From: Buxus sempervirens
Lineage: Eukaryota > Streptophyta > Magnoliopsida > Buxales > Buxaceae
Direction of reading: 5' to 3'
Assembly: GCA_947561395.2 (NCBI GenBank)
Contig: OX387182.1
Location: 53,653,283-53,717,282, forward strand
Length of the DNA: 64,000 bases
Positions 1 through 64,000 of the stretch are shown piece after piece (the first letter of the stretch is position 1; every line of letters starts with the position of its first letter). A program made the position numbers and the translations under genes. Under the pieces are notes generated by a model. It was not told the DNA's origin. It did not search any database and saw nothing but the letters and a program-made list of their open reading frames with translations.

Positions 1-773
1 AAAGTGAACAGGACATGGCTCTTACCTTACTCCCAAATTTTGAGCCTTTATATCATTTCTTCTGGACCCATAAACCCAGCCTACGTTTCGTCCTGTTATG
101 AAGTCCTTTCTAATTTCAAAGAATGTGACATTAACTCCCAGACAAACTGGCAATGACAGAATCAAAGGAACAAAAGAACTTTGGCTAGACATAATGGTTA
201 CCCATGGAATGAAGTTATATAGGATTTGAACCTGTTTAACCTTCATTTCTAAACACTGGAACCAAAGCCTACATTTCGTTCTACTAATAAGTCCTCTCTA
301 ATCGTTGGATCGTCATCCATGGAAATTGACAGGGCCCTCAGATTGGGGCAAGGCACCAACCCGAATAAGGGAACCAAGTGAGAGAAAAACCATTTCAAAA
401 CCCCCAACCAAGGGTGGGAAAAAGGAAAAAACAAGAGAGAAAACTAAAAGAGCTAGGGAAGGGCAGTGCCAAAGAAACCCCCTGAACCCAAAACAATTCC
501 CCTCATTCCAACTTGGGGCATGCCATTGAAGGAAAAAGTGTTGAGACCTTTCCAGGGAATGCCGAGAAGCATTATTTCATAAGTCTAAATGAGAGTGTCA
601 GGTGACTGACCCAAAGATTACTGGTCTTGTCATGGACCCACTTTGAAAAGAGGGAACTCCAAACACTTGGTGAATTCTCAAAAGATTTTAATTGCCTGGA
701 TTTTGCACATAATTTTGATGATAAATTCTGATTAACTAAATTTCACTTGAACTTTTGCAGGTACTGACAAAAC
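1..773 (+). mobile_element. Element B, post-pol untranslated region (left part)
   Basis: No convincing coding sequence. Two stretches (about 72-117 and 263-303) share a motif around GCCTACGTTTCGTCCT followed by an AAGTCCT-like block. A related motif lies downstream of pol in element A (18021-18065) and, reversed, in element C (46730-46775). That places this stretch just 3' of a pol gene that lies outside the window to the left. With 774-1304 and 27947-33049 it forms the 3' part of one older + strand Tat-type element interrupted by element A. The assignment is inferred from the shared motif and from the tandem arrays on both sides of element A. Confidence 0.6.
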
Positions 774-1299
774 TTGAAACAGACAGAAAAAGCCATCACG
801 GTGCATTCACACACTAATATCAAAACAAAATTTGCCACCATGTATTCTCACATGGGGCACCGGAACAAAATTCGTCACCATGTATTCACACATGGGGAGC
901 GAAAAAGTCATCACAATGTATTCACACATTGGATGCCATCACAGCGTATTCACACGTTGGATGTAAAAACAAAATTCGTCACTATGTATTCACACATGGG
1001 GCGCAAAAAAGTCATCACAATGTATTCACACATTGGATGCCATCACAGCGTATTCACACGTTGGATGTAAAAGCAAAATTCTTCACCATATATTCACACA
1101 TGGGGCGCAAAAAAGTCATCACAATGTATTCACACATTGGATGCCATTACAGCGTATTCACACGTTGGATGAAAAATCAGAATTGTCACCATGTACTCAC
1201 ACATGGGATGCAAAATGAATCGTCACCATGTACTCACACATGGGGCACAAGCAGAATCGGCACCATGTATTCACACATGGAACGCAGAAAGGCCATTTC
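774..1299 (+). repeat. Tandem hairpin repeats of element B (left half)
   Basis: Repeats with a larger unit of about 104 bp, best seen from 860 to 1170. Each unit holds several small hairpins with the constant loop ATTCAC: CCATGT/ACATGG, CAATGT/ACATTG and CAGCGT/ACGTTG arms (the last with a G-T pair). Open frames across this stretch are repeat artefacts. The array resumes at 27952 beyond element A with a longer unit, so element A inserted inside it. Confidence 0.85.
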
Positions 1300-1304
1300 G
1301 GCGT
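1300..1304. repeat. Target site duplication of element A (left copy)
   Basis: GGCGT directly precedes the 5' LTR at 1305 and recurs at 27947-27951 directly after the 3' LTR. A perfect 5-bp duplication is typical of Ty3/gypsy integration and fixes both LTR ends. Confidence 0.9.
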
Positions 1305-1394
1305 TGTAGACACCCCAAATTGCACAAACAATCATCAAAAATCATTATCTTCTTGAAAGCCAGCACAGAAATTGAAGAAAATGAACTTTTACCT

Positions 1395-1536
1395 GTATCC
1401 GGTTACTCAGGCCGGATACAAGTACTCCTTTGTGTATCCGGTAGGACATACCGGATACATGTGAGCCTTAGTGTATCCGGTACCATGTACCGGATACCTT
1501 AAGGCCCTTTTGTATCCGGTCTGATATACCGGATAC
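1395..1536 (+). promoter_or_regulatory. Palindrome array in U3 of the 5' LTR (4 x 25 bp, 39-bp period)
   Basis: Four copies of GTATCCGG-N9-CCGGATAC start at 1395, 1434, 1473 and 1512, an exact 39-bp register. The ninth arm base is usually complementary too (T with A, or C with G). The LTR TATA box follows at 1692. The 3' LTR repeats the same four units at 25756, 25795, 25834 and 25873. Confidence 0.9.
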
Positions 1537-1691
1537 ATTAAGTTTGCTCAAAATTAGGGTTTTCCGAGAGAAATCACTTGTTACCATCATGTCCCTCATT
1601 TAATGAGGGGAAATCTCGGAAACAACCTTAGGGTTAAGGTTGGTGGGTTCTAGACATTAGGTTGTGTCTACCAATGACCTTAGCCTTTGCC

Positions 1692-1699
1692 TATAAATA
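1692..1699 (+). promoter_or_regulatory. LTR TATA box
   Basis: TATAAATA in the middle of the LTR, conserved in the 3' LTR and in the LTR of element C (reverse strand, 39355-39362). Transcription would start about 30 bp downstream, near 1720. The 61-residue open frame drawn across this site has no ATG and is not a gene. Confidence 0.8.
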
Positions 1700-1794
1700 A
1701 GAGGCTCCTCTTCAAGCAAAGGACCAAGTTTTTGGAGATCGAAGAACTCCGAGTGAAGAAGGGAACCGCTGCCGGATTGCTTCCAGAACCCCAG

Positions 1795-1796
1795 GT
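1795..1796 (+). other. Putative splice donor in the LTR leader
   Basis: CCCCAG|GTAAGC is a near-consensus plant donor about 75 nt after the predicted start site. It is identical in the 3' LTR and in the LTR of element C. Its likely partner is the acceptor at 10341-10342 just before gag. Splicing would remove the PBS and the whole repeat-rich 5' region from the gag-pol message. Confidence 0.6.
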
Positions 1797-3554
1797 AAGC
1801 CTCAACCCTCATTTATTTTCTGTATTTAATTTATTAGATCTAGATCTCTTCTTCTACCTTTCTGTAAAATAAAGCCTCTTTTTGTGTGTGGAAATCCTTC
1901 CCCGGCTCAAAGTATCTCAAGACTCCCCTAACCGTAAAACGTGAAGGCGGGATCTAGGAGAAACGAGATTGGGGATTGACCCTAGTGCTAGAACCCATGT
2001 AGCATAAGGCTTTTGAATGATTGAAAACCGTTCTATAATCAAAGTACCCTTGATTATCTCGAAGAACCGTGTTTAACGGGGAGAGAGAACAGAGGGAAAC
2101 GATAATGGAACGGAACCCTAGGCTATGCTAGAACCTATCTTGTTGAATCTATATGCATGATATGTTGTTGTATTAATCTTGCTTGGTTTTTCACTCTTGC
2201 ACACATATTACACTCTTTTGGTGGAATAGGCTCATATTTGGGGTTTATTGCATCTATTGTGATAAATCTCAAATAAATGACCTCAATCAATTCTGGAAGG
2301 TTTTACAATGATTTTTAAAGGTTTTATATTCATTTTGCACGAATCACACACTTTTTGGCACATTTTGGCATTGGTTTTACTCAAAAAGGGCCTAACTGGA
2401 CAGCACCTGTACCCTTACTTCGGATGCTCATAACTTCATCGTCCGGATGAATTTTGGAGTGATTTCAGAACCATGGGAAAGGTGAGGCTGTCTAGTTTAT
2501 GTCCGTCAAATTTCATAAATTTCCATAGAACGGATTTTTGACACCTCTCTGTCGAAGTTAAGTAGACAGTTCAGGTTCAAATACAGAACTTGTCACTTCG
2601 ACGGAGCGCCATGTGTTCGTTTTAAGTCCGATTCGGGTATTTTTGTTTCTGAGTACTCCTTTATGAGTCTATTTTCAAATCCAGTTGGTTTCATAATTTT
2701 TGGATTCCATTTGAATTATTGGTAGCCGATTTACTCAGAACTGCTCAATGGCATTTTTCTGGGTGAATCTGTGATCTTCGGGGCCTGTTTGGGATATCAC
2801 CCAAGGCACATCCGAAGGGATTTTTGTATGAAGCTAGTTTCTTTTGAAAGATGGCCATACAGACTTCAATCACACCAAATTTCGTGGATTTTTATGGAGT
2901 GGATTTTTCTAGACAATTTTCCAAAGTTGCCCACTCGTCACTTTTAAAAATCCCCAGCAGCAACTTCAAAGGAGCATAACTCCTAGGATTTTAATTGGAA
3001 TGCAGTGAAATTTTGCATAAGACCCTTATTTACTGTAATCTTTCAAATGAATTTAGTTTGGTTTGATCTAAAATTGGATTTGAATGATTTCAAGACAAAT
3101 GGCATTACTTTTCACCGAATTTTCCGGATTTAATTCAACTTGGTTTTTGAGTAACTTGTGCTTTGATTTCCATCTTTTGAGATATTCCAGAAATGATATT
3201 GACATAAGGGAAGATCTAAAATCCATTTGGATCCTCATGTGAAAATATCATACATTGGTCTTTTTTCAAGGTTTTCTATGATTTTAGCAAGCTTTCTATT
3301 TTTGCATGAACATACACTTGGCAACCACTTCGTGTGGATGAATGGGGGTGCCTAACACCTTCCCCCGTTCATAATCTAATCCCCTTACCCATCTCTGGAT
3401 TTTATTTTCAAGTAGGGTTATTTTTACCTTAGAACTCTTTGGTGTCCATTCTCACCCCAAAATCATGAATGGTGGCGACTCTCCCGTTTTTGCGCTGAGC
3501 CCGTGTGTTGACGGAGGGATGATCATTCCAGTGATTTTTTCCATGTCTCACAAC

Positions 3555-3574
3555 TGGCAACTCTGTTGGGGACT
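3555..3574 (+). other. Primer binding site (tRNA-Arg-like)
   Basis: TGGCAACTCTGTTGGGGACT lies two bases after the LTR. The intact form in element C starts TGGCGACTCC, which complements the 3' end of plant tRNA-Arg(ACG) with CCA. The A copy differs at two of those ten positions by transitions, consistent with decay. Confidence 0.75.
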
Positions 3575-5088
3575 TGTGGATTTAAGCCTATTTGTGTATA
3601 TTCATGTTTTTTCTTTACTTTTGAATGCTTGCTATTTTGTTTACTTTATTGGTGTATATTGGTGTATTCTAAATCTGATTGGGATGCTTTTAAATTTTAC
3701 ATTGATAAAGGCATGTGTGTATGGCTGGATATGCTTAGGATCATGTTTAGGGCCTTACCTTGTTGTGCATGCCTACTTGTTTTTTTGTTTGCCTTGTGTT
3801 AGGAGGTTCTTAGTGCCATGTTTTGAGCATGAAAATAAAGTGCAAAAAAAAAAAAAAAAAATCAGTAACTCAATGTATATTTTTAGGATTCCCGAAGCAT
3901 GCTTTCCCCCAATGCAAACCTTTTTTGTGCCATATGTTAGGTATTAAATTTTAGGCTTTGATTTGGGCATGAATGAAGCATGTTGAGTACCAAAGATGAA
4001 GAATACAAAATCTGTAAATCCAGTAGCCAATTTGGGGTTTTTCAAGCATGTTTTCCTCAACAAAACACCTCTTGTACAATACATTTAGGTGCTGTATTTT
4101 TAAGCTTGGATTTGGGCATAAAACAATGTCATTTGAGCACAAAAAATGAAGAACAAAAAATCTGGAAATTTCAGTGTATACTTGGGGGTTTTCAAGCATG
4201 TTTAAATGATCAAAACCTTTCTTGTATCATGTCAAGAAGTGGCAAAATTTTAGGCTCCAATTTGGGTAGAAATGGTACACTTTGAGCATGAAATCTGGAA
4301 TTTTAGGAATGCTTTTGGGTTTCAAGCATGCTTACCTGATTTAATTGTTGTTTGTACAAATAACATGTTTTGTATACCACTTTTTGGGCATGTAATATTT
4401 TTTGTGCATATTTAGTTGTTTTGGTGCTTGCTTGCTTGTATTTAGCTTCATTATTTTTGTCATATGTACCTTGGCTTGAAATTGAATGCATAGCTACGAA
4501 AAAGAGTGGCAAGGGGCTGGGACGTTGTGAATGTACCTCAATTTTAAATGCACTTGAGCACAATAAACACTTTGCACAACCTACCCTTTTACCTATAGGA
4601 AGTTGAACCATGAATTTGGGTAGCTTGGCGCACCGAGGTCGTGACTTCGGAAAGCGAAAGTGAAAGCATTCACCTTAGAATTTGAGTCAATGATGTGATG
4701 ACAATGGGATCTGTGATTCGATTCCGGGCATCACTAGACTTGAGTTCTAAGTTGCCAATTAAGCCAAAACCCAAAAACCATATGCTTGAAGGTGGAGAAA
4801 CACGTTTTCAACTAAAAGCACACAATTGCGTTTGGGGAAGTGGGTGTAAATGTGGGAAGACCGTTTGCATGTTCTAGAGGCCAAGGTATACTATGAATAC
4901 CATATTGAAGGTAATACAAGGTGGCAAGGTAAAGCCATGTTCTTTTCCTGAATTTGGGGAATTTTGCAAGTATGATGTCCAAGCCCAATTTGGGGCAAGT
5001 TTTCAAGGTCAAGATAAGGTGAACACCAAGTGGGAATGAAAAAAAACAAATCGGGTGAAAAAAAGGAGTCAAAATGGCCATTTCGGCA
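3575..5088 (+). mobile_element. 5' untranslated region of element A, proximal part
   Basis: No supported gene. From about 3840 to 4340 there are three to four degenerate units of roughly 150 bp. Each contains an AAATCTGNAAAT-like block, a TTTCAAGCATG block and a 'tttgggcat' block. A poly-A run lies at 3843-3860. The block around 4620-4680 (GCACCGAGGTCGTGACTTCG) is well conserved in reverse in element C near 61190-61225. Small open frames here show no recognisable protein. Confidence 0.75.
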
Positions 5089-5230
5089 GTAACCGACAAC
5101 TCAGGCCGGTTAAGAATAACCTTGTGCATATCTGGTATATAATGCCGGATACAAAGGGCTATGCGTGTATCCGGTCATTGTGACCGGATACATTAAGCCA
5201 TACCCTTATCCGGTCATTAATACCGGATAC
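5089..5230 (+). promoter_or_regulatory. Palindrome array inside the 5' region (4 units, 39-bp period)
   Basis: Units start at 5089 (arms changed to GTAACCG/CCGGTTA), 5128, 5167 and 5206, exactly 39 bp apart. The last two keep most of GTATCCGG-N9-CCGGATAC. The matching array of element C is at 60612-60752, also with one AACCGG-type unit at the same end. No TATA box is obvious beside it, unlike the other arrays. Confidence 0.8.
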
Positions 5231-5526
5231 ATGCAGAAACTCAATAAATTGGCTTTTTCAGCCCGAATTTTCAGAATAAAAATGCCTAAACACTGTGTAT
5301 AATCCTTAGGCACCCCAAAGAAAATATAAAAATGTCAAAAATAAAATAAAATAAAACAAATAAAAAAAATGAATATTCTTTTAGGATTAAACCTAAGGTT
5401 GAAACTCAAAGAATGAGCTAAGGTGTCATATTTTTTGACATCAATTCAATTCAAACATGTGTCAATCAAGCTTTAGAACTTGAAAATCTTCTAAAATGCA
5501 TCAAATTTCAAAAAAATAAAAACCCT
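5231..5526 (+). other. AT-rich spacer, no gene
   Basis: Low-complexity AT-rich sequence with an AAATAAAATAAAA stretch near 5340. It is also present in element C (about 60360-60560, reversed). I see no gene or structured motif. Confidence 0.6.
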
Positions 5527-6120
5527 TAGTTGGTCTCCTTTTTACCAATCAAGATCAAAAAAAGTGGGACCTCTGGAAGCCCTAGAATATTCCATGAACC
5601 CTTGATTGGTCTCCCTTTTACCAATCAAATCAAATAAAAAATTGGGACCTCTGGAAGCCCTAGAATATTCCATGAACCCTTGATTGGTCTCCTTTTTACC
5701 AATCAAATCAAATTAAAAAAATGGGACCCTTGGAAGCCCTAGAATATTCCAAGAAACCTTTGGTTGGTTATTTTTATCAATCAAATCAAAACATTTGTGG
5801 GATACTTGGAAGCCCTAGAATATTCCAAGAAACCTTTGGTTGGTTTTTTTTATCAATCAAATCAAAACATTTGTGGGATAATTGGAAGCCCTAGAATATT
5901 CCAAGAAGCCTTTGGTTGGTTATTTTTATCAATCAAATCAAAACATTTGTGGGATACTTGGAAGCCCTAGAATATTCCAAGAAACCTTTGGTTGGTTATT
6001 TTTATCAATCAAATCAAAACATTTGTGGGACACTTGGAAGCCCTAGAATATTCCAAGAAACCTTTGGTTGGTTTTTTTTATCAATCAAATCAAAACCTTT
6101 GGTTGGTCTTTTTCGTACCA
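5527..6120 (+). repeat. Tandem repeat, about 75-bp unit, element A 5' region
   Basis: About seven units built from GGTTGGT(C/T) - T-rich - ACCAATCAA - GGGA(C/T)CT(C/T)TGGAAGCCCTAGAA - TATTCCA. Each contains the hairpin TTGGAA-N11-TTCCAA or a GGAA/TTCC version. The same family forms a longer array in element C (58800-60330). The open frames at 5764-6191 are repeat translations, not genes. Confidence 0.9.
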
Positions 6121-6831
6121 ATCAATTGAATTTTGTGGGCCATTTGAAAGCCTCTGAATTTCAAACATCAATCCCTTTGGGCCATCTATAAGCCTCTGAA
6201 TTATAGACACATCCTTTTTGGGCCATCTAAAAGCCTCTGAATTTTAGACAAACCTTTTTGGGCCATCTAAAAGCCTCTGAATTTTAGAAACAACCTTTTT
6301 GGGCCGTTTGAAAGCCTCTGAATTTCAAACATCAATCTCTTTGGGCCGTCTAAAAGCCTCTAAATTTTAGACACAACTTTTTTGGGCCATTTGAAAGCCT
6401 ATGAATTTCAAACATCAACCTATTTTTGGCCGTCTAAAAGCCTCTGAATTTTAGACACAATCTTTTTGGGCCATTTGAAAGCCTCTGAATTTCAAACATC
6501 CACCTATTCTGGGCTGTCTATAAGCCTCTGAATTATAGACATATATCCTTTGGGCCATCTAAAAGCCTCTGAATTTTAGACACATATCCTTTGGGCTGTC
6601 TAAAAGCCTCTGAATTTTAGACACATCCTTTTTGGGCCATCTAAAAGCCTCTGAATTTTAGACAAACCTTTTTGGGCCATCTAAAAGCCTCTAAATTTTA
6701 GACAAGCCTTTTTGGGCCATCTAAAAGCCTCTGAATTTTAGACAAACCTTTTTGGGCCATCTAAAAGCCTCTGAATTTTAGACACAACCTTTTTGGGCCG
6801 TCTATAAGCCTCTGAATTATAGACATATATC
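6121..6831 (+). repeat. Tandem repeat, 41-bp hairpin units, element A 5' region
   Basis: Seventeen units of about 41 bp, each GGGCC(A/G)T - arm - GCCTCTGAA - arm. Three arm classes occur: TTTGAAA/TTTCAAA, TCTATAA/TTATAGA and TCTAAAA/TTTTAGA. Every unit keeps arm complementarity while the loop stays almost constant. Three further units follow the solo LTR at 10032-10150. Confidence 0.92.
6827..6831. repeat. Target site duplication of the nested solo LTR
   Basis: ATATC at 6827-6831 is repeated at 10027-10031 across the solo LTR. Removing the insert restores a normal 41-bp repeat junction (ATATCCTTTGGGCC). Confidence 0.92.
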
Positions 6832-7863
6832 TGTGCGCGCGTGGGAAACGCGGCACGGGGTAATTCGGAGTCGCCACCGCCTGATGGGGTGCAGGCGGAG
6901 ACCTGGGTGCCTAAGTTTGTCTATTAGGGCTTTGGTCTGCGGCTTGAGATTCTAAGTCGGTTCTCGGTTGTGGTCGGGGGAAGTCCGTAGACACCCCAGT
7001 CCACCCCGTCGGATGACGGGTCCCGTGGGTTCCCTGATTTGAGTCAGCTTTCTCACTTTTGGTTCTCACCCGATTCCTAATCCAGCATGCATTTTTGTTA
7101 GGTCTTGGTGGGACCACCTGAGTGGTGTGGGTCCCTTTAGTTGATTTTATCTTTGCTTAATTTTTGGTTTCCTGAGTCTGATTGGGTGGGCCCCGTTGGA
7201 AGGCCCACGGTGTTTTTGTTGGGCTTAGGTAAGCCCGTGTGCCCTTAGTGGGCCTCTGTCTAACCCTGGGAGGCCCTGTGGGCTTTGGGTAATGAGTTGG
7301 TTTTAAGGTCCAAGTTTGATTATTAAGTTGCTTTTACGCAAGTGGTGGGCCGGATTGATTTGTGGGCCCCTTAGGTGGGCCCACATGGTGGCCAAGTAAG
7401 CTTAACTCATCTTTATTCAATCTTTGCCAAAGTGGGCTTGGGGCCCATGATCCCGATTTTTGGGCTTTGAAAGCCCAGTTCCTTGGAGTTTAGGGCCTAT
7501 CCCCTAATTCGGTTCGGTAGGTGGGCTTTAGCGGGCCCGTTAGGCCCTGGCCCATGGTCTCGGCCAAACCACACAGTTTATGCATTCATTCACATCCAGG
7601 TGCGGGTGGGCCACATTGGGTTTGGCCCATCCGATTGGTTTGGTTCATTTTGCTTAATCTTGCTTAAGTTGCATGCATTGGGGTTTATTGGGCTTGGTGG
7701 GCCCCGTTGGAAGGCCCACTATTGTGCCAAGTTGGACCGGTTGGTCCAAGTCCCAAGTTGGGTTTTCGGGTGACCCGGAAACCCTATCGGTTCAATTGGT
7801 TTAGCTTAGATCATTCCAAAATGCAGCAAGACAGCAGAATATACAAAAAATACATTTCAGTGT

Positions 7864-8005
7864 GTATCCGGCAACTCAAGCCGGATACACTTGGCCTGCA
7901 GGTGATCCGGCCAGAGTGGCTGGATACACAGGGGCCATAGGTGATCCGGCCTCAGTGGCCGGATACACCTAGGCCATATGTGATCCGGCCTGAGTTGCCG
8001 GATCA
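7864..8005 (-). promoter_or_regulatory. Second palindrome array in the solo LTR (downstream of its TATA)
   Basis: Four 25-bp units start at 7864, 7903, 7942 and 7981, exactly 39 bp apart. Three read TGATCCGG in the left arm instead of GTATCCGG. In LTR orientation this array lies about 1.1 kb downstream of the TATA box, in the transcribed part. Confidence 0.85.
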
Positions 8006-9076
8006 CCCTGGAATGGCCCTTTTTGGTGATTCTGCCATTCGGGGTGGTTTCTAGAGGTTCCCAGGAGGCTTTATGAGCTGTGTGGGCCCCTGGATGGGCC
8101 CACGTTGGTTCAGGCTCAGGGGGGAAGCCTCCTTTTGCTTCTTTTCTTGGTTTCTTGACAAAGGCAAAGGGGTTGGTGGGGACATGGGTTTGATCTTAGG
8201 CCCTTGGGCTACCGGGGCAGCAAGGACTATGGGGAGCTTACCGCTGTCTCCCCCGAGAACTCATCAAAATCGGAGTCAAGGGGTACAGGGCAATGACTCT
8301 TCATATAACATTAATGACAACACAAATGGGGTAGGCTGGCCAATCAAAGGCTTCATGCATGAAGGCGAAATCAAGCGTAAAAAAAAATGAGCACCATGAC
8401 GGCGCCATCGGGATTCCTACGTCATCTCTAGTGAAAACGAAACCTCGTCCTAGCATGCGTAGCAAATGAACCTTAAAGAAGGGAAAGAGGGGGGGTTACA
8501 TAGGGGTACATGGGAAGCAAGTAGGAGGGAACAAACTCCCTTTTGAAACAAGCATGCATACTTTAAAACAGTGGCCGAAAATGGGGCCATAAAACCTCTC
8601 CTCCTCCCTTGGGATCGTGCATGGGGTCTCCCTCATCCTTGGAGACCACCATGCTACCAAGAGGCGGAGAAAAAGCACATGTAAACATCCTTTAAAACAG
8701 ATATGAGCTTGGTAAAGAAGAAAAACACAAAACTAGCATGGAAAACTGTCTCTTTAATATATGTGTAAATAAACGTACCAAGGAGTCTCACCTGATGGTC
8801 CTTGAGTGCCTGGGCAGTGTGGATGCACCTCCTTGCAGCGGGACAGCAGCCGAAAACTTCTTCTCTTTGGGCCAACAGCACTTGCACACCTTCTTCTTGG
8901 GGTATGAGTGAAGATGGGGAAAGAAAAGGAGGGTGGTAGTGGCTTGAGATGGTCAAGGATGGTGGTAGGAGCCTTAAGGAGTAGGAAGGGATGGGATTCG
9001 GAGGGGAGCAAATGGGGAAGGAGAGCTGGGAGACAATCAAAAAACACCAACCCCCGTAAACGAGCTGCTGATTTGC

Positions 9077-9084
9077 TTTTTATA
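9077..9084 (-). promoter_or_regulatory. TATA box of the nested solo LTR
   Basis: TATAAAAA on the reverse strand, 11 bp from the nearest palindrome unit (9096-9120). This is the same close array-to-TATA spacing as at the antisense gene promoters. Confidence 0.75.
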
Positions 9085-9095
9085 GACAATTTAAC

Positions 9096-9327
9096 GTATC
9101 CGGCAACTTAGGCCGGATACACTATAACCACTGTGTATCCGGTCTTTAAGACCGGATACACTAAGTTCCTTTGTATCCGGTCTTGAAGACCGGATACAAA
9201 CAAAATGATTTCAAAAATTAAATGCCGCCGCGAATTTGTCGGGCGATCGGCGCGAATCTCGCGCGCGAATCTGATTGTATCCGGTCATGAAGGGGAGCCA
9301 GTGTATCCGGTATATGGGACCGGATAC
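9096..9327 (-). promoter_or_regulatory. Palindrome array upstream of the solo-LTR TATA box
   Basis: Full GTATCCGG-N9-CCGGATAC units at 9096-9120, 9135-9159, 9173-9197 and 9303-9327, plus a half-decayed unit from 9277. The spacing of the first three is 39 and 38 bp. Sequence between 9198 and 9276 is CG-rich and unrelated. Confidence 0.88.
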
Positions 9328-10031
9328 AAATTGAAAATTTACGGATTTGCCCTTCGACTTGACCGATTCGACCGATTTGACCCTTTTTGATATCTACGGA
9401 TCGGCCGTACGAAATTTTTATATTTAAGATTTAGTCCCTGAGATATTTTGCTGCGTTGGCTGCCACGTGGGCAGTTCTTGCGCCACGTGTGCAGTTTCCG
9501 GCTTTTGCTACCCGGAAACTTCGACAGACCATATCTCCTTCATCCGAACTTCGATTTGAGCAAACTCAATTGTGTTAAACTCGTATCGGAGCCCTCTATT
9601 TAATGACATGGGGCTAAGCACTTGGCACGGATTCCGAGAAAAAGTCAATTTTAGGTTTTCCCTTAAGTTTGACTGCCCTTAGAACCTTCATCCGGACTCT
9701 GATTCCGGCAAACCCAGTTGCGCTGGAACCGTGTCAGGATTCTCTATCCATTGGGCTAAAGTAAGGTATTTGGCACGGAAATCGAGGAAAAGTCAACTCT
9801 TGGCTTTTCCTTAAGTTTGACTGCCCTTAGAACCTTCATCCAGACTCTGATTCCGGCAAACCCAGTTGCGTTGGAACCGTGTCGGGATTCTTTATCCAAT
9901 GGGATAGATTAAGGTGGCCAAATTTTATCCGATTAAAAGGTCAACTTTGCACCCCTCAGGGTTTGACTTTTCGGCCAGGTTTTGCATTTCTGGCCTTTTG
10001 GGAGCGCAAAAAATGAGGTTCTTACAATATC

Positions 10032-10165
10032 CTTTGGGCCATCTAAAAGCCTCTGAATTTTAGACACAACTTTTTTGGGCCGTCTATAAGCCTCTTAATT
10101 ATAGACACGTATCCTTTGGGCCGTCTAAAGGCCCCTGAATTTTAGACATTTCTCATTCTTTGGGA
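10032..10165 (+). repeat. Remainder of the 41-bp hairpin array
   Basis: Three more units continue the array interrupted by the solo LTR, with TCTAAAA and TCTATAA arm classes. A degenerate 75-bp-type unit follows (GGAATCCCTAAAATATTCC). Confidence 0.88.
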
Positions 10166-10340
10166 CCTTTGGAATCCCTAAAATATTCCAACAATAAAAA
10201 AAAAAAAACAAAAAATGGAAAAATATAGAAAAAAAACAAATAAATCCGGACTTGTGTTCACCTAACCCACTTATCTACATTTATAGGTGTGTGACTCAGA
10301 TTAAATGGGAGCTGACATGTTTCTTTGCTTTTCCTTTCCT

Positions 10341-10342
10341 AG
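10341..10342 (+). other. Putative splice acceptor before gag
   Basis: CTTTTCCTTTCCTAG|GTACA is a pyrimidine-rich acceptor 51 nt upstream of the gag ATG. Element C has an equivalent T-rich CCCCAG|GTACA at 55375-55376 on the reverse strand. Paired with the LTR donor at 1795 it would define an intron of about 8.5 kb in this copy (about 5.3 kb without the solo LTR). Confidence 0.55.
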
Positions 10343-10393
10343 GTACACTTATTTGCAATCATTGCTCCCGTGACCAGATCCAAAGCCAGAGCT

Positions 10394-13300
10394 ATGAACA
10401 CTGAAGAGAACCAAGCCCAAGCCACCGTACCCGCTCAAGACTTTGCTCAGCTGCAGGAGCAAGTGGCTGGTCTGGCCAAGATGCTGGGAGACCTACTGGT
10501 GGCTCAGGCCCAACAGGCCCAAGCCCAAAACCAAGCATCGACTTCCCATCAAGCACCACCACCTCAGGCCTACATTCCGCCTCCGACTCAACCCATGCCT
10601 GAGCCCATTTCTGAACCAATTCCTGAACCCATTCTGATCAGGGAAAATACAGCAGAATCCGAGAAAGAACTGGAGAAGGAAAAAGCCAGGGAAGAAACTG
10701 AAAGGAAAATGCTGCTCAGGATAGAAAGAATCCAGGAAGAACTGAAAGAGGTGAAAGGGGGAAATAGCTATGGAGGCACCACTTTCGAGGATCTGTGCAT
10801 GTATCCTAACGTATGTCTACCGGCCAAGTTCAAGTGCCCGGACTTCGACAAGTTCGACGGCACAGGCTGCCCTATGAGCCATTTGAAACTATACTGCGGG
10901 GCTTTATGCCAGTTTGGTCGGGATGATGGCATACTGATTCAACTCTTCCAGAGGAGTATGACAGGATCGGCCTTGAGGTGGTTTGCCACAGTTGATCATG
11001 GGAAGATTAGAGGATGGAAGGACCTAGCAGACACCTTCTTAGACCAATACAAATTTAACTCGGAGATCGTGCCAGACCGGTACGACATTATGAGGATGAG
11101 CAAGGGCAAAGATGAATCTGTGCGACAATATGCCAAGAGGTGGAGAGAGGCTACCTCTCAGGTCAGGCCGCCTATGCTGGAACCTGGAATGATCTCAACA
11201 TTCATGGGTACGCTGGGGCAGCCCTTCTACAACCATCTGGTGGGTCAAATCACCACCAACTTTGCAGCTCTGGTACAGGTGGCGGACCGGATCGAGGAAG
11301 GGGTCAGGTCAGGAAGGCTTATTGATTATTCTACTTTGACTGGGCAGTCTGATTCCTCGGCCTCCATGGCCCAGAAGAAGGGAACCGAGTTCAAGAAGAC
11401 AGGGGCCCGAAAAGAAGGAGAGGTGAACCTGGTCCAGGCTCCTCCAGCCAAGAAGCCGCTTCACGTAAATATCTCTGCACCCCAGCAGGCCCAACAGGCC
11501 CAGCAGTCTTATCAGACCCCGCATAATGTCAATTTCTCTCCCTCCGTGCCAACTAACCCAAGGAGGACTTTTTCCAAGGAAGAGAGGGAGGCCTGGTTCG
11601 CAGCAAGAAAGAACCGAGTCTTTACTCCCCTTCCGGTATCTCTTTCCCAATTATTGCTAACCCTGCTGAAAGGGGAATATGTGACCTTGAAGGAACCAAG
11701 CCCGAATGCCACTAAGGGGAGGAATTTTGATCTGGCAGTCACCTGTGACTTCCACATGGGTGCACCGGGGCACTCTACAGATGCTTGTTGGGTGTTGAAG
11801 CACGCGGTCCAGGACTTGTTGGACCAGAAGGCCTTGGTTTTTAACACTGCTGTACCCGCACCATCCGGGAATAATATTTGGCAGAACCCTTTGCCTTACC
11901 ATAATGGGGCAGGCCCATCCAACTCCATCACAGCCATATCCACCACCAGAAGGGCCTTTGACCCATCACAGCTCATAGCTCCAGTAGGGACCACTGTCCA
12001 GGTCCGTTTTTTCCAAGAAGAAGAAGAAGAGGAGATCAACATGGTCTCCCAGAAAAACAATGCAGCTGCTGAGGACATAAGTTCCTCTCTAAACCGGGTC
12101 TCATCTCTTATTGCCCAGATGAATACTGCAAGGCCCCCATTGATCTTCAATTGCAATCCACCCATCTATTCACCATCTAAGCCGTCCAAGGCTCCACTGG
12201 TCATCAACCTTGACCCCACCACTGCTTCCATCACTTCTTCTATCCCCACAAATTCCAAACTTCAACCCTTGGTTGTAAATGTTCAGCCAGCCCACACTAT
12301 CCCTAAACCGGCCCATACATCCCGGTCCAAACTCCAGCCACTAGTGGTTAACATCCCTAAATTAGCCTATTCAGAGGCCGCTGTACCATGGAATTACAGC
12401 GAGGGAATCACGGCTACGGTTCCAGTGGTCAAGGACCAGAACCAGGAGGAGGTGAACCTCATGACGATGTCAGGGAGATGCGCAGGGGGTGAAGAGAAGG
12501 AGAAGGAGACAGAAGCAGAAAAAGAAAAAATAGAAAAAGAAAATGAAAAAAGAAAACAAAAAGGAAAAAATAAAGTGGGAGAAGACACCCCCCAGGGTGT
12601 AGAAAATGAGGCAGCAGACCTCATTAAAATAATTAAGAAAAGTGAATTCAATCTTGTGGACCAGCTGAACAAGGTCCCAGCCCAGATTTCAATACTGGGC
12701 CTTTTGCTGAATTCGGAAAATCACAGGGATGCATTGTTAAGGATGCTACAGAGTGCACATGTATCCCAGACCATTGATCCAGACCAGCTTGGTAAAATGG
12801 TTGGTCAAATCTTGTCACATAATGTGATAAGTTTCTCAGAGGGTGAGATCAGCCCAGGTGGGTGCTATCATGTTGACCCTTTGCACATCACAGTGCTTTG
12901 TAAGGGCTGCATGATTGCACGGGTACTAATTGACAACGGGTCGGCGTTAAACGTTTGCCCGTTAATCACTTTTACCAAGCTGGGTCTGGACCAGTCAAGG
13001 ATCAAACAAAATGGGCGGATAGTGAGGGCTTTCGATAGCTCCAAGACCCACTCCCTAGGGGAGATTGAACTGCCGGTCACAATTGGGCCGAATATCTTCA
13101 ACATCACGTTTGAGGTGATGGATATACCCGCAGCCTTCAATCTGCTCCTAGGAAGGCCGTGGATACACTCGGCTAAGGCAATACCATCCACGCTCCACCA
13201 AAGGGTGAAATATGTAAGAGGGCAAAGGGTGATAACAGTCCTAGCCGAAAACTTGGTGCCGCCTATTGTGTCACTTGATGTACCCTTAATCAATGTGGAC

Positions 13301-14119
13301 TTGACTGTTGACAAGATTGCATTCCACTCATTTCAATTTGAGGCGGTCAATTACATACCTGGGGGGTGTGAGAAAAAGAAGGAAAAGGGGACCACTGCAG
13401 AAAAAATGGTCAAGAAAGTGATGGAGAAATACCACTTTCACCCGGGGAAAGGCTTGGGGATCAATCTGCAGGGGATGGTGGAGCCAATCACGGCTAAGAA
13501 ATTGATCCCCAAGGTAGGGTTGGGCTTCAAGCCCAGAGGCTGGAGAAGAATGAAACATGAAGAAGGAGAGAGCAGAAGCAAAGGAAAACTCCAGCATCTG
13601 AGGGTGAACTTTCCAAAACCCTCCTATATAATCCAAATTTCTCCTCCCATGGACCAGTCCAAGCCTCCATACCACAACCTCAACCCATTTCAAAAGCCTT
13701 TTGTTTCGGCTCTACAACCCTATAACCCATCTCCAATACTGGGAGCAGAAGATGGGCCTAGGCCACAGCCCGAGCAGCAGGTGGACTTTTCTGAAGATGT
13801 TGGTGCATTCTTCGCCATGACTGAAGGCGAAAAGACAGGAGCAGACATGGAACTGCCGTTTATTGACTGGGCCGCAGTAAAGATGCCGGAGGAGGTCGTT
13901 TCTGGATTGGGCCCTGTAGCAGAAAAGGGCAGTACCCACCCGGTGATGATGGCATCGGATTATGGGTTTGAAGGGCGGGATTTCCCTATTTCCCCTACTC
14001 CCCAAAATTTTGTAATGAACAATTGGGAGGAAACTCCCCTTACCTTTGAAGCAGCGTTTGTTCGGCAAACTAACGCGGCTTCCAAAAAAAACTCCAATAG
14101 TGGAATGCCATTTCCCTGA
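10394..14119 (+). CDS. gag-pro: Gag-protease polyprotein of element A
   Basis: Forms the virus-like particle and carries the protease. The ATG at 10394 (MNTEENQAQ) is the first in frame and is shared with element C. A Q/A-rich coiled N-terminus comes first, then a Retrotrans_gag core at about residues 135-320, then a Tat-type knuckle (Cx2H then GHx4C, about residue 450). After a long P/S/T-rich linker and a K/E-rich charged stretch (about 700-735) comes an aspartic protease with the active-site motif IDNGSALNV near residue 847, where DTG/DSG is usual. A G-patch-like segment follows (about 1010-1045, GKGLGINLQGM ... GLGFKP), known from Ogre-type elements. The frame ends at a TGA also present in element C. 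Pol is in the +1 frame and overlaps the last 104 nt. This is the most intact sense ORF in the window. Confidence 0.92.
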   Translation: MNTEENQAQATVPAQDFAQLQEQVAGLAKMLGDLLVAQAQQAQAQNQASTSHQAPPPQAYIPPPTQPMPEPISEPIPEPILIRENTAESEKELEKEKAREETERKMLLRIERIQEELKEVKGGNSYGGTTFEDLCMYPNVCLPAKFKCPDFDKFDGTGCPMSHLKLYCGALCQFGRDDGILIQLFQRSMTGSALRWFATVDHGKIRGWKDLADTFLDQYKFNSEIVPDRYDIMRMSKGKDESVRQYAKRWREATSQVRPPMLEPGMISTFMGTLGQPFYNHLVGQITTNFAALVQVADRIEEGVRSGRLIDYSTLTGQSDSSASMAQKKGTEFKKTGARKEGEVNLVQAPPAKKPLHVNISAPQQAQQAQQSYQTPHNVNFSPSVPTNPRRTFSKEEREAWFAARKNRVFTPLPVSLSQLLLTLLKGEYVTLKEPSPNATKGRNFDLAVTCDFHMGAPGHSTDACWVLKHAVQDLLDQKALVFNTAVPAPSGNNIWQNPLPYHNGAGPSNSITAISTTRRAFDPSQLIAPVGTTVQVRFFQEEEEEEINMVSQKNNAAAEDISSSLNRVSSLIAQMNTARPPLIFNCNPPIYSPSKPSKAPLVINLDPTTASITSSIPTNSKLQPLVVNVQPAHTIPKPAHTSRSKLQPLVVNIPKLAYSEAAVPWNYSEGITATVPVVKDQNQEEVNLMTMSGRCAGGEEKEKETEAEKEKIEKENEKRKQKGKNKVGEDTPQGVENEAADLIKIIKKSEFNLVDQLNKVPAQISILGLLLNSENHRDALLRMLQSAHVSQTIDPDQLGKMVGQILSHNVISFSEGEISPGGCYHVDPLHITVLCKGCMIARVLIDNGSALNVCPLITFTKLGLDQSRIKQNGRIVRAFDSSKTHSLGEIELPVTIGPNIFNITFEVMDIPAAFNLLLGRPWIHSAKAIPSTLHQRVKYVRGQRVITVLAENLVPPIVSLDVPLINVDLTVDKIAFHSFQFEAVNYIPGGCEKKKEKGTTAEKMVKKVMEKYHFHPGKGLGINLQGMVEPITAKKLIPKVGLGFKPRGWRRMKHEEGESRSKGKLQHLRVNFPKPSYIIQISPPMDQSKPPYHNLNPFQKPFVSALQPYNPSPILGAEDGPRPQPEQQVDFSEDVGAFFAMTEGEKTGADMELPFIDWAAVKMPEEVVSGLGPVAEKGSTHPVMMASDYGFEGRDFPISPTPQNFVMNNWEETPLTFEAAFVRQTNAASKKNSNSGMPFP

Positions 14120-17100
14120 AGGTTATAATGGGCGTTCGTCTTCAGGGGGATTATGTTTAGAAGGCTCACAAAAAACCCAAAAAGATTTTTCTATTTTTTC
14201 TAGAAAATTTAAATTTTTCAAAAAGGTCCAAACCACTTATGAACCATATAATCAGACCGAATTGGACCAGGTTGAATATGACTTCGACTTCGAGCTCGAC
14301 TTTGACCTTATGGGGATTGAAGAAGAGATCGAGGTCGAAGAAGAAGACGTTCCAAAAGAAATTGAATACCAATTGGAACGTCATGAAAAGGGGGTCCAAC
14401 CTAATATTGAGGAGACCATATCCATAAACCTTGGGACCGAAGATGACCCCAAAATTGTGAAAATCGGGTCATGCTTGTCTGATGTGCAGAAAAATGAAAT
14501 GTCACAGTTCTTGGCAGACTACAAAGATGTGTTCGCTTAGTCATATCGGGACATGCCGGGGTTGGACACGGACATGGTGGTGCATAAGTTGCCAATTTTA
14601 CCAGGGGTTAAGCCGATTAAGCAGAAGCTGAGAAAATTGAAACCTGAATGGACTCTGAAGGTCAAGGACGAAGTGGTCAAACAGTTCCAAGCTGGATTTT
14701 TGGCAGTCTCTACGTACCCTGAATGGCTCGCAAACATAGTGCCGGTACCAAAGAAGGACGGGAAAGTCCAAATGTGCGTGGATTATAGAGACTTAAATAG
14801 GGCAAGCCCAAAGGACGATTTTCCGCTTCCACACATTGACATTCTGGTCGATAATACTGCGGTACATAGCCTGTTTTCCTTCATGGATGGTTTCTCGGGG
14901 TACAATCAGATCAAGATGGCTAAGGAGGATCAAGAGAAAACAGTATTTATCACACCTTGGGGCACATTCCACTATACAGTCATGCCGTTTGGGCATAAAA
15001 ACACTGGGGCAACATACCAGCGGGCCATGACTGCACTATTTCATGACATGATCCATAAGGAGATGAAGGTCTACGTGGACGATATGATTGCCAAATCATG
15101 CAAAGAGGAGGACCACTTGATCAACCTGAAGAAAGTGTTTGATCGGCTCAGGAAGTATAGTCTACGGCTTAACCCGGCTAAGTGCGTCTTTGGGGCTACG
15201 TAAGGGAAGTTACTGGGGTTTATAGTGAGCCGAAGAGGAATTGAAATTGACCCGGCTAAAGCCAAGGCCATAATTGAAATGCCAGCACCCAGAACCGAGA
15301 AGGAGGTCAGGGGCTTTCTTGGAAGAATTCAGTACATAAGCCGGTTCATAGCGCAGCTCACTGCTATCTGTGAACCGATTTTCAAGCTTCTAAGGAAGAA
15401 TAACCCGACGGTCTGGAATGAGGACTGCCAGCAGGCATTTGACACAATAAAGAGGTATTTGCTGAACCCACCTGTACTAGCGCCACCAACTCCAGGAAGA
15501 CCACTGATCCTGTACTTGTCAGTGTTGGAAACGTCGATGGGATGTGTCTTGGGGCAACATGATGAGACTGGTAGAAAAGAAAGGGCAATTTACTATCTGA
15601 GTAAAAAATTCACGGAATATGAAGCCAAATACTCACCATTGGAAAAGACTTGCTGTGCTCTAGTGTGGGCCACTCAGAGGCTAAGGCATTATTTCCTTAG
15701 TCACTCCACACTATTGATATCCCGGATGGACCCGCTGAAGTATTTATTTGAGAAACCGGCACTGACTGGCAGGACGGCAAAGTGGCAACTGCTACTGTCC
15801 GAGTTTGACCTCACATACATCACTCAAAAGGTGATCAAGGGTCAAGCCATAGCTGATCACCTGGCTGCACATCCTTTGCCAGAATATCAACCCTTGCAGA
15901 CCAACTTTCCCGATGAGGCAATTCTGTACACTGAAGAGGAGGAGAGTGAGAGTTCTTGGCAGATGTTCTTTGATGGGGCCGCCAATATGAATGGGAACGG
16001 AATAGGGGCAGTCTTGGTTAAACCAGATGGTTCACACATCCCGATTGCAGTAAAGTTGAGATTCCAGTGCACCAATAACATAGCAGAATATGAAGCATGC
16101 ATAATCGGATTGCAAGCAGCCATGGATCATGGAGTAGAGGAACTTGACGTATACGGGGATTCGAGTCTTATCATCTTCCAAACAACTGGTGAATGGAAAA
16201 CCAAGGATCACAAATTGATCCCCTATCACCAGTACTTGGAAGAAATAAGCACAAATTTCACTCGAATTTCCTTCAACTATATGCCAAGGGCCAAGAATCA
16301 GTTTGCGGATGCTCTAGCAACCTTGGCTTCAATGGTCAGCATACCAGAAGGAGTAGACATCAGACCGCTGGAAATTGAGGTTAGAGATGAACCGGCTTAC
16401 TGTCTCGTTCTAGAGGGAGCACCAGAAGAATAAGCTCCGTGGTTTCAAGATATCAAAAATTTCTTGAACAATCGGAGTCTGCCAGAGAATGCCACTGCTA
16501 CTGAGAAGAGGACAATACAGAGGTTGGCGGGTCAGTTTCTGCTAAGTGGTGGACATGTGTACAAGAGGTCACATAACGACATTCTGCTAAGATGTGTAGC
16601 CAAGGCTAAATCGGAAAGGTTGATCGAGACGGTACATGGAGGAGTCTGTGGGCCCCATATGAGTGGACACATGTTGGCAAAGAAGATCCTGAGGCTGGGA
16701 TATTACTGGACGACCATGGAGCATGATTGCTGTATACATGTGAGGAGGTGCCACCAATGTCAGATATATGCAGATAATAAGCATGCACCGCCAGGTGAGC
16801 TGCACAACATGACATCACCCTGGCCCTTCTCTATGTGGGGCATAGATGTCATCGGCATGATCTCCCCTAAGGCATCGAACGGGAACAGATTCATCTTGGT
16901 GGCAATTGATTATTTCACTAAATGGGTGGAAGCAGTATCATATGCAAATATCACAAGCAACCATGTTATGAAAATTTTGAAGCACAATATCATTTGTCGC
17001 TATGGACTGCCAAGTGCCATAGTATCAGACAATGCTTCAAATATTAAGAAGAAGGACATGAAGAAAATGTGTGAGCAGTTTCAGATCACCCATCATAAGT

Positions 17101-17687
17101 CAGCTCCGTACAGGCCAAAGATGAATGGGGCAGTGGAAGCAGCAAACAAGAACATAAAGAAAATCATTCAGAAGATGGTAGTGAGCTACAAGGATTGGCA
17201 TGAAATGCTGCCACTTGCTCTACATGCCTACAGAACCTCGATCCGGACTTCAACTGGGGCAACCCCGTACTGCCTAGTCTATGGGATGGAAGCAGTCTTG
17301 CCCGTGGAAGTGGAGATCCCATCACTCCGAGTGCTCATGGAAGCAGAACTAGAAGAAGCCGAATGGGTCCAGTCGAGACATGATCAACTTAACCTGATAG
17401 AAGAAAAGCGGTTGAAAGCGCTTTGCCATGGACAGTTGTACCAGAAGAGAATGGCCCGGGCTTACAATAAGAAAGTGAGGCCCAGAACTTTCCAAGAAGG
17501 AAACCTGGTGCTAAAGAAAATTCTACCATTTTTGGAAGATCCTCGTGGTAAGTTCAAGCCCAATTGGGAAGGCCCATATGTCGTCAAGAAAGTCATATCA
17601 GGGGGAGCACTCATCTTAGCAGAAATGGATGGGTCAGATTTTCCTGAGCCCATTAACTCTGATGCGGTAAAAAGGTATTTCCCTTGA
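14046..17687 (+). pseudogene. pol: Pol of element A: RT, two RNase H domains, integrase (three nonsense codons)
   Basis: One reading frame interrupted by stops at 14538, 15201 and 16431; element C has sense codons at all three. The frame is open from 14016. The N-terminus is acidic, then reverse transcriptase with YVDD at 15072-15083. A gypsy-type RNase H follows (about 15500-15860), then a second RNase H (about 15960-16350, FFDGAANMNGNG ... YGDSSLII) of the extra kind found in Tat elements. Integrase follows: HHCC zinc finger at about 16630-16770, catalytic D (16845), D (17028) and E (17136) with D-35-E spacing, then a GPY-type C-terminus (WEGPYVV). All catalytic residues I checked are present, so damage is by stops rather than motif loss. 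The usual MPFGLKNAGATYQ box reads MPFGHKNTGATYQ here. Confidence 0.92.
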
Positions 17688-18617
17688 GTGAATATTTCTG
17701 GGAAATGATCCGAGGCCATTTTTCTTTATTTCCTTCAAAAATTTTAATCCCTAGTCTAGCCAAGTTGAGCCAGTTCGTTTCTTTGATAAACCCAAACCGG
17801 ATTTACAGTCTTAAATTGGGGCAAAACAAATTGGGGCAAAGTAAGGAAAGAAAAAGAAAAAGAGAGGAAAAGCAATAGAAATGGCAAATGAAAGCCAAGT
17901 GTGAAAAAAGATGCAAAAAATGCAATTTGGGGAAAAATGGGTAAATTTATCATGACTATAAATCCGGTTGACCTATCTCCGCACTTGAAAAATTTTGGGC
18001 CTTTAATACCCTTTCTTTCATAAACTGAGCCTAGCCTTTATTTCGTCCTATTTTTAAGCCCTCGGTGATCTTAGCTTGTTCATTCAAATATCAGAGTAAG
18101 ATGGGTGATGATGGAATTCAGAAGCCGGCCCTAGTGAAAACCGTAACTTGCGCTAGGGGCAATATTGGCAAAAAGAAAAAGAAATAAAGAAAAAAAAAGA
18201 GGTTGAGTTGATCATGGAGATCTGAGCTTGAAGCAAAGTTGGCATGAGCAGGATGGGATCAGTTTTGGCATTTGGGGATGACTCTAAAGGTCCTAAGATG
18301 GACGGTTCCGATCCCTCATCATTTTTTTGGACTACCCTTTTCATTATTTAACCTGGTTTAATTCCTTTAATTATAGGTGATTAAGTGCATGGACCAAATT
18401 TCAAAAAATACAAAAAAAATATAAAAAGGAAAAATTATACTTTGGCCAGTGATGATAAATCAAATACTTTTCATAAAACCTTTGTTTTTACAAGCATCTG
18501 AGCATTCTGAGGCCAATAATATAAAAATTTTATTTTGAATTAAATCCTTTGTCTTTCCACTATTGGAGTTTGCTTTGGTACAAAGGTAGAAAAAAAATAA
18601 TAATGCAGGAAATAAAG
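17688..18617 (+). other. Post-pol spacer of element A
   Basis: No gene. Purine-rich and AT-rich sequence with the conserved post-pol box at 18021-18065 (GCCTTTATTTCGTCCT), shared with elements B and C. The far end, 18400-18610, is the 3' flank of the antisense gene aORF2 and is also conserved in element C (46171-46440, reversed). Confidence 0.65.
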
Positions 18618-20329
18618 CTAGTCTCTATCTCCTAGCCGCTCCTCAAGCTCCCGAATCTGAGCTGCCTGAGCTGCAATGACTCCTGAAGCCCCCTCTGCAG
18701 CGGGATCACTCAAGAAGGAAATGACCTCATCTGAAAGGGCCTGCCTGATCCGCATACTCCTAAGGCTGGCCAAAGTATCCTGGTACTTCTGCCGGATCAT
18801 ACGGACCTCGAAGCGACGGGCCTGCCTCTGCTCCTCCAGCTTCTCTTCCACGGCAATACGGCGTGAGATCTGCTCCTCAAGCTGCCTCTCCAGATAAGTG
18901 CCCTGTATCCTGAGCTCCTGGGCCTCCCGTACCCATATCTGCTGAAGCCGCTTATGAGAAGCCCGCTTAGACTCTAGAATGTCCTCATAGGTGGGAGCCA
19001 AGACTACAGGAGGATCTTCGGGTACCGAGGCCTGAGTCTGTATCTGCTCCTTGATCCAGAAGAGATAATCCTTCACATGGGCTTCTGAGAAGACTGGACC
19101 ATGCATGAAGCGGACATAGGACCACTCCTTCATCAACCAGGCATTCAGCTTCATAGAAAGGGGCCCAAGACGATCCTCATATCCACATGGGATGATAATC
19201 CCCTGGGTCACACGGAACTGACGAAGGACCCACAGAGGAAGATACAACACTGCATGCTTCAGGCCCGCTAGGATCAGAAAGTTGCGGTCACGGAAGCTAA
19301 TCACTGTCGCTGCATTGGGCTGATAAGTGCCAGGCCATCTCACCTGATCCTCTTGAAGTGAGCCTAAGAAAGTGAACCAGCCCTGTTTGCCCCCTGGAAT
19401 ATCGGGGCACCCCCTGTTGCTCATCAAGAAGGGGACTTTCAGACTCGGGAAGAAGTGTCGATTGATTTCTTCAATCTGGCTCAAATGATCAAGTAGCCAA
19501 AGCTGCAAAGGAGAAGAGATATATCAGCACATTGTAAAAGAAAAAAAAGCAAAAAGAAAACAAAAAAGCAAGAAAAAAGCAAAAAAGGCAAAAAGAAAGC
19601 AAAAAAAATTAAAATTTTTACCTGCAGGATCTGGGCACATGCTAGGAAGCGTTTCGACTTTCTATTGTAGCAGTCAGTCAAGGCCTAATACATCCCAGCT
19701 AAAATCATAGGGGCCAACTTCTCCCTCTCCCGAACCTGGCATATCACTGAAATCAAGGCCAAGTCCACCTCATCATCATCCCGTGGGAAAAGCAACTGGT
19801 TGACCACTATCAGGGTCAACGCATTGAATCGGGCCTCCTTGTTCTCCCCTCTCAAAAGCTTCTCAGTCAAAAAAGCCTTAGATAGGGTCAAAAGGGTGTC
19901 AGAATCCCCCAAGTCCTTCTTCCCTATACCCAAAAAAGTAGAAGCTTCCTTTTTGTAACTGGGCCTTAGAGGTGGATTCACCACCTTCTCATCAAACCTC
20001 AAGCCCAAGATGGTTTCCACCTCCTCAATGGTTGGGGTCATCTCATGGTTCCCAAAGCGGAACAAGTTGAGGTCAGGAACCCAATGACCAATCATGGCCT
20101 CTATAATCTCCCACCTGAAGGGAACCTTGGGAATGAGCAGGGTATGGCCTAGATTAGTAGAATCCCATCTCCTCTCCTCATCTAGGGTCATAGAGTTAAC
20201 CCACCTTGTGTAAAAGGAATCCACAGGGTTGTACCTAGTGAGATTTGGGGGTTTTGATCTAAAAGGTTATTTTGCAGGGGAGGCAGTGTGGACAGACAGT
20301 AATGGGGCAGAAAATGATCCAAATTCCAT
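18618..20329 (-). pseudogene. Antisense gene aORF2 of element A: DUF7745-like protein with coiled-coil tail (two nonsense codons)
   Basis: Runs opposite to gag-pol. Exon 1 is 20329-19622 (708 nt) and exon 2 is 19502-18618 (885 nt); both are in phase and give a 530-codon frame. The intron (19503-19621) has a GT donor, a long pyrimidine tract and TTTGCAG. Exon 1 resembles the DUF7745 family of plant proteins (MTLDEERRWDSTNLGHTLL; FRFGNHEMTPTIEEVETILGL), which is related to plant mobile domains; the family call is from pattern memory. Exon 2 ends in an E/R/Q-rich coiled coil. Stops at 20267-20269 (CAA to TAA against C) and 19685-19687 (CAG to TAG) break this copy. Exon 1 has exactly the same length in element C. 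Function unknown. Confidence 0.8.
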
Positions 20330-20439
20330 TGGATGTGATGGGAGCAAGCTAGAACTCAATAGGAGGAAGAAAAAGGCGAAAAAGGGGGTTTCTAAACTCA
20401 AAAACTCGTAAAAAATGCTCAAATCCCGAGGCTGGTTGC

Positions 20440-20447
20440 ATTTATAG
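20440..20447 (-). promoter_or_regulatory. TATA box of aORF2 (element A)
   Basis: CTATAAAT on the reverse strand, 11 bp from the nearest palindrome and about 110 bp upstream of the aORF2 ATG at 20329. Element C has the same arrangement at 44894-44901. Confidence 0.78.
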
Positions 20448-20458
20448 CATCTTTTAAT

Positions 20459-20600
20459 GTATCCGGTAACTCAGACCGGATACAAAAGGCTTTATTAATA
20501 TCCGGTTAAGTATACCGGATACAAATTAGGCCATGAGTATCCGGTATAACATACCGGATACAAAGACCAATCAATGTATCCGGTATATCAGACCGGATAC
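20459..20600 (-). promoter_or_regulatory. Palindrome array upstream of aORF2 (element A)
   Basis: Four 25-bp units start at 20459, 20498, 20537 and 20576, exactly 39 bp apart, and keep GTATCCGG-N9-CCGGATAC almost perfectly. The array lies between aORF2 and the 3' end of aORF1 (20801). Confidence 0.9.
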
Positions 20601-20800
20601 AAAGAAAAAATGCAAAAAAAAAGAGCTAAAGATGGAAAATCCGAATTTTTTACCTGTTTTACCTGCTTACATGTCATATTTGCAAGAAATTGAAAACAAA
20701 AGATGTACAAGACAAGAGAGAATGAATAAAAATATTCTTTTATATATAAGTCTCATTTGTACAAGTGATAATGAAAAAAAACAGAAATCCTAATCTACTG

Positions 20801-23704
20801 CTACTGTGTAGGATCATCCCCGCGACCTCTGCCTCGTCCTCCTCTACGACCTCTCCCCCGAGATGATCGGCGCCTATAATAGGACAGTAGATGCTCCACC
20901 ATGTAGCGTGGTCTCCGTCCTATGAAGGACTAAAGCTGGTACTCGATGCAGTAGACCGATGTATCAGGGGAAGGGACAGGGACAGAATCAGAAGAAGCCT
21001 CTGGCTCCGCAGGAACCGGCTCGACCGGGCCCGCAGCTACAGTAGCCTCCACTCCCGCAGATCCAGATGGCCCAGCAGCATCAGAGGAAGGACCAGGGGC
21101 AGAAATATCTGGGTCAATAGAAAAATTAGAACATTGAAGTACCCGGATAAACCAAAGAGGGAAGAATTAAAGAAACTTACCAAGGACCTCAGGAGCAAGG
21201 TCAGGAACCACCATAGGAGATGAAGAGCCAGCAGGGACAGTCTCGGCAGGCAGGGGGGCTGCCTCAGGTACAGCCGAATCCTCGACGACGACAGCTTCAA
21301 CTCCTGCAACCACAGAAGGCTCGGCAGCAGTAGCAGGAGGACTAGGAGCTGTAATATCTGGTCAACAGAAAAAGTCAGAAATTGAAATATCAGGATAAAC
21401 CAAAGAATTAAAGCTATACTTACCAGGAGTATCCGCCATGGGATCCGCAGGAGCAGCTACCACCGGATCAGCAGATGAGACATCCACAGGAGCAGTAGCC
21501 CAAACGGGGGATGGATCAGGGGAAAAGAAGTCAGGCTCGAAAGCAGCATCCTGATCTGGGACTGGGCCCTGCACAAGTCAAATAGGCATATCAGAAATAT
21601 GACAATAAAAGAAACAAAAATATAAGAAGGCCAGATACCTGTCTAGCCTGAAGCTCAGCAACTAAGGCCTCCAGCTCCCTGATCCGGGCATCCCGCTGGG
21701 CCACAACCGCATCATGCTCAGCGATCATATCATCGATCGCGGCCCGCTGGCTCTCGAACCGATCCCGGATAGTATTCAGCTCGTGTACCTGCCAACAAGA
21801 ACAGAAGCATGGTCAGAAATGCATAAGGAAGGAAAAGGGGATGAAAATAGGAAGAGTACAAGGCTTACCGTGTCCTCATGGATCCGGATACGGATCCCGC
21901 CGATCTCTGTCACCCCGGCACGAGTGGGTCGATCCATCAAGCATCCAATAGATACCCTCTGGAACCACTCGTCGTAATCTCCATCTACTGTGAGCCCCTC
22001 CGCATCCATGAAATGATCGAGATGATCCACGTCAAAGCCGGGAAGGAGAGTATCGGGACCCACAGGAGGAGGCGGAACGGGGATGCGAAGTGCGCCCGTG
22101 TGCTGGAAGTACAGGCGCTCTCCTAAGTACATCACCCTACCAAGCTTCCCAAGGAAGCACTGGTAGGGCTGACGTCGGAGATCTCTCTCAAAAGCATCCT
22201 ATACTGCCATCTCACAGGCAACTCCAACATCCACGTCATCTGGACGGGATAGAATAAGCTGCAAAGAAGCAAAGTGGTCAGATACAGTCAAGAGGCAGAA
22301 AAGTAAAAGGAAAAGATAGAGGACTTACATCAGATCGGCGGGCACAGTCTAAGTGCACCCGGGCAGTACGAGGCTGGCTCCTATCAGCATCTCGAACCTG
22401 GGCCGACCATCGCAGGGCCACAGGGAAATCCGCAACCTCAGGAACCGGGGAGGGGCGGAAGAAGGTCATATAGGTGTACATGAACACCTAGCAAAAGAAA
22501 AATCAGTCAAGAAAAGATAAAGCCTAAGGAATTAAACCAGACAGATGAATGCAATACCTGTAGAATCTGCCAGAAGAACCGGCTGCTGACGCCATCACCT
22601 CTCGGAGACGCTAAGCCTCGAACCGCTCGACACAACCCGGCCAGAACGGTCCCATAAATAAGTCGACCCCAAGCCAGCTGGCGGGTCTGGCGGAGATCCC
22701 TCAAGGCATCCAAGAAGAGTGGACTGACGCTAGTGGTATCCTCCGGGAAGAAGCAGCTCCCCAGCATCAGCAAGAATACGTGCCGGAAGATAGGCACAAA
22801 GGCTGCATCCTCCACGGAGATGGTCTCGTGCCTCCTCTCAAAATGACGAGCCAGACTCTCCCGCAGCCAACTAATGGAGAGCCGGCCACTCCGCCCATCC
22901 CAAGCAGCAGGAGGCAAGGCCGGATATCCCAGGAGGAGGCCGATGTCCTCCACAGAAGGTCGCTCCAAGACGATGGTCCGCCCCGTCAGAGGAATGCCAG
23001 TGATCATCACGAAGTCGGAAGGGCGGATCCCTAGCTCCACGTCCGGTAGGTGGAAGGACTGAGTCTCCGGAAAATACCTCTCCATCATAGCAAAAATGAG
23101 AGGACGATCAGCTCTAAATGCAGGAATGCTGATGAAGTGATCAAGGTGGAACCTCCCAAACTCCCGCCTGAGTGCCGGAGACAGTGACTGAGCCAACTCG
23201 CTAAATCTACCCCAACTGCCTCGAAGATGGGAGGAATGATAAGGGAGCGGCACATCGGCCCTAATGCACATAGAGGGGTGGCTATCCAAGCCACTGAGGA
23301 GCTCTGTATCATGAACAGAGGCCCTCAGCTCCTCAGAGACCCCCGACAAAGCCACGACTGCACCATCCTGAGCCGCACCTCTGGCTCTACCTCGGCCTCC
23401 GCCACGGCCTCTCTCGCCCTCAAGAGCCTGATCGTGAACTCTGCCTCGCCCTCTGCCTCGACCACGAGCAGGTGCACCTACGGGCTAAATTTCAAGAGAA
23501 AAGTGTGAAGGTTGTGTAGGAAAGGAGAATAGAAGAAAGAAGAGAGAAAGAATTTTGAAAGCCTACCTCAGCAGAGCTCTCTCGGGGGACATCTAGCGGC
23601 TCCGACAGGGTGGCGCTGGAGCTCGCCTCTGTCCGAACCCGCGAACTAGAGGGCTGATCAACTGGGTCAGCCTCCTCTCTAACGTGGGAACGACTCCTAG
23701 CCAT
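20801..23704 (-). pseudogene. Antisense gene aORF1 of element A: RG-rich / plant mobile domain protein, eight coding exons (two nonsense codons)
   Basis: Exons on the reverse strand: 23704-23567, 23484-22558, 22487-22329, 22258-21869, 21788-21639, 21568-21424, 21357-21181 and 21108-20801. All introns have GT donors and AG acceptors. The exons sum to 2394 nt, a multiple of three (797 codons plus stop). Exon 2 has an RG-rich segment (RGRGRGRGR), then a plant-mobile-domain-like core (RYFPETQSFHLPDVELGI ... ITGIPLTGRTI). Exons 3-4 continue it, exon 5 is a coiled coil (RDARIRELEALVAELQARQ), exons 6-8 are A/P/S-rich, and the last residues are RG-rich again. Stops at 22199-22201 and 20930-20932 are both CAG to TAG. 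The exon structure is shared with element C. RG repeats suggest nucleic-acid binding; that is inference. Confidence 0.85.
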
Positions 23705-24689
23705 CTACACAGGGAAGTGTTTTATGAATTTCAAAGTTGGTTTTGCTCCCAGTTCACATTCAGTCTTACATAATTTTTCCAAATTATCATGAATTGTGGG
23801 TATTTTATCTGTTTTAGAAAGCGTTTGGTATTTCTGCCTATATCAACAATTTTATGCTAAGTTGTTTATCAAAAATTTTGTTTCTAAGGCATTTCCAAAT
23901 ATGGTCCTAATGTTTCTGGGAGGATTAATATTTTCTTAATTACCAGGTGTAATCAGGAAAAATGTGCAAAGCAAGATCCTAGCAAGAACTGCATGCGATT
24001 AAGTCCTACAAAATCTCAAGAGACCAACAGAAGCACTACCTTGTGGGGAAAAGTTCCAAGTTGAGAAGCCTGAGTCCAACAAGTGATCCAAATTCAAGCT
24101 AAGAAGTGGCAATCGAATTGGGAAAAAGGGCAATGCAATTCAGAAGTCTCTACATCCTAACAAAAGCATCGAAGTAATCATGCCAGGGTTGCGAGAAAAA
24201 AAATCCATGCATACAATCAGCAAGTGAATACCCACTAACAGTCAAAGTGCTTGGGTATGGATATCATCAAAGACGCAAATCATGGTCATCAAGAGTTATA
24301 GCATAATTGCAGCACCCAATCACAATCATGGTATTACAATCAAAAATGCAGCATGGTTCAATTGCAACATGGAATGAAAATCCAAATTAAAGCATGGCAT
24401 TAAGCAGCCTGTCATTCAAAAGACCAGGTAATCAGATTCCACTGACAGACAGTTCAAGAAACTGACAGGATCAATGTAGAAGGCAAGCAACAGCATCTTA
24501 GGCATGGGTAAATATCAACAAGGCCATTTTCAATCATACATTTGATCACAACAAAGGAAAAAGTGGCATCTAATCATGCTCAAGCAAGTCAAGGCATAAT
24601 CTGTGGAGAATCAACTGTTTGCAATGCTAAAATAGTATCGACAGCTAAAGCAGGCTATTGGAAAATCAGTAATGAGTTCCAAGACTTAC
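23705..24689 (-). other. 5' UTR intron of aORF1 (element A)
   Basis: Non-coding stretch between a donor (GATTCAG|GTAAGTC, exon end at 24690) and an acceptor CCTGTGTAG that touches the ATG at 23704. Element C keeps a donor near 40790 and an acceptor TGCATGTAG directly before its ATG. No open frame of note. It accounts for the otherwise gene-free 1 kb here. Confidence 0.6.
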
Positions 24690-25019
24690 CTGAATCGGAG
24701 ACAGGAAATTAGCTGTGGGAAGCAAGGGCAAGGAAGCACGAAATGCTCGAGTCGCCGATGCTGAGGTGAAGTTATCAACCGATGGTGGTCGAGCGGAAAA
24801 CCAAGGGACCAAACAAGGGCTTGGTCGCAGCTGTCGAATGCAATTCGCCGGAGCTACAAGTCGTCGCCGGCAGCAATAGGGGGCACCGGAGTTGCTGGAG
24901 ATCGCCGGAGAATGATGAAGAGTCGTCGAGGTGAAGGAGAAGAAGAGGGTAGCCGGTCTTTGTAATCAGGGAAGAAAGAAGAGAAGGGGAAAAGTCGCGG
25001 TCGCGCGCGACTTATAAAA
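24690..25019 (-). promoter_or_regulatory. aORF1 leader exon and TATA box (element A)
   Basis: TTTTATAA on the reverse strand at 25012-25019 lies 7 bp from the first palindrome unit. The leader downstream is C/G-rich (GTCGCGCGCGACCGCGACTT just after the TATA box) and resembles the element C leader at 40436-40790. Element C has a decayed TATA (TTTTATTAAG). Confidence 0.7.
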
Positions 25020-25025
25020 CCCCGG

Positions 25026-25089
25026 TTATCCGGTCACTCAGACCGGATACAAGCAAGCCCAAGCTTATCCGGATACACATACCGGATAC
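25026..25089 (-). promoter_or_regulatory. Palindrome pair upstream of aORF1 (element A)
   Basis: Two 25-bp units at 25026-25050 and 25065-25089, 39 bp apart. Element C also has two units, not four, at its aORF1 promoter (40358 and 40397), so the copy number is promoter-specific. Confidence 0.88.
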
Positions 25090-25259
25090 AAAAGAAGAAA
25101 AAAGAAAAAAAACAGAAAAAACAGAAAAAATAGGAAAAAACAGAAAAAATAGAAAAAAAAACAGAAAAGGAAATGAAAAAAAAAAGAAAAAAGAAAAAAA
25201 AAGAGAGAAAAAGAAAAAAGGAAAAGAAAAAGAGAAAAAAAAAAAGGGAAAAAGAGCAA
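25090..25259 (+). repeat. Polypurine tract of about 170 bp next to the aORF1 promoter
   Basis: Almost pure A/G on the element-sense strand (runs of GAAAA, AGAAAAA, GGGAAA). Element C has a matching tract of about 200 bp at 40158-40356 (pyrimidine on the + strand, purine in element sense), in the same place just upstream of the aORF1 palindromes. Lysine-rich or Phe-rich frames here are artefacts. Confidence 0.8.
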
Positions 25260-25652
25260 ACTTGTGCTATAATTCTTACTATTTTCTCAAAATCCCTATT
25301 TTGCCTTAAAATCCACCTCACAACCACGAGACCTCGGTGGAATTTAGGGCAACCTTGGGGAAATGTGCTGGTCAAAAGGATGATATCCACTCAATTTTCA
25401 ACTTGGTTTGATAAAAAATCAGTTTTTTAAAAAAATCCTATTTTTGGGCTTAAAATCCACTTCATAGCCACGAGAGCTCAGTGGAATTTAAGAACTCTTG
25501 GAGAGATGCCCTCCTTAAAGTTAGGGCTTTTTGGCAAATCTCCACCCAAAAATTGTTTTCTACAAAATTGAATTGAACCGAGCAAATCATGCTCAAGGGA
25601 ATGCAATTTGGGCTTGTCTACTCTTTGCAGCTCACTGCTTCGCAGCTCCCGC
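25260..25652 (+). other. Pre-3' LTR spacer of element A
   Basis: No gene. Contains two imperfect direct copies of a block with TTAAAATCCAC(C/T)TCA - CCACGAGA - TC(G/A)GTGGAATTTA (about 25308-25345 and 25448-25490). The same doubled block is in element C (39925-40120, reversed). Confidence 0.65.
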
Positions 25653-25664
25653 AAAGAGGGGCAG
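25653..25664 (+). other. Polypurine tract for plus-strand priming (element A)
   Basis: AAAGAGGGGCAG ends one base before the 3' LTR. The same tract (reverse strand 39752-39766) precedes the LTR of element C, and element B has AAAGAGGGGCAAC before its LTR. Confidence 0.85.
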
Positions 25665-25665
25665 T

Positions 25666-27946
25666 TGTAGACACCCCAAATTGCACAAACAATCATCAAA
25701 AATCATTATCTTCTTGAAAGCCAACACAGAAATTGAAGAAAATGAACTTTTACCTGTATCTGGTTACTCAGGCCGAATACAAGTACTCCTTTGTGTATCC
25801 TGTAGGACATACCGGATACATGTGAGCCTTAGTGTATCCGGTACCATGTACCGGATACCTTAAGGCCCTTTTGTATCCGGTCTGATATACCGGATACATT
25901 AAGTTTGCTCAAAATTAGGGTTTTCCGAGAGAAATCACTTGTTACCATCATGTCCCTCATTTAATGAGGGGAAATCTCGGAAACAACCTTAGGGTTAAGG
26001 TTGGTGGGTTCTAGACATTAGGTTGTGTCTACCAATGACCTTAGCCTTTGCCTATAAATAAGAGGCTCCTCTTCAAGCAAAGGACCAAGTTTTTGGAGAT
26101 CGAAAAACTCCGAGTGAAGAAGGGAACCGCCGCCGGATTGCTTCCAGAACCCCAGGTAAGCCTCAACCCTCATTTATTTTCTGTATTTAATTTATTAGAT
26201 CTAGATCTCTTCTTCTACCTTTCTGTAAAATAAAGCCTCTTTTTGTGTGTGAAAATCCTTCCCCGGCTCAAAGTATCTCAAGACTCCCCTAGCCGTTAAA
26301 CGTGAAGGCGGGATCTAGGAGAAACGAGACTGGGGATTGACCCTAGTGCTAGAACCCATGTAGCATAAGGCTTTTGAATGATTGAAAACCGTTCTATAAT
26401 CAAAGTACCCTTGATTATCTCGAAGAACCGTGTTTAACGGGGAGAGAGAACAGAGGGAAACGATAATGGAACGGAACCCTAGGCTATGCTAGAACCTATC
26501 TTGTTGAATCTATATGCATGATATGTTGTTGTATTAATCTTGCTTGGTTTTTCACTCTTGCACACATATTACACTCTTTTGGTGGAATAGGCTCATATTT
26601 AGGGTTTATTGCATCTATTGTGATAAATCTCAAATAAATGACCTCAATCAATTCTGGAATGTTTTGCAATGATTTTTAAAGGTTTTATATTCATTTTGCA
26701 CGAATCACACACTTTTTGGCACATTTTTGCATTGGTTTTACTCAAAAAGGGCCTAACTGGACAGCACCTGTACCCTTACTTCGAACGCTCATAACTTCAT
26801 CGTCCGGATGAATTTTGGAGCGATTCCAAAACAATGGGAAAGGTGATGCTGTCTAATTTATGTCCATCAAATTTCATAAATTTCCACCAAACGGATTTTT
26901 GACACCTCTCTGTCGAAGTTAAGTGGACAGTTCAGGTTCAAATACAGAACTTGTCACTTCGACGGAGTGCCGTGTCTTCGTTTTAAGTCCGATTTGGGTG
27001 ATTTTTGTTTCGGAGTACTCCTTTATGAGTCTATTTTCAAATCCAGTTGGTTTCATAATTTTTGGATTCCATTTGAATTATTGGTAGCCGATTTACTCAG
27101 AACTGCTCAATGGCATTTTTCTGGGTGAATCTGTGATCTTCGGGGCCTGTTCGGGATATCACCCAAGGCACATCCGAAGGGATTTATGTATAAGGCTAGT
27201 TTCTTTTGAAAGATGGCCATACAGACTTCAATCCCACCAAATTTCGTGGATTTTTATGGAGTGGATTTTTCTAGACAATTTTCCAAAGTTGCCCACTCGT
27301 CACTTTTAAAAATCCCCAGCAGCAACTTCAAAGGAGCATAACTCCTAGGATTTTAATCGGAATGCAGTAAAATTTTGCATAAGACCCTTATTTACTATAA
27401 TCTTTCAAATGAATTTAGTTTGGCTTATCTAAAATTGGATTTGAATGATTTCAAGACAAATGGCATTACTTTTCACCGAATTTTCCGGATTTGATTCAAC
27501 TTGGTTTTTGAGTAACTTGTGCTTTGATTTCCATCTTTTGAGATATTCCAGAAATGATATTGACATAAGGGAAGATCTAAAATCCATTTGGATCCTCATG
27601 TGAAAATATCATACATTGGTCTTTTTTCAAGGTTCTCTATGATTTTAGCAAGCTTTCTATTTTTGCATGAACATACACTTGGCAACCACTTCGTGTGGAT
27701 GAATAGGGGTGCCTAACACCTTCCCCCGTTCATAATCTAATCCCCTTACCCATCTCTGGATTTTATTTTCAAGTAGGGTTATTTTTACCTTAGAATTTGC
27801 CCTTTTTCACTTTTTGCTTATATTTGAACTCTTTGGTGTCCATTCTCACCCCAAAATCATGAATGGTGGCGACTCTCCCGTTTTTGCGTTGAGCCCGTGT
27901 GTTGACAGAGGGATGATCATTCCGGTGATTTTTTCCATGTCTCAGA
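25666..27946 (+). repeat. 3' LTR of element A
   Basis: 2281 bp, starting TGTAGACACC and ending CTCAGA, followed by the GGCGT duplication. It repeats the palindrome array (25756-25897), TATA box (about 26053), splice donor (about 26156) and U5 of the 5' LTR. It keeps the 33-bp segment at about 27796-27828 that the 5' LTR has lost. Confidence 0.95.
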
Positions 27947-27951
27947 GGCGT

Positions 27952-29060
27952 ATTCACGAGCTGATGAAAAAACAAAAAAAAACCGTCACAGTGTATTCAC
28001 ACATTGGACACAAAAGAGATTGGAATCAAAATCACTGACGGATAAATCAGAAATTGGTAGGGGAATGTCCCAGTATAGTTTGTGATATCAGAGCTGTTGA
28101 TACATGAATTTGAAATCGGTAGACAAAAAAAAAAAAAAGGGATTGAGAAAGAAAAAAAGAAAGAAAGAAAGAAAGAAAAAGAAGAAGAAAAGAAGAGAAG
28201 TGGACAAAGACAAAATGAACAAAATGTCTCCTACAAAAGTTGCCATGTATTCACACATAGGACGCAAAAAGAGTCATCACAATGTATCCACACATTGGTT
28301 GACAAAAGTTTGTGAAGCCACCAACAAGTAAGTCAGCTTCGAATATAATTAAGACAAAAAAGGACAGAGACAAAATTCGTCACCGTGTATCCACATATGG
28401 GACGCAGAAATAGTCATCACAATGTATCCACACATTGGTTGACAAAAGTTTGGAAGGCCACCGACAAATAAATCAGCTTTGAATTAAGATAAAAAGACAG
28501 AGACAAAAGTCGTCATGTATTCACACATGGGACGCAAAAAGAGTCATCACAATGTATCCACACATTGATTGACAAAAGTTTGTGAAGCCACCAACAAGTA
28601 AGTCAGCTTCAAATATAATTAAGACAAAAAAGGACAGAGACAAAATTCGTCACCGTGTATCCACACATGGGACGAAGAAAGAGTCATCACAATGTATCTA
28701 CACATTGGTTGACAAAAGTTTGTGAAGCCACCGACAAGTAAGTCAGATTTGAATCAAAACAAAAAGACAGAAAAAGAGTCACCATGTATTCTCACATGGG
28801 ACATAGACAAAATTCGTTACCTTGTATCCACACATGGGATGCAAAGAAAGTCATCACAATGCATCCACACATTGGTTGACCAAAGTTTGTGAAGCCACCG
28901 ACAAATAAGTCAGCTTTGAATCAAGACAAAAAGACAGAAAAAGAGTCACCATGCATTCTCACATGGGACACAAACAAAATTCGTCACCGTGTATCCACAC
29001 ATGGGACGCAGAAAGAGTCATAATGTATTCACACATTAATTGACCAAAGTTTGTGGTACC
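27952..29060 (+). repeat. Tandem hairpin repeats of element B (right half)
   Basis: Continuation of the array at 774-1299, here with a unit of about 135-170 bp: GTATCCACACATGGGACGC - AGTCATCACAATGTATCCACACATTGG - GACAAAAGTTTG. Hairpins with loop ATTCAC or ATCCAC and arms CCATGT/ACATGG or CAATGT/ACATTG recur. A purine-rich low-complexity stretch lies at about 28124-28203. Confidence 0.85.
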
Positions 29061-30613
29061 AACGCCGCCAGTGATTAAACTGAAGGCTGGCTGAGGCACA
29101 CCTGGGTGTTGTTTTTCAACTCACCCCCTGCGGAGACTTTACATTGTCCAATCCTGAGATACTGAGTTCAAACCAACTTGGTTAACTTTGGGTTCCCTTT
29201 CCCAGCCGTTTGGCTAAAATAGACCAGTTTAACTCTGGGTTCCCTTTTCCAGCCGTTTGGCTAAAATAGACCAATTTAACCCTGGGTTTTCTTTCCTAGC
29301 CGTTTGGCTAAAATAGACCAGTTTAACTTTGGGTTCCCTTTCCCAGCCGTTTGGCTAAAACATACCAGTTTAACCTCGGGTTCCCTTTCCCAGCCGTTTG
29401 GCTAAAATAGACCTGTTCAACTTCGGGTTCCCTTTCCCAGCCGTTTGGGTAAAATAGACCAAATTTAACTTTGGGTTCTCTCTTCCAGCCGTTTGGCTAA
29501 AATAGATCAGGTCCAGGGTTCTCTTCCCAATCATTCCAAATGATTAAAATAGATCAATTTGTCTTTGGGTTCTCTTCCCCAACTGTTAAAATAGATCTGT
29601 AATCAAGTACCAAAATAACTTTCTGAAGTCCATACCTGTTAAAATCCTGAAAAGGCCCAAGTCCCCAGAGGAGTACCACTACTCAAGCTCTTCAGAAAAA
29701 GCCCATGGAGTTGCTTGACTAGTTGAAGATTACATCAATCCCCAGCAGATCAAGCACTAATGTTTTGTTCCTTGTACAGGTTCAAACAGGGAAGAAATAA
29801 GACATAAGATGAACATGAGAAAGGACACTTTCTTCCCCATCAGAGGTCTCTTCCCTTTCATCCCCAGCGGAGCTCAGAAGAAAGAAGATCGTCAAGATCC
29901 TCAGACCCTCCGACAAAACTTCAAGAGGAAAGAGAGACATCACAATAATCCCCAGAGAGTCATCTAGACGGATCGTATTCCCACCAAATCCCCAGTGGAG
30001 CTACATTAAACTGGGAGGTCCCCGCAAGAAAGCTCTTTGAAACAGCAAACTCTTCAAGAAAAAAAAGAAGACGAAGAAAAGCAAAGTAATAACGGGCCAA
30101 TTCACCCCCTCTTGTAAATTTTGATTCCCACTTTTGTAAATAGCATAGGCTAGAGTAGATGTGTGTGGTCTCCAAGATGATGGGCAGCAGCGCGAAAGCC
30201 TCATCCCGTTCTCCCACCTTCACTCCTAGTCCCTAACCTTGGTCTAGCATCCTCCTTTAAAAAAAACTCAAGGAATCAAGAAGAAATCAAAACTGAAGTC
30301 ACTAAAAGCTTTAATGGAACAAATAAGAAGAAAAGAACATTGTTAAGTGCCTTGCATCAACGCTGAAACAGGCTGATGAGCTCAGATTTAATCCTATCTT
30401 CCTTTTCAAAAACAAAGAACTAAGGAACAGCCTTATTCAAACCCGAAAGAGGGTATAGGGATTCCAAAGTGAGGAAGTGATACCAGACATCTGACACTTC
30501 CTTTTCACTAAAAACAATTCAATGATTGAGCTCGTCGACCATGTCGGCAGAAATGCAAGGTGCAAAAATAAGGTTCTTTTTCTTCTTTGCCGTTCATCCC
30601 CCAAAGTGACTCC
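29061..30613 (+). mobile_element. Element B pre-LTR region with an about 60-bp tandem repeat
   Basis: From about 29160 to 29590 there are roughly seven to eight units of about 58-60 bp: GGTTCCCTTTCCCAGCCGTTTGGCTAAAATAGACC. Each carries the small hairpin AGCC-GTTT-GGCT; a late unit replaces it by AATCATT-CCA-AATGATT. The rest (29600-30613) has no recognisable gene; phrases around CCCCAG(A/C) recur. The region leads into the B polypurine tract. Confidence 0.75.
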
Positions 30614-30629
30614 GGCAAAGAGGGGCAAC
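30614..30629 (+). other. Polypurine tract of element B
   Basis: GGCAAAGAGGGGCAAC directly precedes the LTR start at 30630. It is nearly identical to the tract of elements A and C, which supports a common Tat ancestry. Confidence 0.8.
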
Positions 30630-31197
30630 TGTTATCACCTAATTTTTGCACCCCCAAAATAAAGAAAAATGAAAAGTCAAACTAAAGCCAAACCCTAAGG
30701 GGGTCAAAAAATTGACTTTTCGATTCAAGTCAATTTTGCCATCAAACTTCATCTCATTAAAAAGAACATTTCGACACAGTTCCAATGCAACTAAGTTTGC
30801 TGGAATCGGAGTCCAGATGAGAAAAATATGAGCTGGTAAAACTTTTGGGGAGCAAAACTTTGACTTTTTGCTCAACCAATTCAGCTACCAAACTTAATTC
30901 CAATGGAAAGGTGGTTCCAAGCCGGTTCCAACGACACCAAATTTGCTGAAATCGAACATCAGACGGAAAAGTTATGGGCAGTTGAAATTTCAAAGAAAGC
31001 TGCCCATGTGGCAAAACAGCAGCAAAAAGCAGAATAAATGAATGAAATAATCATTTAATAGAAATATCTTTATTTTTTTATATTTTAATAAAATAATCTC
31101 GTTTTTATAATATAATAATCATAAAATCGGAATAAAATCTTTTTAAAAATCAAATTGGAGAAAAACTTGAAATCCGAACATTTAAAAAATGTGCGTG

Positions 31198-31384
31198 CTC
31201 GTATTTGAAGTACGGGCGAGGCATGCCCATATTTGAAATACGGGCAAGCTTCTAGAAGGGAACTCGTGTCGCTGTACGGCGGGACAAGCGTCCCGTACGG
31301 CCGATTTTGCGAGATTTGAAAATGTGCGTTTTTCGGCCGTATTTGAATTACGGGCAAGGCATGCCCGTACTTCAAATACGGGCA
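31198..31384 (+). promoter_or_regulatory. Palindrome array in element B U3 (different sequence, same place)
   Basis: Five inverted-repeat units at about 31198-31217, 31225-31246, 31270-31302, 31335-31356 and 31362-31384. The type arm is GCCCGTA(T/C)TT with AAATACGGGC; one unit instead uses GTACGGCGGGAC with GTCCCGTAC. The register is less regular than in elements A and C. Confidence 0.75.
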
Positions 31385-31397
31385 CGACATTTTTGCC

Positions 31398-31405
31398 TAT
31401 AAATA
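31398..31405 (+). promoter_or_regulatory. TATA box of element B LTR
   Basis: TATAAATA, 13 bp after the last palindrome unit, in the same relation as at the aORF promoters and in the nested solo LTR. Confidence 0.78.
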
Positions 31406-32209
31406 GAGAGGCCAGCCCCCCCATTCGAGGAAGCCATGTCTTAAGGCCTCCTCCCTCTCCCTCTCCTGCTAACCATGACCAACCCCTGCTCAGATGCTGC
31501 CACCCCAGTTCCAAACACTAGAATACCCAAAACACCCCTGAAATGCTGCCAAACCTTTTCCCTTTCATCCTTTAAACATAGAAAACCCAAAGAACCCTTT
31601 TCAAAACCCAATTTGAAAACCCAAGGAGACGTGGAAGCGATGCCGAATTCTCTGGAGAACTCATCACCTCAGGAAGGTAATAGCAAAGCAAAGGTTCTGG
31701 TAACATTTTCTTCAATACACGTATATTAAATGAGTTTCTTTCTAAAATCTTTACTATTTAATTCATTGTCTACTTCGTTATTCGTTTTGATCTCAACTCA
31801 TTTGCCTTGTTTATGTATGGATTTGTTCTCCCCATAATATGGGAGAGAATTTACTTGAAGGGAGGAAAGAGCAATTCTAAATCAAGATGGACACTTGGAC
31901 AAACTTTAAACCAATCTAGTTAATCCATTTTGTTTACTTAATATAGAAGGATATGTCCTTCTTAAAAAATTGCTGTATCCCATGTCCCCCTCTCTCTTTC
32001 CATTCTTAATGATGGCCATGAGTGATTACAAGATGAACCTACCACTTCAAAGAGCACAAAAGAAAGGGAGAGAAGAACTTCAAGCCCAAAAGAAGCAAAT
32101 GTACTGTTACAGAAAAGGATGAACACTCCAACAGATGTTGCAGAAAGCTCCCAAGAGGCCACGGAATGGATCCCAAGCAGAATCGGCACAAAAAATGCAA
32201 ATCTGAGTG

Positions 32210-32317
32210 TGCCCGTAAACTCAGAACGGTTCGGGCATACCCATATTTGCTTCACGGGCGAGCCTGAACCAACTTACATCCACGAGCAAGGGCAACCCGT
32301 ATAGCAAACACGGGCAA
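32210..32317 (+). promoter_or_regulatory. Second palindrome cluster in element B LTR
   Basis: Three inverted repeats of the CCCGT/ACGGG type lie about 0.8 kb downstream of the TATA box. The nested solo LTR likewise has a second palindrome cluster downstream of its TATA (7864-8005). Confidence 0.6.
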
Positions 32318-33049
32318 ATTTAAAAATAACTTAAAAAATGTAATTTTTTGACCCAGTTGGAATCATTCTGACCCGAACCAACATGACCCTGCTCAAAGGG
32401 ATGTTTGGGTTATCTTTAGCCCCTTTGTGGATTGTGGGCCTAGATGGGCCCACCAATACCCTCCTTTGGGCCCAATTATAGGGCCCACCTTTGACTGGCC
32501 CAAACCAGACCCATTTTCAACAAATGGGCTCCAAGCCACTTGATCTTTGGCTCATGGGCCCATTCCAAGCCCATTAAGCCCAAATAAATTGTAAATAAAT
32601 AAAATAACCAAATGGGTTACCCAATAACCCAACTGGGCCCCAAGCCCAATCATGGCAACCCACGGGTCTTCCCACGAGACCCGGGTCCGACCCACTCCAC
32701 TAAATAAAAAGATGAAATCAAAGTAAAGGGACCCACACCTTCAGAGGACCCCGCCAGACCCAATAAACCGCATGCTGGTCTAGGAAGGGTGAAACTGACT
32801 CAAAAACCAGGGAGACCCGAGGGACCCGTCAAACCGACGGGGCGGGCAAGGGTGTCTTAGGACTTCCCCGGACGTAACCGAGGACTTAGCTAGAACTCTG
32901 AAAAGCAGCAGACCAGACTTAGATCTGGATAGGGCAAACACCGTGTCTGCCTGCACCTCTCAGGCAGTCGCGACTCCGAAAGTCCCGAGGCAGGCACAAA
33001 TCCTCCACATGCACCTTGTGTGTGATCTAGGCCAGGTTTAGGTGCGCAC

Positions 33050-33660
33050 AATGGTCAACGTTAGCTCTAAGCTTAAAGATCTTGCCCAGCACGTGACGTA
33101 TCGGATGATTTTGGGTTGTTCGAGGGGCGCCCAAATCTTTGAACTCGCTGAAACCATTGAGGAGGCGTTGAAGTTGTTGGGAGCTTTTAACATGGCCGAT
33201 TTTATTCCCTTGGTTGGTGCATTTGATGTAACGCCCTAGACCCGTACCCAGCAAGATATTATCTGCTCTAGGCCCACAAGTCCTTACGGATTTGTTCTCA
33301 AGGATAACACGAGAAAACTTCCCAGTGGTCACCCATCCTAGCAGTGCTCTCACCCGAGCACTCCTAACTTCGGGGTTCCAAGGGGATTTAGTCCCGTGTT
33401 GTTCCTTAAAAGGCCTCTTGCTTAGTTGGGGGTCTTAAGACTATTTATAGCATTGCCAAATGTTGTGGGATCCCAACCATATGCACATCCTCGCCTGTTA
33501 GCTCCCAGGGAGATTACCCATTCACCTGTCCACACAGGTAGCTAGGATGTCACATTTGATCTCCCGGTATGACTTCTACTATTTTTATACCGGTGCCGGT
33601 TCCGGAGCGTTAATATGGATATGAAGTTAAAGAGGGTATTGACGAATCAAACGAGGTGAT
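33050..33660 (+). pseudogene. Cytochrome P450 fragment (CYP71-clan-like), interrupted
   Basis: 33050-33226 encodes about 59 residues in one frame that match the region of plant CYP71-clan enzymes between helices E and G: VNVSSKLKDLAQHVTYRMIL, then ELAETIEEALKLLGAFNMAD and FIPLVGAFD. Element B inserted just upstream and a Cassandra solo LTR just downstream. After the Cassandra target duplication the frame continues a few residues (DLPV) to a stop; 33600-33660 may be further decayed P450 sequence. No heme-binding region is present. It is the only host-like coding trace in the window. Subfamily is not assignable from this piece. Confidence 0.72.
33227..33554 (-). mobile_element. Cassandra-type solo LTR with 5S rRNA-derived segment
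   Basis: 328 bp from TGTAACGCCC to GATGTCACA (+ strand), flanked by TTTGA at 33222-33226 and 33555-33559. On the reverse strand it starts TGTGACATCC and ends GGGCGTTACA, as Cassandra TRIM LTRs do. About 33310-33395 matches 5S rRNA in reverse (AGGATGGGTGACC, GGGAAGT), including the region of the internal pol III promoter. A CTATAAATAG lies upstream of it. It is a TRIM relic, not a 5S gene. Confidence 0.88.
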
Positions 33661-35329
33661 CATGACAAGTGCTATTAGCAAAAAAAGATCATGACAAGTG
33701 CTTTTTAAAATTGAAACAAAAATATGAAAAGGCATTTCTTATTGAAAAAACGTTTAGCCCTCTAGATGGAGGAGGAAGACGGGGATGAAATCGTTTTCTA
33801 ATAGCAGATGATGCAGTATGACTCTTTAAGGCATAGAGACGTGTCTTTGTATCATTATTACAGTATACTAATTGTAAAATATATACATATCTTGGTTCAG
33901 TTTGGTTCAACCATATAAGTCGGGTTTCAATTCAATTCCATTTGACTTAAACATCACCGAAAACCAAACCAATTTATTTCAGTTCAGAGAATTTGAAACC
34001 AAAACATAACCCAGTGTATTCAAATGCAAACAGAAAGGATCCAAAGTCAAAGCTAGGCATCTTGGAATTTGTCCAAGGGTCCCAGCAAGGACTGAGATTA
34101 TCTACTACATGTCAAGCCTAGTTATAGGTAGGCCCAACAACTGAACTTATTAATGTAGCAAGCAGCTATTGACTACTGTCAAGCTCAACAATAGATCATC
34201 TCAATCACAAAGGCCCAAAGTGAATATCGAGAAAAAAGATTTAGAAAGAATGATCTAAATCGAACCGAATTGACTTAATATTATTATATATAAGCATATA
34301 TATGATAGCATATATAATAAACTTTAAACGTTTACCCTTAAACTTTGAAAGTTTACCCTTAAACTTTGAGGATATTATGAAGAATATCCTTGTTTGAGCA
34401 CAAGCATGTATTGGTCTAACCCGAACCAAACTAAGCTGAATGAATCTCATGTAATTCGGTTCGGTTCGATTTGGACCCAAATCGAACCGAACCGAGTTGT
34501 GATGTCACAATTGTGTGGTTTGCTGTTTTGTTGCTGGCATCTTAAACTTACCATTAATACCTCATGAAAAGGATTTTGAAAATATATGGATTGTTTTATT
34601 GGATGCGCATTACTACTTATTGGGATTTTATATCTCATTCCACTATCTTCAATGTTTTGTTTTCAGATGCTCTTGGAGAGGATGTACCAATTGGGGTAGA
34701 TAATACAGAAGGTACAACAAAAAACCTAGAGTAACACATCATAGCTTATTAGATTTCTTTTATAATTTGATGGAGGAATTGTTAGGAATTTTTTCCTTTA
34801 TGTTAGGTTTTAATAAGAGTTGAGAATAGTTAATTTGCCTTTTAAAATCAAATCTTATATCAATAAAATTGGCGTTTATGTTGAAGTCTTCCGCACTTTT
34901 ATTGAGGTAATAGAATAATTATTTTAGCATATTGAGTTGCACCCCTAGCAGACAGTACTATATATGCAACACAGAAAGATGCATTTCTAACCAACCTACA
35001 CTATATATAACGTGAGGTGTCACTTGGGATTTGCTTTAACCAAACTGCAAGACTTTTCATAACAGCTCATGCACACCATTGTGAAGATATATCAATAAAA
35101 TGGTATAATGGTAAAATATGCTTTAATTTTTCTCAAACTCGATAGTCAATTATACAATTGTTCCCTCCCATGACGTGCAATAGTGCACACACGCACCTTG
35201 CTTGTCGAATATAACACGATTCTACTTAGAAGGAAGAGAATGTTGAAAAATGTAGTCATTGCTATTGTTGTGGATTTGTATTGTTTAATCAGATACCTAT
35301 TCTTTTTAATTTTTCCCTACGGCTAAGCC
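33661..35329. other. Unassigned AT-rich DNA
   Basis: No supported gene. Short open frames show nothing recognisable. It contains a small inverted-repeat element (34257-34494) and otherwise looks like decayed intergenic or intronic sequence. Whether any of it belongs to the P450 locus cannot be judged. Confidence 0.5.
34257..34494. repeat. Small inverted-repeat (MITE-like) element with perfect hairpin
   Basis: AAATCGAACCGAAT at 34257 is inverted at about 34453-34473. The right end alone (34457-34494) is a perfect hairpin with 17-bp arms, CGGTTCGGTTCGATTTG and its complement, around a 4-nt loop. Such CGAACCGAA ends are common in plant short repeats; no target duplication was identified. Confidence 0.4.
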
Positions 35330-35335
35330 ATAGGA

Positions 35336-37438
35336 TTGCTTATCGGGCCAGCACGGCCCATGTGCCCCCTAGCAGGTCGTGCCGTGCTAAAGGGGCCGAG
35401 AAAATGGCCCGTCAAGGCACGGCGGGCTGTGGCCCGACAAGCACACGAACGGCATGGCTGGCATCAAGCGAGCCATTCGGGTCGAGCCGGCCCATTCCCC
35501 CCCCCCCCCCCGAAAAAGTGCTTTTTTGGTCCTTTTTTACAATTTTACCCCCCAACTGTCATATTAGGGGGTATACTTGTGATTGACTGTAAATGACCAT
35601 TTCTACCCTTCCAACAGTCATATTTGGGGTAGAGGTGGTAAAAACAACTTTTGGTTTTCTATAAATAGGCATAACCCTTCTCACTCCAAACCACACCTCT
35701 TCTACAATCTCTTTTACTCTCTTATATATTCTCTCTTACTCTCTTCATCTCTATAGCTATCAAGTAATAGTTTGTTTTTTTTAAAATTGCCCAAGCATGA
35801 AAGGTGGGAAGTGGATTCTGGAGGTTGAAGGCTTCAACTGCAAAGTTCAAGCTTCATTTTCAAGAGGTATTTTTCTATTTAATTTTCTGATTTTAAAATC
35901 ATTATAAATATTATATATATATATATAAGTAAGTCTCTCCTTCTACCTTTCTTATTATTTGAAAGCCTAGTGTAGTGGGTGACATACTATGCAGCTAAGT
36001 GCATCTCTAGGAAAGTTATATCCCAAAGAACGAGTTAATTGCCTAAGGAAACTAGGTTTTAAGTGGGACCGTTTGTAACCCCTCCAGTTAATTAGGAATT
36101 TTCCAAGTGAATTTTTGCATATATTATTCCTCATTTTACTATAGGCAATGTATCACCAAAAAATTTATTATTATATTATTTATTAAGCAATATTTTTTAC
36201 AAATTTGATAATGGACCCTAGGCAGTCTATGTACTTTAACACCGAAGAAAGGGAGTATCTTAGACCCTATTCTAACCCACCTTTTTCTGAAGATTTTGAT
36301 AAGACCCAACCCGCATATAGTGACCCTCCCATCCAAGATCATGAACCTGAGTTGCCTTCCCCCCAAGATCCCACAGAAATGGGATCCTCTTCCCCACCCC
36401 CTAAAAGTAACAAGAGGGCTAGAAACTTTGGTGTCTAGCAAAATTTTGCAATTGAAATTATGGGGAGGGAAGAGAGGGCAGTTTTTAAGCACTACAAAAA
36501 AATTTTAGCTGCAAAAGTTCAAGTGGTATAGGCCACTTGCAGCGACATTTTCAAAAATACCTTCCAAAACATGGCGAACTAGACCCTAGACAAACCCAAT
36601 TTTCCACCGGTAGTGTTAATTTGAGCAACTTTTTTTTTAACCAAAAAGAGACTAGGAAAGAATTTGCCAAGTAAGTATTACAAGAAGAATTACCCTTTAG
36701 ACTAATAGAAAGTAAAAGATTTAATCGTCTAATGACCAAATATCTAGCACCAGAAGATAAACCCTTCTTATGCCACACTCTAAGAAGTGATACTATAACA
36801 TTATAAAAAAAATGAAAAAAGCATTAATAGAAACTTTTCAAACAGTAGTTTTAAGGTGGCTTTAACCTCAAATATCTGGACAATTAGACACAACATAAGT
36901 TATTTAGCTATAATTGTACATTACATAGATAATAATTGGAGTATGGAAAAAAGAATAATAATTTTTGTGTCACTAGATGCTAGATATTTTGGACTAGCTA
37001 TACCAAAGGCTATAGCACGTAATATACAATAGTATAAATTACAAAATAAAATAATGGCTCTAGCACAATGCAAGTGCTAATAATGTTGCAAAAGACATAC
37101 TAAGACAACACTTAAATCTAGATGGATGTTTATTTCATGTTAAATGTACTTGTCACATCCTAAATTTAGTGGTGCAGGATGGCTTAAAAGTTGTGAAATA
37201 TCATTTAACGAATATTAGAGACGCAGTGAGATTTTTAAAACAATCTAGCACAACTGCTAGTGATTTTAAAAATTATTGTGCAAATTGGGGAAATCAACCT
37301 AAAAAAATTACCCTAAATGTTGACCATAGGTGGAATTCAACATATTTAATGCTAGATGCTGCACTAGAATTGAAACAAGAACTTTCATTATTTTTTAAAA
37401 CAAAAGTGTCTAAAAGTGAATTAGAAGAACTTGACTGG
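35336..37438 (+). pseudogene. hAT transposon relic (BED zinc finger / RICESLEEPER-type transposase), truncated by element C
   Basis: The left part (35345-35490) is full of CGGGCC and GGCACGG motifs typical of hAT subterminal regions, followed by a C-run. An N-terminal frame starts at 36211 (MDPRQSMYFNTEERE) and stops at 36438. At 36440-36545 a BED-finger-like segment is recognisable (FKHYKKILAAK), with key cysteines already lost and a stop. After a decayed stretch, 37140-37438 encodes the conserved hAT block CTCHILNLVVQDGLK ... TLNVDHRWNSTYLML. The gene is then cut at 37438 by the LTR of element C; the rest should lie beyond the right edge. Several stops show it was dead or dying before that. 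Confidence 0.8.
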
Positions 37439-39354
37439 TGTGAGACATGGGAAAAAATCACCCGGAGATGATCATCCCTCCGTCAACACGCGGGGCTCGA
37501 TGTAAAAGAGTGGGAGTCGTCACCATCCAATTGTTTAGGGTGTGAATGGACACCAAAAGAATTAAAAACAAGCAAAAAGAGATAAAAAGTGCTAAAAGGC
37601 AAATTCTAGAGTAAAAATAACCCTACTTGAAAATCAAATCCAGAGATGGGTAAGGGGATTAGATTATGAACGGGGGAAGGTGTTAGGCACCCCCATTCAC
37701 CCACACAAGGTGGTTGCCAAGTGTTTATTCATGCTAAAAGAAAATAGAAAGCTTGCTAAAAATCATTGAAACATTGGAAAAGAATCAAACCAATGTGTGA
37801 TATTTTCACATGAGGAATCCAAATGGATTCTAGATCCTCTTTTATGTCAATATCACTTCTGGAATATCACAAAAAGGTGGAAATCACAGTAAAAATTGCA
37901 CAAACCCAAGTTGAGGCAAATCCGGGAAATTTGGTAAAGTAAGGCCATTTCTCTTGAAATTAATCAAACCCAATTTTAAATTAAATCAAACCAAATCCAT
38001 TTGAAAGATTATGGTAAATAAGAGATTCATGCAAAATTTCAAGTTGATCCGGTTGAAAACCTAGGAGTTATGCTCCTTTAAAGTTGCTGCTGGGGATGAT
38101 TAAAAGTGACAAGTAGGCATTATTGGAAAATCACCTAGAAAAATCTACTCCATAGAAATCCGTGAAATTTGGTGTCAATGAAGTCTGTATGGCCATCTTT
38201 CAACAGAAACTAGCTTCATACAAAAATTCATTCGGATGTGCTTTGGGTGACTTCCCGAACAGGCCTCGAGGATCACAGATTGACCCAAAAAAGTGCTGTT
38301 GAGCAGTTCGGAGTAAATCTGCTCTCCATGACACAATTTAAATCAAAAAATTATGAAACCAATTGGATTTAAAAATAGACTCATAAAGGAGTGCCCAGAA
38401 ACAAAAATCACTCAAATCTGATTTAAAACAAACACATGGCGCTCCGTCGAAGTGACAAGTTTTGTATTTAAACCTGAACTGACCAATCAACTTCGACAGA
38501 GAGGTGTCAAAAATCTGCTCGATAGAAATTCATGATTTTTGGTGGGTATAAAATAGACAGCCTCACCTTTCCCGTGGTTCTAGAGAATCACTCCAAAATT
38601 CATCCAGATGATGCAGTTATGAGTGTCCGAAGTTAGGGTACAGTTGCTGTCAAGTAAACCCTATTTTGAAATAAACCAATGCAAAAATGTGACAAAGTGT
38701 GTGCAATTCGTGCAAGATGAACACAAAACCTTTAAAAATCATTTAAAGACATTCCAGAATTGATTGAGGCCATTTATTTGGGATTTATCACAATGAATGT
38801 AATAAATCCCCAAATGTGAGCCTATCCCGCCAAAATAGTGCATTGTATGTGCAAGGGTGAAAATCCATACAAGATCAATACAACAATATAGCAAGCATAC
38901 ATATTCATCAAAACAAGGTTCTAAAACAACCTAGGGTTCCGTTCCATTATCGTTTCCCTTTGTTCTCTCTCCCCGTTAAACACGGTTCTTCAAGATAATC
39001 AAGGGTACTTTGAATATGAAACGGTTTTCAATCAATCACAAGGCTTTATGCTATATAGGTTCTAGCACTAGGGTCAATCCTCAGTCTCGTTTCTCCTAGA
39101 TCCCGCCTCCACGTTTTATGGCTAGGGGGAGTCTCGAGATACTTTGAGCCGGGGAAGGATTTCTACACACATACAAAGGCTTTATTCTACAGAAAGGTAG
39201 AAGAAGAGATCTAGATCTATGAAAGTAAATAAAGAAAATAAAGGAGGGTTGAGGCTTACCTGGGGTTCTGGAAGCAATCCGGTAGCGGTTCCCTTCTTCA
39301 CTCGGAGCTCTTCGATTTCCAAATTCTTGGCCATTTGCTTGAGGAGGAGCTTCC

Positions 39355-39362
39355 TATTTATA
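39355..39362 (-). promoter_or_regulatory. LTR TATA box (element C)
   Basis: TATAAATA on the reverse strand, equivalent to 1692-1699 of element A. Confidence 0.75.
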
Positions 39363-39518
39363 GGCAAAGGTTAGGGTTGTTGGTAGACACAACTTAATGT
39401 CTAGAACCCCCCAACCTTAACCCTAAGGCTGTTCCCGAGATTTCCCCTCATTTAATGAGGGACATGATGGTAACAAGTGATTTCTCTCGGAAAACCCTAA
39501 TTTTGAGCAAAAACTAAT

Positions 39519-39660
39519 GTATCCGGCATCTCAAGCCGGATACACTAGAGATTTAATGTATCCGGTATATGATACCGGATACACTAAAGGCTCTTTGTAT
39601 CCGGCACTTTAGACCGGATACGAAGGAATGTACTTGTATCCGGCCTGAGTTGCCGGATAC
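39519..39660 (-). promoter_or_regulatory. Palindrome array in element C LTR
   Basis: Four GTATCCGG-N9-CCGGATAC units at 39-bp period. The ninth arm bases pair as C/G or T/A in three of the four. Confidence 0.9.
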
Positions 39661-39751
39661 AGGTAAAAAACTCATTTTCTCCAATTTTTGTGCTGGCTTT
39701 AAAGGAGATGATGATTTTTGATGATTGTTTGTGAAATTTGGGGTGTCTACA

Positions 39752-40157
39752 ACTGCCCCTCTTTGCGGGAGCTGCGAAGCAGTGAGTTGCAAAGATTAGA
39801 CAAGCCCAAATTGCACTCTCTTAAGCATGATATGCTTGATTTAATTCAATTTTGTAAAAAAGCAATTTTTGGGTGAAGATTTGCCAAAAAGCCCTAACTT
39901 TAAGGGGGGCATCTCTCCAAGAGTTCTTAAATTCCACCGAGCACTTGTGGCTGTGAAGTGGATTTTAAGCCCAAAAACAGGGATTTTTTGAAAACTAATT
40001 TTTTATCAAGCCAAGTTGAAAATTGAGTGGATATCATCCTTTTGACCAGCACATTTCCCAAGGTTGTCCCAAATTCCACTGAGCTCTTGTGGCTGTGAGG
40101 TGGATTTCAAGACAAAAGTAGGATTTGTGAGAAAATAGCAGAAGTTATAGCACATTT
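39752..40157 (-). other. Polypurine tract and pre-LTR spacer of element C
   Basis: The plus-strand primer tract lies at 39752-39766 (reverse strand GCAAAGAGGGGCAGT). The remainder is the counterpart of 25260-25652 in element A, with the doubled TCCAC...GTGGAATTT block. No gene. Confidence 0.7.
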
Positions 40158-40356
40158 TGCTCTTTTTCTTTTCTTTTTCTTTTTCTTTTTTTTTCCTTTT
40201 CTCTTTTTTTCTTTTTATTTTTTCCCTTTTTTTCTTTTTTTTTCTTTTTTTCTTCTTCTTTTTCTCTCTTTTTTTCTCCTTTTTTCTCTTTTCTTTTCCC
40301 TTTTTTCTATTTTTCTTCTTCTTTTTCTCTTTTTTCTGTTTTTTTCTGTTTTCCTT
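40158..40356 (-). repeat. Long polypurine tract (element sense) at the aORF1 promoter, element C
   Basis: About 200 bp of nearly pure C/T on the + strand, directly before the two aORF1 palindromes. It corresponds to 25090-25259 in element A. Confidence 0.8.
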
Positions 40357-40357
40357 T

Positions 40358-40421
40358 GTATCCGGCATGTTTAGCCGGATACGAATAAGTCTGTTTGTAT
40401 CCAGCCTGAGTTGCCAGATAC
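40358..40421 (+). promoter_or_regulatory. Palindrome pair upstream of aORF1 (element C)
   Basis: Units at 40358-40382 and 40397-40421, 39 bp apart; the second has point changes (GTATCCAG / CCAGATAC) that are themselves nearly symmetric. The TATA-like TTTTATTAAG at about 40427 is weaker than in A. Confidence 0.85.
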
Positions 40422-40435
40422 ACAGCCTTTTATTA

Positions 40436-41854
40436 AGTCGCGCACGACCGCGACTTCCCATTTGTTTTACTTTTGCTCCGATTCTTCAGACCAGCTACTG
40501 GCTTTCTCCCGACGACTTCTCCATCTTCTCCGACCATCTCCGACACTTCCTTGAGCTCCGGTGACGCCTATTGCTGCCGGCGACAGTCTGTGACTCTGGC
40601 GACACTCTCCTGCCGCGATCGAGCCCTAACTCCCTTGATTCCACGCTGTTCGTCGGTGATTCTTGGATGTCGGCAATCTTACAGCGACTGTTCATTGCCC
40701 ATCTCTTCCGCACACTCTCTGGGGAGTTCGCCTGGCTCTTAGCACTTGCTGCTCAACTTCCCTTTGCCAATCAAATAGTAAGTGTTCATTCGGCCTCATC
40801 AAACAAATTTTTTTTCTGCATATCTTATATACTGAATTGCCCTACTCGATCAATTCTAACAGCATATCCTGCCCTGATTGTTGGTTAGATTTGGTTTTTT
40901 GTAAGCACTTGCTCATTCTTCTATTGCTCTTGCCGAAATTGGGTAGCAAATTTGTTCCAATTCTTAGTATCCTTCATTCCCAAGCTTGAGCTGGAATTGC
41001 AATTGTTGATGATCCATGCTATTGCAATGTTCTAATTTATGTTTGACTTGATTGGAATTTCTGGTAGTGAGGAATTTCTGCTTGTATTGAATACCATGCT
41101 GCTCCCTTTTTTCTTCAATTCTTGGTTCATGACTGCATTGTTTATTGGGTGATTCCCTTGCATTGACTGATTGAGCATGATTAGATGCCACTTTTCTCCT
41201 TTGTTGATATCAAATGTATGATGGCCTTGTTGATGTTTACCCATGACTAAGATGCTATTGCTTGCCTTCTTCATTGATCCTGCCAGTTTTCTGTTTGTCA
41301 GTGGAATCTGATTGCCTGGTCCTTTGAATGATAGGCTGCTTAATGCCATGCTTTAATTTGGATTTTCATGCCATGTTGCAATTGACCCATGCTGCATTTT
41401 TGATTGTAATATCATGCTTGTAATTGGGGGCTGCAATTATGCTATAATTCTCTCCTTGACCGGAATTCTGCCTGTTGCACCTGAACCATGTTGTGATTTT
41501 CCTCTGCCTAGACTCCTGATTCACAATTTTCCTTTGATCCTCCTCACAAGCTATGGCTTATTCCTTTCCCTCAGTTTGCTTCGGTGGTAGTATACTTCTG
41601 ATTAATGTGTTGCTCCACTTGTCAGAACACTTCCATGATTGATCTTTGGGACTTCATCCCTATGTAGGAGCCCTGAAATAGGTTGGCAAATATTAGGTAG
41701 AGAACAAATGCTAATCCTATAAGATTCCCGATGAACCGAAATCTAGGCTAAAATCAAGGTAATTTGAACTAAAACCTAGATTAAGAGCAAGGTAAGATTC
41801 CTGATAAACAAAGTAGGATAAATTTGAACTGAAACACTTCCCTGTTGCATGTAG
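40436..41854 (+). other. aORF1 leader and 5' UTR intron (element C)
   Basis: Leader sequence similar to element A (GTCGCGCACGACCGCGACTT, then TCTCCGAC and GCCGGCGACA blocks) to a donor-like site near 40790 (ATA|GTAAGTG). An intron-like AT-rich stretch follows to the acceptor TGCATGTAG at the ATG (41855). The small frames inside are not supported as genes. Confidence 0.5.
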
Positions 41855-44525
41855 ATGGCTAGGAGTCGCTCTCGTATCCGAGAGGAGGTTGATCCAGCTG
41901 ATCGGCCCTCTTCATCTCGAGCTAGGATCGAGACGAGTTCTAGTGCTACTCTTTCAGAGCCTTTAGATGATCTCAGAGAGAGCTCTGTTGAGGGTTCTGC
42001 TGAGGTTGGTTTCCCAATTCTTTCCCTTTTTTTTTTTTTTATTCTCCTCCTACACCAATCTTCACACCTTTCTCTTGGAATTTAGCCCGTGTTTGCACCG
42101 GCTCGAGGTTGAGGCAGAGGCCGAGGCAGAGTTCAAGATCAGGCCCCTGAGGGCGAGGGAGGCCGTGGCAGAGGCCGAGGCAGAGCCAGAGGTGCAGTTC
42201 AGGATGGTGTTGCCATGGCTCTGTTAGGGGTCTCTAAGGAGCTGAGGGCATCTATGCATGATACAGAGCTTCTCAGTGGCTTGGATAGCCACCCCTCCAT
42301 GTGCATTAGGGCCGATGTGCCCCTTCCTTATCATTCCTCCCATCTACGAGGCAGTTGGGGCAGATTCAGCGAGTTGGCATAGTCTCTCTCTCCGGCACTC
42401 AGACGCTAGTTCGGGAGTTGCCACCTGGATCACTTTATCAGTATTCCTTCCTTTAGAGCTGATCGTCCACTTATATTCACCATGATGGAGAGATATTTCC
42501 CGGAGACCCAGTCATTCCATTTACCGGACGTGGAGCTAGGGATCCGCCCCTCAGATTTCGTGATGATCACCGGCATTCCTTTGACGGGGCGGACCATCGT
42601 CTTGGATCGGCATTCTGCAGAGGATGTGGGCCTCCTCCTTGGATATCAGGATCTGCCCCATGCTGCTTGGGATGGGCGGAGTGGCCGCCTCTCTATTAGC
42701 TGGTTGAGGGAGAGCTTAGCTCATCATTTTGAGGGGAGGCACGAGACTTTTGCTGTGGAGGATGCCGCTTTTGTCCCTATCTTCCGCCATGTATTCCTGC
42801 TGATGCTTGGGAGCTGCTTCTTCCCGGAGGATACTACTAGTGTCAGCCCACTCTTCTTGGATGCCTTGAGGGATTTCCGCCAGACCCGTCAGCTAGCATG
42901 GGGTCGACTCATTTATGGGACCATTCTGGCCAGGTTGTGCCTAGTGGTTCGAGGCCTGGCATCCCCGAGAGGTGATGGAGTCAGCTGCCGGTTTTTCTGG
43001 CAGATTTTACAGGTATTGGATTTATCTGTCTGATTTAATTCTTCAGGTTTTATCCCTTTTTATTTCTACCTGATTTTCCTTTTTCCAGGTGTTTATGTAC
43101 ACCTACATGACCTTCTTCCGGCCCTCCCCGGTTCCTGAGGTCGCGGATTTCCCCATGGCTTTGCGGTAGTCGGCCCAGGTTCGAGATGCTGATAGGAGCC
43201 AGCCTCGTACTGCCTGGGTGCACTTAGACCGTGCTCACCGATCTGATGTAAATCTTCTACTCCTTTTCCTTTTACTTTTCTTCCTGCCTCTTGACTGTAT
43301 CTGACCACTTTTCTTCTTTGCAGCTCATTCTATCCCGTCTTGATGACGTGGATGTTGGAGTTGCCTGTGAGATGGCAGTACAGGATGCCTTTGAGAGAGG
43401 TCTCCGACGTCAGCCCTACCAGTGCTTCCTTGGGATGCTTGGTAGGGTGATGTACTTGGGAGAGCGCCTGTACTTCCAGCACACAGGCACACTTCGCATC
43501 CCCGTTCCTCCTCCTCCTGTGGGTCCCGACACACTCCTTCCGGGCTTTGACGTGGATCAGCTCGATCACTTCATGGATGCGGAGGGGCTCACAGTAGATG
43601 GGGATTACGACGAGTGGATCCAGAGAGTCTCCATCGGATGCTTGATGGATCGACCCACTCGTGCCGGGGTGACTGAGATAGGTGAGATCTGTATCCGGAT
43701 CCACGAGGATACGGTGAGTCTTGTGATACTCCTGTTTTTATCCGCTTTTCTGCCTTTATGCATTTCTGACCCCACTTCTGTCCTTGTTGGCAGGTACACG
43801 AGCTGAACATCATCCGGGACCGGTTCGAGAGCCAGCAGGCCGCGATCGATGATATGATCGCTGAGCACGACGCGGTCATGGCCCAGAGGGATGCCCGGAT
43901 CAGGGAGCTGGAGGCATTAGTTGCGGAGCTCCAGGCTAGACAGGTATCTGGTCTTCTCATATTTTCATTTCTCTCATTTCCCTGCTTCTGTTATTCTGAT
44001 ATAGCTTTTTGACTTGTGCAGGGCCCTGTCCATGAGCATGACTTCTTTGTTCCTGATCCATCCCCAGCTCGGGCTGCTGATCCCGAGGATGCCCCAGTGG
44101 CTGGTCTTGATGAGCCGGATCCTCCTATTCCTACTGCAGACATTCCGGTATGCTCTCTTTTAATTTTCCTCTTTGGTTCTTCCTTATATCTTGATATTCT
44201 GATTTTTTCTGTGGACCCAGCTACTTCTGCTCCTGGTCCCTCTGCTGCTGTTGCTAGGCCTTCTGTTGCTGCGGGAGCAGAGCCTGCTATGGATGAGGGC
44301 CCAGTTGGGCCTGTTGCTGCTGAGCCAGAGGCTTCTTCCGATTCTGCTCCTGCTCCGCCCCCAGACCTCGAGGAGTATTGTTTGGAGTATCAACTTCAGT
44401 AGGTGGTGGGTCGGTATCCTCGCCATGCAGCCGAGCGTATTCTTGCCTACTCTAGGGGCCGATCGCTTTGGGGGAGAGGCCATAGAGGTGGACGCGGCCG
44501 AGGACGCGGGGATGATCCTGCATAG
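41855..44525 (+). pseudogene. Antisense gene aORF1 of element C: RG-rich / plant mobile domain protein, decayed
   Basis: Same gene as 20801-23704, on the opposite strand to C gag-pol. Exons: 41855-42004, 42086-43012, 43089-43247, 43324-43713, 43794-43943, 44022-44147 and 44221-44525. Exons 2 to 5 are 927, 159, 390 and 150 nt, exactly as in A. One of the three A/P-rich 3' exons of A is missing here. Stops include 42110-42112 (CGA to TGA), two more near 42380-42415, one in exon 3 near 43170, and 44400-44402 near the end, after which an RG-rich tail still follows. The site of the A nonsense codon at 22199 is still CAG here, so the lesions are independent. Confidence 0.82.
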
Positions 44526-44740
44526 GAGTAGATTAGGATTTTCTTTTTTTTTTCCATGTATTTATACCCCATATTGTATGAAAACTTGCATATATATATG
44601 AAAAAAACTTTTTATTCATTCTCTCTTGTCTTGCACGTCTTTTGTTTTCAATTTTATGCAATTATGAATTGTACACAGGTAAAACAGGTAAAAAATTCAG
44701 ATTTTTCATCCTTTGCTCTCTTTTTTTGCTGTTTTTCTTT

Positions 44741-44882
44741 GTATCCGGCAAATCAGGCCGGATTTATTGAGTTTTCTTTGTATCCGGCATAATATGCCGG
44801 ATACGCTAAAACCTCTTTGTATCCGGCATTCTTTGCCGGATATGAATGGAAAGCTTTGTATCCAACCTGATATGCCGGATAC
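44741..44882 (+). promoter_or_regulatory. Palindrome array upstream of aORF2 (element C)
   Basis: Four units start at 44741, 44780, 44819 and 44858, exactly 39 bp apart, with some decay in unit 1 and unit 4. Confidence 0.9.
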
Positions 44883-44893
44883 TTAAAAAACTA

Positions 44894-44901
44894 CTATAAA
44901 T
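44894..44901 (+). promoter_or_regulatory. TATA box of aORF2 (element C)
   Basis: CTATAAAT 11 bp after the last palindrome and about 110 bp before the ATG at 45011; the geometry is identical to element A. Confidence 0.8.
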
Positions 44902-45010
44902 GCAACCAGCATCGGGATTTGCACTTTTTTACGAGTTTTTGAGTTTAGAAAACCCCTTTTTCTCCTTTTTATTCCTCCTATTGAGTTCTAGCTTGCTCCC
45001 ATAAACTCCA

Positions 45011-46170
45011 ATGGAATCCGGGTCATCTTCTGCCCCATTATTGTCTGTCCACACTGCCTTCCCTGCAAAACAACCTTTTAGATCAAAACCCCCAAATCTT
45101 ACTAGGTATAAACCCGTGGATTCTTTTTACACAAAATGGGTTAACTCTATGACCCTAGATGAGGAGAGGAGATGGGATTCTACAAATCTAGGCCACACCC
45201 TGCTTATTCCCAAGGTTCCCTTCAAGTGGGAGATCATAGAGGCCATGATTGGTCATTGGGTTCCCGACCTCAACTTGTTCCGTTTTGGGGACCATGAGAT
45301 GACCCCGACCATTGTGGAGGTGGAAACCATCCTGGGCCTGAGGTTTGATGAGAAGGTGGTGAATCCACCTCTTAGGCCCAGTTACAAGAAGGAAGCTTCT
45401 ACATTTTTGGGCATAGGAAAGAAGGACTTAGGGGATTCTGACACCCTATTGACCCTATCTAAGGCTTTTTTGGCTGAGAGGCTTTTAAGAGGGGAGAATA
45501 AGGAGGCCCGATTCAATGCCTTGACCCTGATAGTGGTCAACCTGTTGCTTTTCCCACGGGATGATGATGAGGTGGACTTGGCCTTGATTTCAGTGATATG
45601 CCAGGTTAGGGAGAGGGAGAGGTTGGCCCCTATGGTTTTGGCTGGGATGTATCAGGCCTTGACTGATTGATATAATAGGAAGTCGAAACGCTTCCTAGCA
45701 TGTGCTCCGATCTTGCAGGTAAAAAGATTTTTTTTTCTTTTTTGCTTTCTTTTTTGCTTTTTGGCTTTCTTTTTGCCTTTTTTGCTTTTTTCTTGCTTTT
45801 TTGCTTTTTTCTTGCTTTTTTGCTTTTTTTCTTTTTACAATGTGCTGATATATCTCTCTTCCTTTGCAGCTTTGGCTACTTGATCATCTGAGTCAGATTA
45901 AAGAAATCAATCGACACTTCTTCCCGAGCTTGAAAGTCCCTATCTTGATGAGCAACCGGGGATGTCCAGATATTCCAGGGGGCAAACAGGATACGGCAGA
46001 AGTACCAGGATACTTTGGCCAGCCTTAGGAATATGCGGATCAGGCAGGCTCTTTCAGATGAGGTCATTTCCTTCTTGAATGATCCCGCTACAGAGGGGGC
46101 TTCAGGAGTTATTGCAGCTCAGGCAGCTCGGATTCGGGAGCTTGAGGAGCGGCTAGGAGACAGAGACTAG
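45011..46170 (+). pseudogene. Antisense gene aORF2 of element C: DUF7745-like, truncated by internal deletion
   Basis: Exon 1 is 45011-45718 (708 nt, the same length as in A) and is open up to a TGA at 45668-45670 near its end; it starts MESGSSSAPLL. The donor CTTGCAG|GTAAAAAG, a pyrimidine-rich intron (45719-45869) and acceptor TTTGCAG follow. Exon 2 is 45870-46170, only 301 nt against 885 in A. A net 584 bp is missing at about 45990, which removes the middle of the protein and shifts the frame. The C-terminal coiled-coil tail is still readable. The first exon here shows the N-terminus without the nonsense codon seen in A. Confidence 0.82.
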
Positions 46171-46948
46171 CTTTATTTCCTACACACATTTTTTCATTTT
46201 TTTTCTACCTTTGTACAAAAGCAAACTCCAATAGTGGAAAGACAAAGGATTTAATTCAAAATAAAATTTTTATATTATTGGCCTAAGAATTCTCATATGC
46301 TTGTAAAAACAAAGGTTTTATGAAAATTATTTGATTTATCATCACTGGCCAAAGTATAGTTTTCCCCTTTTATATATATATATATTTTTGAAATTTGGTC
46401 CATGCACTTAATCACCTATAATTAAAGGAATTAAACCAAGTTAAATAGTGAAAATGGTAGTCCAAAAAATGATGAGGGATCAAAACCATCCATCGTAGGT
46501 CCTTTAGAGTCATCCCCAAATGCCTTTTCTTCCAAAACTGACCCCATTCTGCTCATGCCAACTTTGCTTCAGGCTCAGATCTCCATGATCAACTCAACCT
46601 CTGATTTTCTTTTTTTTTTCTTTTTGCCAATATTGCCCTTAGCGCCAGTTACGGTTTTCACTAGGGCCGGCTTCTGCATTCCGTCATCACCCATCTTACT
46701 CTGATATTTGAATGAACAAACTAAGATCACCGAGGGCTTAAAAATAGGACGAAATAAAGGCTAGGCTTAGTTTATGAAAGAAAGGGTATTAAAGGCCCAA
46801 AATTTTTCAATTGTGGAAATAGGTCAACCGGACTTACAGTCATGATGAATTTACCCATTTTTCCCCAAATTGCATTCTTTGCATCTTTTCACACTTGGCT
46901 TTCATTTGCCATTTCCATTGCTTTTCCTCTCTTTTTTCCTTTTTTCTT
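46171..46948 (-). other. Post-pol spacer of element C
   Basis: Counterpart of 17688-18617 in A, with the conserved post-pol box (reverse) at 46730-46775. A TATATA run lies at 46372-46385. No gene. Confidence 0.65.
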
Positions 46949-47892
46949 TAATTTTTGCCCCAATTTGACTGTAAATCCGGTTTGGGTTTATCAAAGAAAC
47001 GAACCGGCTCAATTTGGCTAGACTAGGGATTTGAATTTTGAAGGAAAGAAAGAAAAATGGCCTCGGATCATTTCCTAGAAATATTCACTCAAGGAAAATA
47101 CCTTTTTACTGCATCAGAGTTAATAGACTCAGGAAAATCTGACCCATCCATTTCTGCTAAGATGAGTGCACCCCCTGACAGGACTTTCTTGACGACATAT
47201 GGCCCTTCCCAATTGGGCTTGAACTTACCACGAGGATCTTCCAAAAATGGTAAGATTTTCTTCAACACCAAGTTTCCTTCTTGGAAAGTTCTGGGCCTCA
47301 CTTTCTTATTGTAGGCTCGGGCCATTCTCTTCTGGTACAACTGTCCATGGCACAGTGCTTTCAACTGCTTTTCTTCTATCAGGTTAAGTTGATCATGTCT
47401 TGACTGGACCCATTCGGCTTCTTCTAATTCTGCTTCCATGAGCACTCGGAGTGATGGGATCTCTACTTCCACGGGCAAGACTGCTTCCATCCCATAGACT
47501 AGGGAGTACGGGGTTGTCCCAGTTGAAGTCCGGATCGAGGTTCTGTAGGCGTGCAGGGCAAGTGGTAGCATTTCATGCCAATCCTTGTAATTCACTACCA
47601 TCTTCTGAATGATTTTCTTTATATTTTTATTTGCTGCTTCTACTGCCCCGTTCATCTTTGGCCTGTATGGAGCTGACTTGTGGTGGATGATCTGAAACTG
47701 CTCACACATCTTCTTCACGTCCTCGTTCTTAATATTTGAAGCATTGTCTGATACTATGGCACTTGGCAGTCCATAGCGACAAATGATATTGTGCTTCAGA
47801 AATTTAATAACATGGTTGCTTGTGATGTTCGCATATGAAGCTGCTTCTACCCACTTAGTGAAGTAATCAATCGCCACTAGGATAAATCTGTG
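46949..47892 (-). pseudogene. Extra partial copy of the integrase tail (element C)
   Basis: Second copy, in direct orientation, of a 944-bp unit whose first copy is 47893-48836. It starts inside the integrase catalytic domain (RFILVAIDYFTK) and runs through the stop (47089) into the post-pol spacer. It keeps the second catalytic D and the E, but lacks the zinc finger and the first D. The two copies differ by scattered substitutions. Confidence 0.85.
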
Positions 47893-48032
47893 TTTTGCCC
47901 CCCATTTAAAACTGTAAATCTGGTCTGGGTTTATCAAAGAAACGACCCGGCTCAACTTGGCTAGGCTAGGGATTAAAATTTTTGAAGGAAATAGAGAAAA
48001 ATGGCCTCGGATCATTTCCCAGAAATATTCAC

Positions 48033-51000
48033 TCAAGGGAAATACCTTTTTACCGCATCAGAGTTAATGGGCTCAGGAAAATCTGACCCATCCATTTCTG
48101 CTAAGATGAGTGCACCCCCTGATAGGACTTTCTTGACGACATATGGGCCTTCCCAATTGGGCTTGAACTTACCACGAGGATCTTCCAAAAATGGTAAGAT
48201 TTTCTTTAGCACTAAGTTTCCTTCTTGGAAAGTTTTGGGCCTCACCTTCTTATTGTAGGCTCGGGCCATTCTCTTCTGGTACAACTGGCCATGGCAAAGT
48301 GCTTTCAACCGCTTTTCTTCTATCAGGTTAAGTTGATCATGTCTTGATTGGACCCATTCGGCTTCTTCTAGTTCTGCTTCCATGAGCACTCGGAGTGACG
48401 GGATTTCTACTTCCACTGGCAAGACTGCTTCCATTCCATAGACTAGGGAATACGGGGTTGCCCCAGTTGAAGTTCGGATCGAGGTTCTGTAAGCATGTAG
48501 AGCAAGTGGTAGCATTTCATGCCAATCCTTCTAGCTCACTACCATCTTCTGAATGATTTTCTTTATATTCTTGTTGGCTGCTTCTACTGCCCCATTCATC
48601 TTTGGCCTATACGGAGCTGACTTGTGGTGGGTGATCTGAAACTGCTCACACATTTTCTTCATGTCCTTGTTCTTGATATTTGAAGCATTGTCTGATACTA
48701 TGGCACTTGGCAGTCCATAGCGACAAATGATATTGTGCTTCAAAAATCTAATAACATGGTTGCTTGTGATATTTGCATATGATACTGCTTCCACCCACTT
48801 AGTGAAATAATCAATTGCCACCAAGATGAATCTGTGCCCGTTCGATGCCTTAAGGGAGATCATGCCGATGACATCTATGCCCCACATAGAGAAGGGCCAG
48901 GGTGATGTCATGTTGTACAACTCACCTGGGGGTGCATGCTTGTTATCTGCATATATCTGACATTGGTGGCACCTCCTGACATGTATACAGCAATCATGTT
49001 CCATGGTCGTCCAGTAATATCCCAACCTCAAGATCTTCTTTGCCAGCATGTGCCCGCTCATATGGGGCCCACAGACTCCTCCATGTACAGTCTCAATTAG
49101 TCTTTCTGATACAGCCATGGCTACACATCTTAGCAGAATATCGTTATGTGACCTCTTGTACACATGTCCACCACTTAGCAGAAATTGACCAGCCAATCTC
49201 TGTATTGTCCTCTTCTCAGTAGCAGTGGCATTTTCTGGCAGACTCCGATTGTTCAAGAAATTTTTGATATCTTGAAACCATGGTGCTTCTTCTTTGGGTG
49301 CTCCCTCTAAAACGAGACAGTAAGCCGGTTCATCTCTAACGTCAATTTCCAGCGGTCTGATGTCTACTCCTTTGGGTATGCTGACCATTGAAGCTAATGT
49401 TGCTAGAGCATCCGCAAATTGATTTTTGGCCCTTGGCATATAGTTGAAGGAAATTCGAGTAAAATTTGTGCTTACATCTTCCAAATACTGGTGATAGGGG
49501 ATCAATTTGTGATCCTTGGTTTTCCACTCACCAGTTGTTTGGAAGATGATAAGACTCGAATCCCCGTATATGTCAAGTTCCGCTACTCCATGATCCATGG
49601 CTGCTTGCAATCCAATTATGCATGCTTCATATTCTGCTATGTTATTGGTGGACTGGAATCTCAGCTTTATTGCAATCGGGATGTGTGAACCATCTGGTTT
49701 AACCAAGACTGCCCCTATTCCGTTCCCATTCATGTTGGCGGCCCCATCGAAGAACATCTGCCAAGAACTCTCACTCTCCTCCTCTTCAGTGTACAGAATT
49801 GCCTCATCTAGAAAGTTGGTCTTCAAGGGTTGATATTCTAGCAAAGGATGTACAGCCAGGTGATCAGCTATGGCTTGACCCTTGATCGCCTTCTGAGTGA
49901 TGTACGTGAGGTCAAACTCGGATAGTAGTAGTTGCCACTTAGCCGTTCTACCAGTCAGTGCCGGTTTCTCAAATAAATACTTCAGCGGGTCCATCCGGGA
50001 TATCAATAGTGTGGAGTGACTAAGGAAATAATGCCTTAGCCTCTGAGTTGCCCACACTAGAGCACAGCAAGTCTTCTCCAATGGTGAGTACTTGGCTTCA
50101 TATTCTGTGAATTTTTTACTCAGATAGTAAATGGCCCTTTCTTTTCTACCAGTCTCATCATGCTGCCCCAAGACACATCCCATCGACGTTTCCAACACTG
50201 ACAAGTACAGGATCAGCGGTCTTCCTGGAGTTGGTGGCACTAGCACAGGCGGGTTCAGTAGATATTCCTTGATTGTGTCAAAGGCTTGCTGGCAATCCTC
50301 ATTCCAGACCGTCGGGTTATCTTTCCTCAGAAGCTTGAAAATTGGTTCACAGATAGCAGTGAGCTGTGCTATGAACCGGCTTATGTACTGAATTCTTCCG
50401 AGAAAACCATGAACCTCCTTCTCAGTTCTGGGTGCTGGCATTTCAATTATGGCCTTGGCTTTAGCCGGGTCAATTTCAATTCCTCTTCGGCTCACAATAA
50501 ACCCCAGCAACTTCCCTGATGTAGCCCCAAAGACACACTTAGCCGGGTTAAGCCATAGACTGTATTTCCTGAGCCGATCAAACACCTTCTTCAGATTGAT
50601 CAAGTGGTCCTCCTCCTTGCATTATTTGGCAATCATATCGTCCACATAGACCTCCATCTCCTTGTGGATCATGTCATGGAATAGTGCTGTCATGGCCCGC
50701 TGATATGTTGCCCCGGCATTCTTGAGTCCGAATGGCATGACCGTGTAGTGGAATGTGCCCCAAGGTGTAATAAATGTTGTTTTTTCTTGGTCTTCCTTAG
50801 CCATCTTGATCTGATTATATCCCGAGAACCCGTCCATGAAGGAGAACAGGCTATGCACCGCAGTAGTATCGACCAGAATGTCGATGCGTGGAAACGGAAA
50901 ATCGTCCTTTGGGCTTGCCTTGTTCAAGTCTCTATAGTCCACGCACATTCGGACCTTCCCGTCCTTCTTGGGTACCGGCATTATGTTTGCGAGCCACTCA

Positions 51001-51674
51001 GGGTAAGTAGAGACTGCTAGAAATCCAGCTTGGAACTGTTTGACCACTTCGTCCTTGACCTTCAGGGTCCACTCAGGCTTCAATCTTCTCAGCTTCTGCT
51101 TAATTGGCTTAACCCCTGGCAAAATCGGCAACTTATGCACCACCATGTCTGTGTCCAACCCCGGCATGTCCCGATACGACCAAGCAAACACATCCTTGTA
51201 GTCCGCCAAGAACCGTGACATTTCATTTTTCTGCACATCAGAAAAGTATGACTCGATTTTCACAATTTTTGGGTCATCTTCGGTCCCAAGGTTTATGGAT
51301 ATGGTCTCCTCAATATTAGGTTGGACCCCCTTTTCATGACGTTCCAATTGGTATTCTATTTCTTTTGGAAAGACTTCTTCTTCGACCTCGGTCTCTTCTT
51401 TGACCCCCATGAGATCAAAGTCAAGCTCAAGGTCGAAGTCATATTCAACCTGGTCCAATTCAGTTTGATTATACGGTTCATAAGTGGTTTGGACCTTTTT
51501 GAAAAAATTAAATTTCCTAGAAAAAATAGAAAAATCTATTTGGGTTTTTTGTGGGCCTTCTAAACATAATCCCCCTGAAGATGAAGGCCCATTAGAACCT
51601 TCAGGGGAATGGCAATCCACTATTGGAGATTTTTTTGGAAGCCGCGTTAGTTTGCCGAACAAACGCTGCTTCAA
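48033..51674 (-). pseudogene. pol: Pol of element C: RT, two RNase H domains, integrase (two nonsense codons)
   Basis: Single frame on the reverse strand with stops at 50622-50624 (just after the RT YVDD box) and 48531-48533 (integrase, between catalytic E and C-terminus). Domain order is as in element A. The RT box reads MPFGLKNAGATYQ here, and gypsy RNase H, second RNase H (FFDGAANMNGNG), HHCC finger and D,D-35-E are all present. Codons stopped in element A are sense here and vice versa, so the two copies decayed independently. The upstream frame overlaps the gag end in +1, as in A. Confidence 0.92.
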
Positions 51675-54600
51675 AAGTAAGGGGAGTTTCCTCCCAATTA
51701 TTTAAAAAATGTTTTTCGGGAGTGGGGAAAATCGTGCAAGCCCGCTCCTCAAGCCCGGAATCCGATGCCATCATCACCGGGTGGGTAATGCCCTTTTCTG
51801 CTACGGGGCTCAGTCCAGAAATGACCTCCTCTGGAATCTTCACTGCGGCCGAGTCAATGAACGGCAGGCCATGTCACCATCAGTCTTTTCGCCTTCTGTC
51901 ATGGTGAAGAAAGCTCCAACATCTTCAAAAAAGTCCACCTGCTGCTCGGGCTATGGCCCAGGCCCATCTGCTGCTTCCATTATTGGATACGGGTTGTAGG
52001 GTTGCAGGGTCGGAACATATGGTTTCTGGAATGGGTTGATGTTGTGGTATGGAGGCTTGGACTGGTCCATGGGCTGGGACAGTTGGATTATATAGGAGGG
52101 TTTAGGAAAATTTTCCCTTAAATGAGGGAAACTTCTTCTGCTTCTTCTCTCCCCTTCCTCATACTTCTGTCTTCTCCAGCCTCTGGGCTTGAAGCCCAAC
52201 CCTGCTTTAGGAACCAATTTCTGGGCCTTGACTGGCTCCATCATTCCCTGCAAGCTTATTCCCAGGCCTTTCCCCGGGTGAAAGTGGTATTTTTCCATTA
52301 CTTTCTTCACCATTCTCTCAACAGTAGTCCCCTTTTCTTTCTTTTTCTCACACCCCCCAGGTATGAAATTTACCGCCTCAAATTGAAATGAGTGGAATGC
52401 AATCTTGTCGACAGTCAAGTCTACATTGATCAAGGGTACATCAGGTGACACGATGGGCGGCACCAAGTTTTCGGCTAGGACTGTTATCACCCATTGCCCC
52501 TTTACATATTTCACCATTTGGTGGAGCGTGGATGGTATTGCCCTAGCCGAATGTATCCACGGCCTCCCTAGGAGCAGATTGAATGCTGCGGGTATATCCA
52601 TCACCTCAAATATGATGTTAAAGATATTCAGCCCAATAGTGACCGGCAGTTCAATCTCCCCTAGGGAGTGGGTCTTGGAGCTATCAAAAGCCCTAACTAT
52701 CCGCCCATTTTGTTTGATCCTTGAATGGTCCATACCTAGCTTGGCAAAAGTGATTAACGGGTAGACGTTTAATGCCGACCCATTATCAATCAAAATCCGT
52801 GCTACCATGCTACCCTTACAAAGCACAGTGATGTGCAAAGGGTCAACGTGGTGGCACCCACTTGGGCTGATCTCACCCTCAGAGAAACTTATCACATTAT
52901 GTGACAAGATTTGACCAATCATTTTGCCTAGCTGGTCTGGATCAATGGTCTGGGATACGTGTGCACTTTGTAGCACCCTTAGCAATGCATCCCTGTGCTT
53001 TTCAGAATTTAGCAAAATGCCCAGTATTGAAATCTGGGCCGAGACCTTGTTTAGCTGATCCACAAGATTAAATTTACTCTTTTTTATTATTTTTATAAGG
53101 TCGGCCGCTTCATTTTCTGCACCCTGGGGGATGTCTTCTCCCACTTTTTTTTTTCCTTTTTGTTTTCTTTTTTCATTTTCTTTTTCTATTTTTTCTTTTT
53201 CTGCTTCTGTCTCCTTCTCCTTCTCTTCACCCCCTGCACATCTCCCCGACCTCGTCATGAGGTTCACCTCCTCCTGGTTCTGGCTCCTGACCTTTGGAAC
53301 CGTAGCTGTGGTTCCCTCGCTGTAATTCCATGGTACAGCGGCCTCAGAATAGGATAATTTAGGGATGTTTACCACTAGTGGCTGGAGTTTGGACCGGGAT
53401 TTATGGGCCGGTTTAGGGATTGTCTGGGCTGGTTGCACATTTACAACCAAGAGTTGAAGTTTGGATTTGGTGGGGACAGAAGAAGTGATGGAAGCGGTGG
53501 TGGGGTCAAGGTTGATGACCAATGGAGCCTTAGATGGCTTGGATGGGGAATAAGTGGGTGGACTGCAATTGACGACCAATGGGGGCCTTGCAGTATTCAT
53601 CTGGGCCATAAGAGATGAGACCCGGTTTAAGGAGGAACTTATGTCCTCAGCAGTTGGATTATTTTTCTGGGAGACCATGTTGATCTCCTCTTCTTCTTCT
53701 TCTTGGAAAAAACGGACCTGGACAGTGGTCCCTATGGGTGCTATGAGCTGTGATGGGTCAAAGGCCCTTCTGGAGGTTGATATGGCAGTGATGGAGTTGG
53801 ATGGGCCTGCCCCATTGTGGTAAGGTAAAGGGTTCTGCCCAATATCATTCCTGGATGGGGCTGGTGCAGCAGTGTTAAACACCAGGGCCTTCTGGTCCAA
53901 CAAGTCCTGGACCTCATGTTTCAACACCCAGCAGGCATCTGTAGAATGCCCCGGTGCACCCATGTGAAAGTCACAGGTGACCGCTGAGTCAAAACCCCTT
54001 CCCCTGGTGGCATTCGGGTTGGGCTCTTTCAGAGTTAAGTATTCCCTTTTCAGCAGGGTTGGCAGCAGTTGGGAAAGAGATATTGGGAGATGAGTGAAAA
54101 CCCGGTTCTTTCTTGTGGCTAACCAGGCCTCCCTTTCCTCCCTGGTAAAGGCCCTCCTTGGGTTTGCTGGTACGGAGGGGGTGAAGTTGACATTCAGCGG
54201 GGTCTGGTAAGACTGCTGGGCCTGCTGGGCCTGTTGTGGTACAGAGATGCTGACGTGAAGTGGCTTCTTGGCTGGAGGAGCCTGGACCAGGTTCACCTCC
54301 CCTTCCTTTCGGGCCCCTGTCTTCTTAAATCCGGCCCCTTTCTTCTGGGCCATGGATGCAGAGGAATCAGACTGCCCAGTCAGAGTAGAGTAGTCAATAA
54401 GCCTTCCTGACCTGACCCCTTCCTCGATCCGGTCCGCCACTTGCACCAGGGCTGCAAAGTTGGTGGTGATCTGAGCCACCAGATGGTTGTAGAAGGGCTG
54501 CCCCAGTGTGCCCATGAATGTGGAGATCATCTCCGGCTCTTGCATAGGTGGCCTGACCTGGGAGGCGGCCTCTCTCCACCTCTTAGCGTACTGCCGTACC

Positions 54601-55302
54601 GGCTCATCTTTCCCTTTACTCATCCTCATCATGTCGTACCGGTCTGGCACGATCTCAGAGTTGAACTTATATTGGTCTAAGAAGGCGTCGGCTAGGTCCT
54701 TCCACCTCCTGATCCTTCCATGGTCCACTGTAGCGAACCACCTAAAAGCTGACCCAGTCAAACTCCTCTGGAAGAGTTGGATCAGTATGCCATCATCCCG
54801 GCCAAATTGGCATAGGGCCCTGCAGTATAATTTTAAGTGGCTCAATGGGCAGCCCGTGGCATCAAATTTGTCGAAGTCCGGGCGCCTGAACTTGGCCGGT
54901 AGACACACGTCAGGATACATGCACAGATCTTCAAAAGTGATGCCTCCATGGTTGTTTCCCCCCCTTCACTTCCTTCAGTTCTGCCTAGATCCTTTCTATT
55001 CTGAGCAACATCTTCTTTTCCATCTCATCTCTGGCATTTTCCTTTTCCAGCCCTTTCTCAGATTCTGCTGTATTTTCCCTGATCAGAATGGGCTCAGGCA
55101 TGGGCTGAGCCGGAGGCAGCATGTAGGCCTGAGGTGGTGGTGCCTGATGAGAAGTTGATGCTTGGTTTTGGGCCTGGGTATGTTGGGCCTGAGCCGCCAG
55201 TAGGTCACCCAGCATCTTGGCCAGACCGGCCACTTGCTCCTGCAGTTGAGCAAAATCTTGAGTGGGGACAGTAGCTTGGGCTTGGTTCTCTTCAGTGTTC
55301 AT
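51601..55302 (-). pseudogene. gag-pro: Gag-protease of element C (frameshift and two nonsense codons)
   Basis: The ATG at 55302 matches 10394 in A. Damage: TAG at 54985-54987 (CAG to TAG), a +1 expansion of a G run at about 54958-54964, and TAG at 51951-51953 (CAG to TAG). Between these the frame 54920-51951 is long and readable: gag core, CDFHMGAPGHSTDAC knuckle, protease motif IDNGSALNV and G-patch-like GKGLGISLQGM. The terminal stop (51601-51603) is at the same place as in A, supporting a real gag-pro end followed by +1 pol. Confidence 0.9.
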
Positions 55303-55374
55303 GGCTCTTGTTTTGGATCTGATCACGGGAGCAATGGTTGCAAATAATTGTACCTGGGTTGCAAGTAAATGTAC

Positions 55375-55376
55375 CT
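55375..55376 (-). other. Putative splice acceptor before gag (element C)
   Basis: T-rich stretch then CCCCAG|GTACA on the reverse strand, 72 nt before the gag ATG. The downstream GTACA(T/A)TTA(C/T)TTGCAACC block is doubled in this copy. Confidence 0.5.
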
Positions 55377-55407
55377 GGGGAAAAATTAACAAAACATGTT
55401 AGCTTCC

Positions 55408-55412
55408 ATTTA
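55408..55412. repeat. Target site duplication of the solo LTR in element C
   Basis: ATTTA at 55408-55412 and 58681-58685. Joining the flanks gives a sequence collinear with element A at 10285-10310 (reversed). Confidence 0.88.
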
Positions 55413-58400
55413 TGTAACGCCCCGGATCCGAGTCACATGAAAAACCCGTGACTCGTATCCAGAGGTTATTATAAACAACAGGATCGCAATATTAGAGTGA
55501 AGGAAAAACATGAATACAACAATAGCTATATAACAGAGTGCGCTAAAATAATCCCAAACGGAAATAAACTCACATGACCAAGTAACTACCCGCAAGTATC
55601 GTCCTCTCCAGGAGCAGCTGAAAACAAAACAAAACAATACGGAATGAGATACGAATATCCCAGTGAGCAGCACATGCATGCACAAATACATTTATTTCAG
55701 TTCTAAAACATGCCACGATTATAACCATGTACAATGATGATATTACGCATATTCCGAATAATCCGACTAAACTTCAATAATCCAATTCATATCAGTGCGG
55801 AAAACCATCAGGTAAATCAAACAATAACAATCCGTGTCCAATGCCGAAGAATTCGATAAAAAAAGATTAACTGACAACAACATAGCGAATAACCATAATT
55901 TCGTATCTCAAGATAAAATTCCAGATATACCAATGTCATATAACACAAAGTCTTCTCATAACCATGTCCACGCCTCCAAATGTATATCCGGCCTACTCAG
56001 GGTTTCGGATATTGAAATGACTGCGTCATCCAATGCAGGCCTACTCCCCGGGTTTCTGCATTGACAACCAAGCCTACTCAGGGTTTCTGGTTGCTCTACA
56101 CCGGCGGGAGGTACAATACCCAATAACCGGTAAACAATATTCCATGAACCATAAATACCAACAAACCAGTGAATAAAACATATCACGTCAAACAAAATCA
56201 AATACCAACATTGGTCAATGTCATGACTATTGTTTAGTTGATAAATTAAACATGCCAAGTAAACACTCCACACCTCCATGTACACAGTTCCGGCCTACTC
56301 AGGGTTTCGGAAACTCTGAAATGACGGCCTACTCAGGGTTTCGCCATCCAATGCAGGCCTACTCCCCGGGTTTCTGCATTGACAACCAGGTCTACTCAGG
56401 GTTTCTGGCTGCTCTACACCGGTCGTGGCAACACACAAGGCCATGCAATTCCAACAACCAACAAATAAAATTACATTACTAAGCTTAGACTCTGGATCCA
56501 GGACAAGCTAAACCAGTAGTAAGTATAAAACTAGCAAATCAACCCCATTTATTTTCCATCATGTAAAACTGATATATATAGATCAACATGTTCAAGTGCA
56601 TACCATAGGTCACTCAGGACCAGCTTGCTCGCTCATGGAGTCCTCAAATAAATTCTCAAATAATTTACCGGAACAGAATAAGATATGATTCTAAACCGAC
56701 CACCGATATAAAACAATATTCAAGTAAATCATTCCTGAAGTGCACCGTGCATTCAAAGGTGAACTAGCATAATAGTGTAGATGTATTTCAGCAAAACAAT
56801 ATGGTTTCAAAACTAACTTTTCAGAATAAAGCACATTATATAGAAATGATTTCAGCATCCAAACTTCGATTAAACATAATTCAGCAAAACATCTCCTAGA
56901 TTCTCAATTTCGCTTTCATAATCCAAATCAATCAAAACGAATGTTGTAAAGACCTCAAAACACATTTGGATGAGTGGAATAGTCTTAGGATCTCCTATAA
57001 GGTCACCATACCAAAAAGCAATCAATTCTGAGATAAAAAGTTTCGGACTTCAAAATATTCTAAGTCTAGTTAAAAACGTTGACTTTTGGTATATAATTTT
57101 TCTAGACAAATCTACAAGGAGTTTCGGGCTCAAATTTTGGTTACAGTCTATTGAAGGGTAAATACATCTCCTAGAATTTTATGGGCTCCTGAATCACTCA
57201 TCTGGGTATTAAACCCAAACCGGGCTTTTTAATAAAAACCGGGATTTAGGCATGAACTGGAAAGTTGACTTTTTATTGGCTGGGAATTAGACTTTGGAAG
57301 TATTTTTATTGGTTCCAAATGGGGGGTAAAACCTTATTTACATGTAAAGACTTAAGTAAATGGAGCAATAAATACACAGGACATTTACTTAAATGTCTTT
57401 CATGTAATTAAGGGGCTATTTTCAACACATTCTACAATTCGATAAGTATAATTGGGTATGCGCTCACTTCTGCTTAAAAACGACTATGCGCTCACTCGAC
57501 GCTAAGTTAGCGCGAGCTGAGCGCGAGAAAGGCACATCAAATTTGAGTAGGCGCGAGGTGAGCGCCAGTCGGCGGATAGAAAACAGGTTAAAAACGACTA
57601 TGCGCTCACTCGACGCTAAGTGAGCGCGAGCTGAGCGAGAGAAGGGCGCGAGATAGGCGCGAGAAAGGCGCATCAAATTTGAGTAGGCGCGAGCTGAGCG
57701 CCAAGTGGGCGCGAGCTGAGCGCCAAGTGGGCGCGAGCTGAGCGCCAAGTGGGCGCGAGCTGAGCGCCAAGTGGGCGCGAGCTCGGCGCCAGATCATTAT
57801 TCCTATGCGCCTACTTCCCGAAGTGGGCGCAAGTGGGCGGATACCCACTGCGAATTTCAAGTCTCTATTATTTCGAGATGTACATGTCTTGCTAATTTGT
57901 TTCGGTCTGTAAATGTTCCAATACACTCCCAATGTTCCCAGAATGCTTCCCAACCACTTTTGGATTTAATCTAAACACATTTAATTTCAAGGTAAATTTC
58001 AATCTCCGGTTCTGTTTCATGTTATTCCAGAAAACCAGCAAAACTCAGAAATCACTCAAAATACAACCATGCATCAGAATAAGCTCACGAAGAAACACAA
58101 AACCTCGGTTGTAAATCAGTGCTACTCACCAGTATACGCTTTTCCCAGAATAACCCAACCTCGGTCGATCACGACTCCGGCTGCGCGCGCGAATGAAAAT
58201 ATAGCCGAACGAATCCTCTTGAGCAGAGAGAAATAACCCACTGAACTTCGACTCCAAAATCATTCCCGTAGCCTTTGCGATTCTTGATCTCTTCCCAGCG
58301 AAACCCTAATCGCCACAGTAGCCGCCCCAATTTCAGAGCAGCAACCTTCCCCCAAAACCCCGAAAATTTTATATGAGTTACCTATTTATAGACACCGCCA

Positions 58401-58680
58401 GGATTAAACCTAATTCACCCTTCACCCTCGGAATCCCCTTTCTACCCCTCATTAGTGTAGGGCTTTCCCGGATTTTAACTGTTGACCAATTTCTATTTAT
58501 TTCCGGTCCGAATAAGACTTTCATATTTATATTTCCACCTCATTTTCTTTAACACTAATGACTACAAATTTCTAGCAATAATGAATTTGATTTAACCTGT
58601 ACATAAATCCATATGTGCATATATTTTTATTTTATCTACTGTTATTATTTTTTTTTTCTACTCAAAACTTGGGTTTTATA
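55413..58680 (-). mobile_element. Large solo LTR (Tekay/chromovirus-like) nested in element C
   Basis: 3268 bp. On the reverse strand it begins TATAAAACCC (the first G probably mutated to A) and ends CGGGGCGTTACA, with a 5-bp target duplication. A reverse-strand TATA (CTATAAATAGG) lies near 58391-58400 and is followed by a leader with AGGGTTTCGCTGGG. The TGTAAAACCC...GGCGTTACA ends resemble Tekay-type chromovirus LTRs; that family call is tentative. No internal coding region. Inside are diverged direct repeats with CCTACTCAGGGTTTC (55970-56100 and 56290-56430) and GC-rich tandem repeats (57480-57800). Confidence 0.78.
57480..57800 (-). repeat. GC-rich tandem repeats, 22-bp core
   Basis: From about 57690 the unit GGGCGCGAGCTGAGCGCCAAGT-type (22 bp) is repeated about five times, each with a GGCGC/GCGCC inverted repeat. 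Two longer related blocks lie at 57480-57680. Arg/Ala/Ser-rich frames across it are artefacts. Confidence 0.85.
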
Positions 58681-58799
58681 ATTTAACTTGAGTCACACCC
58701 CTATACATGTAAACCAGTAGGTTAGGTGAACACCAATCTAGATCTTCTTTTTTGTTTTTGGTTTTTTTTGTTGTTGTTTTTTTAATTTTTTATTTTTGT

Positions 58800-60330
58800 G
58801 TTGGAATATTCTAGGGCTTCCAGAGGTCCCACTTTTTTTGTACTTGATTGGTAAAAAGGAGACCAACCAAGGGTTTTGATGGAATATTTTAGGGCTTCCA
58901 AAGGTCCCATTTTTTTTTTTTTAACTTGATTGGTAAAAAGGAGACCAACAAGGGTTCATGGAATATTTTAGGGCTTCCAGAGGTCCCACTTTTTTTGTAC
59001 TTGATTGGTAAAAAAGAGACCAACCAAGGGTTTTGATGGAATATTTTAGGGCTTCCAAAGGTCCCATTTTTTTTTATTTGATTGGTAAAAAGGAGACCAA
59101 CCAAGGGTTCATGGAATATTTTAGGGCTTCCAGAGGTCCCACTTTTTTTTTACTTGATTGGTAAAAAGGAGACCAAACAAGGGTTTTGATGGAATATTTT
59201 AGGGCTTCCAAAGGTCCAATTTTTTGATTTGATTGGTAAAAAGGAGACCAACCAAGGGTTCATGGAATATTTTAGGCCTTCCAGAGATCCCACTTTTTTT
59301 TATACTTGATTGGTAAAAAGGAGACCAACCAAGGGTTTTGATGGAATATTTTAGGGATTCCAAAGGTCCCATTTTTTTGATTTGATTGGTAAAAAGGAGA
59401 CCAACCAAGGGTTCATGGAATATTTTAGGGCTTCCAGAGGTCCCACTTTTTTTGTACTTGATTGGTAAAAAGGAGACCAACCAAGGGTTTTGATGGAATA
59501 TTTTAGGGCTTCCAAATGTCACATTTTTTGATTCGATTGGTAAAAAGGAGACCAACCAAGGGTTCATGGAATATTTTAGGGCTTCCAGAGGTCCCACTTT
59601 TTTGGACTTGATTGGTAAAAAAGAGACCAACCAAGGGTCTTGACGGAATATTTTAGGGCTTCCAAAGGTCCCATTTTTTTGATTTGATTGGTAAAAAGGA
59701 GACCAACCAAGGGTTCATGGAATATTTTAGGGCTTCCAGAGGTCCCACTTTTTTTGTACTTGATTGGTAAAAAGAAGACCAACCAATGGTTTCGATGGAA
59801 TATTTTAGGGCTTCCAAAGGTCCCATTTTTTGATTTGATTGGTAAAAAGGAGACCAACCAAGGGTTCATGGAATATTTTAGGGCTTCTAGAGGTCCCACT
59901 TTTTTTGTACTTGATTGGTAAAAAGGAGACCAACCAAGGGTTTTGATGGAATATTTTAAGGCTTCCAAAGGTCCCATTTTTGTGACTTGATTGGTAAAAA
60001 GGAGACCAACCAAGGGTTTTGATGGAATATTTTAGGGCTTCCAAAGGTCCCATTTTTTTTATTTGATTGGTAAAAAGGAGACCAACCAAGGGTTCATGGA
60101 ATATTTTAGGGCTTCCAAGGGTCCCACTTTTTTTGTATTTGATTGGTAAAAAGGAGACCAACTAAGGGTTCATGGAATATTTTAGGGCTTCCAGAGGTCC
60201 CACTTTTTTTTGGACTTGATTGGTAAAAAGGAGACCAACCAAGGGTTTTGATGGAATATTTTAGGGCTTCCAAAGGTCCCATTTTTTTATTTGATTGGTA
60301 AAAAGGAGACCAACCAAAGGTTTTATTTTT
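58800..60330 (-). repeat. Tandem repeat array in the 5' region of element C, dimeric higher-order pattern
   Basis: About twenty monomers of roughly 75 bp, the same family as 5527-6120. Two monomer types mostly alternate: one with GGGTTTTGATGGAATATT and CCAAAGGTCCCAT, the other with GGGTTCATGGAATATT and CCAGAGGTCCCAC. This gives a dimer period of about 152 bp. Two adjacent same-type pairs occur near the right end (about 60000 and 60160). Open frames of up to 145 codons across it are repeat translations. Confidence 0.9.
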
Positions 60331-60611
60331 GAAATTTGCTGAATTTTCCATTTTCAATTTCTAAAGCTTGATTGACACATGTTTGAATTGAATTGATATA
60401 AAAAAATATGACACCTTAGCTTGTTCTTTGAGTTTCAACCTTAGGTTTAATCCTAAAAGAATATACATATTTTTTAATATTTTGTTTATATATATATATT
60501 TTTTGAAACATTTTATATTTTCTTTGGGGTGCCTAAGGATTATCTACAGTGTTTAGGCATTTTTATTCTGGAAATTCGGGCTGAAAAAGCCAATTTATTC
60601 AGTTTCTGCAT

Positions 60612-60752
60612 GTATCCGGTATTAATGGCCGGATAAGGTATGTCTTAATGTATCCGGCAATAATGACCGGATACACGCATAACCCTCAGTATCTGGTATT
60701 ATATACCGGATATGAACAGATTTCTTCTTAACCGGCCTGAGTTGCCGGTTAT
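60612..60752 (-). promoter_or_regulatory. Palindrome array inside the 5' region of element C
   Basis: Units start at 60612, 60650, 60689 and 60728 (spacing 38, 39, 39). The last has AACCGG/CCGGTT arms like the corresponding unit at 5089 in element A. Confidence 0.85.
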
Positions 60753-62254
60753 TGCCGAGATGGCCATTTTTGACTCATTTTTTCACCAGATTAGGTTTTT
60801 TTTCATTCCCACTTGATGTTCACCTTAACTTGACCTTCAAAACTTGCCCCAAATTGGGTTTGGACATTATACTTGTAAAATTCCCCAAATTCATGAAAAG
60901 AACATGGCTTTACCTTGCCACCTTGTATTACCTTCATTCAATATGGTATTCACATTGTACCTTGGCCTGTAAAACATGCAAACGGCCTTCCCACAGTTAC
61001 ACCCAATTTCCCAAACCCAATTGTGTGCTTTTAGCTGAAAACGTGTTTCTCCACCTTCAAGCGTATGGTTTTTGGGTTTTGGCTTAATTGGCAACTTAGA
61101 ACTCAAGTCTAGTAATGCCCGTAATCGAATCACAGATCCCATTGTTATCACATCATTGACTCAAATTCCAAGGTAAATGTTTTCACTTTCGCTTTCCGAA
61201 GTAACGACCTCGGTGCGCCAAGCTACACACATTCATGGTTCAACTTCCTATAGGTAAAGGGTAGGCTGTGCAAATTGTTTCAAGTGCTCAAGCGCAATTT
61301 TAAAATTGTGGTAACATTCACAACGTCCCAGCCCCTTGCCACTCTTTTTCGTAGCCATGCATTCAATTTCAAGCCAAGGTACATATGACAAAAATAATGA
61401 AGCTAAATACAAGCAAGCAAGAAAACCAAAACAACCAAATATGCACAAAATATTACATGCCCAAAAAGTGGTATACAAAACATGTTATTTGTACAAACAA
61501 CAATTAAATCATGGAAGCATGCTTGAAACCCAAAAGCATTCCTTAAAATTCCAGATTTTCATGCTCAAAGTGTACCATTTCTACCCAAATTGAAGCCTAA
61601 AATTTTAGCACTATTTGACATGATACAAGAAAGGTTTTGATGATTTAAACATGCTTGAAAACCATCCTAATGTACACTGAAATTTCCAGAATTTTCATGC
61701 TCAAAAGTGAATCCCTTATACCCCAAATTAATGCCTAAAAATTTAGCAACTACTTGATATGGTATAAGGAGAGTTTTGATGGTAAAAACATGCTTGAAAA
61801 CCATCCTAATAGCTACTGCATTTACAGATTTTATGCCCACAAATTTTCTTGATTAGCATGGTATTAGAACCCAATTTATAGCCTAAAAATACAGCATTAA
61901 TCACATGGCCTAAAAGAGCTTTTATTTAGGGAAAACATGCTAGAAAGCACCCAAAATATCCACTAAACTCCAGATTTCATGCTTTCACATTTCGTGTTCA
62001 ACTCATGGCATAAAAAATCAAAATTGGATCATGTTATCACCAAATGCATCAAAATCATGCTTCAAGATAGACTTCTCTTTAATCAATCTTTAGGCAACAT
62101 CAAGCAAAACATACATGACTTGATCCAAATAAAATTCAAAAGCAACCCAATCTGATTTGAAATACAAGAATATACACAAATAAAGTAAACAAAATAGCAA
62201 GCATTCAAAAAGTAAAGAAAAAGCATGAATATACAGAAAATGGCTTAAATCCAC
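60753..62254 (-). mobile_element. 5' untranslated region of element C, proximal part
   Basis: Counterpart of 3575-5088 in element A. The about 150-bp degenerate units (CATGCTTGAAA, CCTAAAATTTAG, TTTTCATGCTCAAA blocks) are clearer and more numerous here, from about 61500 to 62090. No supported gene. Confidence 0.75.
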
Positions 62255-62255
62255 A

Positions 62256-62275
62256 AATCCCGAGTGGAGTCGCCA
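62256..62275 (-). other. Primer binding site of element C
   Basis: The reverse strand reads TGGCGACTCCACTCGGGATT, two bases from the LTR edge. The first ten bases complement the 3' end of plant tRNA-Arg(ACG) including CCA. Confidence 0.82.
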
Positions 62276-62277
62276 GT

Positions 62278-64000
62278 TGTGAGACAAGGGAAAAAATCAC
62301 CCGGAGATGATCATCCCTCCGTCAACACGCGGGGCTCGATGTAAAAGAGTGGGAGTCACCACCATCCAATTGTTTAGGGTGTGAATGGACACCAAAAGAA
62401 TTAAAAACAAGCAAAAAGAGATAAAAAGTGCTAAAAGACAAATTCTAGAGTAAAAATAACCCTACTTGAAAATCAAATCCAGAGATGGGTAAGGGGATTA
62501 GATTATGAACGGGGGAAGGTGTTAGGCACCCCCATTCACCCACACAAGGTGGTTGCCAAGTGTTTATTCATGCTAAAAGAAAATAGAAAGCTTGCTAAAA
62601 ATCATTGAAACATTGGAAAAGAATCAAACCAATGTGTGATATTTTCACATGAGGAATCCAAATGGATTCTAGATCCTCTTTTATGTCAATATCACTTCTG
62701 GAATATCACAAAAAGGTGGAAATCACAGTAAAAATTGCACAAACCCAAGTTGAGGCAAATCCGGGAAATTTGGTAAAGTAAGGCCATTTCTCTTGAAATT
62801 AATCAAACCCAATTTTAAATTAAATCAACCCAAATCCATTTGAAAGATTATGGTAAATAAGAGATTCATGCAAAATTTCAAATTGGTCCGGTTGAAAACC
62901 TAGGAGTTATGCTCCTTTAAAGTTGCTGCTGGGGATGATTAAAAGTGACAAGTAGGCATCTTTGGAAAATCACCTAGAAAAATCTACTCCATAGAAATCC
63001 GTGAAATTTGGTGTCAATGAAGTCTGTATAGCCATATTTCAACATAAACTAGCCTCATACAAAAATTCATTCGGATGTGCCTTGGGTGACTTCTCGAACA
63101 GGCCCCGAGGATCACAGATTGACCCAGAAAAGTGTTGTTGAGCAGTTCAAAGTAAATCTGCTCTCCACGACACAATTTAAATTAAAAAATTATGAAACTA
63201 ATTGGATTTAAAAATAGACTCATAAAGGAGTGCCCAGAAACAAAAATCACTCAAATCGGATTTAAAACGAACACATGGCGCTCCGTCGAAGTGACAAGTT
63301 CTGTATTTAAACCTGAACTGACCAATCAACTTCGACAGAGAGGTGTCAAAAATCTGCCTGGTAGAAATTCATGATTTTTGGTGGGTATAAACTAGACAGC
63401 CTCACCTTTCCCATGGTTCTAGAATTACTCCAAAATTCATCCGGATGATGAAGTTATGAGTGTCCGAAGTTAGGGTACAGTTGCTGTCAAGCAAACCCTA
63501 TTTTGAAATAAACCAATGCAAAAATATGACAAAGTGTGTGCAATTCGTGCAAGATGAACACAAAACCTTTAAAAATCATTTAAAGACATTCCAGAATTGA
63601 TTTAAGCCATTTATTTGGGATTTATCACAATGAATGTAATAAATCCCCAAATGTGAGCCTATCCCGCCAAAATAGTGCATTGTATGTGCAAGGGTGAAAA
63701 TCCATACAAGATCAATACAACAATATAGCAAGCATACATATTCATCAAAACAAGGTTCTAAAACAACCTAGGGTTCCGTTCCATTATCGTTTCCCTTTGT
63801 TCTCTCTCCCCATTAAACACGGTTCTTCAAGATAATCAAGGGTACTTTGAATATGAAACGGTTTTCAATCAATCACAAGGCTTTATGCTATATAGGTTCT
63901 AGCACTAGGGTCAATCCCCAGTCTCGTTTCTCCTAGATCCCGCCTCCACGTTTTACGGCTAGGGGGAGTCTCGAGATACTTTGAGCCGGGGAAGGATTTC
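62278..64000 (-). repeat. 5' LTR of element C (cut by window end)
   Basis: Starts inward at TGTGAGAC (62278) and matches 37439 onward closely with scattered substitutions. By comparison with the 3' LTR about 590 bp, including the U3 palindromes and TATA box, should lie beyond the window. Confidence 0.92.

Follow-up and report, generated by a model that had tools for sequence, protein, structure and literature searches.

The question raised by this locus is why a 25-bp palindrome recurs at a fixed spacing in its retrotransposons, at promoter regions of both strands, and what might read it. In the window (the whole 64,000-nt stretch that was analysed) there are 22 exact sites of the form GTATCCGG-N9-CCGGATAC and none across 100 shuffles; with up to three mismatches the number is 39, against 0.04 expected. 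Two of these 39 (18775 and 45989) are single copies, each with three mismatches, that lie in the final exon of aORF1 and recur in three fetched elements. We read them as a coding coincidence and do not count them as arrays, and 45989, which flank typing assigns to aORF2, is left out of the aORF2 counts. The 11 arrays comprise 40 palindrome copies, including three (5089, 7981 and 60728) with four arm mismatches each, which are counted since they stand on the array register. An array is present at all 11 starts given in the initial annotation, which had described the arms as exact there; the first copies at 5089, 25026, 25756, 44741 and 60612 carry four, one, two, two and one mismatches, respectively. 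The spacing that it described, 39 bp and rarely 38, holds for 28 of the 29 intervals (26 and 2), the last being one of 130 bp from 9173 to 9303, with an off-register half-site at 9277 in between.

The 676.5-Mb genome contains 20,444 exact sites, and a reversed-pattern control gives 0. When centres of 0-30 nt are scanned, the centre is exactly 9 nt in 20,444 of 20,703 arm pairs (98.7%), and facing arms are separated by exactly 14 nt in 11,447 of 13,009 cases genome-wide, the remaining spacers among the matches listed being of 13 nt or 27-nt overlap matches. The 39-bp peak called for by the initial annotation is found, as is a peak at the 9-nt centre. The shuffles, the expected counts and the genome scan rule out chance or an assembly artefact as the source of the palindromes, and it is confirmed that the arrays are real and far beyond chance. 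Viral contigs hold 8 sites, all single, and prokaryote genomes at least 119 stretches, against about 60 by a hand estimate with uniform bases; among the 80 prokaryote matches listed all sites are single except for a pair in one stretch (L017), separated by 50 bp.

The arrays are carried by Ty3/gypsy elements of the Tat/Ogre type (Ogre or Retand) with two antisense ORFs (Table 1). The gag-pol region of the first element, E1, contains gag (PF03732), RVT_1, RT_RNaseH, RVT_3 (PF13456) and rve, and a dual RNase H is a mark of the Tat lineage. Extra antisense ORFs with a plant mobile domain (PMD) lie between pol and the 3' LTR, as in Tat/Ogre elements. PF10536 is found at aORF2 of both elements (22507-23484, minus strand, E 2e-13; 42410-43033, plus strand, E 3e-14) and PF24924 at aORF1 of both (E 1e-12 and 1e-13), where the bit scores for the PMD are 34.1 and 35.3 (cut-off 34.9). 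Both antisense ORFs are under purifying selection, with dN/dS of 0.10 for aORF1 and 0.09 for aORF2, similar to pol (0.11) and gag (0.13). The E1 aORF1 frame has a stop near its beginning, and the last exon of aORF1 in the second element, E2, an internal deletion. E1 is bounded by a 5-bp target duplication, GGCGT (1300-1304 and 27947-27951), and the 5' LTR of E2 stops at the window edge before its U3 array. Nested in the E1 leader is a solo LTR of a second family, flanked on both sides by the 5-bp target duplication ATATC; a second genomic copy of that family (L160) has five palindrome copies and a TATA box at 12 bp. One single copy with three mismatches is also present in L160.

Table 1. Elements, open reading frames and palindrome arrays in the window.
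Feature	Position	Strand	Basis or remark
E1 5' LTR, TG...CA	1305..3552	+	self-BLAST 96.4% to 25664-27944; ends read
E1 U3 array, 4 perfect copies, 39-bp register	1395..1536		TATA ~155 bp further, at 1692
E1 leader array, 4 copies	5089..5230		no close TATA
Second-family solo LTR, nested within E1 leader	6832..10026	-	sequence read
Array of 4 in solo-LTR body	7864..8005		array scan
Solo-LTR U3 array	9096..9327		3 copies at 39/38 bp, half-site 9277, 1 copy 9303
E1 gag-pol, several frames	10343..17687	+	gag, G-patch, RT, RNase H, RVT_3, integrase
E1 aORF1 exons, antisense to gag-pol	18618..20266	-	DUF7745 and weak PMD
E1 aORF1 promoter-region array, 4 copies	20459..20600		TATAAAT 12 bp off, 20446-20440, minus strand
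E1 aORF2 main exon	22507..23484	-	plant mobile domain PF10536
E1 aORF2 promoter-region array, 2 copies	25026..25089		TATAAG 9 bp off, minus strand
E1 3' LTR	25666..27946	+	self-BLAST; ends read
E1 3'-LTR U3 array, 4 copies	25756..25897		3 arm mutations vs perfect 5'-LTR array
E2 3' LTR	37439..39751	-	self-BLAST; ends read
E2 U3 array, 4 perfect copies	39519..39660
E2 aORF2 promoter-region array, 2 copies	40358..40421
E2 aORF2 main exon	42410..43033	+	PMD
E2 aORF1 promoter-region array, 4 copies	44741..44882		TATAAAT 12 bp off, 44895-44901
E2 aORF1 first exon	45005..45670	+	DUF7745/PMD
E2 leader array, 4 copies	60612..60752		38, 39, 39 bp
E2 5' LTR start	62278..64000	-	97.5% to 37439-39163; end read

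The arrays keep to fixed places. All 42 arrays in stretches fetched around matches, which are not a random sample, lie in the U3, the leader, the aORF1 promoter, the aORF2 promoter or the second-family U3. With single coding-region copies excluded, there are four copies in 24 of 25 U3 arrays (three in the other), in 9/9 leader arrays and in 8/8 arrays at the aORF1 promoter, and two in 8/8 at the aORF2 promoter. The arrays of four reported for the U3 and the 5' region are borne out, and the numbers given for the antisense genes (four at aORF2, two at aORF1) are reversed if aORF1 is the ORF adjoining pol. A TATA box lies 12 bp from the array in 8/8 sampled aORF1 promoters and 11-12 bp from it in 2/2 second-family U3 regions (11 bp in the solo LTR, at 9084-9078, minus strand). 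At aORF2 it lies at 9 bp in 4/8, the others having TATTAAG (1) or ACTTAAG (3) in its place; the initial annotation had proposed about 6-12 bp for the aORFs and the solo LTR. In the main-family U3 the distance is about 155 bp. These distances describe the sampled arrays; the chance that TATAA falls in any one 11-bp window of offsets on a single side is 0.012. No TATAA is close to the leader arrays (5089 and 60612) or to array 7864, where the nearest TATA-like sequences are TATAATC at 67 bp, TATAAAA at 94 bp and TATATTC at 20 bp, respectively. Since these three arrays in the leader or LTR body have no close TATA box, it goes too far to say that the palindrome marks every promoter.

The claim that the arms are held while the rest varies stands. 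The arms have diverged by 3-6%, the flanks by 9-26% and the spacers by 19-36%. Between E1 and E2 there are 12/224 changes in the arms against 240/2241 in the flanks (p = 0.01), 26/98 in the centres and 55/139 in the spacers, with one indel in the arrays and 16 in the flanks. Better conservation of arms than of spacers, on which the initial annotation had staked its reading, is what we find. CpGs are retained at 23/28 in the arms versus 33/55 in the flanks (p = 0.05). Centres change faster than flanks at 3/4 places in one comparison (slower at aORF2) and at 2/4 between E1 and E2 (slower at the leader and aORF2). The arms in the E1 3' LTR (25756) have decayed, so arm conservation may partly reflect young copies. 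Altered arms can also be symmetric, as in the last copy of array 7864, TGATCCGG..CCGGATCA; arm base 4 is altered on both sides in the first copy of the E1 leader array, and the outermost copy of the E2 leader array reads TTAACCGG..CCGGTTAT.

These figures bear on a passive origin, in which a 39-bp unit was amplified once and the register and arms are relics or have been homogenised. The spacers have by eye a loose A-GGCC-like middle in common, and the first-copy centre holds ACTCAG in 30/41 arrays, so the arrays are related by descent. However, within the unit the arms alone persist: at 4/4 places in both comparisons the spacers have changed more than the flanks, and each place has its set number of copies. 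The divergence of spacers and flanks weakens the passive reading, and we regard it as very improbable.

The ninth arm base tells more about the form in which the palindrome may act. The half-site type is T..A in 10/14 copies of E1 and C..G in 9/14 of E2, and T..A makes up 5,920 of the 20,444 exact genomic sites. Positions 9 and 17 match in 69 of 104 distinct 25-mers, which include related, non-independent copies, against 46.7 expected for independent halves (0/5000 shuffles). The co-variation proposed earlier is therefore seen in the larger sample; in the window alone it is not significant under within-array shuffles, with p = 0.09 (37 rows, including the mis-registered 9264). The changes between E1 and E2 at these positions are one-sided in 3/3 changed copies of the leader and 2/3 of the U3.

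That pairing persists while position 9/17 changes could also speak for hairpins in RNA or single-stranded cDNA with a role in packaging, dimerisation or priming, and every array lies within the would-be sense genomic RNA. The RNA fold of the U3 array, at -90.7 kcal/mol, has z = -11.8, which says little, as perfect palindromes always fold stably. Against hairpins, pairing shows no clear excess at positions 10-12 (36, 50 and 29 of 104 against 40.5, 44.9 and 27.6 expected), and unpaired arm cells at positions 2-9 do not lean towards G-U in the sense strand, with 29 G-U and 25 A-C in 133 distinct 25-mers, or 22 and 21 when each slot is counted once. The corresponding numbers are 13 versus 7 at position 9 (p = 0.26), 1 versus 19 at position 1, and 9 versus 4 at positions 2-9 in the window alone, with the mis-registered row excluded. 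No RNA family matches the arrays at gathering score, and hairpins would leave the fixed TATA distances upstream of the antisense genes without explanation. We think a role as hairpins quite unlikely.

The reading that we prefer, with a probability of roughly 0.5, is that the arrays would be double-stranded operators, bound by a dimeric protein and co-regulating sense and antisense promoters, with an aORF protein as the likeliest binder. A sequence-specific nuclear protein would sit as a dimer on each 9+7+9 dyad, and neighbouring dimers would be 39 bp apart with their facing arms at a distance of 22 bp (2.1 helical turns), which would allow contact and cooperative binding. The array would set the activity of the LTR promoter and the two antisense aORF promoters jointly. 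Binding, dimer, cooperativity and promoter function are what we infer from the constrained dyad, the fixed register and their sharing between sense and antisense promoter regions and a second LTR family. The same points favour the regulatory interpretation in the initial annotation, which as a whole is partly supported.

As the binder we would guess a protein that the element itself encodes, either of its antisense PMD/DUF7745 proteins, and as the sign of the effect a positive or anti-silencing loop, as for VANC on the VANDAL tandem motifs. To our knowledge the PMD is not established as a DNA-binding domain, and the domain in itself does not predict the motif, as 0/10 stretches beside other PMD ORFs hold an array (one has a single match with four mismatches). 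Predicted structures of the two proteins are unusable (pLDDT 38 and 41), a sequence search gave no solved structural relative, and a search with the aORF1 protein no match at E <= 0.001 among 452 candidates.

It is possible, but rather doubtful, that the dimer on the same operator array is a recruited host transcription factor and that the aORF proteins act elsewhere. The LTRs of the two families align solely at the array (self-BLAST, E 1e-10, 100 bp), as would be expected of a factor that can be borrowed, and we take the TATCC/GGATA cores to be similar to the binding sites of plant 1R-MYB factors. All 32 arrays in 18 fetched 10-kb stretches, however, are typed to these elements (15 of the 18 were picked for holding matches, and rare host sites would escape), and the half-site difference between E1 and E2 is easier to understand with a binder that co-evolves with the element. 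Boxes bound by host factors are known from the tobacco element Tnt1, where several cis-elements of the LTR promoter, such as BII in the U3, bind defence-induced nuclear factors (PMC3316501). The present arrays are likewise repeated elements upstream of the LTR TATA box; for BII no sharing with internal antisense promoters is described in the available parts of that paper. In BLV and HTLV, three Tax-responsive 21-bp repeats with CRE cores form U3 enhancers for a virus-encoded transactivator (PMC7601775), and HTLV has an antisense promoter also in the 3' LTR (PMC7264820). Those repeats are unrelated in sequence and belong to another element group, and Tax acts via host CREB/ATF.

The arrays could instead be silencing targets, with a host repressor or the methylation machinery reading CCGG-rich palindromes; CCGG, which the arms carry, is methylatable in CG and CHG context. 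Tandem repeats are possible RdDM targets (PMC10398659). Loss of such targets would benefit the element, yet the arms and the copy number are kept amid fast-changing spacers, and we find this explanation unlikely.

The closest likeness to the preferred operator is VANC, a protein encoded by the Arabidopsis VANDAL transposons that binds short motifs in fast-diverging tandem repeats of its own element (PMC5735166, PMC10398659). There too the motif is tandem, lies in non-coding parts of the transposon, and is kept amid the divergence, as the present one is at 4/4 places, and its C-type and T-type variants recall the half-site types, the binder here being putative. VANDAL, however, is a MULE DNA transposon, and with an LTR retrotransposon as carrier the present system would at most be VANC-like in working, not a member. 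The VANC motif is the 9-mer YAGTATTAY, with no 39-bp register or 25-bp dyad described in the accessible parts of those papers, and its binding is demonstrated where ours is inferred. The host PMD proteins MAIN and MAIL1 take part in TE silencing as well as in gene expression, and promoters of genes that depend on them are enriched for a motif called 'DOWN'; the available text makes no mention of direct binding (PMC7156037). For Ogre and Retand (Tat) elements, the literature gives antisense ORFs between pol and the 3' LTR, a PMD in 57% of Ogre elements, a promoter of its own for gene23 of maize Grande and a proposed regulatory role for the TRP28 ORFs (PMC6317226, PMC11963269, PMC7264820). A palindromic array common to LTR and aORF promoters is not described in the accessible portions of these papers, where the string 'palindrom' occurs twice in PMC11963269 (once in a reference title) and not in PMC7264820 or PMC6317226. 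Among the open-access papers listed, no title or opening of an abstract names the motif, and among the text matches listed for the 8-mers is no plant-retrotransposon title.

A tentative extension of the operator reading would be a self-run regulon, in which dimers of the antisense PMD proteins, on phased palindromes of the LTR and of their own promoters, activate or de-silence both strands and half-site base 9 diverges, each family answering to its own protein. The palindrome bears on the function of the antisense ORFs, and of the plant mobile domain that they carry, in giant plant retrotransposons. With 20,444 exact copies, a fixed geometry and near-fixed TATA distances at the sampled antisense promoters, the palindrome may offer a defined bait for a self-encoded regulator, and it is a simple cis signature by which Ogre-type elements and their antisense genes could be annotated.

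Two large Ty3/gypsy elements, E1 and E2, lie in the window (C1:53653283-53717282 of this 676.5-Mb assembly) and point in opposite directions. The domains detected in them are gag, RT, RNase H, integrase and a second, RVT_3-type RNase H. Judged from these domains and from two antisense ORFs between pol and the 3' LTR, the anatomy matches that of Tat-lineage elements, and within Ogre elements 57% have been reported to carry a plant mobile domain, PMD (PMC6317226). The ORFs with PMD indicate plant DNA. The antisense ORF next to pol, aORF1, is damaged in both elements, by a stop near its start in E1 and by an internal deletion of the last exon in E2.

Features of the window
Feature	Position	Strand	Remarks
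E1 LTRs	1305-3552 and 25666-27946	+	96.4% identical to each other
E1 target duplication			GGCGT, 5 bp
E2 3' LTR	37439-39751	minus	
E2 5' LTR	from 62278	minus	continues past window end
aORF1, aORF2	between pol and 3' LTR	antisense	DUF7745, weakly PMD (aORF1); plant mobile domain PF10536 (aORF2)
Solo LTR, another family	6832-10026	minus	duplication ATATC; nested in E1 leader
Tandem duplication in E2 pol	46953-48836		~944 bp, 92.7% identical
76-bp tandem array, E1 leader	5539-6101		7.4 copies
76-bp tandem array, E2 leader	58802-60322		20 copies
GTCGCGCGCGACCGCGACTT block past aORF2 TATA-like box	25020-24985	minus	
GTCGCGCGCGACCGCGACTT block past aORF2 TATA-like box	40430-40455		

The 25-bp palindrome, two arms around a 9-nt centre, has 22 exact sites in the 64 kb against none in 100 shuffles, and the window contains 40 copies in 11 arrays. 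The start-to-start spacing of 39 bp, rarely 38, proposed in the initial annotation holds for nearly all of the 29 intervals (26 of 39 bp, two of 38 and one of 130). Genome-wide there are 20,444 exact sites, compared with none for the pattern read backward, and when the centre is allowed to be 0-30 nt long the count rises to 20,703 (control 2), with exactly 9 nt in 98.7% of them. The expected genome-wide peak in spacing is also present, since facing arms 0-30 nt apart were found 13,009 times (control 2) and 11,447 of these have a gap of exactly 14 nt (control 0); among the matches listed, other spacers were of 13 nt or were 27-nt matches arising from overlapping GTATCCGGATAC. The facing arms of neighbouring palindromes keep a fixed distance of 22 bp, or 2.1 turns.

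The position of the arrays was examined in eighteen 10-kb stretches, of which 15 were picked for holding hits; the remaining three, from C3, C4 and C6 (one apiece), had no hits. Copies with 4-5 mismatches were included only if 38-40 bp away from another, and those with at most three without distance limit. The 18 stretches gave 32 arrays and three single coding-region copies, with intervals of 39 bp in 80/84 and 38 bp in 4/84. When arrays of these stretches and the window were typed by their flanks (five single coding-region copies excluded), copy number tracked place: four in the U3 (18/18), the leader (8/8) and aORF1 (7/7), and two in aORF2 (8/8). Ten further arrays picked from listings, with intervals of 39 bp in 28/30, fell in the U3 (seven, one with three copies and one with a 46-bp interval), aORF1 (one), the leader (one) and the U3 of the second LTR family, that of the nested solo LTR (one, with intervals of 39, 104, 39 and 39 bp). 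All 42 of 42 fetched arrays lie in these places, but every one was picked for hits and comes from a single contig, within its first 8 Mb. In element sense the first copy has ACTCAG in its centre in 30/41 arrays, whichever way transcription runs, and the arrays therefore probably descend from one array that has been held in element orientation.

The relation to TATA boxes differs between places. At aORF1 the distance from array end to TATAAAT on the antisense strand is 12 bp in 7/7 cases, with a TATA-like box at 12 bp in an eighth, and in the second family's U3 it is 11-12 bp in 2/2. By chance TATAA would land in any one 11-bp offset window, on a single side, with a probability of 0.012. Of the aORF2 arrays, 4/8 are followed by TATAAG after 9 bp, the others having TATTAAG (1/8) or ACTTAAG (3/8), so that the proposed TATA box within about 6-12 bp stands for aORF1 and the second family and in part for aORF2. 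To say that the palindrome marks every promoter was too much, as no close TATA box was found at the leader arrays or at the array at 7864 in the body of the solo LTR. In the main-family U3 the TATA box lies ~155 bp downstream. That the adjoining regions are promoters we infer from their TATA boxes and from the ORFs that follow, and an antisense promoter has a precedent in gene23 of maize Grande (PMC7264820). Directly past the aORF2 TATA-like box there is a conserved GTCGCGCGCGACCGCGACTT block, itself dyad-like, found with minor changes in 8/8 sampled aORF2 promoters.

Between E1 and E2 the arms differ at 12/224 positions and the flanks at 240/2241 (p = 0.01), the centres at 26/98, the spacers at 55/139 and positions 9/17 at 19/28, with one indel in the arrays and 16 in the flanks. 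Over 40 distinct arrays (41 minus one near-duplicate) pairwise divergence is 3-6% for arms, 9-26% for flanks, 19-24% for centres, 19-36% for spacers and 22-40% for positions 9/17. In both comparisons, whichever of the four places is taken, spacers have changed more than flanks, so within the 39-bp unit the arms are held and the spacers move faster than neighbouring DNA; centres, which had been grouped with the spacers, do so only at U3 and aORF1 between E1 and E2, and at three places, not aORF2, among the 40 arrays. A similar pattern, with a motif kept while the rest moves fast, is reported for the target repeats of the VANC system (PMC5735166). CpGs are kept in 23/28 cases in arms and 33/55 in flanks between E1 and E2 (p = 0.05). 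Symmetric arm variants occur (TGATCCGG..CCGGATCA, and outer leader copies with base 4 altered on both sides). The outer edge of the dyad is asymmetric, because at arm position 1, in element sense, A stands opposite C in 19 distinct 25-mers and a G-T pair occurs in one.

Co-variation of the ninth arm base was borne out across 104 distinct 25-mers having no more than one mismatch in their arms, positions 9 and 17 matching in 69/104 against 46.7 expected for independent halves (0/5000 shuffles), and in 104/152 against 86.1 within homologous slots, figures that are not probabilities as related copies are non-independent; it was not significant within the window arrays alone (p = 0.09). Positions 10-12 of the same 25-mers had no clear matching excess. 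The half-site is T..A in 10/14 E1 copies and C..G in 9/14 E2 copies (E1's 3' LTR excluded), and copy by copy both sides have changed in each of the four aORF1 copies, in the two aORF2 copies (one starting from unmatched A..A) and in one U3 copy, and one side only in three leader copies and two from U3. Base pairing and a family-wise shift in half-site preference account for these changes equally well. Pairing finds no support in the unpaired arm cells of the sense strand, since these have no G-U bias over positions 2-9 (29 vs 25; per slot 22 vs 21); position 9 alone leans to G-U (13 vs 7).

For the one pair E1 and E2, dN/dS is 0.10 for aORF1 exon 1 (193 codons) and 0.09 for aORF2 (207 codons), similar to pol (0.11) and gag (0.13), and by this measure both antisense proteins are kept by selection. 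A search by sequence turned up no solved relative. The TRP28 aORF proteins of Retand are predicted DNA binders (PMC11963269), and the host PMD proteins MAIN/MAIL1 have a role in TE silencing, with targets that carry a promoter motif (PMC7156037). A genome-wide PMD search gave 8,447 first-look candidates, of which 117 were scored, and several of its hits form tandem pairs ~3.4 kb apart. Of ten stretches adjoining other PMD ORFs, none has the array. Another PMD ORF family is preceded by a ~87-bp tandem repeat (C8:40187300-40189799, at 560-1120) whose unit contains an ATCCG-N18-CGGAT dyad, and in four other stretches (L153, L155, L157, L158) a 44-bp imperfect dyad, TACTTACTCATCACACCG-N8-CGG...AAGTAAGTA, recurs ~0.45 kb upstream of PMD matches. 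Other PMD elements may have dyads of their own.

On the simplest account the palindromes would form an operator array to which a dimer binds and which sense and antisense promoters have in common. Neighbouring dimers could touch, and the fixed 22 bp between facing arms would fit this. The binder could be a host factor, but we lean towards the element's own PMD protein for three reasons: it is the transcription units of the element itself that the arrays mark, the half-site type differs between E1 and E2, and the VANC system shows such a logic at work. The arrays fall outside that system, because an LTR element carries them and binding here is only predicted. Tandem regulatory motifs of transposable elements are already known, and the palindrome arrays would be a further variant of them.
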